This document shows, piece after piece, positions 1 to 41,737 of a stretch of 41,737 bases of DNA. The notes beneath the pieces are model-generated. The model ran no database searches and had not been told where the DNA came from. It saw only the letters and a program-made list of their open reading frames with translations. Both the position numbers and the translations under genes were made by a program. The stretch spans positions 1 to 41,737 of the forward strand of contig ONDU01000003.1 of NCBI GenBank assembly GCA_900316615.1. Direction: 5' to 3'. The stretch's first letter is position 1. Every line of letters starts with the position of its first letter. Origin of the DNA: an uncultured Eubacteriales bacterium (lineage in GTDB: Bacteria > Bacillota > Clostridia > Oscillospirales > Acutalibacteraceae).

Positions 1-10
1 TTATTCCTGC

Positions 11-727
11 TCATTTCTCAAAGTCCTTTCTGCTTACGTGAGGTATCATTCCTATAAGCGGCAATCCGAGAGTATTCGTTATATCGTTCTCCGACTTGAA
101 TCTCTTGTTGAAGAACTCTTTTATTATTACTATCACAAGAACAAACAGCAAACCTGCAAAAGCTCCTATAAAAGCATTTCTCAGTGCATTGGGACCTACA
201 GGATTTCCGTTGTTGGCAAGTCTTGCTTCATCTACTACCTTTACGGAACCTGCCTCTACCACGTCCATAATAACAGGCTGTGCTACCTTTACTACGTTCT
301 CAACTACCTTTTTGGCAAAGTTGGGATCAGTACTCTTCATTGATATTTCTATTATCTGTGTATTTGAAACTGTTGAAACTGTTATGGATTTTTCAAGCTG
401 CTCATACGTCATATTGAGCTGCATTTTGTCTATTACGGGCTGCAAAACCGAATTCGATTTTATTATTACCGAATAAGTACTTGCAAGCATCTGTGCAGCA
501 GCTATTTCACTGTTGTTTACGCTCTTTTCACTGTCGCCCTTTTTGTTGTTTACTATAAGCTTGGAGCTTGCCCTGTACTGTTTAGCCATAAGATTGTCTG
601 TTGCCAGATAAGCTCCCGCCCCGAACAAAAGTGCTGCCAGTATCATCGGCAGTATATTTTTCTTGATTATCTGAAAAAACACAGATAAATCTATTTCGGT
701 ATATTTTGCCTCTTCTTTTCTTTCCAT
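11..727 (-). CDS. CpsC/Wzz-like polysaccharide chain-length regulator
   Basis: This 238-residue protein has the layout of the Wzz/CpsC/YveK family: a short cytoplasmic start, a membrane helix at about residues 24-43, an extracytoplasmic region that begins with the family-like stretch QYRASSKLIV, and a second helix at about 183-205 followed by LGLPLIGMIP and a basic-acidic tail. Family members act with a cytoplasmic tyrosine kinase (CpsD) to control export and length of capsule or exopolysaccharide. The stop is inside the window. An AGGA just before the left edge suggests that another gene, perhaps the kinase, starts right after it; that gene is not visible. The start follows AAGGGAAATTGAT. 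It has its own promoter at 808-836. Family call is firm; the exact polysaccharide is unknown. Confidence 0.85.
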   Translation of the reverse strand: MERKEEAKYTEIDLSVFFQIIKKNILPMILAALLFGAGAYLATDNLMAKQYRASSKLIVNNKKGDSEKSVNNSEIAAAQMLASTYSVIIKSNSVLQPVIDKMQLNMTYEQLEKSITVSTVSNTQIIEISMKSTDPNFAKKVVENVVKVAQPVIMDVVEAGSVKVVDEARLANNGNPVGPNALRNAFIGAFAGLLFVLVIVIIKEFFNKRFKSENDITNTLGLPLIGMIPHVSRKDFEK

Positions 728-807
728 ATCAATTTCCCTTCATCATTTCTTACACACGAAACCTCTTTAGAAAAAAGCTTCCGTACATCTCTCCATTTCT
801 CCTTTGA

Positions 808-836
808 ATTATACAACATTCCCTTTACTCAGTCAA
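808..836 (-). promoter_or_regulatory. Sigma-A promoter of the CpsC-like gene
   Basis: Read on the minus strand, TTGACT (831-836) and TATAAT (808-813) are separated by exactly 17 bases. The predicted transcript start is near 801, giving a leader of about 73 bases before the CpsC-like start at 727. Confidence 0.75.
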
Positions 837-979
837 GCATATAAGTATATATTGAAGTAATTTGTAAAAACATAATCAAATTCCAAGCATATTTTCTGCC
901 GTTTTTAGTGTATAAATTTGGTTTGCATTGTATTATACCGTATGACTTAAAATATACCTTGAAGCATTTTGCCTTAAAC

Positions 980-1004
980 AGCGGAAAATATTATAATATC
1001 CGCT
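980..1004 (-). terminator. Weak hairpin after the DUF4358 gene
   Basis: AGCGG and CCGCT arms enclose an AT-rich loop directly after the stop codon at 1005. There is no good U-tract on the minus strand, so termination is uncertain. The remainder of 728-979 is AT-rich and holds the CpsC promoter; I see no gene in it. Confidence 0.35.
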
Positions 1005-1544
1005 TTATACTACTCTTTTTTTGCTTTCGATTATATCCGAAAACGTATCGCCTGCAACATCTGAATTTTCCGATATTGCCATAAATACATACTCTCCCGA
1101 GCTGACTGTAGTATAATTTTTTATTTTTTCTATCTCCTTCGGACTTTCGGCAAACCCTTTTAGCTTTACCGATATATGCCTGTTTATTGCCTCGTTAATC
1201 TTGTCCTTCTGTGACTTGTCCTTAAGCTTGAAGCAGGCAAGCTCAGTTGCAGACGAGCTTGAGTCCGATATATATATCGACACCTGAGTTACGCTCTCCT
1301 CGGGTATATCAAAATGCCCCGAAATTTCACCGCTGTCAACCTCTGTTATTCCGCTGTACCCCATCTTCTCTATAATCTCTTTATTAAGCTGCGATGCCGA
1401 TATTTCTACCAGCCCTGATGAAACTTCTCTGTTACCGTTTCTATCGCTTACCTGCATTATTACGTATACAGACCCGACTATGGCTGCTATCGCTACAAGT
1501 GCTATAACTACAAAGGTGATAAATTTTCTGGTACTAGATGTCAT
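1005..1544 (-). CDS. DUF4358 membrane-anchored protein
   Basis: A 179-residue protein with an N-terminal membrane anchor at about residues 8-31 and an extracytoplasmic domain of about 140 residues. The domain matches what I know of DUF4358: a helix-strand region, a central stretch of the type ELACFKLKDKSQKDKINEAI, and a C-terminal block with GEYVFMAISENSD followed by a final helix. The family is common in Clostridia and has no assigned biochemical function. The start follows AGAGGTGTGAT. One cloverleaf repeat (1591-1683) lies 46 bases upstream, between this gene and thrS, so the gene may be read from the thrS transcript or from an unseen promoter. Confidence 0.65.
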   Translation of the reverse strand: MTSSTRKFITFVVIALVAIAAIVGSVYVIMQVSDRNGNREVSSGLVEISASQLNKEIIEKMGYSGITEVDSGEISGHFDIPEESVTQVSIYISDSSSSATELACFKLKDKSQKDKINEAINRHISVKLKGFAESPKEIEKIKNYTTVSSGEYVFMAISENSDVAGDTFSDIIESKKRVV

Positions 1545-1590
1545 ATCACACCTCTTTTCATTCTACGTCCGATTTCTGCGGCTCAGGTGC

Positions 1591-1683
1591 GGCGATTGCA
1601 GACCCGTGAACAAGTTCACGGGTGATTTAAAGCGAAACGCTTTAAATCCGTCAAAAGCGTTCGCTTTTGACGCTGCAATCGCC
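1591..1683 (-). repeat. Cloverleaf palindromic element, copy A
   Basis: An outer stem of 11 bp (GGCGATTGCAG at 1591-1601 with CTGCAATCGCC at 1673-1683) encloses three perfect hairpins with no bases left between them: 1602-1611/1614-1623 (10 bp, loop AA), 1624-1634/1638-1648 (11 bp, loop AAA) and 1649-1659/1662-1672 (11 bp, loop TT). By hairpin order it is in the same orientation as copies D and E. It sits 36 bases after the thrS stop. No U-tract follows. The conserved flank of the other copies is not clear here. Confidence 0.85.
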
Positions 1684-1719
1684 TAATCCCTGCTTATCCG
1701 CAATTTTTTTGATGTAAGG

Positions 1720-3666
1720 TCAGATTGCCTTGCTGTCTATTTCTTCTTTTGCCTTAGCTATGAAGTCCTCTGCCGTAAACGCTCCAATATCTCCGAGCTT
1801 TCTTGAGCGAACAGAAACTGTACCGTTTTCAACGTCTTTATCTCCCATAAGAAGCATATAAGGTACTTTCTCAAGCTGAGCCTCTCTGATTTTATATCCT
1901 ATCTTTTCGCTTCTTGTATCAAGCTCGCATCGGATTCCCACAGCCTGAAGCTTTTTTTCAACCTCTTTCAGAGCATCAATATGCCTGTCAGCTATCGGCA
2001 GCAGCTTGACCTGAACAGGTGCAAGCCATAACGGAAATGCTCCTGCATATTTTTCAATAAGCAGTGCAAGCGTTCTTTCGTAGCAGCCTATTGAAGTTCT
2101 GTGAATAATGTAGGGATTTTTCTTTGTACCGTCCCTGTCCACATACTTCATACCGAATTTTTCAGCAAGCATCTGGTCAATCTGTATCGTTATGAGAGTA
2201 TCTTCTTTTCCGTAAACGTTTCTTATCTGAATATCCAGCTTGGGACCGTAGAATGCAGCCTCTCCTATACCTATTTCGTAAGGAAGCTCAAGCTTGTCAA
2301 GTATACGCTTCATTATACCCTGAGCCTCGTCCCACTGCTCCTGTGTACCTATATATTTCTCTCTGTCATCAGGATCCCACTGCGAAAATCTGTAGGAAAC
2401 GTCATCATAAAGTCCCAACGTCTTAAGCATATATATTGCAAGCTCCAGACAGTTTTTGAACTCGTCCTCAAGCTGTTCAGGCGTACACATAAGATGTCCC
2501 TCTGAGATTGTAAATTGTCTTACTCTTATAAGACCATGCATTTCTCCGCTGGCTTCATTTCTGAAAAGCGTAGATGTTTCATTATATCTAAGCGGCAAAT
2601 CTCTGTATGAGCGTTCCCTGTTTAGGTATGCCTGATACTGAAAAGGACATGTCATAGGTCTGAGGGCAAAAACCTCCTTGTCATTTTCCGCATCGCCTAA
2701 AACAAACATTCCGTCCCTGTAGTGATCCCAGTGACCTGAAATTTTATAAAGGTCGCTCTTTGCCATAAAGGGCGTTTTTGTAAGCAGCCAGCCACGCTTC
2801 TGCTCCTCGTCCTCTACAAATCTCTGCAAAAGCTGAATAACCCTTGCTCCCTTAGGAAGCATTATGGGCAAGCCCTGTCCTATCACATCTGAGGTTGTAA
2901 AAAGCTCAAGCTGTCTGCCAAGCTTGTTGTGATCCCTTGCTATAGCTTCCTCTCTCTGCTTGAGGTATTCATCAAGCATTGAAGCTTTCGGAAAGGCTGT
3001 TCCATATACTCTGCAAAGCTGTCTGTTTTTGCTGTCGCCTCTCCAATACGCTCCTGTACAGTTCAAAAGCTTGAATGCCTTAACTGCTCCTGTAGACATA
3101 AGGTGAGGGCCTGCACAAAGGTCAGTAAAATCCTCCTGCCTGTAAAAGCTTATAGGCTCACCCTTATCTGCATGCTCCTGTGCAAGCTCAACCTTGTACG
3201 GCTCCTGTCTTTCCCTAAGCATTTCAATCGCTTTATCAGGCGAAAGCTCGAATTTTTCTATAGCTATGTTGCTTTTTACTATAGCTTTCATTTCCTTTTC
3301 TATCTTTTCAATATCCTCTGTTGAAAAGGGCTTTTCTACATCAAAATCATAATAAAAGCCATTATCTATGGCAGGTCCTATAGCTATCTTAGCCTGAGGA
3401 TAAAGCCTTTTTACAGCCTGTGCAAGAATATGCGATGTTGTGTGCCAAAATGTCTTTTTTCCGTCCTTATCATCAAATGTGAGTATCTCAAGCTCACAAG
3501 CACTATCAGACTCAAGCACTGTTCTTAAATCCTTTACCTCACCGTTTAATCTTCCTGCACAAGCATTTTTGAAAATTCCGCCGCCGAGTGACTTCGCTAC
3601 ATCTGCTATTGTTGTTCCGTTATCGTATTCCCTTACAGAACCGTTTTTGAATTTTACACTTATCAT
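1720..3666 (-). CDS. thrS: Threonine--tRNA ligase
   Basis: A full-length class II threonyl-tRNA synthetase of 648 residues, charging tRNA-Thr in the cytoplasm. The N-terminal TGS domain covers about residues 1-62. The editing domain carries HTTSH at 75-79 and CAGPH near 185, the paired metal-type motifs that remove mischarged serine. The catalytic core shows LRPMTCP, RNEASGEMHGLIRVRQFT (motif 2) and IGCYERTLALLIE (motif 3), and the C-terminal anticodon-binding domain begins around WLAPVQV. The start follows GAAAGGATTGAG. Expression is controlled by the upstream T-box and promoter. The length matches the family norm and no key motif is missing. Confidence 0.97.
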   Translation of the reverse strand: MISVKFKNGSVREYDNGTTIADVAKSLGGGIFKNACAGRLNGEVKDLRTVLESDSACELEILTFDDKDGKKTFWHTTSHILAQAVKRLYPQAKIAIGPAIDNGFYYDFDVEKPFSTEDIEKIEKEMKAIVKSNIAIEKFELSPDKAIEMLRERQEPYKVELAQEHADKGEPISFYRQEDFTDLCAGPHLMSTGAVKAFKLLNCTGAYWRGDSKNRQLCRVYGTAFPKASMLDEYLKQREEAIARDHNKLGRQLELFTTSDVIGQGLPIMLPKGARVIQLLQRFVEDEEQKRGWLLTKTPFMAKSDLYKISGHWDHYRDGMFVLGDAENDKEVFALRPMTCPFQYQAYLNRERSYRDLPLRYNETSTLFRNEASGEMHGLIRVRQFTISEGHLMCTPEQLEDEFKNCLELAIYMLKTLGLYDDVSYRFSQWDPDDREKYIGTQEQWDEAQGIMKRILDKLELPYEIGIGEAAFYGPKLDIQIRNVYGKEDTLITIQIDQMLAEKFGMKYVDRDGTKKNPYIIHRTSIGCYERTLALLIEKYAGAFPLWLAPVQVKLLPIADRHIDALKEVEKKLQAVGIRCELDTRSEKIGYKIREAQLEKVPYMLLMGDKDVENGTVSVRSRKLGDIGAFTAEDFIAKAKEEIDSKAI

Positions 3667-3729
3667 ATATTCTCAATCCTTTCAATAAAATTTACAATTT
3701 TGAAATTCTCCAAGCTTCAAGCCGACAAA

Positions 3730-3976
3730 AATCAAAAGACCTCGTCCCAATAATGGGACGAGGTCTAAAACTCGTGGTTCCACCCAAATTCAGTGCAAAA
3801 ATGCACTCTTAATTTCACATATAACGGTGTTCACCGATATACCTTTATTCGGTATACAGCTCCAAGGCGGTAACCTGCGGAAAACTGCCTGCTTCGCTTT
3901 CAGCCTGTGCGATGCTCTCTGTTAAAGCGTTCACCCCGCAAATATTGTCCTTATCAGTGCTTTTGTAAGTATCACT
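3730..3976 (-). ncRNA. T-box leader of thrS (threonine, specifier ACC)
   Basis: On the minus strand the leader contains the T-box sequence GGGTGGAACCACG (about 3773-3785) followed by a strong terminator. Further upstream lie an AGAGAG motif (3915-3920) typical of stem I and a candidate specifier ACC at 3869-3871, read in the context GGTTACCGCC, which fits threonine. T-box leaders bind uncharged tRNA, here tRNA-Thr, to favour the antiterminator and let thrS be transcribed. The specifier assignment comes from reading the stem I context by eye and has not been checked by folding. Confidence 0.93.
3737..3766 (-). terminator. T-box regulated terminator
   Basis: A 12-bp perfect stem (arms AGACCTCGTCCC and its complement, 6-base loop) is followed on the minus strand by TTTTGATTTTT. 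It is the terminator half of the T-box switch; the antiterminator would use the T-box bulge bases just upstream. Confidence 0.93.
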
Positions 3977-3982
3977 TCGGAT

Positions 3983-4011
3983 ATAATAGCACTAATTACA
4001 CAATTAGTCAA
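3983..4011 (-). promoter_or_regulatory. Sigma-A promoter of thrS
   Basis: On the minus strand TTGACT (4006-4011), a 17-base spacer and TATTAT (3983-3988). The start of transcription would be near 3976, giving a leader of about 310 bases that contains the T-box. With the leader this accounts for the 400-base gap between 3667 and 4068. Confidence 0.75.
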
Positions 4012-4068
4012 TAGCCTTCGTAAATTTTTTATGAAACTTTAAACCTTCAGTGTAACATCGTCGTTTTA

Positions 4069-5235
4069 TCAATTTTTGCTGTCCTCTTCTATCCAGCTTA
4101 TAATATCATCTATATCCTTCATACTTTTTGAAAGCTCTTCATCATTGTCAAAATCATCTAAATCGTCCAACGCAGATTTTACATCTTTTCTGTCAAAATA
4201 TTTTTCCGAAGTAGGAGCATATTTTTCGGGGTTTTCATCGTCATACTGAATGTCATCAAGAATATTGTCAACGTCATCAAGGTCTTTGTTTACTTCCTCT
4301 TCAACGTCTGTTATATCTATGTGAGAATTTCCGGATTTTACACTGTCTGCCTGTGCAACCTCATCAACAAAAACATCGTCTGTATGAATTATTGAAACAG
4401 GCTTTGTTTTCTGTTCCATATCTTCCTTAATGTTAAGCGTTATCTCAATCATCATAAACAGAATATACATACCTACAAGCAGGAATGAAACAGTATTGAG
4501 TGAGCCCATAATATCATAGGAACCGTTTTCGCCTAACTGCTTTATTACATCAGCTACCGTGTAAACCGTTACAACAACTACTCCGGGCATACCGTAAAGG
4601 AAAAGTCCCTTTACAGGATTTTTACATTCTATTTCCTGATATATTATTGCTGCATTGAAAACGGCAAGTGTCAGAAATGCCATATAGAACAAATCCGTCA
4701 TATCAAATGCGTGTACAGACTGCTTCGTATAGCTTATAAATGTTGTGAAGAGCTTCACACAGCACCAAAGAGGTGCTGTTACCGAGAACACTCCCATATT
4801 TTTAGCAAAATTTCTTCCCGAAAAGGACGATATGGCCATAATAAGTATAGCTATACCTCCCAGTGTGCCGAAAACAACGTCCACGAAAGAAGCTACTGTT
4901 ATATTTATTCCTCCGTTTATCCCCGGAGAAAGCATATCCCCCAGACCTATTCCGGCATTGAATATTATACAGCCCGCACTGAGTACACCAAAAAGTCCTG
5001 CAAGAAAATTCGTCTTTGGTCTGTATTTGCAGGGAGTTTTTCTGTCAGCCATACAAAGAAGCAGCAAAACAAAAAACAGCACTGCCACCATACATGTGTA
5101 TACTACCCATATCATTCCGCTGCTCAGAAAACCCGTATCAACTTCGTTTTCTACAAACAAAAGCTGATATACTCTCAGTACAACGGACAAAACAGCTACA
5201 GGTATGAACGGTATCCACGAAAGTTTAATTTTCAT
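4069..5235 (-). CDS. Multi-pass membrane protein with acidic cytoplasmic tail, unknown function
   Basis: I do not recognise this 388-residue protein. About eight hydrophobic segments fill residues 8-270, several separated by short charged turns. From about residue 285 the protein is hydrophilic and very acidic, rich in Asp and Glu (for example DITDVEEEVNKDLDDVDNIL), and ends in DIDDIISWIEEDSKN. No catalytic motif is visible. The start follows AGAGGTGTAGTT, and a promoter lies at 5342-5370. It is read towards thrS but is separated from it by the thrS promoter and T-box. An acidic tail of this kind might bind a partner or stay disordered; this is a guess. Confidence 0.75.
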   Translation of the reverse strand: MKIKLSWIPFIPVAVLSVVLRVYQLLFVENEVDTGFLSSGMIWVVYTCMVAVLFFVLLLLCMADRKTPCKYRPKTNFLAGLFGVLSAGCIIFNAGIGLGDMLSPGINGGINITVASFVDVVFGTLGGIAILIMAISSFSGRNFAKNMGVFSVTAPLWCCVKLFTTFISYTKQSVHAFDMTDLFYMAFLTLAVFNAAIIYQEIECKNPVKGLFLYGMPGVVVVTVYTVADVIKQLGENGSYDIMGSLNTVSFLLVGMYILFMMIEITLNIKEDMEQKTKPVSIIHTDDVFVDEVAQADSVKSGNSHIDITDVEEEVNKDLDDVDNILDDIQYDDENPEKYAPTSEKYFDRKDVKSALDDLDDFDNDEELSKSMKDIDDIISWIEEDSKN

Positions 5236-5341
5236 AACTACACCTCTGATTTTTTGTATCAGGAAATTTTTTATATAAACTCATATCCACACTAAGAACG
5301 TAATAAATATTTATATAAACAAACTCCTGCCGATACCCTTA

Positions 5342-5370
5342 ATTTTATTCTAATATAAGGAAGATGTCAA
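5342..5370 (-). promoter_or_regulatory. Promoter of the acidic-tail membrane protein
   Basis: On the minus strand TTGACA (5365-5370), 17 bases, TAAAAT (5342-5347). It lies in the 178-base divergent region shared with the SpoIID-like gene; no equally clear promoter was found for that plus-strand gene. Confidence 0.7.
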
Positions 5371-5413
5371 TACAAAATTTGTTTTAAACTATGTCAAAAA
5401 GGAAAGATAATTT

Positions 5414-6514
5414 ATGAAAAAAAATATTTCTGCAATATTATTCACACTTATTGCAATATCAGCAGCTCCTTTAATATCCATCGGAATAAACAACAATGCC
5501 TATGACGGATACACGGACAAAAACACATTTACAATACATCAGGACAGCAAAACAAAAAAAGCTTCAGCAACAGAAAACACTGTCGCTGAAAGCACATCAT
5601 TTTCTGCTCCTTCCGAAAAAGCCTCTGATACAAAGCAAAGAACGAAAAGCTCTGCAGTGCAAAATCTTTCCTTCAAAATATACGACAAAGCCGTAAAAAG
5701 CATAATAACCGTAAGTGATTTCGATTTTTGCTGCGGAGCTGTTATGACCGAAACAGATTTGGACATTCCATATGAGGCACTAAAGGCTGAAATAATTGCT
5801 TTGCATACTTATTATTCATACATCAGAAATGAAAGCCGTGCTGAAAATAAAAGCTTCGACTTTGAATGTAACACAAAGGTATGGGAGACTTATGTAAGTG
5901 AATCCGAGCTTAAAGAAAAGCTGCGTGATACATTTTCAGAAAGCTATGATACCGTAAAAAATGCTGTATCGGAAGTAAGCGATACATTTGTTGTTTTTGA
6001 CGGCAAGCCCTGTATGACAAAATATTTTGAAATATCGTCAGGAAAAACATTTTCATATAAAGAAATTTTCGGCAGTGATATTCCCTATCTCAGAAGCGTT
6101 CCTTCTCCGCTGGACGTTACGGCAAACAATTACAAAACAAAAATAAGCCTGTCGCCAAAGGAATTTGACGACAAGCTGAAAAAATATTTCGGCAGTTATT
6201 CTCCTGAAAAGGAGATTTCCGAAAACATAAAGAATATTTCTAAAACAGAAAACAACGCAGTTTCTTCGGTGGAAATAGGTAACATAAAGGCTGACGGCGG
6301 AAGGCTTGCGGAAATTTTCTCGCTGAGAAGCCGCTGCTTTGATATATCCTACGGCAACCAGCTTTACACATTTACTGTATGCGGCTGCGGTGAAAACATA
6401 GGTATGAGCAAATTCGGTGCCTGTAAAATGGCTGAGCAGGGCAGCAGCTTTACAGAAATATTAAGGCATTATTTTCCGTCAGCCGAAATAAAAAGCAGTT
6501 TCTCCCCTGTTTAA
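5414..6514 (+). CDS. SpoIID/LytB-domain protein, divergent
   Basis: A 366-residue exported protein. Residues 1-25 form a signal peptide or anchor; residues 30-85 are a Ser/Thr/Lys-rich linker; the rest is a SpoIID/LytB domain. SpoIID enzymes are lytic transglycosylases that act on peptidoglycan. The family glutamate is present at about E113 in AVMTETDL, followed by IPYEALKAEIIALHTYYSY, where family members usually read EALKAQAVAARTYA. The C-terminal signature is VCGCGENIGMSKFGACKMAEQG, against the usual GxGHGVGMSQxGA: the His is replaced by Glu and the Gln by Lys. The fold is clear but activity is doubtful. The start follows AAAAAGGAAAG. It stands alone and converges with the nitroreductase. 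Confidence 0.8.
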   Translation: MKKNISAILFTLIAISAAPLISIGINNNAYDGYTDKNTFTIHQDSKTKKASATENTVAESTSFSAPSEKASDTKQRTKSSAVQNLSFKIYDKAVKSIITVSDFDFCCGAVMTETDLDIPYEALKAEIIALHTYYSYIRNESRAENKSFDFECNTKVWETYVSESELKEKLRDTFSESYDTVKNAVSEVSDTFVVFDGKPCMTKYFEISSGKTFSYKEIFGSDIPYLRSVPSPLDVTANNYKTKISLSPKEFDDKLKKYFGSYSPEKEISENIKNISKTENNAVSSVEIGNIKADGGRLAEIFSLRSRCFDISYGNQLYTFTVCGCGENIGMSKFGACKMAEQGSSFTEILRHYFPSAEIKSSFSPV

Positions 6515-6528
6515 TGTTTTCACTCCAA

Positions 6529-6583
6529 AAATTCTGAATTTTACGTTTTTCTGTTTATAAGTTTTGATAAATAATCAGAATTT
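6529..6583. terminator. Weak shared terminator between convergent genes
   Basis: AAATTCTGA (6529-6537) pairs with TCAGAATTT (6575-6583) across a long AT-rich loop; U-rich stretches follow on both strands. The right arm includes the nitroreductase stop codon. The long loop makes this a low-confidence call. Confidence 0.35.
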
Positions 6584-7093
6584 GTTTCTGAAAGTAAATT
6601 CTGATATATCAATTCTTTTGTGATGTCTTTCGCTTGGCTCCATCGCAGGGTAGCCTATGGGAAGCAGTGAGACTATCTCATAATTTTCGGGAACTTCAAG
6701 TATTTCTCTTGCTTTTGCAGGGTCGAATGCTCCTACCCATGTACTTCCAAGTCCAAGCTCGACAGCTTCAAGCATCATATGTGTTGTTATGATACTTGCA
6801 TCAACAATGCCTTCGTCCTTACCGTCAAAGCTCCTTTTCCATGATTTGCCCTTATCATAGCAGACAACCATCATAAGCGGTGCATTGAATGTATATCTTG
6901 TACAGCCGTTTTCGTCAAGTGATTTTATTTTTTCCTTGTCTGTAATAACAAGTATTCTCTGCGGCTGAAAGTTCACGGCTGTAGGGGCAAGCTGTGCAGC
7001 TTTGAGAAGTGCTTCTATCTTTTCTTCTTCTACTTCCCTGTCTGAAAATTTTCTGCATGAATACCTTTTTTCTGCAAGCTCTAAAAAGGTCAT
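6575..7093 (-). CDS. Nitroreductase-family FMN protein
   Basis: A 172-residue protein of the compact nitroreductase type, which uses FMN and NAD(P)H to reduce nitro or quinone substrates. The N-terminal RYSCRKF carries the basic FMN-phosphate contacts, followed by LLKAAQLAPTAVNFQPQ, the standard APSAxNxQP block, and GLGSTWVGAFDPAKAREIL in the C-terminal half. The start follows AAAGGAGAG. The gene is the last of a minus-strand run that begins with the aminotransferase and trpS; a small membrane protein gene ends 15 bases upstream. The substrate cannot be told from sequence. Confidence 0.88.
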   Translation of the reverse strand: MTFLELAEKRYSCRKFSDREVEEEKIEALLKAAQLAPTAVNFQPQRILVITDKEKIKSLDENGCTRYTFNAPLMMVVCYDKGKSWKRSFDGKDEGIVDASIITTHMMLEAVELGLGSTWVGAFDPAKAREILEVPENYEIVSLLPIGYPAMEPSERHHKRIDISEFTFRNKF

Positions 7094-7108
7094 TTTCTTT
7101 TCTCTCCT

Positions 7109-7567
7109 TTAATTTGTATTTATATTTTCTGCAATATCTTTTATTTTTTCTATTGCATCTCTGTATTTTATATGCTCAAGAAATGATATTACGGCTGTTC
7201 CGAACAGTGCTGTAATTATCCAGTATACCCACGAATGAAAAATCGCAAATGAAAATATCAATGCCAAAGCATTCCACAAAATTAGAAATCCATAAAATGC
7301 TCTGCATTTTATTTTTATATGCAATGTTGATTTTCCGTTATGCCCGTTAATTTTTCCTTGAATAGCAGGATTAAATACCTTTCCCCTGTTCAATGAGTCT
7401 GTTCCTGTATCTGCATAGACTGTGAATGTATCGCTTTCAAATTCTCCGCTGTAGAAATCGGCATTTTGTCCGCTTTCTTCTGAGGTTCTGCTCTTTAATT
7501 CATCAAGTATATTTTCAGGTGAAGCATTTATTTCATAAATGAATTTGGGATAAAAAGGATTTTTCAT
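7109..7567 (-). CDS. Small two-helix membrane protein, unknown function
   Basis: I do not recognise this 152-residue protein. Residues 1-85 are soluble and contain several predicted strands. Two adjacent hydrophobic segments at about 92-110 and 113-129 (FYGFLILWNALALIFSF and WVYWIITALFGTAVISF) form a helical hairpin, and residues 131-152 are a charged C-terminal helix. The start follows AGGTTTATTTAAT. It lies 51 bases after trpS and 15 bases before the nitroreductase, so it is probably co-transcribed with both. Confidence 0.7.
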   Translation of the reverse strand: MKNPFYPKFIYEINASPENILDELKSRTSEESGQNADFYSGEFESDTFTVYADTGTDSLNRGKVFNPAIQGKINGHNGKSTLHIKIKCRAFYGFLILWNALALIFSFAIFHSWVYWIITALFGTAVISFLEHIKYRDAIEKIKDIAENINTN

Positions 7568-7618
7568 ATTAAATAAACCTCGTTACTTTGCTTACCGTTA
7601 ATTTTATGTTTTACATAT

Positions 7619-8638
7619 TTATTTAAGCACAAAGCCTATCTTCTTTACTGCCTTATCGAGTGTACGCTGTGATATTTTTTCCGCTATCTGTGCGGATTTT
7701 TCGTAACACTCCTTTAAATATGCCTTATCCTTTATAAACTGTGAAAATCTTTCCTGTACGGGTCTTAATTCCTCTACTACAGCTTCTCCGACTGCCGTTT
7801 TAAAATCGCCGTAGCCCTTGCCTTCAAATTCCTTTTCTATTTCTTCATATGTTTTTCCTGTCACTGCGGAATATATTCCCATAAGGTTGTTTATTCCGTC
7901 CTTGCCCTCACCGTATTTTACACAGGCTTCGCTGTCGGTTACGGCTCTTTTGAATTTCTTCATTATTACCTCGGGCTTGTCAAGAACCGCTACATATGAA
8001 TTTATGTTTTCATCAGACTTGCTCATCTTCTTTGCAGGCTCCTGGAGTGACATTACTCTTGCTCCTGTTTTTGGAATATAACCGTCGGGAACCTTGAAAA
8101 CATTTCCGTAAATTCCGTTAAATCTTTCTGCGATATTTCTTGTAAGCTCAAGATGCTGCTTCTGGTCTGCACCTACGGGAACGAGATCTGCCTGATAGAG
8201 CAGAATATCGGCTGCCATCAAAGCAGGATATGTAAACAAGCCTGCGTTTATGTTGTCTGAATGCTTTGCGGACTTGTCCTTGAACTGCGTCATTCTGGAA
8301 AGCTCTCCGAACTGTGTATAGCAGTTGAGTATCCATGCCAGCTGTGCATGTGTGCTGACGTGGCTCTGTATAAAGAAAAGACTTTTTTCCACATCAACTC
8401 CGCAGGCTAAAAGAAGTGCATATGCTTCATATATATTTGCCCTGAATTTTGCAGGCTCCTGTCTTACGGTGATTGCGTGTAAATCGGCAAGTGCATATAT
8501 ACAGTTGAAATCTTCCTGAAGCTTTATCCAGTTTTTCAAAGCTCCGAGATAATTTCCGAGAGTTATTGTTCCTGTAGGCTGTATTGCACTGAAAATTACT
8601 TTTTTTCTTTCCTGTGACTGTGCTGTCTGTTCGCTCAT
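7619..8638 (-). CDS. trpS: Tryptophan--tRNA ligase
   Basis: A complete class I tryptophanyl-tRNA synthetase of 339 residues. The HIGH-type motif appears as PTGTITLGN at about 21-29 and the KMSKS motif as KKMSKSDENINS near residue 208. The typical DQKQHLELTRNIAERFN block for tryptophan and ATP binding is intact. The GGAGG ribosome site lies inside the end of the aminotransferase gene, whose stop is one base from this start, so the two are translationally close and share a transcript. The length is normal. Confidence 0.97.
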   Translation of the reverse strand: MSEQTAQSQERKKVIFSAIQPTGTITLGNYLGALKNWIKLQEDFNCIYALADLHAITVRQEPAKFRANIYEAYALLLACGVDVEKSLFFIQSHVSTHAQLAWILNCYTQFGELSRMTQFKDKSAKHSDNINAGLFTYPALMAADILLYQADLVPVGADQKQHLELTRNIAERFNGIYGNVFKVPDGYIPKTGARVMSLQEPAKKMSKSDENINSYVAVLDKPEVIMKKFKRAVTDSEACVKYGEGKDGINNLMGIYSAVTGKTYEEIEKEFEGKGYGDFKTAVGEAVVEELRPVQERFSQFIKDKAYLKECYEKSAQIAEKISQRTLDKAVKKIGFVLK

Positions 8639-8639
8639 T

Positions 8640-9845
8640 TTAATTTTCCTCCTTAGCTTTGCAGAGTTCCATCAAAAGCTCTCCCAGTATTTTTATACCC
8701 TTTTCAAGCTGCTCGTCCGTAGGAGTTGAGAAGTTAATTCTGAAAGTATGGCAAAGCTCGTTTTCATCGGTAAGAAATGCATTTCCGGGTACAACGCATA
8801 CTTTTCTCATAACTGCCTCCTTGCAGAATTTCAGCATATCTATATAATCAGGAAGCTTACACATTATGAACAGACCTCCGTCAATTTTGTCATATGTAAT
8901 GTAGGGTACCATATACTCATCGAGCAAATCCATCATATACTGTGCTTTTTTTCTGTAAAGGCTTCTGAGCCTGTCAAGATGTCCCTCAAAATCGTACTTT
9001 GTCATAAATTCGTATGCCACCATTTGCGACCATATGTTTGTATGAACATCTGAGCCCTGCTTGCATACTACCATTTTCTGAACTACGGGTGCAGGAGCGA
9101 CACACCAGCCTACTCTTATTCCCGGTGAAAGTACCTTTGAGAATGAACCCGAATATATAACTATACCGTCCTTATCAAGTGATTTTATAGAAGGTATGTC
9201 TTCCCCTGAATAACGCAAATCACCATAGGGGTTATCCTCAAGTATCATAACTCCGTACTCTTTTGCAAGCTCGTATACTTTCTTACGCTTTTCAAAGCTC
9301 ATTGTTACGCCTGACGGATTCTGAAAGTTCGGTATTACATATATGAATTTTACGTTTTTCTCACTTTTCAGCTTTTCTTCGAGAATTTCCGTGTTTATTC
9401 CGTCTGATTCAACAGGTACTCCGCAAAGCTTTGCGTTATATGAACGGAAAGAATTGAGAGAGCCTATAAAGCTGGGTGCTTCGCATATTACCGTATCACC
9501 CTCGTTGCAGAGAGATTTTGTCGCTAAATCCATAATCTGCTGTGCTCCGGACGTGATTATAAGCTCATCATTTTCAGTGCCGATGCCGTATTTTTGTTTC
9601 ATATAACTTTTAAGATGCTCTCTGAGAGGCGTATAACCCTCTGTTACGCTGTACTGGAGAGCCTCTATGGGACGCTCTGAAAGGATTTTTGCTGAAATTT
9701 CCGCTACTTCCTTACAGGGAAATGCATCGGGAGCGGGATTTCCTGCCGACAATGATATTACCTGAGGGTCTGCTGCATACTTGAAAATTTCTCTTATAGC
9801 TGAGGGCTTCAACGTATTAACCCTGTCACTGAAATTGTATTCCAT
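8640..9845 (-). CDS. PLP-dependent class I aminotransferase (LysN/MocR-like fold)
   Basis: A 401-residue fold-type I aminotransferase. Visible active-site elements are SLSAGNPAPDAFP at 31-43, the PNFQNPSG loop at about 172-179, ILEDNPYGDLRY with the pyridine-binding Asp at 204, and SGSFSKVLSPGIRVGW with the Schiff-base Lys at about 237. This pattern is typical of 2-aminoadipate or branched/aromatic amino acid aminotransferases; the substrate cannot be fixed. Despite similarity to MocR C-terminal domains there is no N-terminal DNA-binding domain. It leads the operon with trpS and has its own promoter at 9880-9908; the start follows AGGAG. Confidence 0.88.
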   Translation of the reverse strand: MEYNFSDRVNTLKPSAIREIFKYAADPQVISLSAGNPAPDAFPCKEVAEISAKILSERPIEALQYSVTEGYTPLREHLKSYMKQKYGIGTENDELIITSGAQQIMDLATKSLCNEGDTVICEAPSFIGSLNSFRSYNAKLCGVPVESDGINTEILEEKLKSEKNVKFIYVIPNFQNPSGVTMSFEKRKKVYELAKEYGVMILEDNPYGDLRYSGEDIPSIKSLDKDGIVIYSGSFSKVLSPGIRVGWCVAPAPVVQKMVVCKQGSDVHTNIWSQMVAYEFMTKYDFEGHLDRLRSLYRKKAQYMMDLLDEYMVPYITYDKIDGGLFIMCKLPDYIDMLKFCKEAVMRKVCVVPGNAFLTDENELCHTFRINFSTPTDEQLEKGIKILGELLMELCKAKEEN

Positions 9846-9879
9846 AATATATCAACTCCTGAATTTTTATATATACTGA

Positions 9880-9908
9880 ATTTTATCATATAAATACAAT
9901 TTATTCAA
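9880..9908 (-). promoter_or_regulatory. Promoter of aminotransferase-trpS operon
   Basis: On the minus strand TTGAAT (9903-9908), 17 bases, TAAAAT (9880-9885). It is back to back with the HAD gene promoter 35 bases away. Confidence 0.7.
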
Positions 9909-9943
9909 GGTATCGGAATTGACATATGATGAATTTTATTTTA

Positions 9944-9972
9944 TTGACAATGCAGCTGTTTTGATTTAAAAT
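9944..9972 (+). promoter_or_regulatory. Promoter of the HAD phosphatase gene
   Basis: TTGACA (9944-9949), 17 bases, TAAAAT (9967-9972). The predicted transcript start near 9979 lies at or after the upstream ATG at 9978, which argues for the later ATG at 10005 as the true start. Confidence 0.75.
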
Positions 9973-10004
9973 CCTACATGAATATGAATTTTATGGAGAA
10001 AACA

Positions 10005-10646
10005 ATGTATAAATATCTGCTTTTTGATTTAGACGGAACATTAACCGACTCAGGACTTGGCATTACCAATTCCGTTATGTATGCCCTGAGTAAATTTAAT
10101 ATAGACGTATGTGACAGGTCTTTATTGTATAAGTTCATAGGTCCGCCCTTAAAGGATTCCTTTGAAAGGTTTTACGGCTTTTCAGATGAACAGGCTGAGC
10201 TTGCAGTTAAGTATTACAGGGATTACTACATAAAACAGGGAATATATGAGAATGAGGTCTATGACGGAATACCTGATTTGCTGATACGGTTAAAGGAAAA
10301 AGGTAAATCAATTATTTTAGCTACATCTAAACCCGAACCCTTTGCAGCCGATATTTTAAGGCATTTCGGTTTGTACGGATATTTTGATTTTGTTGCAGGT
10401 GCTACCTTTGATGAACGCCGAAACAAAAAAGCTGATATTATACGTTACGTATTGGAAAGCTTTGATATAACCGAGAAAGCTTCCGCAATTATGATTGGCG
10501 ACAGATATTATGATATTACGGGAGCAAAAGAAAACGGACTGGATTCATTAGGTGTTTTGTTCGGATACGGAAGCTATGAGGAATTAAAAAAAGCAGGAGC
10601 AAATTTTATCGCTCACAGCCCTGCGGATATATTGAAGTATTTATAG
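10005..10646 (+). CDS. HAD-family phosphatase (phosphoglycolate phosphatase-like)
   Basis: A 213-residue HAD hydrolase of subfamily I. The nucleophile motif is FDLDGTLTDSG (Asp at 8 and 10), motif II/III is ILATSKPEPFAADIL, and motif IV is MIGDRYYDITGAKENG. The cap between them is the alpha-helical kind found in Gph, PpaX and related enzymes. I chose ATG 10005 over the in-frame ATG 9978 because GGAG sits at 9995-9998, six bases before it, and because the promoter places transcription start at about 9979. It is a single-gene unit ending in a strong terminator shared with the transketolase genes. The substrate is unknown. Confidence 0.88.
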   Translation: MYKYLLFDLDGTLTDSGLGITNSVMYALSKFNIDVCDRSLLYKFIGPPLKDSFERFYGFSDEQAELAVKYYRDYYIKQGIYENEVYDGIPDLLIRLKEKGKSIILATSKPEPFAADILRHFGLYGYFDFVAGATFDERRNKKADIIRYVLESFDITEKASAIMIGDRYYDITGAKENGLDSLGVLFGYGSYEELKKAGANFIAHSPADILKYL

Positions 10647-10680
10647 TACCTCCTGTATTGACGGAGAAATAAGCATAAAA

Positions 10681-10721
10681 AATAAGCCTGAAGGTGTTTT
10701 TTAACAGCTTTCAGGCTTATT
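10681..10721. terminator. Bidirectional terminator, HAD gene / transketolase
   Basis: A 12-bp perfect stem (AATAAGCCTGAA with its complement) with a 17-base loop; TTTTTATTATTTTT follows on the plus strand and AAT-rich sequence on the minus strand. It lies between convergent genes. Confidence 0.85.
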
Positions 10722-10732
10722 TTTATTATTTT

Positions 10733-10773
10733 TAAGGGCTTAACCTTTAAAAATTCCGACAAAAGGTCTGCCC
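10733..10773. repeat. Second repeat family, copy 1 (degenerate)
   Basis: The 41 bases starting TTAAGGGCTTAACC and ending GGTCTGCCC align without gaps to 19401-19441 (TTAAGAGCTTCACC to GACTCTGCCC) at roughly four fifths identity by hand. It lacks the CAAGCCTTT hairpin seen in the other two copies. Confidence 0.55.
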
Positions 10774-10809
10774 TAAGCTTTATTTATTTTTATCGGTCAA
10801 GGTTACAGC

Positions 10810-11760
10810 TTATTTTTCATTCTTAACTATATCCTCAACAACCTTTTCTATATTGCTCTGGCAAAGACCAAACAATTCCAAAAGCTCCTTTGCAGGTCCC
10901 GAATAGCCAAACTCATCATTTACGCCTATTTTTGTAACCTTAACAGGACACTCAGAACAAACAACCTCGCATACAGCGTCACCTAAGCCGCCTACTATAT
11001 TATGCTCTTCTACTGTTACAATTCTGCCTGTTTCCTTAGCAGCCTTTACAATAAGCTCTCTGTCAATAGGCTTTATTGTATGGATATTTATAAGTCTTGC
11101 GTTTATGCCCTTCTGCTCAAGCGATTTTACAGCCTTGAGAGATTCGTTTACAACAAGACCTGTTGCAACGACTGTAATATCGTTTCCCTCGTGGAGTGTT
11201 ATACCCTTTCCGAGTTCAAATTTATAATTATCGGGGTCATTGAAGCTGTCTATAGCAAGTCTGCCAAGACGGATATATATAGGTCCTTTGTATTCATAAG
11301 CAGCCTTTACCGCCTCAATCATTTCGTAATGGTCGGCAGGGTTAAGAACCATCATACCGGGGATAGCTCTCATAATTGCTATGTCTTCAATACACTGGTG
11401 TGTTGCACCGTCCTCACCGGTAGAGATACCTGCATGTGAACCTGCTATTTTTACGTTAAGACCGGGATAAGCCACTGAGTTTCTTATCTGCTCAAAGGCA
11501 CGTCCCGTTGCAAACATAGCAAATGATGCTGCAAAGGGAACTTTTCCTGCTGTAGCCAGACCTGCGGCAACTCCTATCATATTACCCTCAGCGATACCGC
11601 AGTTTATGAAGCGTTCGGGAAATTCCTTTTTAAAAATACCTGTTTTTGTTGCCGCAGCAAGGTCTGCGTCAAGAACAACTACATCATCGTGTGTTTTAGC
11701 CAGCTCGCACAGTGCAAGACCAAAGCTTTCTCTTGTTGCCTTATTAATAATCTTTGCCAT
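10810..11760 (-). CDS. Transketolase, C-terminal subunit (pyrimidine-binding and C domains)
   Basis: A 316-residue protein corresponding to the second half of transketolase. It contains the pyrimidine-binding domain (DADLAAATKTG, FINCGIAEGNMIGVAAGLA with the catalytic Glu, and the cofactor-contacting stretch around SHAGISTGEDGATHQ) and the transketolase C-terminal domain from about residue 190. It needs the N-terminal subunit for ThDP and metal binding. The start overlaps the stop of the N half by one base (TAATG), so the two are translationally coupled and should be made in equal amounts. Split transketolases are common in anaerobic Firmicutes and archaea, so this is not a frameshift. Confidence 0.93.
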   Translation of the reverse strand: MAKIINKATRESFGLALCELAKTHDDVVVLDADLAAATKTGIFKKEFPERFINCGIAEGNMIGVAAGLATAGKVPFAASFAMFATGRAFEQIRNSVAYPGLNVKIAGSHAGISTGEDGATHQCIEDIAIMRAIPGMMVLNPADHYEMIEAVKAAYEYKGPIYIRLGRLAIDSFNDPDNYKFELGKGITLHEGNDITVVATGLVVNESLKAVKSLEQKGINARLINIHTIKPIDRELIVKAAKETGRIVTVEEHNIVGGLGDAVCEVVCSECPVKVTKIGVNDEFGYSGPAKELLELFGLCQSNIEKVVEDIVKNEK

Positions 11761-12608
11761 TATACAAGTGCCTCCAACTCATTAAGTTTTGCTTCAAGCT
11801 CTTTCATAGCAAGCTCGTACTGCTCCTTGTTGGGAGCTGTTCCGTGCCAGCCTACCTGATTTTCCATAAACGAAACTCCCTTGCCCTTTACGGTGCTTGC
11901 GATTATTACGGAAGGCTTACCCTTTACTTTCTTTACACTCTCGAAAGCAGCTTCTATTTCGTCAAAGCAGTGACCGTTAATCTTAACCACGTTAAAGCCG
12001 AAAGCCTCAAACTTTTTATCCAAAGGCTCGATGCCGCCTATTTCAGCTACAGGACCGTCAATTTGCAGACCGTTGCAATCAACAATAAAGCATATGTTGT
12101 CAAGATTTTTATGAGCGGCGAACATAGCGGCTTCCCATACCTGACCCTCTTCACACTCGCCATCACCGAGGAGAGTATATACACGGTAATTTTTTTTGTC
12201 CATTTTGCCTGCCATAGCCATACCGCATGCAGCAGATACTCCCTGACCGAGTGAACCTGAGCTCATATCTATTCCCGGAGTGCTTTTCATATCAGGATGT
12301 CCCTGAAGCATTGCTCCTACATGTCTTAATGTTGTAAGCTCGTCCCATTCAAAGAAGCCCTTTAATGCAAGAACAGCATACAGACTGGGACAGCAGTGTC
12401 CCTTTGAAAGAACAAATCTGTCTCTGTCGCTCCAATGAGGATTCCCGGCATCAACGTTCATTTCCCTGAAGTAAAGATAGGTATAGATGTCAGCGGCTGA
12501 CAGCGAACCGCCCGGATGTCCTGATTTAGCGTTGTACGTTCCTATAATAGCTCCCATACGTGACTTGCATGCCAATATTTTAAGCTGCAGCTTTTCCGCA
12601 CTGTTCAT
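11760..12608 (-). CDS. Transketolase, N-terminal subunit (ThDP-binding)
   Basis: A 282-residue protein corresponding to the first half of transketolase. The conserved SGHPGGSLSAADIYTYLYF start, SKGHCCPSLYAVL, and the ThDP/metal motif LLGDGECEEGQVWEAAMFA with the downstream NGLQIDG are intact. With the C subunit it moves two-carbon units between sugar phosphates in the non-oxidative pentose phosphate pathway. I place the start at ATG 12608, because GGGAG lies 8 bases before it; a longer reading frame from 12650 adds 14 residues that do not look like the family. A promoter lies at 12704-12732. Confidence 0.93.
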   Translation of the reverse strand: MNSAEKLQLKILACKSRMGAIIGTYNAKSGHPGGSLSAADIYTYLYFREMNVDAGNPHWSDRDRFVLSKGHCCPSLYAVLALKGFFEWDELTTLRHVGAMLQGHPDMKSTPGIDMSSGSLGQGVSAACGMAMAGKMDKKNYRVYTLLGDGECEEGQVWEAAMFAAHKNLDNICFIVDCNGLQIDGPVAEIGGIEPLDKKFEAFGFNVVKINGHCFDEIEAAFESVKKVKGKPSVIIASTVKGKGVSFMENQVGWHGTAPNKEQYELAMKELEAKLNELEALV

Positions 12609-12703
12609 AATAGAAAACTCCCTTTCTCTGATTACCTGAGGAAAAATCATATCATATAACTGAATTTATGGCTTATCCTCTTAAATACTCATTACTCCAA
12701 TAC

Positions 12704-12732
12704 ATTATATACGAAAATAAATTTTAATACAA
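12704..12732 (-). promoter_or_regulatory. Promoter of the transketolase operon
   Basis: On the minus strand TTGTAT (12727-12732), 17 bases, TATAAT (12704-12709). The rest of 12609-12880 is AT-rich; apart from a possible plus-strand promoter (TTGCCG near 12848 and TAAAAT near 12872) for the small reading frame that follows, I see nothing else in it. Confidence 0.75.
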
Positions 12733-12898
12733 GTACATTTTTCGCGTTTGTTATTATTAATATTTCAAAATGTGATTTTTAAATATATTTGGTTATTATT
12801 GTTTGTACGGGTTAATTTTTCTCAGCTGCGTATAAATAAAAATTTTTTGCCGAAACTGTTAATAAGAATATAAAATATTCAAAAAGGAGTGCTTTATA

Positions 12899-13075
12899 TT
12901 GCAGTATAAGAATTTGGCGGAACTTATAAGAGAAAGCAGAAGCACAAGAAGATATTTTTTGTCACAGCCTGTATGGCTTCAGATAGAGCTTCACAATTTT
13001 AACGAATATATACACTCGGCTCAGCAGCTTCACTATTCCGTGGATATTCTCATACAGCAGAGAAATATATCCTGA
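12899..13075 (+). pseudogene. Probable nitroreductase N-terminal remnant (58 codons)
   Basis: A TTG start at 12899 is preceded by AAGGAG (12884-12889) at 9 bases, so translation could begin here. The first 20 residues, NLAELIRESRSTRRYF and neighbours, closely resemble the start of nitroreductases (EL..RRS.RRF). After that the match fades and the frame stops at 13073. In the other frames, short pieces such as LGSAASL and a CCG...TATTCTCATA stretch fall where the usual ASAANLQPLRYIL block would be, which suggests small indels. No later part of the enzyme is present before thrH. It could instead be a real small protein; I favour decay. An inverted repeat (TCCTGATAA/TTATCAGGA, 13071-13101) overlaps its end. 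Confidence 0.45.
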
Positions 13076-13128
13076 TAATATAATTTTTGCGTTATCAGGA
13101 AACAGCTTCTTCAAATAAAAAAGATGTA

Positions 13129-13157
13129 TTGAATATTTGTCTGTACTGTGATAAAAT
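13129..13157 (+). promoter_or_regulatory. Promoter of thrH
   Basis: TTGAAT (13129-13134), 17 bases, TAAAAT (13152-13157); leader of about 40 bases with GGAGG at 13190-13194. Confidence 0.7.
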
Positions 13158-13202
13158 AAACCCGTTATTTAAATTTTAAAATATACACTGGAGGAAATTT
13201 TT

Positions 13203-13805
13203 ATGTACATAACTTGTTTAGACCTTGAGGGAGTTCTTGTTCCCGAAATATGGATAGCTTTTGCTCAGGCAAGCGGAATCCCCGAGCTCAAGCGTACAAC
13301 CAGAGATGAACCCGATTACGATAAGCTTATGAACTGGCGTATCGGTGTATTGAAGGAGCATAATCTCGGACTTAAAGAGATACAGGAAACTATAGCAAAA
13401 ATCGACCCCCTTCCCGGTGCTAAGGAATTTCTTGACGAGCTTCGTTCTTTTTGTCAGGTTATCATAATAAGCGATACCTTTACACAGTTCGCAAAGCCTC
13501 TTATGGAAAAGCTGGGCTGGCCTACAATTTTCTGCAACTCTCTTGAGGTTGCAGAAAACGGCGAAATCACAGGCTTTAAAATGCGTATAGAAAATTCAAA
13601 GCTTACCACTGTAAAGGCTTTGCAGTCTATCGGCTATGAAACCATAGCAAGCGGCGACAGCTATAATGACCTCGGTATGATTAAGGCAAGCAAGGCAGGC
13701 TTTCTTTTCAGAAGTACAGATAAAATCAAGAACGACTATCCCGAGCTTCCTGCTTACGAAACCTTTGACGATCTTATGAAAGCTATAAAGGCTGCTATGG
13801 ATTAA
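13203..13805 (+). CDS. thrH: ThrH: phosphoserine phosphatase / homoserine phosphotransferase
   Basis: This 200-residue HAD protein matches Pseudomonas ThrH closely along its length: CLDLEGVLVPEIWIAFA at the N terminus with the nucleophile Asp at 7 and the unusual DxE (in place of DxD) that marks ThrH, TTRDEPDYDKLM, IISDTFTQFAKPLM, and AGDSYNDL-type motif IV as ASGDSYNDLGM. ThrH dephosphorylates phosphoserine and can move phosphate to homoserine, linking serine and threonine synthesis. It has its own promoter and GGAGG site and ends at a bidirectional terminator, so it appears to be a single-gene unit. No threonine or serine pathway gene is adjacent. Confidence 0.9.
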   Translation: MYITCLDLEGVLVPEIWIAFAQASGIPELKRTTRDEPDYDKLMNWRIGVLKEHNLGLKEIQETIAKIDPLPGAKEFLDELRSFCQVIIISDTFTQFAKPLMEKLGWPTIFCNSLEVAENGEITGFKMRIENSKLTTVKALQSIGYETIASGDSYNDLGMIKASKAGFLFRSTDKIKNDYPELPAYETFDDLMKAIKAAMD

Positions 13806-13824
13806 AAGTATTGTATCAAACATC

Positions 13825-13870
13825 AAAAAAGCATTGCGGAGCTGTTCCGACAGCTCCGCAATGCTTTTTT
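13825..13870. terminator. Bidirectional terminator, thrH / NrdD-like gene
   Basis: A perfect stem of more than 18 bp (AAAGCATTGCGGAGCTGT with its complement, loop TCCG) flanked by A-run and T-run, so it can end transcription from both convergent genes. Confidence 0.93.
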
Positions 13871-14179
13871 TTAAATTTTTTCCATAATTCCGTCAAGACT
13901 GTGCTTTACACGCTGACTTTCCTCGGCACGCTTTGCATTGTTGAAGCGGTCTGTAGTTCCTACAAGATAACCCGTTATTCTGCGTATACGCTCAAAGCTT
14001 ACAGGCTCAAAGGTATAGTCTATATCTACGTAATCACCGTCAACCTTAATATCCATAGCCTTTAATGTACGTCCTGTGAATCTGTTCCTTGCGTGCTTTA
14101 TGTAAGCTCCTATTTCATCGCTCTGAAGCTCTCCGCCCGTAACGTTTACCTTTATATCATTAATACTTTCAGTAATCAT
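13871..14179 (-). CDS. Small NrdD C-terminus-like protein
   Basis: A 102-residue protein with ITGYLVGTTDRFNNAKRAEESQRVKHS near the end, very like the C-terminal segment of class III anaerobic ribonucleotide reductases (RITGYL...FN..KRAE..DRVKH). It has none of the cysteines or the glycyl-radical motif of NrdD, so it is not a reductase by itself. Related stand-alone small proteins in Clostridia are, from memory, often labelled as anaerobic ribonucleoside-triphosphate reductase. Start chosen at ATG 14179 because GGAGG is 8 bases upstream; the earlier ATG at 14194 overlaps that ribosome site. A strong promoter lies at 14227-14255. The role is unknown; a regulator or partner of NrdD is possible. 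Confidence 0.7.
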   Translation of the reverse strand: MITESINDIKVNVTGGELQSDEIGAYIKHARNRFTGRTLKAMDIKVDGDYVDIDYTFEPVSFERIRRITGYLVGTTDRFNNAKRAEESQRVKHSLDGIMEKI

Positions 14180-14226
14180 AACAAAAACCTCCATATAGTT
14201 ATTATATAAATTAACTTTACATTAAT

Positions 14227-14255
14227 ATTGTAGCACTATATATGGTATATGTCAA
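14227..14255 (-). promoter_or_regulatory. Promoter of the NrdD-like small gene
   Basis: On the minus strand TTGACA (14250-14255), 17 bases, TACAAT (14227-14232). Confidence 0.75.
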
Positions 14256-14304
14256 TGGTTTTGCTGCGATATATTGAACAATATATACGTTTTTTACTTC
14301 AAAA

Positions 14305-15372
14305 TCATATGGTGAAAAGCTGCTTCAGATAACCGCAGGGTTCTGTTCCTGCTTTTACGTACATATATTTTTCGGAAAAATATACTGCCGTACAGCTGTA
14401 CATTGAAAACAAATCCTCAAATGCTCTGACCGTTATATCGGAAAGCCTTTCCTTAATTATCTTAACCTTATCATTATGGGGTGTTATTCTCAAAAAAAGA
14501 AAGCACCTTTCATTGAAAATACTGTACGAAATCCCGGAAGAAAAGCTTACGGCTGTTTCCGCTATAGTCATACTGTTCTGACAATGAATTTCAACACGGC
14601 TTTCAAGTGTCTTTAGTCCCTGACAAAGCATATAGTATTCAGCCTGTATCTCCTTTGAACCGTTCAGCAATCCTTCACGCTTGCTTTTCAGGCTCAGATA
14701 AGCTGTAACGGGACACTGGTATTTAAGAAAAGGAAAAAGCCTTATATACCTGTTGTTTTCCGACAGCCAGCCTGAGCAATTTCTTTCCATAAGCGTTATA
14801 TAACAGTTTTTTTCATTTCCTGCCGATATAAGCTGCGAAAGCTCTATTACCAAATCTGCTCCGAAATCGAACGGGTTTAATATAAAGGCTGTAGTAAGGG
14901 TATTGTCTGCAACAAGAGGTATATTGAATTTTCCGCAGACCGAAGAAGCCTCTTTTAAAAATGTGCTGCTGTATTCGGCAGACATTGATGACATAATAAC
15001 CGCCTTTACACCGCTTTTGGCAATATCCTCCAGCTCCGAAGCCGTTTCAAACATTACAACTCTTATGCTGCGGTTATACGCAACGCTGAGTATTATTTTT
15101 TTCAGTGGAAAAAGCGTTGCTGTATGCAGTGCTATTTTTTCATTGCCGCTTGCAAGTGCGGAAAGCAGAAGCTCGGATGCCTCATAAGCTTTGTTGCTGA
15201 ATGAGCTTTTGCAGTCATAAAGCCTTGCCATTCTTCTTTGAAAAATATCCTTTGCAGGCTGAGCATTTTTACTGTACACAGTTCCGTTTTCTGCAATTCC
15301 AAATCTTACTCTGCTGTCATGGATATTAGTAAATAATAAAGATGAGGTTTTTGCCTTTTGCTTATGGTTCAT
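14305..15372 (-). CDS. Cys/Met-metabolism PLP-enzyme homologue lacking the catalytic lysine
   Basis: A 355-residue protein with the shape of the Cys/Met-metabolism PLP family (cystathionine synthase/lyase, O-acetylhomoserine sulfhydrylase): a Y-S-K-N-A-Q-P block at 33-39 in place of YSRxxNPT, GVKAVIMSSMS, and FNIPLVADNTLTTAFILNPFDFGADLVIE at about 149-177 with the PLP-binding Asp at 156. Where family members have HSxTK with the Schiff-base lysine, this protein reads ELSQLISAG, with Leu at the lysine position (181). It should not be a normal PLP enzyme. The gene is open over its full length and is the third gene after rsmF and rsmA (18 bases from rsmA), which suggests it is kept for another role. 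It is also short of the usual 380-430 residues. Confidence 0.7.
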   Translation of the reverse strand: MNHKQKAKTSSLLFTNIHDSRVRFGIAENGTVYSKNAQPAKDIFQRRMARLYDCKSSFSNKAYEASELLLSALASGNEKIALHTATLFPLKKIILSVAYNRSIRVVMFETASELEDIAKSGVKAVIMSSMSAEYSSTFLKEASSVCGKFNIPLVADNTLTTAFILNPFDFGADLVIELSQLISAGNEKNCYITLMERNCSGWLSENNRYIRLFPFLKYQCPVTAYLSLKSKREGLLNGSKEIQAEYYMLCQGLKTLESRVEIHCQNSMTIAETAVSFSSGISYSIFNERCFLFLRITPHNDKVKIIKERLSDITVRAFEDLFSMYSCTAVYFSEKYMYVKAGTEPCGYLKQLFTI

Positions 15373-15390
15373 ATTTTAACAACACCTTTT

Positions 15391-16254
15391 TTAATTATTT
15401 ATAGAACTGTTGATACAATTTGAAATATCGGCAAACTGCTTTAGTGTAAGCTGTTCAGCTCTTGCATTCCGAGAAACTCCTGCATTGGCAAGTATATCCG
15501 AAATCTGCGTCTTGGACATTGAAAGTCCCGAAGAAAGAGAGTTTACCAAAGTTTTTCTTCTTTGTGCAAACGCTGATTTTATCACCCTGAACAAAAACTC
15601 CTCATTGTCTGCCCTCACAGGAGGAGCGGAAAGTATACCAAGTCTTATAACAGCGGAGTCTACCTTTGGTGCCGGCATAAAGCTTCCTGCCGAAACCTCA
15701 AACAAAATTTCAGGCTTTGCATAATAGTTTACCGCCAGTGTTACAGCTCCGCATTGTCTTGTACCGACCTCGGCACAAATTCTTTTTGCAGCTTCCTTCT
15801 GAACCATAACCGTAAGCGAACTTATCGGAAGCCGTTCCTCAAGCAGCTTCATAATTACGGGCGAGGTTATATAGTAAGGCAGATTTGCACATACTACCAC
15901 ATTTTTATCGGGAAATTCTTCTTTTATCAATCCTTTAAGGTCAATTTTGAGTATATCGTCATTTATGATTTTTACGTTGTCAAATTCGGCAAGAGTTTCA
16001 TCAAGTACAGGAACAAGTCTTTTGTCAAGCTCTACCGCAACCACTCTTTCTGCACGCTTTGCAAGCTCACAGGTCAGAACTCCTATTCCGGGACCTACTT
16101 CTATAACGCAGGTGTCTTTATCGGGTATGCTGTAGTCCGCCATTCTGGGACATACTGACGGATTTATCAGAAAATTCTGACCCAGTGCTTTTGAAAAAGT
16201 AAATCCGTGTCTTGTCAGTATTTCTTTTATGTTACCTATATTTGAAAGCTGCAT
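15391..16254 (-). CDS. rsmA: 16S rRNA (adenine1518/1519-N6) dimethyltransferase
   Basis: A 287-residue RsmA/KsgA enzyme that dimethylates two adjacent adenines near the 3' end of 16S rRNA. Visible motifs are GFTFSKALGQNFLI at the N terminus, the SAM-binding EVGPGIGVLTCELA at about 54-67, VVAVELDKR, and the catalytic CANLPYYITSPVIMKLL. The C-terminal domain carries FAQRRKTLVNSL. The start is placed at ATG 16254 because AAGGAA lies about 9 bases upstream; an in-frame TTG sits two codons earlier. It follows rsmF by 11 bases, so the two rRNA methyltransferases are co-transcribed. Confidence 0.96.
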   Translation of the reverse strand: MQLSNIGNIKEILTRHGFTFSKALGQNFLINPSVCPRMADYSIPDKDTCVIEVGPGIGVLTCELAKRAERVVAVELDKRLVPVLDETLAEFDNVKIINDDILKIDLKGLIKEEFPDKNVVVCANLPYYITSPVIMKLLEERLPISSLTVMVQKEAAKRICAEVGTRQCGAVTLAVNYYAKPEILFEVSAGSFMPAPKVDSAVIRLGILSAPPVRADNEEFLFRVIKSAFAQRRKTLVNSLSSGLSMSKTQISDILANAGVSRNARAEQLTLKQFADISNCINSSINN

Positions 16255-16265
16255 ACTCAAATTCC

Positions 16266-17630
16266 TTACCTGACCTTTCTTAACCCCTTGGGGTATTTAT
16301 TTTTTAATCTTCCGCCTGAAGCCTTTCCGAAACCAAGCGTCATACCGTTTACACAAACTGCGGTATATCCCTTCATAGTGTTTTCCGTTTCAAGCTCACC
16401 GCCAAGCAGATAGGAATTTATCTGTTCGCTGCGGTAATCAAAGTCAACGACGTTTCTCAGCTCCGACATTTTTGCACAGGTAAAAAGCTGGTGTGACGGC
16501 TCAATCCTGTTTTTTCTTACCTCTCCGAAAAGTATTCCCTTACGCACTATTCCGCTTCCCTCGAAAAACGGCGAACATACGGGATTTATCATAACTCTGT
16601 CATTTATAACGTTAAAGTCGGGATAATCCTCTTTTAAAAATATTTCCGAATAAAGCTCTTTTGATTTTTTTATTATTTCTTTTGTTTCCCTGCTTTCTTT
16701 TACAGTGCTGTTTCCATAAGCGTCAGGGGTATATTCTTCAGGTTCGCTGTTTCTTTTCAGCCTTGCTATAAAATGTCCCTCTCCTGCGTCCATAGGATAT
16801 ATGCGTCTTGCAAAGGGCATATCTATTCCCTCTCTGCCAAAGCTTAGAAAACCGCAGTCACAAAGCTCAAAATCTCTGTTTTCGTTCAGAAAGGTATTTA
16901 TAACGTCCTCATTCTCGTATTTTGAAAATGTGCAGGTACTGTATACAAGTATTCCGCCCTTTTTAAGACAGACCCTTGCACTTCTTAAAATCTGAAGCTG
17001 ACGTTCCATACAGGATTTTGTATGCTCCTCAGACCACTGCAAGACCGCCTGAGCATCTTTTCTGAACATACCCTCTCCCGAGCAGGGAGCGTCTACAAGA
17101 ATTTTGTCAAAGTAACCTCCGAGCTTCGGACAAAGCTTTTCCGGTGAAAGCGATGAAACAACATAATTCCTTATACCCATTCTTTCTATATTGGAAAGCA
17201 GTATATTTGCACGGCTTTTTACAATCTCGTTGCTCCACAAAAAGCCTTTTTCTCCGAGAAGTGCCGCTATCTGAGTAGATTTTCCTCCCGGTGCGGCACA
17301 CAGGTCAAGAACCCTGTCATCAGGCTCTATTCCGAGTGCATTTACCGCTCCTGATGCAGACGGCTCCTGTATGTAGAATGCTCCGCAGTGGTGAAGCGGA
17401 TTGTTTCCGAGTTTTTCATCGCTTTCTATGTAAAATCCGACATCAGAAAAAGGCGACTGCCTGAGTTCTGTATCAAGCAGTGACCTAAGCTTTTCCACAG
17501 AGCATTTTATTGTATTAACTCTCAGACCCTTCAAAGGCTTTTCTTCATAACATCTCAGAAAGCTTTCGTAATCGTCATTTAAAATATCCTTCATTCTTTT
17601 TAAAAAGACATTCGGTAAACTGATTTTCAT
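16266..17630 (-). CDS. RsmF-type rRNA (cytosine-5) methyltransferase
   Basis: A 454-residue NOL1/NOP2/Sun-family methyltransferase. It has the SAM motif VLDLCAAPGGKSTQIAALL, the DAPCSGEGMFRK motif and YSTCTFSKYENEDVI; the paired cysteines in PC and TC are the catalytic and release residues. GEGMFRK and a C-terminal extension of about 150 residues with MNPVCSPFFEGSGI-like and KGYTAVCVNGMTLGFGK stretches match RsmF/YebU rather than RsmB. The extension ends in a PUA-like basic tail (GRLKNKYPKGLRKVR). Start at ATG 17630, with AGGAAAGG upstream; the longer frame to 17681 is unlikely. It leads the operon with rsmA. Confidence 0.88.
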   Translation of the reverse strand: MKISLPNVFLKRMKDILNDDYESFLRCYEEKPLKGLRVNTIKCSVEKLRSLLDTELRQSPFSDVGFYIESDEKLGNNPLHHCGAFYIQEPSASGAVNALGIEPDDRVLDLCAAPGGKSTQIAALLGEKGFLWSNEIVKSRANILLSNIERMGIRNYVVSSLSPEKLCPKLGGYFDKILVDAPCSGEGMFRKDAQAVLQWSEEHTKSCMERQLQILRSARVCLKKGGILVYSTCTFSKYENEDVINTFLNENRDFELCDCGFLSFGREGIDMPFARRIYPMDAGEGHFIARLKRNSEPEEYTPDAYGNSTVKESRETKEIIKKSKELYSEIFLKEDYPDFNVINDRVMINPVCSPFFEGSGIVRKGILFGEVRKNRIEPSHQLFTCAKMSELRNVVDFDYRSEQINSYLLGGELETENTMKGYTAVCVNGMTLGFGKASGGRLKNKYPKGLRKVR

Positions 17631-17711
17631 TGAAAAATCCTTTCCTGTACAAAATGAATACAAAACCTGAAAACAGTACATAATAATAGTGTAAAGGGGG
17701 TGTAAAACCTT

Positions 17712-17870
17712 ATGAGCAACAATCAGAACAAATCTCAGAAGAGAAACGGCAGCCAGAGCAGCAGCAACAGCAGCCGTATGAGCAATTCACAAAAAAATCA
17801 GAGCAACAATCCCAACAGCAAAAACTGTAACGACTGCACCGACAGCACAGACTGTACAGATAACCGCTGA
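17712..17870 (+). CDS. Small Asn/Ser/Gln-rich protein with a Cys pair
   Basis: A 52-codon frame starting at ATG 17712, with AGGGGG about 12 bases upstream. The first 36 residues are almost all Ser, Asn, Gln and Lys (SGQSSSNSS-like low complexity), and the last 16 are NCNDCTDSTDCTDNR-like with three Cys. There is no signal peptide. Composition, size and Clostridia context are reminiscent of small spore or coat-associated proteins, but I do not recognise a family. It is transcribed away from rsmF and towards radA and ends 15 bases before a perfect palindrome. Confidence 0.55.
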   Translation: MSNNQNKSQKRNGSQSSSNSSRMSNSQKNQSNNPNSKNCNDCTDSTDCTDNR

Positions 17871-17884
17871 ATTTTTCCAAAGAA

Positions 17885-17910
17885 GCAAATCAGACATATG
17901 TCTGATTTGC
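17885..17910. terminator. Perfect 26-bp palindrome between convergent genes
   Basis: GCAAATCAGACAT followed directly by its complement. It lies between the small Asn-rich frame and radA, which converge. The minus strand continues TTCTTTGG, a poor U-tract, so it may act as a weak shared terminator or a protein-binding site. Confidence 0.55.
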
Positions 17911-17983
17911 ACTCTACATAAAAGCTGCTTACATCAATATGGTTATTATACTATAACAGGGTATAGTTATACAAGATACTATC

Positions 17984-19381
17984 CTACTTATTTTCCGTCA
18001 TAGTTCTGAAAGCGTCACGTATGTTTCTCACTCCGATAAGCTCTGCACCGGGATAATTTTCTTTTTTTATATTTTTAAGGTTCTGATAAGGCAGTACGAT
18101 TTTTGAAAAGCCAAGCCTGATTGCTTCCGAAATCCTCGCACCTGCCTGAGAAACTCCCCTTATCTCTCCTGCAAGACCTATCTCACCGAAAGCAAGAGCA
18201 TTTTCCAGTATGGCGGTATCTTTAAGGCTGCTTATAAGCGACATAGCAACAGCTAAATCTACGGCAGGCTCATCAAGTCTTAAACCGCCTACAACATTTA
18301 TATAGGTATCGGCATTTGAGAAAAAATATCCTGCACGCTTTTCCAAAACAGCTAAAATCAAATTCATTCTGTTGTAGTCAAAGCCGGTAGACATTCTTCT
18401 CGGATTTCCAAAGCCTGAATTTGTAACAAGTCCCTGTATTTCCGCTAAAATCGGACGGCTTCCCTCCATAGCACAGGCAACACACGTTCCCGAAACATTT
18501 TTTGGTCTGCCTGAAAGAAGCATCACAGACGGATTTTCAACCTCACTAAGTCCGTCATTTGTCATCTGGAAAACTCCTATTTCGTTTGTAGAGCCGTATC
18601 TGTTTTTAACTGCTCTTAAAATTCTGTAAGACATCTGTTTGTCACCCTCAAAGTGAAGCACGGCGTCCACAATATGCTCAAGAACTTTAGGACCTGCAAT
18701 AGCACCGTCCTTGTTTACATGACCTACTATTATTATGGATATTTCGAGAGATTTTGCGGTTTTCATAAGAAGGTTTGTACATTCTCTTACCTGAGTTACG
18801 CTTCCCGGTGAAGATGAAAGCTCGTTTAGGTTCATAGTCTGAATAGAATCAATGATGACCAAGTCAGGTTTTTCATTTTTTATAATCTGAGCGACTATTT
18901 CTATATCTGTTTCGGTAATTACATAGAGGTTATCGCAGTCAACAGCCAATCTGTCAGCTCTCAGCTTTATCTGACGTTTCGATTCCTCTCCCGAAACGTA
19001 CAGAATTTTCAGCATATTTCCAAGCTTATTGCAGACCTGCAAAAGTATTGTGGATTTTCCTATACCGGGGTCACCGCCCAGAAGTACTAGAGAGCCTTTT
19101 ACGATACCTCCGCCGAGAACCCTGTCAAATTCTTTAAGATTAGTTTTGTAGCGTTCTTCATTTTTGGTATCAATATCACGCATAGCAACAGGAGGAGCAT
19201 ACACTCCCTGTAATGATACGATACCTGTTTTAGATGAAGCTGTACTTTTTGCAGCTGTATTTCTGATTTCTTCCTGCATAGTGTTCCAGCTTCCGCAGCC
19301 CTGACATTTTCCTACCCATTTTGAGGATTCCCAGCCGCACTCCGAGCATACATACATACTTTTTATTTTATTGCTTCCCAT
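17984..19381 (-). CDS. radA: DNA repair protein RadA
   Basis: A 465-residue RadA/Sms protein, a branch-migration helicase in homologous recombination. A four-Cys zinc finger at C12, C15, C26 and C29 opens the protein, followed by the Walker A GGDPGIGKST at 102-111, a RecA-type core with VIIDSIQTM, the RadA-specific KNRYG (usually KNRFG) in AVKNRYGSTNEIGVF, and a Lon-like C-terminal domain (VVGGLRLDEPAVDLAVAMSL). The start follows AAGGAG. It comes 117 bases after addA in a recombination-repair cluster addB-addA-radA; the gap holds a repeat of the second family. Confidence 0.96.
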   Translation of the reverse strand: MGSNKIKSMYVCSECGWESSKWVGKCQGCGSWNTMQEEIRNTAAKSTASSKTGIVSLQGVYAPPVAMRDIDTKNEERYKTNLKEFDRVLGGGIVKGSLVLLGGDPGIGKSTILLQVCNKLGNMLKILYVSGEESKRQIKLRADRLAVDCDNLYVITETDIEIVAQIIKNEKPDLVIIDSIQTMNLNELSSSPGSVTQVRECTNLLMKTAKSLEISIIIVGHVNKDGAIAGPKVLEHIVDAVLHFEGDKQMSYRILRAVKNRYGSTNEIGVFQMTNDGLSEVENPSVMLLSGRPKNVSGTCVACAMEGSRPILAEIQGLVTNSGFGNPRRMSTGFDYNRMNLILAVLEKRAGYFFSNADTYINVVGGLRLDEPAVDLAVAMSLISSLKDTAILENALAFGEIGLAGEIRGVSQAGARISEAIRLGFSKIVLPYQNLKNIKKENYPGAELIGVRNIRDAFRTMTENK

Positions 19382-19400
19382 AATTCATCTCCTTGTTGTT

Positions 19401-19469
19401 TAAGAGCTTCACCCTTAAAAATCCTGACGAGGACTCTGCCCCCGACCCGCAAGCCTTTGAAAAGGCTTG
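19401..19469. repeat. Second repeat family, copy 2 (longest)
   Basis: The left part matches copy 1 (10733-10773). The right part holds the hairpin CAAGCCTTT-GA-AAAGGCTTG (19450-19469), also present at 26615-26634 in the reverse orientation, together with the adjoining GACCCG and CTCTGCCC words. It fills most of the addA-radA gap. Confidence 0.65.
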
Positions 19470-19497
19470 ACCTAAACTTTAAGGTTTTTGTGATTAT

Positions 19498-22400
19498 TTA
19501 AAGAACCTTTATGTATTCATTAAGATAGAATGAATATATCACACATTCCCTTACAGGCTTGTTGAGTGTAGAAGAAAGTCCGATTTTATAAAGTCTGAGC
19601 TGCTGTGCGTATTTTTCGGCAAGAATGCTTATATCATTTACATAGTCTGTTTTGTAGTCTATTATCACAAGCTCACCGTTTTCTTCAAAGGCACAGTCTA
19701 CCGCACCTCTTAAAAGATGTTCTTCCCCACAGCCCTCAAAGCCTGTTTCCTCTGCTTTTACCATAACTTCAAACTTTACTTCCCTGTACTTTCTATCAGA
19801 TTTCAAATATCTTTGCATTATATCAGTTTTCAGACATCTTTCTACATAGTCAACAGATATGCTTTTGCTCTGATTTTCGGAAAGATAGCCTTTTTCGGTA
19901 AGACGTTCAAGCTCGCTTTTGACAGAAATCTGTGCCTGTTCAAGATTTGCATATTCCATAAAGCGGTGCATAGCCGTTCCTCTTTCGGCACGGGTTAGCG
20001 TACCCTTTTCCTCAAAGATAAATCTGTCAAGTATGGTAAAGCCTCTGTGATTCATTGAGGAGGGTGTTACGACACTCGGAACTTCTACAGAGCCCTGATA
20101 CCTATACTTTTTGTCAAAGCGTTCATCAAGCAGTGACGTGTCAATACTGTTTTCCCCGCAGAGCTCGGGAAACAGAAGCGTATCGGCTTCTTTTTTTAAT
20201 TCTTCAATTTCTTCTTCGGCTAACATGTCCAATTCGGAAATATCGTCAATTTCAAGAAATATATCTCTGTAGCTTATGCCTTTAAATGCGGTATTATTTG
20301 CTATTTTGTCGAGAAAGCCGGTGCTTGCATATTTCCAGAGAGGGTTTTTGTTCTGATTTTCTTTCGGCTTCATCATAAGGGTTACAAGAATAATCCAGTG
20401 AAGCATATAGTTATTCTTTATTAATATACTGCTGTTTATTCCGTTGTAGACTGATATTTCAAGAGAAAGCTTTTTTATGGTATTCTGAAGCTTCTGAAAT
20501 GAGCCTACAAGATGAAGCTGTTCTCTTGCTCTTGTGAGTGCAACGTAAAGTACACGCAGCTCCTCGGCTATGCTGTCATTTTTAAGTCTGCTGACTATTG
20601 CGTTGTATATAAAGCTTTTGTATGCTACCGAGCTTTCGTAATCCTTCAGCTGCAAGCCTATTCCCAGCTCACGCTCAAAGTACATTTTATCCTTGTAGCT
20701 TATCGGCTGCCTTCCTATGTCCGCAAGAATACATATGGGAAATTCAAGTCCCTTTGAATGGTGCATAGTCATTATTTTTACTGCGTTTCCGTCTGTATTC
20801 GAGCCTGTCTGTGCTTCGGGTACCGCTCCCGTTTCCATAGAGTGGTCTATGTAGCGTATGAATGCCGATATTCCCTTGTTAAGCTCATTTTCAAAATTCT
20901 TTGAGCAGTCATATAAAAGTCTGAGGTTATTAATTATTATTTCACCGTTCGGCTGTGCTGCGGCAAATTCCGTTATTGAGGTTCTGCGGTATATTATGTT
21001 TATAAGAACATCTGTTGGATTGTTTGCGGCTATTTCTCTGTAATACTCTATATCATCAATAAATGCTTTAAGACTGCTTATATTTTCGCTTTCAGCAAGG
21101 ATATTTTTATAAAGAAAGGTATTTCTGTCAGTTTTGCACCTTAACTGTGCCGCCTGCTGAGGCGTAAAGCCGTACATAGGACTTACAAGAACCGAGTAAA
21201 GCGGTATATCCTGCAAGGGATTGTCTATCACCCTCAAAAGGTCTATAACCATCTGAACCTCTCTGCATTCGAGAAGTGAGGATTTTGTTTCGGTAACTAC
21301 GGGTATTCCGCACTCTTTCAGATAGTCCGTAAGAACAGTTGTATTCTTGACGCTTCGCATAAGTATGGTAATATCCCTGTACTGAGCTTTTCTTGTTGTT
21401 CCTGCTTCGGTAACATCGTATATCCCGACATTATCCCTTATAATCTTTGCTATCTTTTTAGCTTCGCATAAAGCTGCTGCCTTTTTACTGCGTTTTTCAA
21501 GATTGTTTATATGCACATATACATCAAAATCATTTTTTCCGATGTACTCCGCACCCGGTACAAGATAATCCTCCGGCTCATATGCAAGGTTGCCGAGTTC
21601 TTTCTGCATAAGATTTGCAAATACAAAATTTACATAATCCGTCACACCGTCACGGCTTCTGTAGTTCCTTTTCAGAACTATATTCTTAGCCTTGTCATCG
21701 GGAAGAAGCCTGTATTCGGTTTTTCTGTTTATGAAAATATCGGGCATAGCCTGACGAAAGCCGTATATGCTCTGCTTTACGTCACCCACCACAAAAAGAT
21801 TTCTGTCATTATCGCTTATTATCTTGAAAATCAGATCCTGAAGCTGATTTACGTCCTGATATTCGTCAACTATAACCTGTTTGAAATGCTTTGCAAGCTC
21901 TCCTGCTTCGTCCGTGATATTGTAGCGTATGCTGTCGGGGGAGCTGTCAACGGTATACTCTCCGTTTTCGCATTCCTGTGCAAGAGTAAGTAAAGTAAAG
22001 CGTTCTATATCGGAAAAGTCAAGTATATTCTTCTCCTTTTTAAGCTGAGTGTATTTATCCGTAAAGGCTTTAATAAATTCAAAAAGTATGCCTGCATTTC
22101 GGGCAGTTATTTCAATTTGCTGCACAAGCTCATTTTCTGATACCAAAAATGAACCTCTCAGCTTTTTAAGTATTTCCTGTATTTCCTTTCGGTTGGATTT
22201 GTAATCCTCGTAAATTTCCGCACCGCTTTCGCTCAGCTTGCGTACAGAAACGGCTCTTTCAAAAAATATATTGCTTTCAAGCCTGCTGCTTATATCGTCC
22301 CATGTTCTGCACCAGCAGAGAGCTTCGGCAAATGATTTTTCACTTAAATGCTGCGTCCTCTTTGCAGGAAAGCTTTCGCTTATATCGTCCGTGTTTTCGA

Positions 22401-23130
22401 GCTGCTCAAATATTTCGCAGTTATTGTCCATAAGACCCTTTATGTAAAGTATATCGTTTTTTGCACCTTGAAGAAGTATGTCAGCCCATACCGAATTTTT
22501 TACATCTTTTTTTGAAGCCTCAAGCTTTTCCAGAGTTTTTTTCATCCAGCGTTCGGGAAAAGGGAGTGCTGAAAGAAAATTGTAAAAACTTATAATTTCA
22601 TCTTTCAGCGGTCTGTCACTTGTTGAGGTCGTAAAAAGTGAGGCTATATCCTTAAAATCATCTCTTTTGTAAAATTCCTCCGCACATTCCTCAACCGCCC
22701 TGCACCTCAGAGCGGTAAGCTCGGAATTATCGCCTATTCTGTAATCGGGCGATATGTCAAACCTTGTATATGATGATTTTACTACTTCCCTGCAAAAGCT
22801 GTCTATTGTGCTTATGTTGGCTTTGTCAAGAAGAAGCTGCTGATTTCTTAAATGAGCTTCGTCAATTTCGGGATTTGTTATACATTCGTCCAGAAGCTTT
22901 GTAAGACGTTTGTTAATCCTTGTTTTCATTTCCTCTGCGGCAAGGCGTGTAAACGTAACAATAAGAAGCTCGTCAGCCATAACCCCTGAGCTTTTGTCGG
23001 TAAGCATATTTATTACACGCTCTACAAGAACCGCAGTCTTTCCGCTTCCTGCCGCCGCCGATACAAGAACCGCACTGTCCTTTGCATTGATAGCCTGTAT
23101 CTGTTCTTCATTCCATTTAACATCAGCCAT
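19498..23130 (-). CDS. addA: ATP-dependent helicase/nuclease subunit A
   Basis: A 1210-residue AddA, the UvrD-type 3'-5' helicase and nuclease subunit of AddAB, which resects double-strand breaks for RecA loading. Walker A is SAAAGSGKTAV at 24-34, helicase motif II is VDEYQDVNQLQ, and further motifs include VVGDVKQSIYGFRQA and TMHHSKGLEFPICI. Near the C terminus LRGAVDCAFEENGEL and VIIDYKTDYV give the RecB-family nuclease Asp and DYKT lysine. The start overlaps the addB stop by 8 bases. Length is normal for AddA. Confidence 0.96.
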   Translation of the reverse strand: MADVKWNEEQIQAINAKDSAVLVSAAAGSGKTAVLVERVINMLTDKSSGVMADELLIVTFTRLAAEEMKTRINKRLTKLLDECITNPEIDEAHLRNQQLLLDKANISTIDSFCREVVKSSYTRFDISPDYRIGDNSELTALRCRAVEECAEEFYKRDDFKDIASLFTTSTSDRPLKDEIISFYNFLSALPFPERWMKKTLEKLEASKKDVKNSVWADILLQGAKNDILYIKGLMDNNCEIFEQLENTDDISESFPAKRTQHLSEKSFAEALCWCRTWDDISSRLESNIFFERAVSVRKLSESGAEIYEDYKSNRKEIQEILKKLRGSFLVSENELVQQIEITARNAGILFEFIKAFTDKYTQLKKEKNILDFSDIERFTLLTLAQECENGEYTVDSSPDSIRYNITDEAGELAKHFKQVIVDEYQDVNQLQDLIFKIISDNDRNLFVVGDVKQSIYGFRQAMPDIFINRKTEYRLLPDDKAKNIVLKRNYRSRDGVTDYVNFVFANLMQKELGNLAYEPEDYLVPGAEYIGKNDFDVYVHINNLEKRSKKAAALCEAKKIAKIIRDNVGIYDVTEAGTTRKAQYRDITILMRSVKNTTVLTDYLKECGIPVVTETKSSLLECREVQMVIDLLRVIDNPLQDIPLYSVLVSPMYGFTPQQAAQLRCKTDRNTFLYKNILAESENISSLKAFIDDIEYYREIAANNPTDVLINIIYRRTSITEFAAAQPNGEIIINNLRLLYDCSKNFENELNKGISAFIRYIDHSMETGAVPEAQTGSNTDGNAVKIMTMHHSKGLEFPICILADIGRQPISYKDKMYFERELGIGLQLKDYESSVAYKSFIYNAIVSRLKNDSIAEELRVLYVALTRAREQLHLVGSFQKLQNTIKKLSLEISVYNGINSSILIKNNYMLHWIILVTLMMKPKENQNKNPLWKYASTGFLDKIANNTAFKGISYRDIFLEIDDISELDMLAEEEIEELKKEADTLLFPELCGENSIDTSLLDERFDKKYRYQGSVEVPSVVTPSSMNHRGFTILDRFIFEEKGTLTRAERGTAMHRFMEYANLEQAQISVKSELERLTEKGYLSENQSKSISVDYVERCLKTDIMQRYLKSDRKYREVKFEVMVKAEETGFEGCGEEHLLRGAVDCAFEENGELVIIDYKTDYVNDISILAEKYAQQLRLYKIGLSSTLNKPVRECVIYSFYLNEYIKVL

Positions 23131-26100
23131 TTTCGTCTTCTCCCTCCTCCCCTTTTTCCGCTGAGGGTATTTCGTTTATCTGCATACCCTCTTCAAATCT
23201 GCATGCATTCTTATAATTGCAGTAGCTGCACGGCAGATTTGATATTTCGCTCTTTGTTCCCGTCGGAACTGAGCTTATATATCCGTCAAGAAGCATATCC
23301 GACATCTGTCTTATTTTGTCGTCTACAAGGTCAAATACTGCCTTGAACCCGCCCTCATACTGACTTCCGTCTATGAGATAATTGTCGGAACGCTTAAATT
23401 CAAGTTCGGGTTCTTCCGATTTCTTTTTTCCTCGTTTTACGCCTATGGTTACAGGAATAAACTGTCCGTTCATATTCTTGTCCATAGCCGCTATTACATC
23501 AATGTTTCTCAGGAAAAGACCGTTTGCTCTGTAATGCTTATTGAATGCTTTTTTGATTTTATCTGCGTTTTCGTCATTTTTTCCGTACTCAGAAAGCAAC
23601 GCAGAAAATTCCTTTGCAGGCATATAGCATACTCCCGCAGGAGCAAGATTTCCTCCGTAAAGTGCTTCTCCGTTTTTCATTATCGCAGAAAGATATATGA
23701 ACATTTGCAGACTAAGACCCATTTCAAGCTCACAGCGTTTAAGAACCTTGTTTCCTGTTTTGTAGTCAACTATCCTTACATATGTTTTTCCGTCCTCACT
23801 GCTTTTATATAGGTCTACCCTGTCTACAAAGCCTACTACAGAAACCTTTCCGTCCCTTGTCTTTACCGAGTATTCATCTATCACGTTATGAATATCCGCT
23901 TCAGAATTTTCATTTTTCGCTATTCCTATGGAAAGCTCAAAGTCGTTCGGACGGAAATCGCTTACTTTCAGCTCCTCAATAAGTCTTTTCACAAGTACAA
24001 TACAGTTCTTTTCAGCTCTCTTAAAGGTATACTCTGTCTTGTTGTCGGGGATTTTTCCTCCGCTGAAGCTTAACGCTATAAATTCAAGCGTAAACTCCCT
24101 TACAATCTTTTCTATATCGTATTTTTCCGTATTCTGTATTATATCCTCAAGATTATCCTGCCTGAGAAATTTTTCCATTATATAATGAACCAGTGAACCG
24201 TAATTTCTGTTATCTATTTTTGCCTTTCTGCGTTCTTTAAGTTTAAGACCGTTTTTACAGAAATACATATATCCGCAGCTGTAGAAGTCCTCTATCCTTG
24301 ATGCCGAAAGGTGCATATTTTCAGAATACAGCATATGTGCTGTGTCGGGATTTAATTTCGGCGTTTCTTTTTTTATATAGGAATTTATGCTTTTAAGCAA
24401 ATCTCCGTATTCCTCAGATTTTGAAAAATAATTCTGCATTGTCATACTTTCGGGACTGTTTATTCCTATATTGGCTACGGTATGTTCAAAAGCCTGCTGT
24501 CTGCACCAGAGCCTGTCCTGTTTCAGATCGTACATATCAAACTGATATTCGGTTTTTATATCCGGCAGTATTTTCTGCACCTGAGTTACTATTGTAGAGG
24601 GTATTGCTCCCCCTCCGTCTATCGTATTTGTATAATATGATATGTACAGTCTTTCTGAAGCACTTGCAAGCGATGAATACGCACTGTACTGCTCCTGTGC
24701 CGATAAATCAGACAATCCGCAGCTCATGGGAAGTCCCATGCTTAAAAGAAGCTGTCTTTCGCTGTCCGTAAAAATTCCGTTTGCAGACGGTATAGCCGGA
24801 AATACTCCCTGTACTGCTCCTATTATGAATGTTATCTTCGGAGAACCTAACCTTGCTCTTCCTGCCGTACCTATTATAACGCTGTCTATGCTCAAAGGCT
24901 GGTTTGCTATCTGCTCGCTGTTTATCGCAAGCATAAACAGCTCGTGATAACGCTTTCCTGTCATATAGTTGTTCTCAAGTATTACCGACATTTTAGACAC
25001 TACGCTTGCTAAGCTGTTCCATACCCTTGTATAGTCATCAACCAGTTCGGGAGCTTCTCTCAGTGTGAGCCTTTTTATCTTGCTTTCGATTTTCTCCTTT
25101 ACACCAAAGTTATTTATGAGCTTCAATATCTGCTTTGAAATTTCAAGTCCGCTTCCCTGTTCCGTATTCTCCTTAAACTCTTTAAGATAACTGAATACCT
25201 CCTGTCTTATTTCCTCGGCACGCTCAAGAGCTTCCTTTTCCTGCTGTGTCATTTCCTTTGAGCCTATTCCGTTTATATTCCTGTCGAAAGGCTCGCTCCA
25301 CTTGGGCGACCACGTAAATATATAGTTTTCTATGACCGAAATATCCTCATATTCATACTTGGTTATACCCGTTTTGAGTATTCGCAATATACTTTCGCTG
25401 TTGTAGCTGCCGTTTACTGCATCAAACGAATGTCTTATGAAATTTATCAGCGGCTTTGAATTTATATTTTCGGGATTGTCCATAAAATACGCTATTCCGA
25501 ATTTGTCAAATGTTATGTCAAGAATACCTCTGTACATATTCTCATCTCTGCATACAACCGCTATTTCCTTATATCTGTAACCCTCCTGTGATGTAAGCCG
25601 CTTTACCTCTGCTGCAACATACTCACATTCACTGTATATATTCAAAGCCGAGTACAGCCTTACATTCTCTGTAGCTCCGTTGAAGCTCTCCTGCGGAAAT
25701 GCGTAAAGATTTTTTTCTATAGCCTTTATATCCGCCTTTTCACTTCTCCGGTTTTCACAGAAAGGCTTGTATATCTCATTTACTTTTGTATCGCACTGCT
25801 TTGCCAATGCTCTCAGCTTATGGTATGTGTCTGTCGTAACCCTGAAGCGTATGCTTTTTTCATCAATTTTATTTTTGCAGCACTCCGAGCTCAGCGTTAT
25901 GTACACATCATCAGCCTGCGAAAGTATCGCATGCAGTACCCTGTACTGCTGACCCGTAAAACCTGTGAACGCATCTATAAATACTGTAAACCCTCTGAAT
26001 ATGCCCTCACTCTCTATAACCTCTGCAAGCTTTGAAAGTATATCCTGATTGTGCAAATATCTCTCGCTTACAAGTGCATTGTATGTATCAAGTATAAGTG

Positions 26101-26566
26101 ACGTTTCATCAAGCTTCTGCTTCAGCGTACTGTTCTCCGCAATACCCTTTACCGAAAGCAAATCATCGGAGCTTATACAGTTACTCTTGTACTCGTTTAT
26201 AGCTGACAGCATAAGCGACACAAAATTTCTGTTTTTTACCTGCTTCTGATAAAGCTTCAGGTTATCCTGACAAATTTCTATTGCTATGCTCATAAGTATC
26301 TTTGACGTACCCTCATCAAGGAAATCTCCCGAAAGCCCGCCTGTTTTTGAAAAAACATACTTTATCATACTCGAAAAGCTGAGTACCTTTATATTCTCTT
26401 TTAATGCTCTGCTGTCCCTGTCAAGAAAATACAGTCCCGTTTCAAACGAAAACTGCTCAGGTACAAGTACAAGAACCGGTTTTCCGCTGTCTATATATTT
26501 TCCCGAAAGCTCCCTAAGATAATGACTTTTTCCGCTTCCGCTTCTTCCCAGCAATAAATTAAGCAA
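23123..26566 (-). CDS. addB: ATP-dependent helicase/nuclease subunit B
   Basis: A 1147-residue AddB. The N terminus has a Walker A, LLLGRSGSGKSHYLRE, and the C-terminal nuclease domain has GFVDRVDL and VRIVDYKTGNK. Four cysteines that in AddB hold an iron-sulfur cluster are present: one in FYSCGYMYF, and CSYCNYKNAC (C-x2-C-x5-C) near the end. AddB recognises Chi and supplies the second nuclease of AddAB. The reading frame opens with TTG at 26566 (LNLLLGRSGSGKS fits the family start), with GGAAG about 10 bases upstream. It precedes addA with an 8-base overlap. Confidence 0.95.
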   Translation of the reverse strand: MLNLLLGRSGSGKSHYLRELSGKYIDSGKPVLVLVPEQFSFETGLYFLDRDSRALKENIKVLSFSSMIKYVFSKTGGLSGDFLDEGTSKILMSIAIEICQDNLKLYQKQVKNRNFVSLMLSAINEYKSNCISSDDLLSVKGIAENSTLKQKLDETSLILDTYNALVSERYLHNQDILSKLAEVIESEGIFRGFTVFIDAFTGFTGQQYRVLHAILSQADDVYITLSSECCKNKIDEKSIRFRVTTDTYHKLRALAKQCDTKVNEIYKPFCENRRSEKADIKAIEKNLYAFPQESFNGATENVRLYSALNIYSECEYVAAEVKRLTSQEGYRYKEIAVVCRDENMYRGILDITFDKFGIAYFMDNPENINSKPLINFIRHSFDAVNGSYNSESILRILKTGITKYEYEDISVIENYIFTWSPKWSEPFDRNINGIGSKEMTQQEKEALERAEEIRQEVFSYLKEFKENTEQGSGLEISKQILKLINNFGVKEKIESKIKRLTLREAPELVDDYTRVWNSLASVVSKMSVILENNYMTGKRYHELFMLAINSEQIANQPLSIDSVIIGTAGRARLGSPKITFIIGAVQGVFPAIPSANGIFTDSERQLLLSMGLPMSCGLSDLSAQEQYSAYSSLASASERLYISYYTNTIDGGGAIPSTIVTQVQKILPDIKTEYQFDMYDLKQDRLWCRQQAFEHTVANIGINSPESMTMQNYFSKSEEYGDLLKSINSYIKKETPKLNPDTAHMLYSENMHLSASRIEDFYSCGYMYFCKNGLKLKERRKAKIDNRNYGSLVHYIMEKFLRQDNLEDIIQNTEKYDIEKIVREFTLEFIALSFSGGKIPDNKTEYTFKRAEKNCIVLVKRLIEELKVSDFRPNDFELSIGIAKNENSEADIHNVIDEYSVKTRDGKVSVVGFVDRVDLYKSSEDGKTYVRIVDYKTGNKVLKRCELEMGLSLQMFIYLSAIMKNGEALYGGNLAPAGVCYMPAKEFSALLSEYGKNDENADKIKKAFNKHYRANGLFLRNIDVIAAMDKNMNGQFIPVTIGVKRGKKKSEEPELEFKRSDNYLIDGSQYEGGFKAVFDLVDDKIRQMSDMLLDGYISSVPTGTKSEISNLPCSYCNYKNACRFEEGMQINEIPSAEKGEEGEDENG

Positions 26567-26614
26567 ATTCTTTTCACTTCCACGACTATAGATTTAAAAA
26601 CATAAAGTTAATAT

Positions 26615-26657
26615 CAAGCCTTTTCAAAGGCTTGCGGGTCAAGGGCAGAGCCCTTGA
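26615..26657. repeat. Second repeat family, copy 3
   Basis: Two hairpins in a row: CAAGCCTTT-TC-AAAGGCTTG (26615-26634) and TCAAGGGC-AGA-GCCCTTGA (26639-26657), joined by CGGG. The first and the GGGTC plus GGGCAGAG words match copy 2 (19450-19440 side) in inverse orientation. It lies between the lipoprotein gene and addB. Confidence 0.65.
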
Positions 26658-26663
26658 AAACAG

Positions 26664-26695
26664 AAAATGCCGTTTTTTGTTAAAAACGGCATTTT
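26664..26695. terminator. Terminator of the lipoprotein gene
   Basis: Stem AAAATGCCGTTTTT with AAAAACGGCATTTT around a short loop, just after the lipoprotein stop at 26704, with TTTTCTGTTTTC following on the minus strand. Confidence 0.8.
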
Positions 26696-26703
26696 CATTC
26701 TGT

Positions 26704-27531
26704 CTATCTTTCACGAACTATCGAAAATCCGCTTACAGCTCCACCGTTGCTTTCAAGATAGAAAATCAAAAACTGACTGTTTACCTTATACTTCAATATA
26801 ACAGTATCCTGCGAAAGAGGCTTGCCGTACTGCTGTATAATATAAGACATAGGATTTCCTACTGTAACTCCCTTTGAAGTGCTTGCCTTGCCCTGACCCT
26901 CAACACGGACAGTTTCTACACGCTCAACTCCGTCCTTGACATATGTGTTTACGGTCATATTGCCGAACTTGTAAGTATAAGCCTCTCCATTGTCCGCAAG
27001 AGTACTTCTGCGGTTTTCGCTTTTTTCGTCAGGCTCTCCAAATCCTCCTGCAACTGCCCTGAAATCACAGTCCAGGGTAAGCGGATAGTTGTTATATGTA
27101 ATTTTTATATCGTCTGCCGTAATCGTAACCGGAGGCTGCGTGGGTGCATGTGTAGGCGGCTCTGTAGGTACATAAACAGGCTCGTCCGTATAGTCGTCAA
27201 CAACAGGCGGAGTATATTCTTCTGCCTTTGTAGAAGTCTCAGAAGTAGCTTCCTGCTTTCTGTTTATAACAACTTCCGTAGGTTTTGGCTTTTTAGTAGC
27301 CTTTTCGGTAGGCTTTGATGTGGCTTTCGCCGTAGTTTTTTCCGAAGCACTTGTACTTGATTTCTGAGTTGTTTTTTCTGAAGGTGCTTCCGTTATTTTC
27401 TCAGTAGGCGGAAGCGTGTACTCACTGAAATCATAGTCAACAAAGCTTGTTGCATTTGATACTCCGCCCGAACACGAGGCCGCAGATACAAGTGCTGCAC
27501 CAAGCAAAACTGTAAGTATAACTTTTCTCAT
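26704..27531 (-). CDS. Secreted lipoprotein with Thr/Lys/Pro-rich linker
   Basis: A 275-residue lipoprotein: the signal MRKVILTVLLGAALVSAASC has a lipobox-type end with the Cys at 20. Residues about 40-135 are a low-complexity wall-spanning linker rich in Thr, Lys, Pro, Glu and Ser (TEKTT, KATEKATKKPKPT, PTEPPTHAPTQPPV). Residues 136-275 form a folded domain with repeated short strands (VTITADDIKITYNNYPL) that I do not recognise. The start follows AAGGAG; a promoter lies at 27592-27620 and a terminator at 26664-26695, so it is a single-gene unit. Confidence 0.8.
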   Translation of the reverse strand: MRKVILTVLLGAALVSAASCSGGVSNATSFVDYDFSEYTLPPTEKITEAPSEKTTQKSSTSASEKTTAKATSKPTEKATKKPKPTEVVINRKQEATSETSTKAEEYTPPVVDDYTDEPVYVPTEPPTHAPTQPPVTITADDIKITYNNYPLTLDCDFRAVAGGFGEPDEKSENRRSTLADNGEAYTYKFGNMTVNTYVKDGVERVETVRVEGQGKASTSKGVTVGNPMSYIIQQYGKPLSQDTVILKYKVNSQFLIFYLESNGGAVSGFSIVRER

Positions 27532-27591
27532 ATTATTTCTCCTTAATTTTTCTCATTCCAAAACATAAATACAAAACTCACATGCCTGTAT

Positions 27592-27620
27592 ATTTTACTA
27601 CACAAAATCAAAAAATACAA
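27592..27620 (-). promoter_or_regulatory. Promoter of the lipoprotein gene
   Basis: On the minus strand TTGTAT (27615-27620), 17 bases, TAAAAT (27592-27597), just after the LCP gene terminator. Confidence 0.7.
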
Positions 27621-27642
27621 CGATTATATGTCGAAAAATTAA

Positions 27643-27681
27643 GCGGCAGACAAGAATTTATAAATTCAGCTGTTCTGCCGC
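27643..27681 (-). terminator. Terminator of the LCP gene
   Basis: GCGGCAGA and TCTGCCGC arms (27643-27650 and 27674-27681) with an inner AT-rich palindrome; on the minus strand TTAATTTTT follows. Confidence 0.8.
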
Positions 27682-27689
27682 CGTTTAAA

Positions 27690-29936
27690 TCAGTCTATTC
27701 TTATATAATATGCCTGTATTATTATATCAAAAAATGCTTCCGTATCAACATGGTATTCCGCATATTTTTCTCCCATAACGGTTTTACCCGGAATTTTTAC
27801 CAAATCCTCATCAGATGAAAAGCCTCTTTGCAGAAATACACTGGCAAGATAGCTTATTTTAGTTGCATCTATATCCGTTCTGCTGTAATCCGCAACATCG
27901 TTATACAGCATAAGCGGAGTTGAAAAATCCTTTCTTGTCAGCGTTATGGCGTTATCAACAAAGCCGTCTATATAGCTCTTCTGACGCTCCATTCTGAGGT
28001 TGTTCTGATTTTCATCACCTGTTACATCTCTGGCTCTTACATATGTTTCAGCCTGAGTTCCCCAAAGGGTTATCGTTTCACCTTTTCTGAATATCGGATT
28101 CCAGCTTGTCAAATCCTCCATAACAGTTACCGTAACTCCTCCTACATCATCATTCAGTATAGGAATTACGTCAAGGTCAACGCTCATATACGCATTTACG
28201 GGTATACCGAAAAACAATCTTGATATTGAACGCTTAAGGTTGAGGTTACTCGTTTCGGCTCCGTCACCGTATGCGTGTGCAAGACATATCTGCATTTTCT
28301 GCGTACCCTTGAAGTTTCCTGCAGCATCACATATATTTACATCTACCATTGAATCTCTCGAAAGTGCCATAAGCTTATAGCTTCCCGTAGAGGTATCAAG
28401 TGCAAGTACAAATATCGAGTCTGCCTGTCCTGCCGTTCCGAATATCTCCTCGTTATGCTCCTTTGTCTTTTTATCTATACCCGAAAAAAGAATTGTAGCA
28501 ACATTCTCATTATATTTATACTTGTGTCCCTTGTATATGATATAATCATCATACATCTCAACACTTGCAGGTACTTTTACCCTTAAATCCTGATTATCCT
28601 CAAGCAGACTGTTCTTTCCCATATTAATCATAACCACAAGCGATATGACTACTACAAGAAGTATGGAAACAACTGTAATGCCTACCCTCATAAAAATAAT
28701 GAACGCTTTGCTTTTCGGCTTTTTTTTCTTTTCCAGTTCTTGTTTCCTTTTTTCCTGTTCCTGCTTTCTTTTTGATATTTTACGGTACTTTGCAACAGGA
28801 ACATCTTCCTCATCGGGATTGACGGAAAAATTATACTTTCCATAGCTTACTTCATATTCATGGTCGCTTTCCTTACTGCTGTGGTGATGGTGGTGATGAT
28901 GGTGATGATGACTGCTGCTTTCGCTTCCGCTGCTGTGGTGATGACTGTGACCGCTTTTTTCTCCGTCACTTTTCTTGCTGTCACTTTCACTTTTGCTGCT
29001 ACTGCTGTGGTGATGACTGCGACTGCTTTTTTCTCCGTTGCTTTTCTCGCTGTCACTTTCACTTTTGCTGCTACTGCTGTGGTGACGACTGCGACTGCTT
29101 TTTTCTCCGTCGCTTTTCTTGCTGTCACTTTCACTTTTGCTGCGGTGATGACTTTCGCTTTTGATTTCTTTGGTATTTTCGTTTTTGCCTCTCTCGGCTT
29201 CGTTACTGCTCACATTTTCAGCAATTTTGCTTTCCACGGCAGTACTTTCAGCACTGCTCACATTTTCAGCAATTTTGCTTTCCACGGCAGTACTTTCAGC
29301 ACTGCTCACGTTTTCTACGCTTTCAATTTCTGAACTGCTTTCTATGCTTTCATTCTTTTTGATTTCCGCTTCGTTTCTAGTATCAGCTTCACCCTCGCCT
29401 GTACTGCTGTGGCTGTGATGGTGGTGATGACTGCTTTCGCTGTCACTTTTTTTATTTTCATCTTCGCTTGTACTGCTGTGGCTGTGATGGCGGTGATGAT
29501 GGTGGTGATGTGTACTTTTGGCTTCTTCTCCTGATGTATCAGACGCTGCTTTTGCAGTTTCATCAATAAAGGCTTTGTCAGATACTCTGCCTGAAACTTC
29601 TTCAGTACTGTCACCGTCAAAATCCTCTGAAATACTTTCTCTGACCGAAGCTTTGCTGTTTTTACTTTCACTTAGATTTTTCTTTAAATTTTCACCTATA
29701 CTCTTAAAGGGATTTTGTATGCTTTTTTTATTACTGCTCTTTTTGCTTTCTTCTTTTATTTCGCCGTTCGCGAGAATTTTTTCAAAGACTACCGTCTTTG
29801 AACTGAAGCTGTCCAAGCTTATATCATCATCTGTGCTGTTACTATCTGTTACATCGTCAAATATGCCGCCACCCGAAACAGATGTTACATCTGCTTCGGA
29901 ATCCGCTACTTTATCCTTACGATTTCGCAGGTTCAT
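27690..29936 (-). CDS. LytR-CpsA-Psr (LCP) ligase with large His/Ser-rich cytoplasmic region
   Basis: A 748-residue LCP protein, far longer than the usual 300-450. A single membrane helix at 411-438 separates a cytoplasmic part from an external LCP domain at about 482-665, which shows ADSIFVLALDTSTGSYKLMALSRDSMVDV and the Arg-rich VRARDVTGDENQNNLRMERQK. LCP proteins attach glycopolymers such as teichoic acid or capsule to peptidoglycan. The cytoplasmic 410 residues are disordered and rich in Ser, Glu, Lys and His: His runs at 143-151, 170-174 and 343-352 (ten His), two exact 16-residue repeats (211-242), and three 24-residue repeats (267-338). A basic coiled-coil-like stretch (384-410) precedes the membrane. 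The start overlaps the sortase gene by 20 bases and its GGAG site lies inside it. Confidence 0.92.
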   Translation of the reverse strand: MNLRNRKDKVADSEADVTSVSGGGIFDDVTDSNSTDDDISLDSFSSKTVVFEKILANGEIKEESKKSSNKKSIQNPFKSIGENLKKNLSESKNSKASVRESISEDFDGDSTEEVSGRVSDKAFIDETAKAASDTSGEEAKSTHHHHHHRHHSHSSTSEDENKKSDSESSHHHHHSHSSTGEGEADTRNEAEIKKNESIESSSEIESVENVSSAESTAVESKIAENVSSAESTAVESKIAENVSSNEAERGKNENTKEIKSESHHRSKSESDSKKSDGEKSSRSRHHSSSSKSESDSEKSNGEKSSRSHHHSSSSKSESDSKKSDGEKSGHSHHHSSGSESSSHHHHHHHHHHSSKESDHEYEVSYGKYNFSVNPDEEDVPVAKYRKISKRKQEQEKRKQELEKKKKPKSKAFIIFMRVGITVVSILLVVVISLVVMINMGKNSLLEDNQDLRVKVPASVEMYDDYIIYKGHKYKYNENVATILFSGIDKKTKEHNEEIFGTAGQADSIFVLALDTSTGSYKLMALSRDSMVDVNICDAAGNFKGTQKMQICLAHAYGDGAETSNLNLKRSISRLFFGIPVNAYMSVDLDVIPILNDDVGGVTVTVMEDLTSWNPIFRKGETITLWGTQAETYVRARDVTGDENQNNLRMERQKSYIDGFVDNAITLTRKDFSTPLMLYNDVADYSRTDIDATKISYLASVFLQRGFSSDEDLVKIPGKTVMGEKYAEYHVDTEAFFDIIIQAYYIRID
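28923..29138 (-). repeat. Three tandem 72-bp units in the LCP gene
   Basis: Three imperfect in-frame 72-bp units encoding residues 267-290, 291-314 and 315-338, each beginning KSESDS and ending in an HHSSSS-like stretch. The near identity at the DNA level points to recent expansion. Confidence 0.85.
29211..29306 (-). repeat. Two tandem 48-bp units in the LCP gene
   Basis: Two units that look identical by eye, encoding SSAESTAVESKIAENV twice (residues 211-226 and 227-242). Confidence 0.85.
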
Positions 29937-30759
29937 CTTTTATCAACACTCCTTGTACCAAATATCTTGATGAACCCGAGCTTCCAAGACACGTACTTAA
30001 AGTTATTATCTTATCATCGGTATTTATATCAACCTTACGTGTATTAAACGTCAGAGCCGCTGTGGGGTTTTGTGCGTACTCAAGATAATTTTTAAATTCT
30101 TCCTTATTGCTGAAATCAAAAGAACTCAGTATATGTCTGTCATCATATTCGTATGCAGAAAAAATTTTGTATGTAAGAGTTCTTTCCGGAAGATATATGT
30201 ATATTTTATCATTTTTATCAAAAAAGCTCTTGTTCTGAAAACTGTGAAGACCTCTGAACATTGAACCATTCTGCATATTGTGTCCGTAAAGTATGGTATT
30301 GGGGTCGGAAAAATCTTTTTTATTCTCTTTTTCCGTATATATACATCCTGCAAATGCACTTTCCTTGTACATATTGTGGTGCAGATAATACTCATCATCT
30401 TCTCCGGAATACTGTGCAACAGGATAATCTACCATAGTATTAGGTATCTTTATCCATGCGTAAAGGTCAGGATTTATTTTCCAAAGCTCGGTAAAATTAA
30501 TTCCTCCGTTTACCGTATCCCTTACAATATCAGGTGCCACGTTGTCAAGCGGTGCGTCCGGCGTATCTTCATTACTGGGATTTCCTGTATAAATTTGTTC
30601 GGTTGCCGTTACCTTAACCTTTTCCTTAAAATCATCATACTCATTTCCGCCTGTATATACGTTGTAAAGATAAATGCAAACTCCTATAAGACCCGCTATA
30701 GTTAAAAAAACTGCTATTACAAATATTAGCTTCCATACATTTTGTTTGTTTTCTTCCAT
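29917..30759 (-). CDS. srtB: Class B sortase
   Basis: A 280-residue membrane transpeptidase that links secreted proteins to the cell wall. One N-terminal membrane anchor at about 11-33 is followed by a linker and the sortase domain. The catalytic residues are visible: His 160 in ILYGHNM, Cys 257 in ITLSTCLGS and Arg 265 in SSRYLVQG. The long insert before TLSTC and the domain's overall layout fit class B. Start taken at ATG 30759, with AGGGTGAG just upstream, over an in-frame GTG three codons earlier. The gene directly upstream encodes a small protein with an SPKTG sorting signal, the most likely substrate. The LCP gene overlaps its end by 20 bases. Confidence 0.92.
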   Translation of the reverse strand: MEENKQNVWKLIFVIAVFLTIAGLIGVCIYLYNVYTGGNEYDDFKEKVKVTATEQIYTGNPSNEDTPDAPLDNVAPDIVRDTVNGGINFTELWKINPDLYAWIKIPNTMVDYPVAQYSGEDDEYYLHHNMYKESAFAGCIYTEKENKKDFSDPNTILYGHNMQNGSMFRGLHSFQNKSFFDKNDKIYIYLPERTLTYKIFSAYEYDDRHILSSFDFSNKEEFKNYLEYAQNPTAALTFNTRKVDINTDDKIITLSTCLGSSGSSRYLVQGVLIKDEPAKS

Positions 30760-30786
30760 AACACTCACCCTTGTTTTTCCTAAACA

Positions 30787-30818
30787 ACAAAACCACGCTC
30801 TAATCAGCGTGGTTTTGT
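30787..30818. terminator. Terminator between the SPKTG gene and srtB
   Basis: A 13-bp perfect stem (ACAAAACCACGCT with its complement, 6-base loop). On the minus strand TTGTTGTTTAGG follows, a fair U-tract. It may reduce read-through so that far more of the small substrate is made than of the sortase. Confidence 0.75.
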
Positions 30819-30831
30819 GATTCGCACAAAA

Positions 30832-31101
30832 TTATTCGCTCATCTTCTTTTTAGCAACTACTGCTAAGCTACCACAGGCAAGAACTCCCAAAACTGCAAA
30901 TATAGCATCAGAATCCGAAACTCCGGTCTTCGGTGACATATCAACAACTCTGCCGTAGGCTACTTGTTGATAACCCGGATAACCCCAGCATCTGTTCCAA
31001 CCTCTTTCAGTAGGCAACTCGGGACTCTCCGCAGCCAAAGCAGTTACACAGCTTATTGCTATAAGCGAAACAGACAATAAAGCTACAGCTAACTTTCTCA
31101 T
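30832..31101 (-). CDS. Tiny sortase-anchored surface peptide (SPKTG signal)
   Basis: An 89-residue preprotein. Residues 1-23 are a signal peptide (LAVALLSVSLIAISCVTALAA). A C-terminal sorting signal is complete: SPKTG at 56-60, a hydrophobic stretch at about 66-82, and the basic tail AKKKMSE. If processed, the wall-bound product is only about 36 residues, with aromatic and Gly-rich WNRCWGYPGYQQVAYGR and one Cys. SPKTG and related PPKTG motifs are the known targets of the class B sortase of Clostridioides difficile, so the adjacent srtB is the likely enzyme. Start at ATG 31101, 8 bases after GGAGG. A perfect -10 promoter drives it. Confidence 0.8.
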   Translation of the reverse strand: MRKLAVALLSVSLIAISCVTALAAESPELPTERGWNRCWGYPGYQQVAYGRVVDMSPKTGVSDSDAIFAVLGVLACGSLAVVAKKKMSE

Positions 31102-31207
31102 CGCTAAATACCTCCTACACACAGCCAAAGATTACAATGCTTACAACTTTGAATAACTTTCGCTATAAATATTTATTCAGTATCTCCATACTAAATATCT
31201 CTTTATG

Positions 31208-31236
31208 ATTATAACACTTATTTTCATTTTTGTAAA
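31208..31236 (-). promoter_or_regulatory. Strong promoter of the SPKTG-srtB-LCP cluster
   Basis: On the minus strand TTTACA (31231-31236), 17 bases, TATAAT (31208-31213); leader of about 100 bases with GGAGG before the start at 31101. Confidence 0.8.
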
Positions 31237-31332
31237 TAGATTTTTGAAAATAATTAATACCACTTTTGTAAATCTATTATTAATTCTTTGCTTTAAGCAG
31301 CCATTAAGACAGAAATGAATTTTTGTTATTGA

Positions 31333-33648
31333 TTACATAGCTTTTACAGTAAGCTCATCGTTTTCTACGGTAAGTGCCGCTGCTGTAATCACTCCCTCAC
31401 CATGGCTTATTATCTCGGAAGCGATTTTATCTTCAACATTATGCCTTATATAATTCCTTATATCTCTCGCACCGCTCTTGCCTCCAGTTGATTTTTCAGC
31501 TATAAAGTCAACAGAAAGATCATCAAATACAAATTTTATACCCTTTTCGCTGAGCGAGGACACATATTCACTCAAAACGAGTCTTGCAATACCCTTGAAA
31601 TCCTCTTTATTAAGACTTCTGAAAACTATAATGTCATCTACTCTTGCAAGAAATTCAGGTCTTAAAAACTCTCTCAAAGCTTTAAGAACATGTTCCTTAT
31701 TGGCTTCCTCCTCGGTTTTTCCGAAGCCAAGTGCCGATTCAGTCTTGTTACTTCCCGCATTTGAGGTCATAACTATTACGGTATTTTCAAAATTTACAAC
31801 TCTTCCGTGAGCGTCTGTAACCTTTCCTTCATCGAGAATTTGAAGCAGTATATTGAGAACATCGGGGTGAGCCTTTTCTATTTCGTCAAAAAGCAAAACC
31901 GAATAAGGCTTTCTTCTTACCTTCTCAGTAACCTGTCCCGCTTCGTCATATCCGACATATCCGGGCGGTGAGCCTATAATTTTGGATACCGCATGCTTCT
32001 CCATATACTCGGACATATCGAGCCTTATAAGCGTTTCGGGAGTATCAAAAAGCTCCTCAGCAAGCACCTTTACAATCTCGGTCTTTCCTACACCCGTAGG
32101 ACCTACAAATATAAACGATGCAGGTCTTCTGCGCGGACTTATCTGCACGCGGCTTCTTCTTACTGCCCTCGCAATAGCGGATATCGCCTCGTCCTGACCT
32201 ATTATATGCTTTTTCATAGAGATTTCCAGCTCTGCCAGCTTGTTAAGCTCATTTTCCTCTACACGCTGTGCCGGAATACCTGTCCAAAGCTCTATAACAT
32301 GAGCCAAATCCTTATCCGTTACCTCAGCTCCTAAAGCCTCAGGCTCTATCTTACTTATTTTATTTTTTAATTGTGCAATTTCAGCCTTGATTTTTGCTAC
32401 AGCCTCATAGTCTATTACGTCCTGATTTTCTGTAAGCTCTTCCTCTCTTGTTTTAAGGTATCTCAATTCATCGGTAAGCTTATCGTACTCTTCCATTGCC
32501 TTACAGCTCAACGCTGCACACGCACATGCTTCATCAAGCAAATCTATTGCCTTATCGGGCAAAAATCTGTCTGTTATATATCTTTCCGAAAGAACAACCG
32601 CTCTGCGTATAATATTTTCGGGTACGCAAACTCTGTGATGCTTTTCATAATAAGACTTTACTCCCAACAAAACCTCAGTTGTGTCTTTTATCGAAGGCTC
32701 GTTTACAGTAACAGGCTGAAAACGTCTTTCAAGTGCTGCGTCCTTTTCTATATACTTTCTGTACTCATTAAAGGTGGTAGCTCCTATTACCTGAATCTCA
32801 CCTCTTGAGAGTGCCGGCTTGAGAATGTTGGCAGCATTCATTGTTCCCTCGGCATCACCTGTTCCGACAAGGTTATGAACTTCATCTATAAAAAGTATTA
32901 TGTTTCCTGCTGCCTTTACCTCTGCCGTAAGTCCTTTTATTCTGCTCTCAAACTGTCCCCTGAACTGCGTTCCTGCTATCAAAGATGTCAGGTCAAGAAG
33001 CTGTATTTCCTTATCTTTAAGTCTCTGCGGAACGTCTCCCTTTGCTATTCTGAGTGCAAGACCTTCGGCTATTGCTGTTTTTCCTACTCCGGGTTCTCCT
33101 ATAAGACAGGGATTGTTCTTGCTTCTTCTTGATAATATCTGGATAACCCTTGCTATCTCCTGATCTCTTCCTATAACTCTGTCGAGCTTGCCTTTTTTTG
33201 CCCTGTCGGTAAGGTTCGTACAGTATGCGTCTATATGCTTGTGTCCGGCTTCCTTATCCTTTCTGCTCTTTCCCTGCTGCTTTTTATCTCGTCCCGCATT
33301 TCCCCCAAATATTCCGAAAGGAAACGTAGGTGCTCCGCCTTTGGAAAATTTGTCGGGATCATCTCCATCGTTATCATCTTCCCCTATAGGAAAGCCTGCA
33401 TCTCCAAGCATATCACTCAAATCAGACATACCCGGAATTTCACCGCCGTTCATTTCCAAAAGACTGTCCATGGAATCCTGCATATTTTCAAGCTGTTCGC
33501 TTGTAATTCCCATTTTGTTCATCAAATCCTTTACGGGCTTGATATTAAGCTTATCTGCACAGCTCAGACAGTAACCCTTTTGATTGTTTCCGGAGCTGTC
33601 CGCAATAAACACCACAGCAGGTCTTTTTCCACAATTACTACAAAGCAT
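31333..33648 (-). CDS. ClpE/ClpC-type AAA+ unfoldase with N-terminal zinc finger
   Basis: A 771-residue Clp ATPase. The N terminus has a four-Cys zinc finger (C3, C6, C27, C30), like B. subtilis ClpE. A Gly-rich linker follows to about 130. The first AAA domain has Walker A GEPGVGKTAIAEGLA and ILFIDEVHNLVG; a UVR-like coiled segment lies in the middle; the second AAA domain has VGPTGVGKTEIVKVLAEE and VLLFDEIEKAHPDV. The ClpP-binding loop is present as ALGFGK, so it should work with ClpP to degrade damaged proteins. The ClpC-type N domain is absent, replaced by the zinc finger. The start follows GAGGAG. A cloverleaf repeat lies between it and pgsA. Confidence 0.92.
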   Translation of the reverse strand: MLCSNCGKRPAVVFIADSSGNNQKGYCLSCADKLNIKPVKDLMNKMGITSEQLENMQDSMDSLLEMNGGEIPGMSDLSDMLGDAGFPIGEDDNDGDDPDKFSKGGAPTFPFGIFGGNAGRDKKQQGKSRKDKEAGHKHIDAYCTNLTDRAKKGKLDRVIGRDQEIARVIQILSRRSKNNPCLIGEPGVGKTAIAEGLALRIAKGDVPQRLKDKEIQLLDLTSLIAGTQFRGQFESRIKGLTAEVKAAGNIILFIDEVHNLVGTGDAEGTMNAANILKPALSRGEIQVIGATTFNEYRKYIEKDAALERRFQPVTVNEPSIKDTTEVLLGVKSYYEKHHRVCVPENIIRRAVVLSERYITDRFLPDKAIDLLDEACACAALSCKAMEEYDKLTDELRYLKTREEELTENQDVIDYEAVAKIKAEIAQLKNKISKIEPEALGAEVTDKDLAHVIELWTGIPAQRVEENELNKLAELEISMKKHIIGQDEAISAIARAVRRSRVQISPRRRPASFIFVGPTGVGKTEIVKVLAEELFDTPETLIRLDMSEYMEKHAVSKIIGSPPGYVGYDEAGQVTEKVRRKPYSVLLFDEIEKAHPDVLNILLQILDEGKVTDAHGRVVNFENTVIVMTSNAGSNKTESALGFGKTEEEANKEHVLKALREFLRPEFLARVDDIIVFRSLNKEDFKGIARLVLSEYVSSLSEKGIKFVFDDLSVDFIAEKSTGGKSGARDIRNYIRHNVEDKIASEIISHGEGVITAAALTVENDELTVKAM

Positions 33649-33735
33649 AAAATTAACTCCTCAATATAAAATTTATATACAAAATACAACTTGTTTTCTT
33701 TTATTAAAGCTCATTCCTTCGGCTTTGCTCATACT

Positions 33736-33830
33736 GCGATTGCAGTCCGCAGCGGCATATGCCGCTGCGGAAATTAAGGCTTAGCCTTAATTTTTGTTTC
33801 GGACATTTGTCCGAAACAGTCTGCAATCGC
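33736..33830 (+). repeat. Cloverleaf palindromic element, copy B
   Basis: The outer stem GCGATTGCAG (33736-33745) with CTGCAATCGC (33821-33830) encloses a perfect 26-base palindrome (33746-33771), AATTAAGGCT/AGCCTTAATT (33772-33781/33783-33792) and TGTTTCGGACA/TGTCCGAAACA (33795-33805/33808-33818). The left flank TTCGGCTTTGCTCATACT is shared with copies C, D and E. It is antisense to the operon and ends 8 bases from the pgsA stop. Confidence 0.85.
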
Positions 33831-33838
33831 CGCACTTT

Positions 33839-34480
33839 TCAACATTCAAGCTTTTCCGAAGCTTCCTGAGTACCATTATGCAAATTCTTAACAAGAAGCA
33901 GAAATACTCTGGCATAATTCAAAAGTGCAAAAATCATAGCAAATACCGTAAGTCCAATCAAAAATACAGTAAGATATGGTATATCATAGTGAAGCACTGA
34001 TTTATACAGAACTATAGAAACTACAGAAACGTAAAAAATTACCGTTGCCGCTTTACCGTACCATTTTGCTGCAGGAGGCACTATACCTTTTTTAAGAAGA
34101 TAGAAGCCTCCCGCAAGCATAAGAACATCTTTTATTACCAAAACAGATACAAACGGAAAAATCACAGGAATAAGTATTCCAAAGCATATAACCACTGCCA
34201 CCAGAGTTAATTTATCCGCAATAGGATCAAGCAGCTTTCCGAGCTTTGACACCTGATTAAGCTTTCTGGCAAGCAAGCCGTCCAGACAATCACTTATTCC
34301 TGACAAAAGTATGAAGCTGAATGCTTCTATATAACTTCCCGAAATAAAAAACAGAACAAAAGGTATTATAAGCAAAATTCTGAAAAAAGATATGCAGTTT
34401 GGCACGGTAAAAATCATATCGGAGTCCTTATCCTCACAGGGCTTCAATATCTTCGTATCTTTATCATCAACATTAGACAT
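33839..34480 (-). CDS. pgsA: CDP-alcohol phosphatidyltransferase (PgsA-like)
   Basis: A 213-residue integral membrane enzyme of the CDP-alcohol phosphatidyltransferase family, which makes phosphatidylglycerol phosphate from CDP-diacylglycerol. The full family motif is present: D67-G-x2-A71-R72-x8-G81-x3-D85-x3-D89. About five or six membrane helices follow a short acidic N terminus. Start at ATG 34480 with AAAAGGAG upstream; the longer frame to 34504 opens with TTG and is less likely. The CvpA-like gene lies 83 bases upstream and the Clp gene follows. PgsA is the usual assignment; a different alcohol acceptor cannot be excluded. Confidence 0.9.
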   Translation of the reverse strand: MSNVDDKDTKILKPCEDKDSDMIFTVPNCISFFRILLIIPFVLFFISGSYIEAFSFILLSGISDCLDGLLARKLNQVSKLGKLLDPIADKLTLVAVVICFGILIPVIFPFVSVLVIKDVLMLAGGFYLLKKGIVPPAAKWYGKAATVIFYVSVVSIVLYKSVLHYDIPYLTVFLIGLTVFAMIFALLNYARVFLLLVKNLHNGTQEASEKLEC

Positions 34481-34563
34481 TAAAAGAATTTCTCTCCTTT
34501 TCAAACCATTCCTGCAAAAATCAAGAATTCTTGTTAGCAGATAAATAAATATTTACCTACGCT

Positions 34564-35334
34564 TTATTCATAAGAATATTCCTTTCCGTTTTCATCATAT
34601 GATTCATCATCTTTATCAGTATCATAAGAATACATAGCTTCGTAAAATTTCTCTCTTCCTTTTGATACAGAATCAAACAAAAACGAATTTGTCTGTATAC
34701 TTTCGGTTACTTTTCCTTCCTTATCTATGGCAGGCATAAACACAGACATTGCAAATACAGCTATAAAAACTATCATCACACCGTAAACAAGTCCTAAAAC
34801 CAGTCCTATTATACGGTTTGCCGTACCGACTATAGGTATTTTGTTCACAAGACCCGATACACTGCACAATATCCCTATTATTATGCTCAGAATTACAAAT
34901 AAAACAGCAATAACGCAGACACGTATAACCGCTATATATACAGGTGCAGCAGCATTATGTACTATGTTGCAGGCATATCCTGAAAGCTCTTCTATTGAAC
35001 TTCCGGTTATGCTGTTAAGCGAGCCCACTACCTCTTCACTGTCACAAAACTCCCACAAAAAAGACGGAAAGCTGTTGAATATGCTTTCACCTATATTGGA
35101 AACCCCTGAGGATATTGCATCGGACACAGTATGTGTTATTTTTTCATCAACACCCGGTCTTATAAAATTATCGTAAATCCACGGTGCAAGATTTGTCCCG
35201 AGAACATATGATATTATCATCGAAACAATTCCTCCGGCAAGCGATAAAACTGTTCCCAAGGCTCCTCTTGCGAAACCTATAACCGCAAACACTGCAACAG
35301 TAAGAAGCATTAAACTGTCAAACCAATTAAACAT
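34564..35334 (-). CDS. CvpA-family membrane protein
   Basis: A 256-residue protein with the CvpA layout: an N-terminal group of membrane helices starting WFDSLMLLTVAVFAVIGFARG, with GxxRG-type turn and two more helices, a charged middle, and a final set of helices (VLFVILSIIIGI, NRIIGLVLGLVYGVMIVFIAVFAMSV) in which GLVLGLVYG matches the family. CvpA was first linked to colicin V production; in Firmicutes its role is unclear, perhaps in envelope stress. The C-terminal 55 residues are acidic. It precedes pgsA. Confidence 0.8.
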   Translation of the reverse strand: MFNWFDSLMLLTVAVFAVIGFARGALGTVLSLAGGIVSMIISYVLGTNLAPWIYDNFIRPGVDEKITHTVSDAISSGVSNIGESIFNSFPSFLWEFCDSEEVVGSLNSITGSSIEELSGYACNIVHNAAAPVYIAVIRVCVIAVLFVILSIIIGILCSVSGLVNKIPIVGTANRIIGLVLGLVYGVMIVFIAVFAMSVFMPAIDKEGKVTESIQTNSFLFDSVSKGREKFYEAMYSYDTDKDDESYDENGKEYSYE

Positions 35335-35496
35335 ATCTCATCAACCCATATCATTATTCAGTTATTATCAGTTAATATACCATATTATCCCCAAAAATAC
35401 AATTAGTAAATTGTTAACAAATCAGGCTTATATATAAAATACGACCATTTTATTACTCTGTTCCACTCTTTTTCAGCCTTCGGCTATGCTCACACT

Positions 35497-35593
35497 GCGA
35501 TTGCAGACGGCAAAAGCGTACCGCTTTTGCCAAATTTCAGGCTTAATCCTGAAATTTCGTTTCGGATAAATATCCGAAACGGTCTGCAATCGC
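35497..35593 (+). repeat. Cloverleaf palindromic element, copy C
   Basis: A 12-bp outer stem (GCGATTGCAGAC at 35497-35508 with GTCTGCAATCGC at 35582-35593) encloses GGCAAAAGCG/CGCTTTTGCC (35509-35531), AAATTTCAGG/CCTGAAATTT (35532-35557) and CGTTTCGGATA/TATCCGAAACG (35558-35581). There are no bases between the helices. The left flank TTCGGCTATGCTCACACT is shared with B. It is antisense to the operon. Copy D is its near-identical inverse. Confidence 0.87.
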
Positions 35594-35622
35594 CTTGTCT
35601 CCCACGCAGGTCTGTTATAATC

Positions 35623-36855
35623 CTATTTTATTTTTAACGCACTTATCTCACTTGTTCCGAGTACATAGATATTCTTTTCATCTGAAAATGTAATTCCCTT
35701 TGAATCAAGTCCTACTCTGTATTCATTTAAAAGCTTTTCCTTTTTAATGTCAAAAACCGAAACTTTATTATCTGCCAATACTGCGGCTTTATTCCCGAAT
35801 ATATCGACCGCTACCGTTGCAAGACCTGTTTTCGTATGAGTAACAGAGCCGTTTTGCGATATATTCCAAAGCTCACAGCTTTTTCCGTCCTCAAACGGCG
35901 AAAGAGAAAGCACCATATTGCTTTGTGTTATTTCTTTACTTATAAGATTATATCCGTTATATGTAAATTCATACTTGTTCTTATAGTCAGATGTAACTAC
36001 CATAGCAGACTTATCTCCTACTATTGCAACATTTCCGTTATCAAAAAATGCTGCACTGTATATGGTAACATTGCTAAAGTCAATTTTTGACTCCGGCTTA
36101 TCATTTGAAAAGTCAATAATATATACCTTCGATACAATGCTTCCTTCATTTGCGTCCAGACCGCAGACCACAGCCTTTGTTGCATCGTGATTCAGCGAAA
36201 TTGATACAGCATAGCATTCGGAAAAATAATAGGCATACTTCTTAGTATTATCCTTGTTGAACACCGTAAGCTTTGATGTATAGCCGTCTTTTTTGGATAA
36301 TATCGCATAACAGCCGTTATCAATTATCACTGCCTGAAATATAATATCCTCCATATTACCTTCATAAACCGTTCCTGAAGCAGACTGTATTTCATAACCG
36401 CTTCCCTGTCTGTCATATATTATACTGTAATTCTTGCAGGATTTCATCGCAGGGGAAGAATATTTTATTCTTTTGTCAACAGTCACCCCTCCGCTTGCGT
36501 TTATTACCTGGAACTGTGTTTCGCTTATATACGCAATATTGTTGTTAAGAACGCATACATCACTGGCATTTACAGACTTTCCTTTTATCTTTACAGGAAA
36601 ACCTTCTCCCTTTACCTGAGAAGAAAATATGCTTCCGATAAGCGAATCGGGAGATACAAACCTCCATACAGCAGCAATACCTACAACCAGAACCAAAATT
36701 ATTCCTATTATTAAAACGTTTCTTACCTTCTTGTTTTTGAATTTCGGTAATTTTTTTCTTTTTTTTATTTCCCTGTCCCTTTCGTATTCCTCTATGGGCT
36801 TATCCTCATAGCTGAGCATCTCTCTTTTATTTTTTCGTTTCTTTTTTATATTCAT
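35623..36855 (-). CDS. DUF5711 membrane-anchored beta-propeller-like protein
   Basis: A 410-residue protein with a basic cytoplasmic start (KKKRKNKRE), one membrane helix at about 46-66, and an extracytoplasmic domain of about 330 residues made of repeated four-strand blocks (NNNIAYISETQFQVINASGG, SKLTVFNKDNTKKYAYYF, NVAIVGDKSAMVVTSDYKNKYEF) as in seven-bladed propellers. This is the DUF5711 pattern in Clostridia; no function is assigned. I prefer ATG 36855, with AGAGGTGAG just upstream, over a GTG three codons earlier. It follows truA by about 80 bases. Confidence 0.7.
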   Translation of the reverse strand: MNIKKKRKNKREMLSYEDKPIEEYERDREIKKRKKLPKFKNKKVRNVLIIGIILVLVVGIAAVWRFVSPDSLIGSIFSSQVKGEGFPVKIKGKSVNASDVCVLNNNIAYISETQFQVINASGGVTVDKRIKYSSPAMKSCKNYSIIYDRQGSGYEIQSASGTVYEGNMEDIIFQAVIIDNGCYAILSKKDGYTSKLTVFNKDNTKKYAYYFSECYAVSISLNHDATKAVVCGLDANEGSIVSKVYIIDFSNDKPESKIDFSNVTIYSAAFFDNGNVAIVGDKSAMVVTSDYKNKYEFTYNGYNLISKEITQSNMVLSLSPFEDGKSCELWNISQNGSVTHTKTGLATVAVDIFGNKAAVLADNKVSVFDIKKEKLLNEYRVGLDSKGITFSDEKNIYVLGTSEISALKIK

Positions 36856-36935
36856 AAAACTCACCTCTGATTCAGCTTAACCCTCATCTATACTCAGGAA
36901 ACAAATTCCAATATTTAACCTTGCTTCTTATACGG

Positions 36936-37709
36936 TCAGTAATTGACCCTGTTCAGATAAAGACCACAGGCCGGTGCGGTAGGCCCTGCCTTTGCCCTGT
37001 CCTTAGCCTCTATTATACCGCTTATGCAGTCGGGACTGAACTTTCCCTGAGCTATTCTTATAAGAGTTCCCACCATTATGCGAACCATATTATATAAAAA
37101 GCCGTCTGCCTCTACTGTCATAATTACCATATTCCCGTCACGCTCTACACGAAAATCCATTACCGTTCTGCACATATTTTCAGTATCTCTGTTATCCAGT
37201 GTGCAGAATGAAGTATAGTCGTGTCTTCCTATGTATGCTTTGCAGCATTCGTTCAGAAGCTCTGTATCTATAGGAAATTTATAGTGATATGCCAGCCCGT
37301 CAAGAAAAGGATTTCTTACATCAGCGTTCCATATCTTATATATATACTGCTTACTTTTACAGCTGTATCTTGCATGAAAATCCTTTCCTACCTCCTTAAC
37401 GTCCAGAACTGATATATCATAAGGTAAAAATCTGTTAAGTGCCGCAAGCAATCTGCGGCACGGAATTTTATGTACCATTTTAAGGCTTATGCAGTACATA
37501 TTTGCATGTACTCCGCTGTCAGTTCTCGAACAGCCCTTGATACTGTAATCTATATCTCCTATTATGCTTTCAAGCGCTTTCTGAAATACCTCCTGCACCG
37601 TAACAGCATTACTCTGTATCTGCCAACCATGATAATTTTTTCCGTTATACGATATTGTTATAAGAAAATTTCTTATTTCACTATCATTTCCGAAAACATC
37701 ACATTGCAT
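36936..37709 (-). CDS. truA: tRNA pseudouridine(38-40) synthase
   Basis: A 257-residue TruA that makes pseudouridine at positions 38-40 of the tRNA anticodon arm. The catalytic aspartate is in GCSRTDSGVHA, and FLITISYNGKNYHGWQ, NVAVT-type RNA-binding stretch, YTSFCTLD and FLYNMVRIMVGTLI are all family blocks. GGGGG lies 6 bases before the ATG start at 37709, inside the end of ecfT; the two genes overlap by 37 bases. Placement after ecfT is the typical Firmicutes order. Confidence 0.95.
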   Translation of the reverse strand: MQCDVFGNDSEIRNFLITISYNGKNYHGWQIQSNAVTVQEVFQKALESIIGDIDYSIKGCSRTDSGVHANMYCISLKMVHKIPCRRLLAALNRFLPYDISVLDVKEVGKDFHARYSCKSKQYIYKIWNADVRNPFLDGLAYHYKFPIDTELLNECCKAYIGRHDYTSFCTLDNRDTENMCRTVMDFRVERDGNMVIMTVEADGFLYNMVRIMVGTLIRIAQGKFSPDCISGIIEAKDRAKAGPTAPACGLYLNRVNY

Positions 37710-38491
37710 AGTATTACCCCCACTAAAACAAATACCGAAAAAATTATAAGACCTGCATCTCTCGCTCCTGTTTTAAGAACCTTCATTCTTGTCCTTCCAT
37801 CTCCTCCACGGTAGCAGCGGCATTCCATAGCTACCGCAAGCTCATATGCTCTGTTAAATGATGAAACAAAAAGAGGTACAAGGACAGGTATCATTGCTTT
37901 TAATCTCTGCACAATATTTCCGCTTTCCATATCCGCTCCCCTTGACTTTTGTGCATTGGTTATTTTTTCCGTTTCCTCAAGGAGCGTAGGAATAAACCGT
38001 AAGGCTATCGTCATCATCATAGCTATTTCGTGTACCTTTATATGAAAAACTTTAAGCGGCTTCATAAGCCTTTCCAGTGCATCCGTAAGGTCTGTAGGCG
38101 ATGTTGTATAGGTAAGAATACAGCTTATCAGAATAAGTGCTATTATTCTGATTGATACAAATGCTGCGTTGCTTATTCCATTCCACGTTATTTTCAAAAA
38201 CTGCCACTGCCATATTGCTTCACCTTTACCGTAAAATATGTTGAGAACTGATGTAAAAATCAATATCATAACAACAGGCTTCAAACCTCTGAAATACATT
38301 TTTACAGGTATACCGGTCATGATAACTCCAAGTAAAACAACAGCAACCATAAAGACCAGCGAAACAAAATTTCCTGTTACAAATAAAAAGATTATGTATG
38401 CCGTCACAAGCACAATCTTAACCCTTGGGTCAGCTTTATGTATAACGGACGTACCGGGAAAAAACTGACCGAGCGTAATATCCCTTATCAA
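37673..38491 (-). CDS. ecfT: ECF transporter transmembrane subunit EcfT
   Basis: A 272-residue membrane protein joining the two ATPases and the vitamin-binding S components of group II ECF importers. It begins LGQFFPGTSVIHKADPRVKIV, the EcfT start, and has two Arg-rich coupling helices, NAQKSRGADMESG and AVAMECRCYRGGDGRTR; the second reads ECRCYRG where EARGYRG is more usual. About six membrane segments are visible. The start is TTG at 38491 with GGGGGG 10 bases upstream. It follows ecfA2 by 43 bases and overlaps truA. No S-component gene is in the window. Confidence 0.93.
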   Translation of the reverse strand: MIRDITLGQFFPGTSVIHKADPRVKIVLVTAYIIFLFVTGNFVSLVFMVAVVLLGVIMTGIPVKMYFRGLKPVVMILIFTSVLNIFYGKGEAIWQWQFLKITWNGISNAAFVSIRIIALILISCILTYTTSPTDLTDALERLMKPLKVFHIKVHEIAMMMTIALRFIPTLLEETEKITNAQKSRGADMESGNIVQRLKAMIPVLVPLFVSSFNRAYELAVAMECRCYRGGDGRTRMKVLKTGARDAGLIIFSVFVLVGVILCNVMFSEMIVK

Positions 38492-38534
38492 ATGACATTT
38501 TCCCCCCTGTTTTTTATTTTTACTTTCAAAAATT

Positions 38535-39389
38535 TCAGAATTTCTTTAAAAGAGGCAAAAGCTCTCTGACTGCTTCCTCAACCGTAAGTATACCTTTTTT
38601 TACCCCATACCCTCTGTCGGAAAGCATATTCATTATGTACGTTATCTCAGGAATTTTAAGTCCCGTTTGTTTCAGACGTTCGCCCTGTGAGAATACGTTT
38701 TCTGTCGTATCGTACATCTCGAGCCTTCCCTTATTCATAACAATCACCCTGTCGGATATTTTTGCAATATCCTCCATACTGTGCGATACCAAAATTACTG
38801 TGTTTCCGTTTTTTCTGTGATATTCACGGATTTTTGAAAGAAGAAATTCTCTTCCCATAGGGTCAAGTCCTGCTGTAGGCTCGTCCAGTACAAGAACCTC
38901 AGGCTGCATTGCCATAATTCCTGCTATAGCCGCTCTCCTTTTTTCTCCACCAGAAAGCTCAAAAGGAGATTTTTCAAGTAAATTATCCGGCAAGCCTGCA
39001 AACTCTGCTGCATTCCTCACTGTTTTATCAAGCTCTTGTCCCGAAATTCCTTTATTGACCGCCCCGTATGCAATATCACTGTATACTGTGTCTTCAAAAA
39101 GCTGATACTCAGGATACTGAAAAACCATACCTACCCTGAAGCGTACTTTCCTTATCTCTTTAGGCTTTTTCCATATATTTTCTCCGTCAAGAAGAATTTC
39201 ACCGCTGTCAGGTCTTATAAGTCCGTTTAACATCTGCATAAGCGTAGATTTTCCCGAACCTGTGTGACCTATTATACCGATAAATTCACCTTTCTCTATT
39301 GAAAAGCTTATATCACTTACCGCCGTTTTTTCAAACGGAGTACCTGCTCCGTATTTATAAGTCAGATGTTTTGCTTCAATAATATTCAA
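38535..39389 (-). CDS. ecfA2: ECF transporter ATPase EcfA2
   Basis: A 284-residue ABC ATPase of the ECF module. Walker A is GHTGSGKST, the Q-loop is MVFQYPEYQLFEDTVYSDIAYG, the signature is LSGGEKRRAAIAG, Walker B is VLVLDEPTAGLDP and the switch is VILVSHSMEDI. The QYPEYQLFE Q-loop and C-terminal extension are EcfA2 (CbiO2) traits. It forms a heterodimer with EcfA1. Copy D of the cloverleaf repeat separates it from ecfA1, an uncommon break in this normally tight operon. Confidence 0.95.
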   Translation of the reverse strand: MNIIEAKHLTYKYGAGTPFEKTAVSDISFSIEKGEFIGIIGHTGSGKSTLMQMLNGLIRPDSGEILLDGENIWKKPKEIRKVRFRVGMVFQYPEYQLFEDTVYSDIAYGAVNKGISGQELDKTVRNAAEFAGLPDNLLEKSPFELSGGEKRRAAIAGIMAMQPEVLVLDEPTAGLDPMGREFLLSKIREYHRKNGNTVILVSHSMEDIAKISDRVIVMNKGRLEMYDTTENVFSQGERLKQTGLKIPEITYIMNMLSDRGYGVKKGILTVEEAVRELLPLLKKF

Positions 39390-39446
39390 ATCTGTACTAC
39401 TCCCAAATTATAAAAATAGTGAACCCTCAGTTTTGCTGAATATCAG

Positions 39447-39543
39447 GCGATTGCAGACCGTTTCGGATATTTATCCGAAACGAAATTTCAAGCTTAAGCT
39501 TGAAATTCGGCAAAAGCATGCCGCTTTTGCCGTCTGCAATCGC
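39447..39543 (-). repeat. Cloverleaf palindromic element, copy D
   Basis: A 12-bp outer stem (39447-39458 with 39532-39543) encloses CGTTTCGGATA/TATCCGAAACG (39459-39482), the perfect palindrome of AATTTCAAGCTT (39484-39507), and GGCAAAAGC/GCTTTTGCC (39509-39531). It is the near-identical inverse of copy C (about 89 of 97 by hand). The right flank, AGTATCAGCAAAGCCGAAAG, is the shared flank in inverse and overlaps the last codons of ecfA1. Confidence 0.88.
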
Positions 39544-39547
39544 AGTA

Positions 39548-40396
39548 TCAGCAAAGCCGAAAGTCAGTGCCTGCAAGCATTTCTTCAAGAAGTCTTATGC
39601 ATTCATCAGGCTTTAAGGGTAAAGTATCTGTTTTTATTCCGTTCTTTTTCAGCATATGTATAAGCTGTGCAGACTGCGGTATATCAAGCGAATGCTCTCT
39701 TAAAAGCTCCGCCTGAGAAAAAACTTCGCTTGGATTTCCCTGAGTAAGTATACTTCCTTTGTCCATGACAATTACCCTATCTGCCAAAACAGCCTCGTCC
39801 ATATAATGTGTTATAAGAATTATCGTGATTCCGTATTCCCTGTTCAAAAAACGTATTGTGTCTGTTACTTCCTTTCTTCCCTGCGGGTCAAGCATGGCAG
39901 TAGGCTCGTCCAGAACAATGCACTCAGGCTGCATTGCTATTATCCCTGCAATAGCTACTCTCTGCTTCTGTCCTCCTGAAAGCTTGTGAGGTGCGTGCCT
40001 TCTGTATTCGTACATATTTACGGCCTTTAGTGCTTTATCTACACGCTCTCTTATCTCCCTTGGGTTAACTCCGAGATTTTCACAACCGAAAGCGACATCT
40101 TCCTCAACTATCGTAGCTACAAGCTGATTATCAGGATTTTGAAGTACAAGTCCGACTTTTTTTCTTATTTCATAAACCTCGTCCTCAGTTTCCGGAACAA
40201 TTCCATCTACCGATATCGTACCCTTATCAGGAAGCAGCAGTGCATTGAAAAGCTTAGCCATCGTAGACTTTCCGCAGCCGTTATGACCAAGTAATGCAGT
40301 AAATTTTCCTTTTTCTATTTCCAGTGATATATTATCAAGAACAGTATCTTTTCCGTATGAGAAGCTTACGTTCTTTACACTTATAAAGCTTTCCAT
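39548..40396 (-). CDS. ecfA1: ECF transporter ATPase EcfA1
   Basis: A 282-residue ABC ATPase. Walker A is GHNGCGKSTMAK, the Q-loop is LVLQNPDNQLVATIVEEDVAFG (the NPDNQ pattern of EcfA1), the signature is LSGGQKQRVAIAG, Walker B is CIVLDEPTAMLDP and the switch is ILITHYMDEA. It pairs with EcfA2. It follows the RlmK-like gene by 7 bases, with only a weak ribosome site. The final codons, F-R-L-C and the stop, lie in the conserved flank of repeat copy D, so the repeat has set the C terminus. Confidence 0.95.
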   Translation of the reverse strand: MESFISVKNVSFSYGKDTVLDNISLEIEKGKFTALLGHNGCGKSTMAKLFNALLLPDKGTISVDGIVPETEDEVYEIRKKVGLVLQNPDNQLVATIVEEDVAFGCENLGVNPREIRERVDKALKAVNMYEYRRHAPHKLSGGQKQRVAIAGIIAMQPECIVLDEPTAMLDPQGRKEVTDTIRFLNREYGITIILITHYMDEAVLADRVIVMDKGSILTQGNPSEVFSQAELLREHSLDIPQSAQLIHMLKKNGIKTDTLPLKPDECIRLLEEMLAGTDFRLC

Positions 40397-40403
40397 ATTT
40401 TAA

Positions 40404-41264
40404 TTACCTTATCCACAATGCAGTTGAACCGCATGGAAGCACCAGCCCTGTATCTGTAACCTTTAAACCGATTTCATCTGCGGCAACACTGCCTCCTAAT
40501 TTCGGTGTGAGAACAGCACCCAGCAAATATTCCATAACTGCCGGCGATAATCCTGTCGTATATGAATTAAGTATAAAAAACCTTGCGTCATTCGATAAAA
40601 TCTCGGAGCAAAGCTCAACCAACGGATAAAGCTGTTCTTCGAGCTTCCATACTTCACCACCCGGACCTCTTCCGTATGACGGCGGATCCATAATAATTCC
40701 GTCATACTTGTTTCCTCTTCGTTTTTCACGCTGTACAAATTTTATACAGTCGTCAACAAGCCATCTGACAGGTCTGTCAGATAAACCGGATGCTTCAGCA
40801 TTTTCCTTAGCCCATTGTACCATACCCCTTGAAGCGTCCACATGACATACCTTCGCTCCCGCATTGAGACACGCAAGCGTTGCTCCTCCGGTATACGCAA
40901 AAAGATTAAGTACGTTAAGCTGTTTATCAGATTTTCTTATAATACCGTCAACAAAATCCCAGTTTGCCGCCTGCTCCGGAAATACTCCCGTATGCTTAAA
41001 GCCCATAGGCTTTATTCTGAACACTATATTCCTATAGCTTATCTGCCACACAGCAGGTATTTTTCTGTATTGCTCCCATTTTCCGCCTCCTGAAGAAGAA
41101 CGATGATAACGTGCATGGGCATTTCTCCACAAAGGATTTTCTTTTGGCGTATTCCAGATTATCTGCGGATCAGGTCTTATAAGAATAATATCTCCCCAAC
41201 GCTCAAGTCTTTCACCCTGTGATGTATCTATAAGCTCATAATCTTTCCAATTAGCTGAATGCAA
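40404..41264 (-). CDS. RlmK-like class I SAM methyltransferase
   Basis: A 286-residue SAM-dependent methyltransferase. Motif I is LNLFAYTGGATLACLNAGA, followed by VCHVDASRGMVQWAKENA, and motif IV is DGIIMDPPSYGRG, the DPPSYG form found in RlmI/RlmK-type rRNA methyltransferases. The N-terminal 100 residues with ERWGDIILIRPDPQIIW match stand-alone proteins of this group in Clostridia. The start is TTG at 41264, 9 bases after GGAGG. It sits after glmM and 7 bases before ecfA1. The exact rRNA position is unknown. Confidence 0.85.
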   Translation of the reverse strand: MHSANWKDYELIDTSQGERLERWGDIILIRPDPQIIWNTPKENPLWRNAHARYHRSSSGGGKWEQYRKIPAVWQISYRNIVFRIKPMGFKHTGVFPEQAANWDFVDGIIRKSDKQLNVLNLFAYTGGATLACLNAGAKVCHVDASRGMVQWAKENAEASGLSDRPVRWLVDDCIKFVQREKRRGNKYDGIIMDPPSYGRGPGGEVWKLEEQLYPLVELCSEILSNDARFFILNSYTTGLSPAVMEYLLGAVLTPKLGGSVAADEIGLKVTDTGLVLPCGSTALWIR

Positions 41265-41332
41265 CTGAAGTTACCTCCGAATTTCAATTTTTTATGCTTA
41301 ATCCATATGCAGGTGTATGTACGTTTCTTTAT

Positions 41333-41427
41333 GCGATTGCAGTCCCCTTACGGACAAGTCCGTAAGGGGCTGAAGCGGCTGTGCCGCTTCAAGGTCAAAA
41401 GACTTGTCTTTTGACGGCTGCAATCGC
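41333..41427 (-). repeat. Cloverleaf palindromic element, copy E
   Basis: GCGATTGCAG (41333-41342) pairs with CTGCAATCGC (41418-41427). Inside are CCCCTTACGGAC/GTCCGTAAGGGG (41344-41355/41358-41369), TGAAGCGGC/GCCGCTTCA (41371-41379/41383-41391) and GTCAAAAGAC/GTCTTTTGAC (41394-41403/41406-41415). The right flank AGTATGCTGAC, with AAGGCTG further on, is a diverged form of the shared flank. It lies between glmM and the RlmK-like gene. Confidence 0.85.
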
Positions 41428-41482
41428 AGTATGCTGACAACCCAAGGCTGCCGCCAAATCACAAAATATAATTCAGATAAAT

Positions 41483-41737
41483 TTATCCAAGCTTTCTTTT
41501 TACAACCTCTGCCGTTTCATTTGCAAGCCTATTTATCTCGTCATAGTCTGTGCCTTCAAGCATTACTCTCACAAGAGGCTCTGTTCCCGATTCTCTTACA
41601 ACGATTCTTCCGTGACCCTCAAGCAGATTTTTAACCTCCGAAACCTTAGCCTGAATATCGCTGTCGCTTCCTACTTTTTTCTTTCCTTGTGGAGAAATTT
41701 TGACATTGACCATAACCTGAGGGTATCTTTTCATTAC
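41483..41737 (-). CDS. glmM: Phosphoglucosamine mutase, C-terminal part (5' end outside window)
   Basis: The last 84 codons of a phosphohexomutase; the frame runs through the right edge without a start (Val precedes the Met at 41734). VRESGTEPLVRVMLEG is the phosphate-binding loop of the C-terminal domain in GlmM, which converts glucosamine-6-phosphate to glucosamine-1-phosphate for peptidoglycan precursors. The ending EIN-LANETAEVVKRKLG is also typical. The active-site serine is outside the window. A phosphomannomutase is the alternative; the RESGTEPLVRVMLE wording favours GlmM. Confidence 0.85.
   Translation of the reverse strand, partial: VMKRYPQVMVNVKISPQGKKKVGSDSDIQAKVSEVKNLLEGHGRIVVRESGTEPLVRVMLEGTDYDEINRLANETAEVVKRKLG

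Follow-up and report, generated by a model that had tools for sequence, protein, structure and literature searches.

The window, by which we mean the whole analysed stretch of 41,737 nucleotides, carries five copies (A to E) of a palindromic element built from an outer stem and three hairpins. The initial annotation had reported five such cloverleaf-like elements, and all of them were confirmed in the sequence at the following positions:

Copy A, 1591..1683, no strand assigned: outer stem 1591-1601/1673-1683; hairpins 1602-1623, 1624-1648 and 1649-1672 (sequence, fold).
Copy B, 33736..33830, no strand assigned: outer stem 33736-33745/33821-33830; hairpins 33746-33771, 33772-33792 and 33795-33818 (sequence, fold).
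Outer flank of copy C, 35475..35496, plus strand: AGCCTTCGGCTATGCTCACACT, an example of a weakly conserved G+C-rich flank.
Copy C, 35497..35593, no strand assigned: outer stem 35497-35508/35582-35593; hairpins 35509-35531, 35532-35557 and 35558-35581 (sequence, fold).
Copy D, 39447..39543, no strand assigned, in the opposite orientation to copy C: outer stem 39447-39457/39533-39543; hairpins 39459-39482, 39484-39507 and 39508-39532 (sequence, fold).
Copy E, 41333..41427, no strand assigned: outer stem 41333-41343/41417-41427; hairpins 41344-41369, 41371-41391 and 41394-41415 (sequence, fold).

The exact 10-bp ends delimit 1592-1682 in copy A, where one extra G-C pair extends the element to 1591-1683, and 33736-33830, 35497-35593, 39447-39543 and 41333-41427 in the other four. 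Each copy is predicted to fold as DNA into the outer stem and three hairpins with a minimum free energy of -40.9 to -43.5 kcal/mol (z -11.7 to -12.6), and 0 of 200 shuffles of each copy folded as well; in copies A and C, only loop bases are left unpaired in the predicted fold, again as first described.

The search of the genome and its relatives proposed in the initial annotation recovered many further copies, both in the genome containing the window (G000; 132 with exact ends, 163 with 8-bp ends) and in its sister species (G001; 131 and 153, respectively), and none in the four other genomes of the genus that we examined. The two carrier genomes exist as drafts of 98 and 100 contigs, with 9% of G000 missing and G001 listed as 100% complete; in one comparison with an independent assembly, that of contig L251 with G001, the two agreed at both of two elements. 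In G000, we counted the end word, GCGATTGCAG, 144 + 149 times, compared to 0 + 1 for the reversed control, and the paired end pattern 132 times compared to 0; these counts, along with the fold z-scores and the pairing of shuffled arms described below, rule out a chance origin. A typical copy measures ~95 bp, or ~135 bp with its degenerate flanks, and encloses three hairpins, placed back to back, within a 10-bp inverted end, so that the family possesses terminal inverted repeats and consists of high-copy intergenic palindromes in an inverted-tag arrangement. At many copies, an outer flank of ~20 nt is G+C-rich and weakly conserved (common words TGCGGCT, CTTCGCT and CGCTCAG), and the similarity between the left and right flanks of the same element is 5.96, compared to 5.51 when shuffled. 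What is most conserved is the end sequence and the fold, not the sequences of the hairpins, whose distinct inner arms in G000 number 56 of 122 for hairpin 1, 96 of 121 for hairpin 2 and 71 of 100 for hairpin 3. The initial annotation recognized no named family here, and neither did we: the Rfam scan of the window at gathering thresholds returned a single match, a T-box away from all elements, which discounts a described Rfam RNA family as their identity, and none was recognized in literature titles or abstracts. The element was likewise not found in passages of PMC2267715, PMC3733652 and PMC12306157, and PMC13155455 contains none of the relevant keywords.

Despite the widely varying hairpin sequences, 8,955 of 8,999 stem pairs in the 218 parsed copies are Watson-Crick. 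Paired changes between copies, originally noted among the five in the window, extend to the whole family, with pairing at 99.7% across 24 hairpin columns in 97 non-redundant G000 copies, a value somewhat flattered because the parser that selected the copies favours pairing; when 3′ arms are reassigned among these copies, pairing falls to 42.0% (sd 0.9, 300 shuffles). Covariation in the larger set is thus strong, in this test and at the orthologous loci considered next, and the earlier claim that selection or mechanism maintains the folded form is strongly supported as far as the upkeep of pairing is concerned.

We identified 47 orthologous element pairs between the two carrier genomes, one of which is inverted as a whole within collinear flanks and was excluded from the pair and loop counts, while a pair of low similarity was kept. 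At the remaining 46 loci, 1,263 of 1,346 hairpin pairs are identical, 69 (5.1%) show a change in both partners that preserves Watson-Crick pairing, and 13 have lost pairing in just one of the genomes (11 through a one-sided and 2 through a two-sided change). Under independent change, arithmetic from the same counts predicts ~4 two-sided pairs, of which few would be Watson-Crick. A structure-blind alignment still gives 53 two-sided versus 30 broken pairs; an ungapped comparison, since superseded, inflated one-sided changes in both sets compared. Within the window, the orthologs of copies B (L236:10311-10405 in G001) and D (L236:4816-4912) carry paired changes, and that of copy E (L236:2921-3015) differs in hairpin 2 by a paired change plus one broken pair and in hairpin 3 by an inverted loop (CTTG/CAAG), while the site orthologous to copy C (L236 near 8640-8730) lacks the element. 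Because most comparable loci are common to both sister species, most copies are older than the species split; at 7 G000 loci, the three-hairpin element is missing from G001. The missing segments often take in the flanks, and inspection by eye of these filled and empty sites disclosed no target-site duplication. The paired changes comprise 31 of transition type and 38 of transversion type, compared to 959 and 816 in the flanks (p 0.14), and, being no richer in transitions than the flanks, do not point to passage through G-U intermediates. They are also rarer (5.1%) than flank divergence (13.4% per site), which makes an extra constraint on the hairpins likely, in the form of purifying selection or biased correction.

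Paired changes occur as well in intergenic hairpins that do not belong to the family. When hairpins outside the family were taken with coding regions included (42 kept, 7 dropped), 10 two-sided and 62 broken pairs contrasted with 53 and 30 in the elements (p 1.6e-10, one method). Same-method contrasts with intergenic hairpins are weaker, amounting to 48/26 (two-sided/broken) in elements versus 9/14 in controls (p 0.051), 60/4 versus 28/5 (p 0.27; for these two control sets, 36 kept and 5 dropped, or 38 and 3), and 55/73 versus 11/33 (p 0.047; 38 controls kept and 3 dropped, and 13 of 138 element hairpins skipped). The ratio in the elements themselves spans 60/4 to 55/73 depending on the method, because small indels shift the arms. 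Given these weak contrasts, hairpin upkeep may be general to the intergenic hairpins of these genomes, whether by template switching or by selection.

The loops diverge by 33% per site, compared to 13.4% in the flanks; allowing each loop to be inverted brings the figure to 17%, a reduction that follows by construction. Among 65 differing loops of equal length, 11 are exact reverse complements (shuffled null 3.6, p=0.0003), whereas none is a plain reversal and 3 are plain complements, the latter being AAA/TTT cases and hence counted as inverted as well. An earlier test on fewer loci gave 8 inverted loops of 45, against 3.8 under the null (p 0.018), and the control hairpins show 0 of 20 versus the 11 of 65 in elements (p 0.06). 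Template switching leaves a signature of arm homogenization and spacer inversion, described in passages of PMC8604942 and PMC8794818 for yeast genes and rRNA hairpins; as far as these passages go, the null was surpassed in rRNA by multiple compensatory changes and by pure loop inversions, but not by single compensatory changes. The elements display both two-sided arm changes and exact spacer inversions, although the same-method contrast with other intergenic hairpins is weak (p=0.05-0.27). Taken together, the joint changes of the arms and the flips of the loops suggest that an arm frequently serves as the template for rewriting its partner.

We therefore regard the elements, with a probability of about 0.5, as a dispersed, REPIN/MITE-like, non-autonomous intergenic family whose arms are homogenized and whose loops are inverted by template switching. 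During replication, the exposed strand would fold into hairpins, and the polymerase would switch template between the two arms of a hairpin, upon which a mutation in one arm would either be passed on to its partner or disappear, with the intervening loop sometimes being copied in inverted form. The family was probably once mobile, and its conserved ends may represent the former recognition site of a putative mobilizing enzyme.

A possible but less probable explanation is selection at the RNA level, with the elements residing in mRNA 3′ regions, where they would serve stability, processing or as an RNase barrier, and the pairing being kept for the sake of the RNA fold. Copies in tandem context lie closer to the upstream stop codon than to the next start in 124 of 156 cases, and just 17 of 218 copies fall in divergent regions; the median distance of 38.5 nt after the upstream stop, however, fits a role at mRNA 3′ ends and tolerance of insertion equally well. 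Mispairs on the sense strand are skewed in the direction that RNA selection predicts (11 G-T versus 5 A-C, p 0.11), and the paired changes in other intergenic hairpins, some of them probably terminators, are consistent with it too. Yet paired changes lack a transition bias, the loops are inverted and strongly diverged rather than conserved, the elements show at most a slight preference for one orientation relative to genes (90 to 66, p 0.065), and the rate of non-Watson-Crick pairs is 0.55% in the 17 copies between divergent genes versus 0.45% in tandem ones (p 0.77, with a crude ORF caller). A downstream T-run is missing in 144 of the 156 copies, and its presence in 12, compared to 11 on the other side, dismisses an intrinsic terminator. 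The initial annotation left open whether the fold is that of DNA or RNA; hypervariable loops inverted above the shuffled rate and equal pairing between divergent and tandem genes tilt the balance to DNA, and RNA selection may contribute to the upkeep. Ectopic gene conversion, in which paralogs supply the replacement for single hairpins or entire elements and both arms thereby change at once, would account for the one orthologous site at which all three hairpins differ for the most part between the genomes (similarity 0.64), and 17 pairs of G000 copies share all three hairpins at at least 90%, but the otherwise largely identical arms of orthologs (see above) and the inversion of loops in place, which paralog replacement does not specially predict, render it an improbable general cause.

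The agent of spread was sought among three enzyme profiles (PF01797, PF00078 and PF07282). A RAYT-like Y1/HUH transposase, suggested in the initial annotation, is not borne out, as the PF01797 profile search, repeated for both carrier genomes, yielded 0 matches, while control matches were obtained in 5 of 14 genomes searched. That the elements are a REP/REPIN family mobilized by such an enzyme acting on single-stranded hairpin DNA is thus very unlikely, even though their layout of inverted end tags around hairpins, high copy number and intergenic location matches that of REPINs as described in PMC3116915. Two genomes of the same genus that lack the element (G002 and G003) have one PF01797 match each, whereas the carriers have none; a Y1 gene could sit in the missing 9% of G000, but G001 is listed as complete; and the tag is neither GTAG nor CGTC, with hairpin sequences that vary between copies. 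Reverse transcriptase (PF00078) was discarded as an agent, with no match in G000 or G001, and TnpB-type PF07282 matches occur in 5 of 6 genomes of the genus, above the cut-off in 4 of them but not in G000, so that this gene does not track the element. Inspection by eye of 21 end words lying outside parsed copies disclosed no gene-bearing copy in the stretches covered. Spread by phage was rejected as well: the IMG/VR contig L251 contains two copies along with phage genes, yet shares 99.8% identity with G001 across 5.2 kb, and its terminase gene has matches in 5 of 7 genomes searched, namely all five of the same genus (G005 left out); it therefore resembles a resident prophage-type locus. Two other contigs from the same viral search show no hairpins by eye; among the matches listed for viral stretches (at least 121 relaxed-end matches in at least 120 stretches), 0 passed the hairpin filter; and neither a phage collection queried with copy B nor a plasmid collection queried with copy C gave a match.

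MITEs are short, non-coding, dispersed sequences with inverted ends that are present or absent at orthologous sites. The template-switching family proposed here shares all of these properties, but its interior consists of three perfect hairpins, and neither a target duplication (by eye) nor a cognate transposase (three profiles) was found. REPINs are characterized in PMC3116915 and PMC3733652 as inverted doublets predicted to form hairpins, and the REP/BIME/REPIN group, to the extent covered there, has in common with our element short palindromes, inverted end tags, more than 100 copies per genome and intergenic location. It differs in its GTAG/CGTC tags, compared to the 10-nt end word, in the three hairpins of unconserved sequence that our element places between the tags, and in its association with a Y1 transposase, of which the two carrier genomes hold no match. 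In sponge mitochondria, RHEs are dispersed intergenic hairpins whose loops are more variable than their stems, as in our element, and one sponge is noted to have a triple-hairpin region; according to the sections of PMC2800124 consulted, their stems are conserved, with substitutions in loops and a few complementary differences between two types, whereas the stems of the element change too, in pairs, and its host is a bacterium. From the published cases of template-switch (quasipalindrome) mutation, with which it shares arm homogenization and spacer inversion in the passages cited above, it differs in that the process would act on a whole repeat family. More tentatively still, and with considerable doubt, these elements could represent a class of bacterial DNA element inherited as a fold, with a short conserved end and three hairpins free to drift by arm-from-arm rewriting during copying, spread through a putative single-strand pathway without a Y1 transposase.

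Paired stem changes are routinely taken as proof of selection on RNA structure. In the 654 hairpins of the 218 parsed copies, from two related genomes, a large part of such a signal may instead originate in the DNA itself, and loop inversion would give this origin away. The set lends itself to measuring directly how frequently compensatory changes are of mutational origin, and provides a repeat family in which to look for a copying enzyme.

The five cloverleaf elements that the initial annotation claimed for the window are all present as described, and the claimed fold, an outer stem enclosing three back-to-back hairpins, holds for each of copies A to E (z -11.7 to -12.6). In the genome to which the window belongs (G000, 1.83 Mb), the end word of the element has 144 + 149 occurrences, against 0 + 1 for a reversed control. 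End pairs spaced 55-84 bases apart number 132 in G000 and 131 in a sister species (G001), and this paired-end pattern is absent from the remaining 116 of the 118 genomes searched. Relaxing the ends to 8 bp raises the counts to 163 and 153; the same search across 300 genomes of the family yielded five others with a single match each, in whose printed sequences hairpins are not visible by eye. The best 10 named contigs encoding a window protein come from Clostridia (Ruminococcus, Oscillospiraceae, Butyricicoccus and others; 51-58% identity), in a ranked list that may omit very near genomes, and the host probably falls within this group.

The parsed stretches amount to 854 kb for G000, with 126 copies, and 986 kb for G001, with 92. 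Copies average 95 bp in length, and 8,955 of 8,999 outer-stem and hairpin pairs are Watson-Crick under a parser that rewards pairing. Among 97 non-redundant copies, pairing stands at 99.7% and drops to 42.0% once the 3' arms are reassigned. Outer-stem positions 1-8 are almost invariant, and even near-fixed positions vary as pairs: in the first set of 187 copies, 176 have G-C at position 7 and 10 have T-A. Each hairpin is of a loose type, often close to TCAAAAGC for one, near AATTCAAAGC for another and G+C-rich for the remaining one, most loops having 3 or 4 bases; distinct inner arms in G000 number 56/122, 96/121 and 71/100 for hairpins 1, 2 and 3. Both flanks, over about 20 bases each, are G+C-rich and have degenerate words in common, so the repeat unit probably extends into them. 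Shorter versions with the same ends carry one hairpin (L168:6183 and, with 8-bp ends, L156 near 795) or two (L187:2960), and one locus has three hairpins in G000 and one in G001.

Orthology was assigned by comparing the flanks of the 126 G000 copies with the part of G001 compared: both flanks matched at 54 loci, 47 with the element in both species and seven without a three-hairpin element in G001, while 18 copies had unpaired flank matches and 54 had none. At one of the 47 loci (L199:1641 versus L155:7362), the whole element is inverted between collinear flanks, and hairpin pairs were counted at the other 46. Here the upkeep of pairing proposed initially is strongly supported: 1,346 hairpin pairs were compared, and in 69 of them both bases changed with Watson-Crick pairing kept, against about 4 two-sided changes expected from the observed counts if the sides were independent. 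Pairs mismatched in one genome arose by one-sided (11) or two-sided (2) change, and a single pair is mismatched in both genomes. Outer-stem pairs changed on both sides in seven cases and otherwise in eight.

The loops diverge by 33% per site and the flanks by 13.4%. Of 138 loops compared, 115 are of equal length, 50 being identical and 65 differing; in 11 of these 65, one loop is the exact reverse complement of the other (shuffling gives a mean of 3.6, p 0.0003; AAA/TTT accounts for three), and none is a plain reversal. Intergenic controls gave 0 of 20 reverse-complement loops (contrast with the elements, p 0.06). Copy E and its ortholog combine a CTTG/CAAG loop inversion with paired changes and one broken pair.

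Template switching between inverted repeats is described, in passages of PMC8604942 and PMC8794818, as having two products, arm homogenisation and spacer inversion. The homogenised arms and inverted loops of the elements would be products of such switching between hairpin arms, and inversion of a whole element would arise likewise, the outer stem then serving as the arms. Selection on an RNA fold may also keep the pairing, and the location of the elements fits it: a crude ORF caller puts 156 copies between tandem, 27 between convergent and 17 between divergent genes, with 11 within predicted ORFs and 7 at edges, and the upstream stop codon is a median of 38.5 bases away. The sense-strand mispair count leans the same way (11 to 5, p 0.11). 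As the sole cause, however, RNA selection is at odds with pairing that is equally good between divergent genes, with loops that are inverted and hypervariable, and with paired changes that lack a transition bias. A further feature of the window is an RNA leader:

3751-3966, minus strand: T-box leader preceding the gene for a threonyl-tRNA synthetase-like protein (1720-3666)

Because the element is common to both species at 47 of the 54 loci, its amplification mostly predates the split of the two species. The seven loci without a three-hairpin element in G001 include window copy C; at three more the element is absent and the flanks are also missing, and the other three hold a remnant, a different hairpin repeat and a single-hairpin form. 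The Y1/HUH (RAYT-like) transposase suggested initially has no family match (PF01797) in either carrier, nor does the reverse transcriptase family (PF00078). Inspection by eye of 21 end words lying outside the parsed copies showed no gene-bearing version; these words include ends of shorter versions and two cut at stretch borders. The layout resembles that of REPINs/MITEs, but the element differs in its tag, in having no detected Y1 gene and in hairpins that are unconserved yet perfect; no earlier description was found in the literature searched. Three-hairpin elements also lie between the tail genes of a cluster of phage head and tail genes in an IMG/VR contig (L251) and G001 (G001:C24), with orthologs in G000 (G000:C69); five genomes of the genus have matches to the terminase gene of this cluster, at 73-99% identity.

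Another Eubacteriales genome (G347) carries an independent family of multi-hairpin elements bounded by GTAGGG and CCCTAC (CGTAGGG/CCCTACG at L074:18806-18900), in which the inner hairpins vary and the terminal hairpins are of several types. Stricter ends place it at 29 sites against 0 in the control, and looser ends at 86 against 5, each counted on both strands. Its inner hairpins differ by paired changes in many printed sequences (for example, GCAATCCC/GGGATTGC versus GTCATTCCC/GGGAATGAC); its tag would liken it to GTAG-tagged REPs, and G347 gave no Y1 match. Within the genus of the window, a further composite repeat has closely spaced hairpins near CCAAAGGCTCTGCCTTTGG, CAAGCCTTTTGAAAGGCTTG and TTTAAGGGTTTCACCCTTAAA (L156 near 11590-11740; L058 near 7560-7700). 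Palindrome load varies strongly inside this genus, with 1.9 perfect hairpins of at least 8 bp per kb in the sampled stretches of G002 (L211-L220), 0.27 in those of G005 (L221-L230) and 0.86 in those of G000.

That the elements change in pairs is clear. In structure-blind gapped alignment they show 53 two-sided and 30 broken pairs, against 10 and 62 in non-element hairpins of at least 9 bp from anywhere in the parts analysed (p 1.6e-10). With intergenic hairpins of at least 8 bp as controls and one method applied to both sets, the contrast shrinks to 48/26 versus 9/14 by gapped alignment (p 0.051), 60/4 versus 28/5 by re-parsing (p 0.27) and 55/73 versus 11/33 by fixed placement (p 0.047), many of these controls being repeats or terminator-like themselves. 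Paired change may therefore be common to the intergenic hairpins of the genus.
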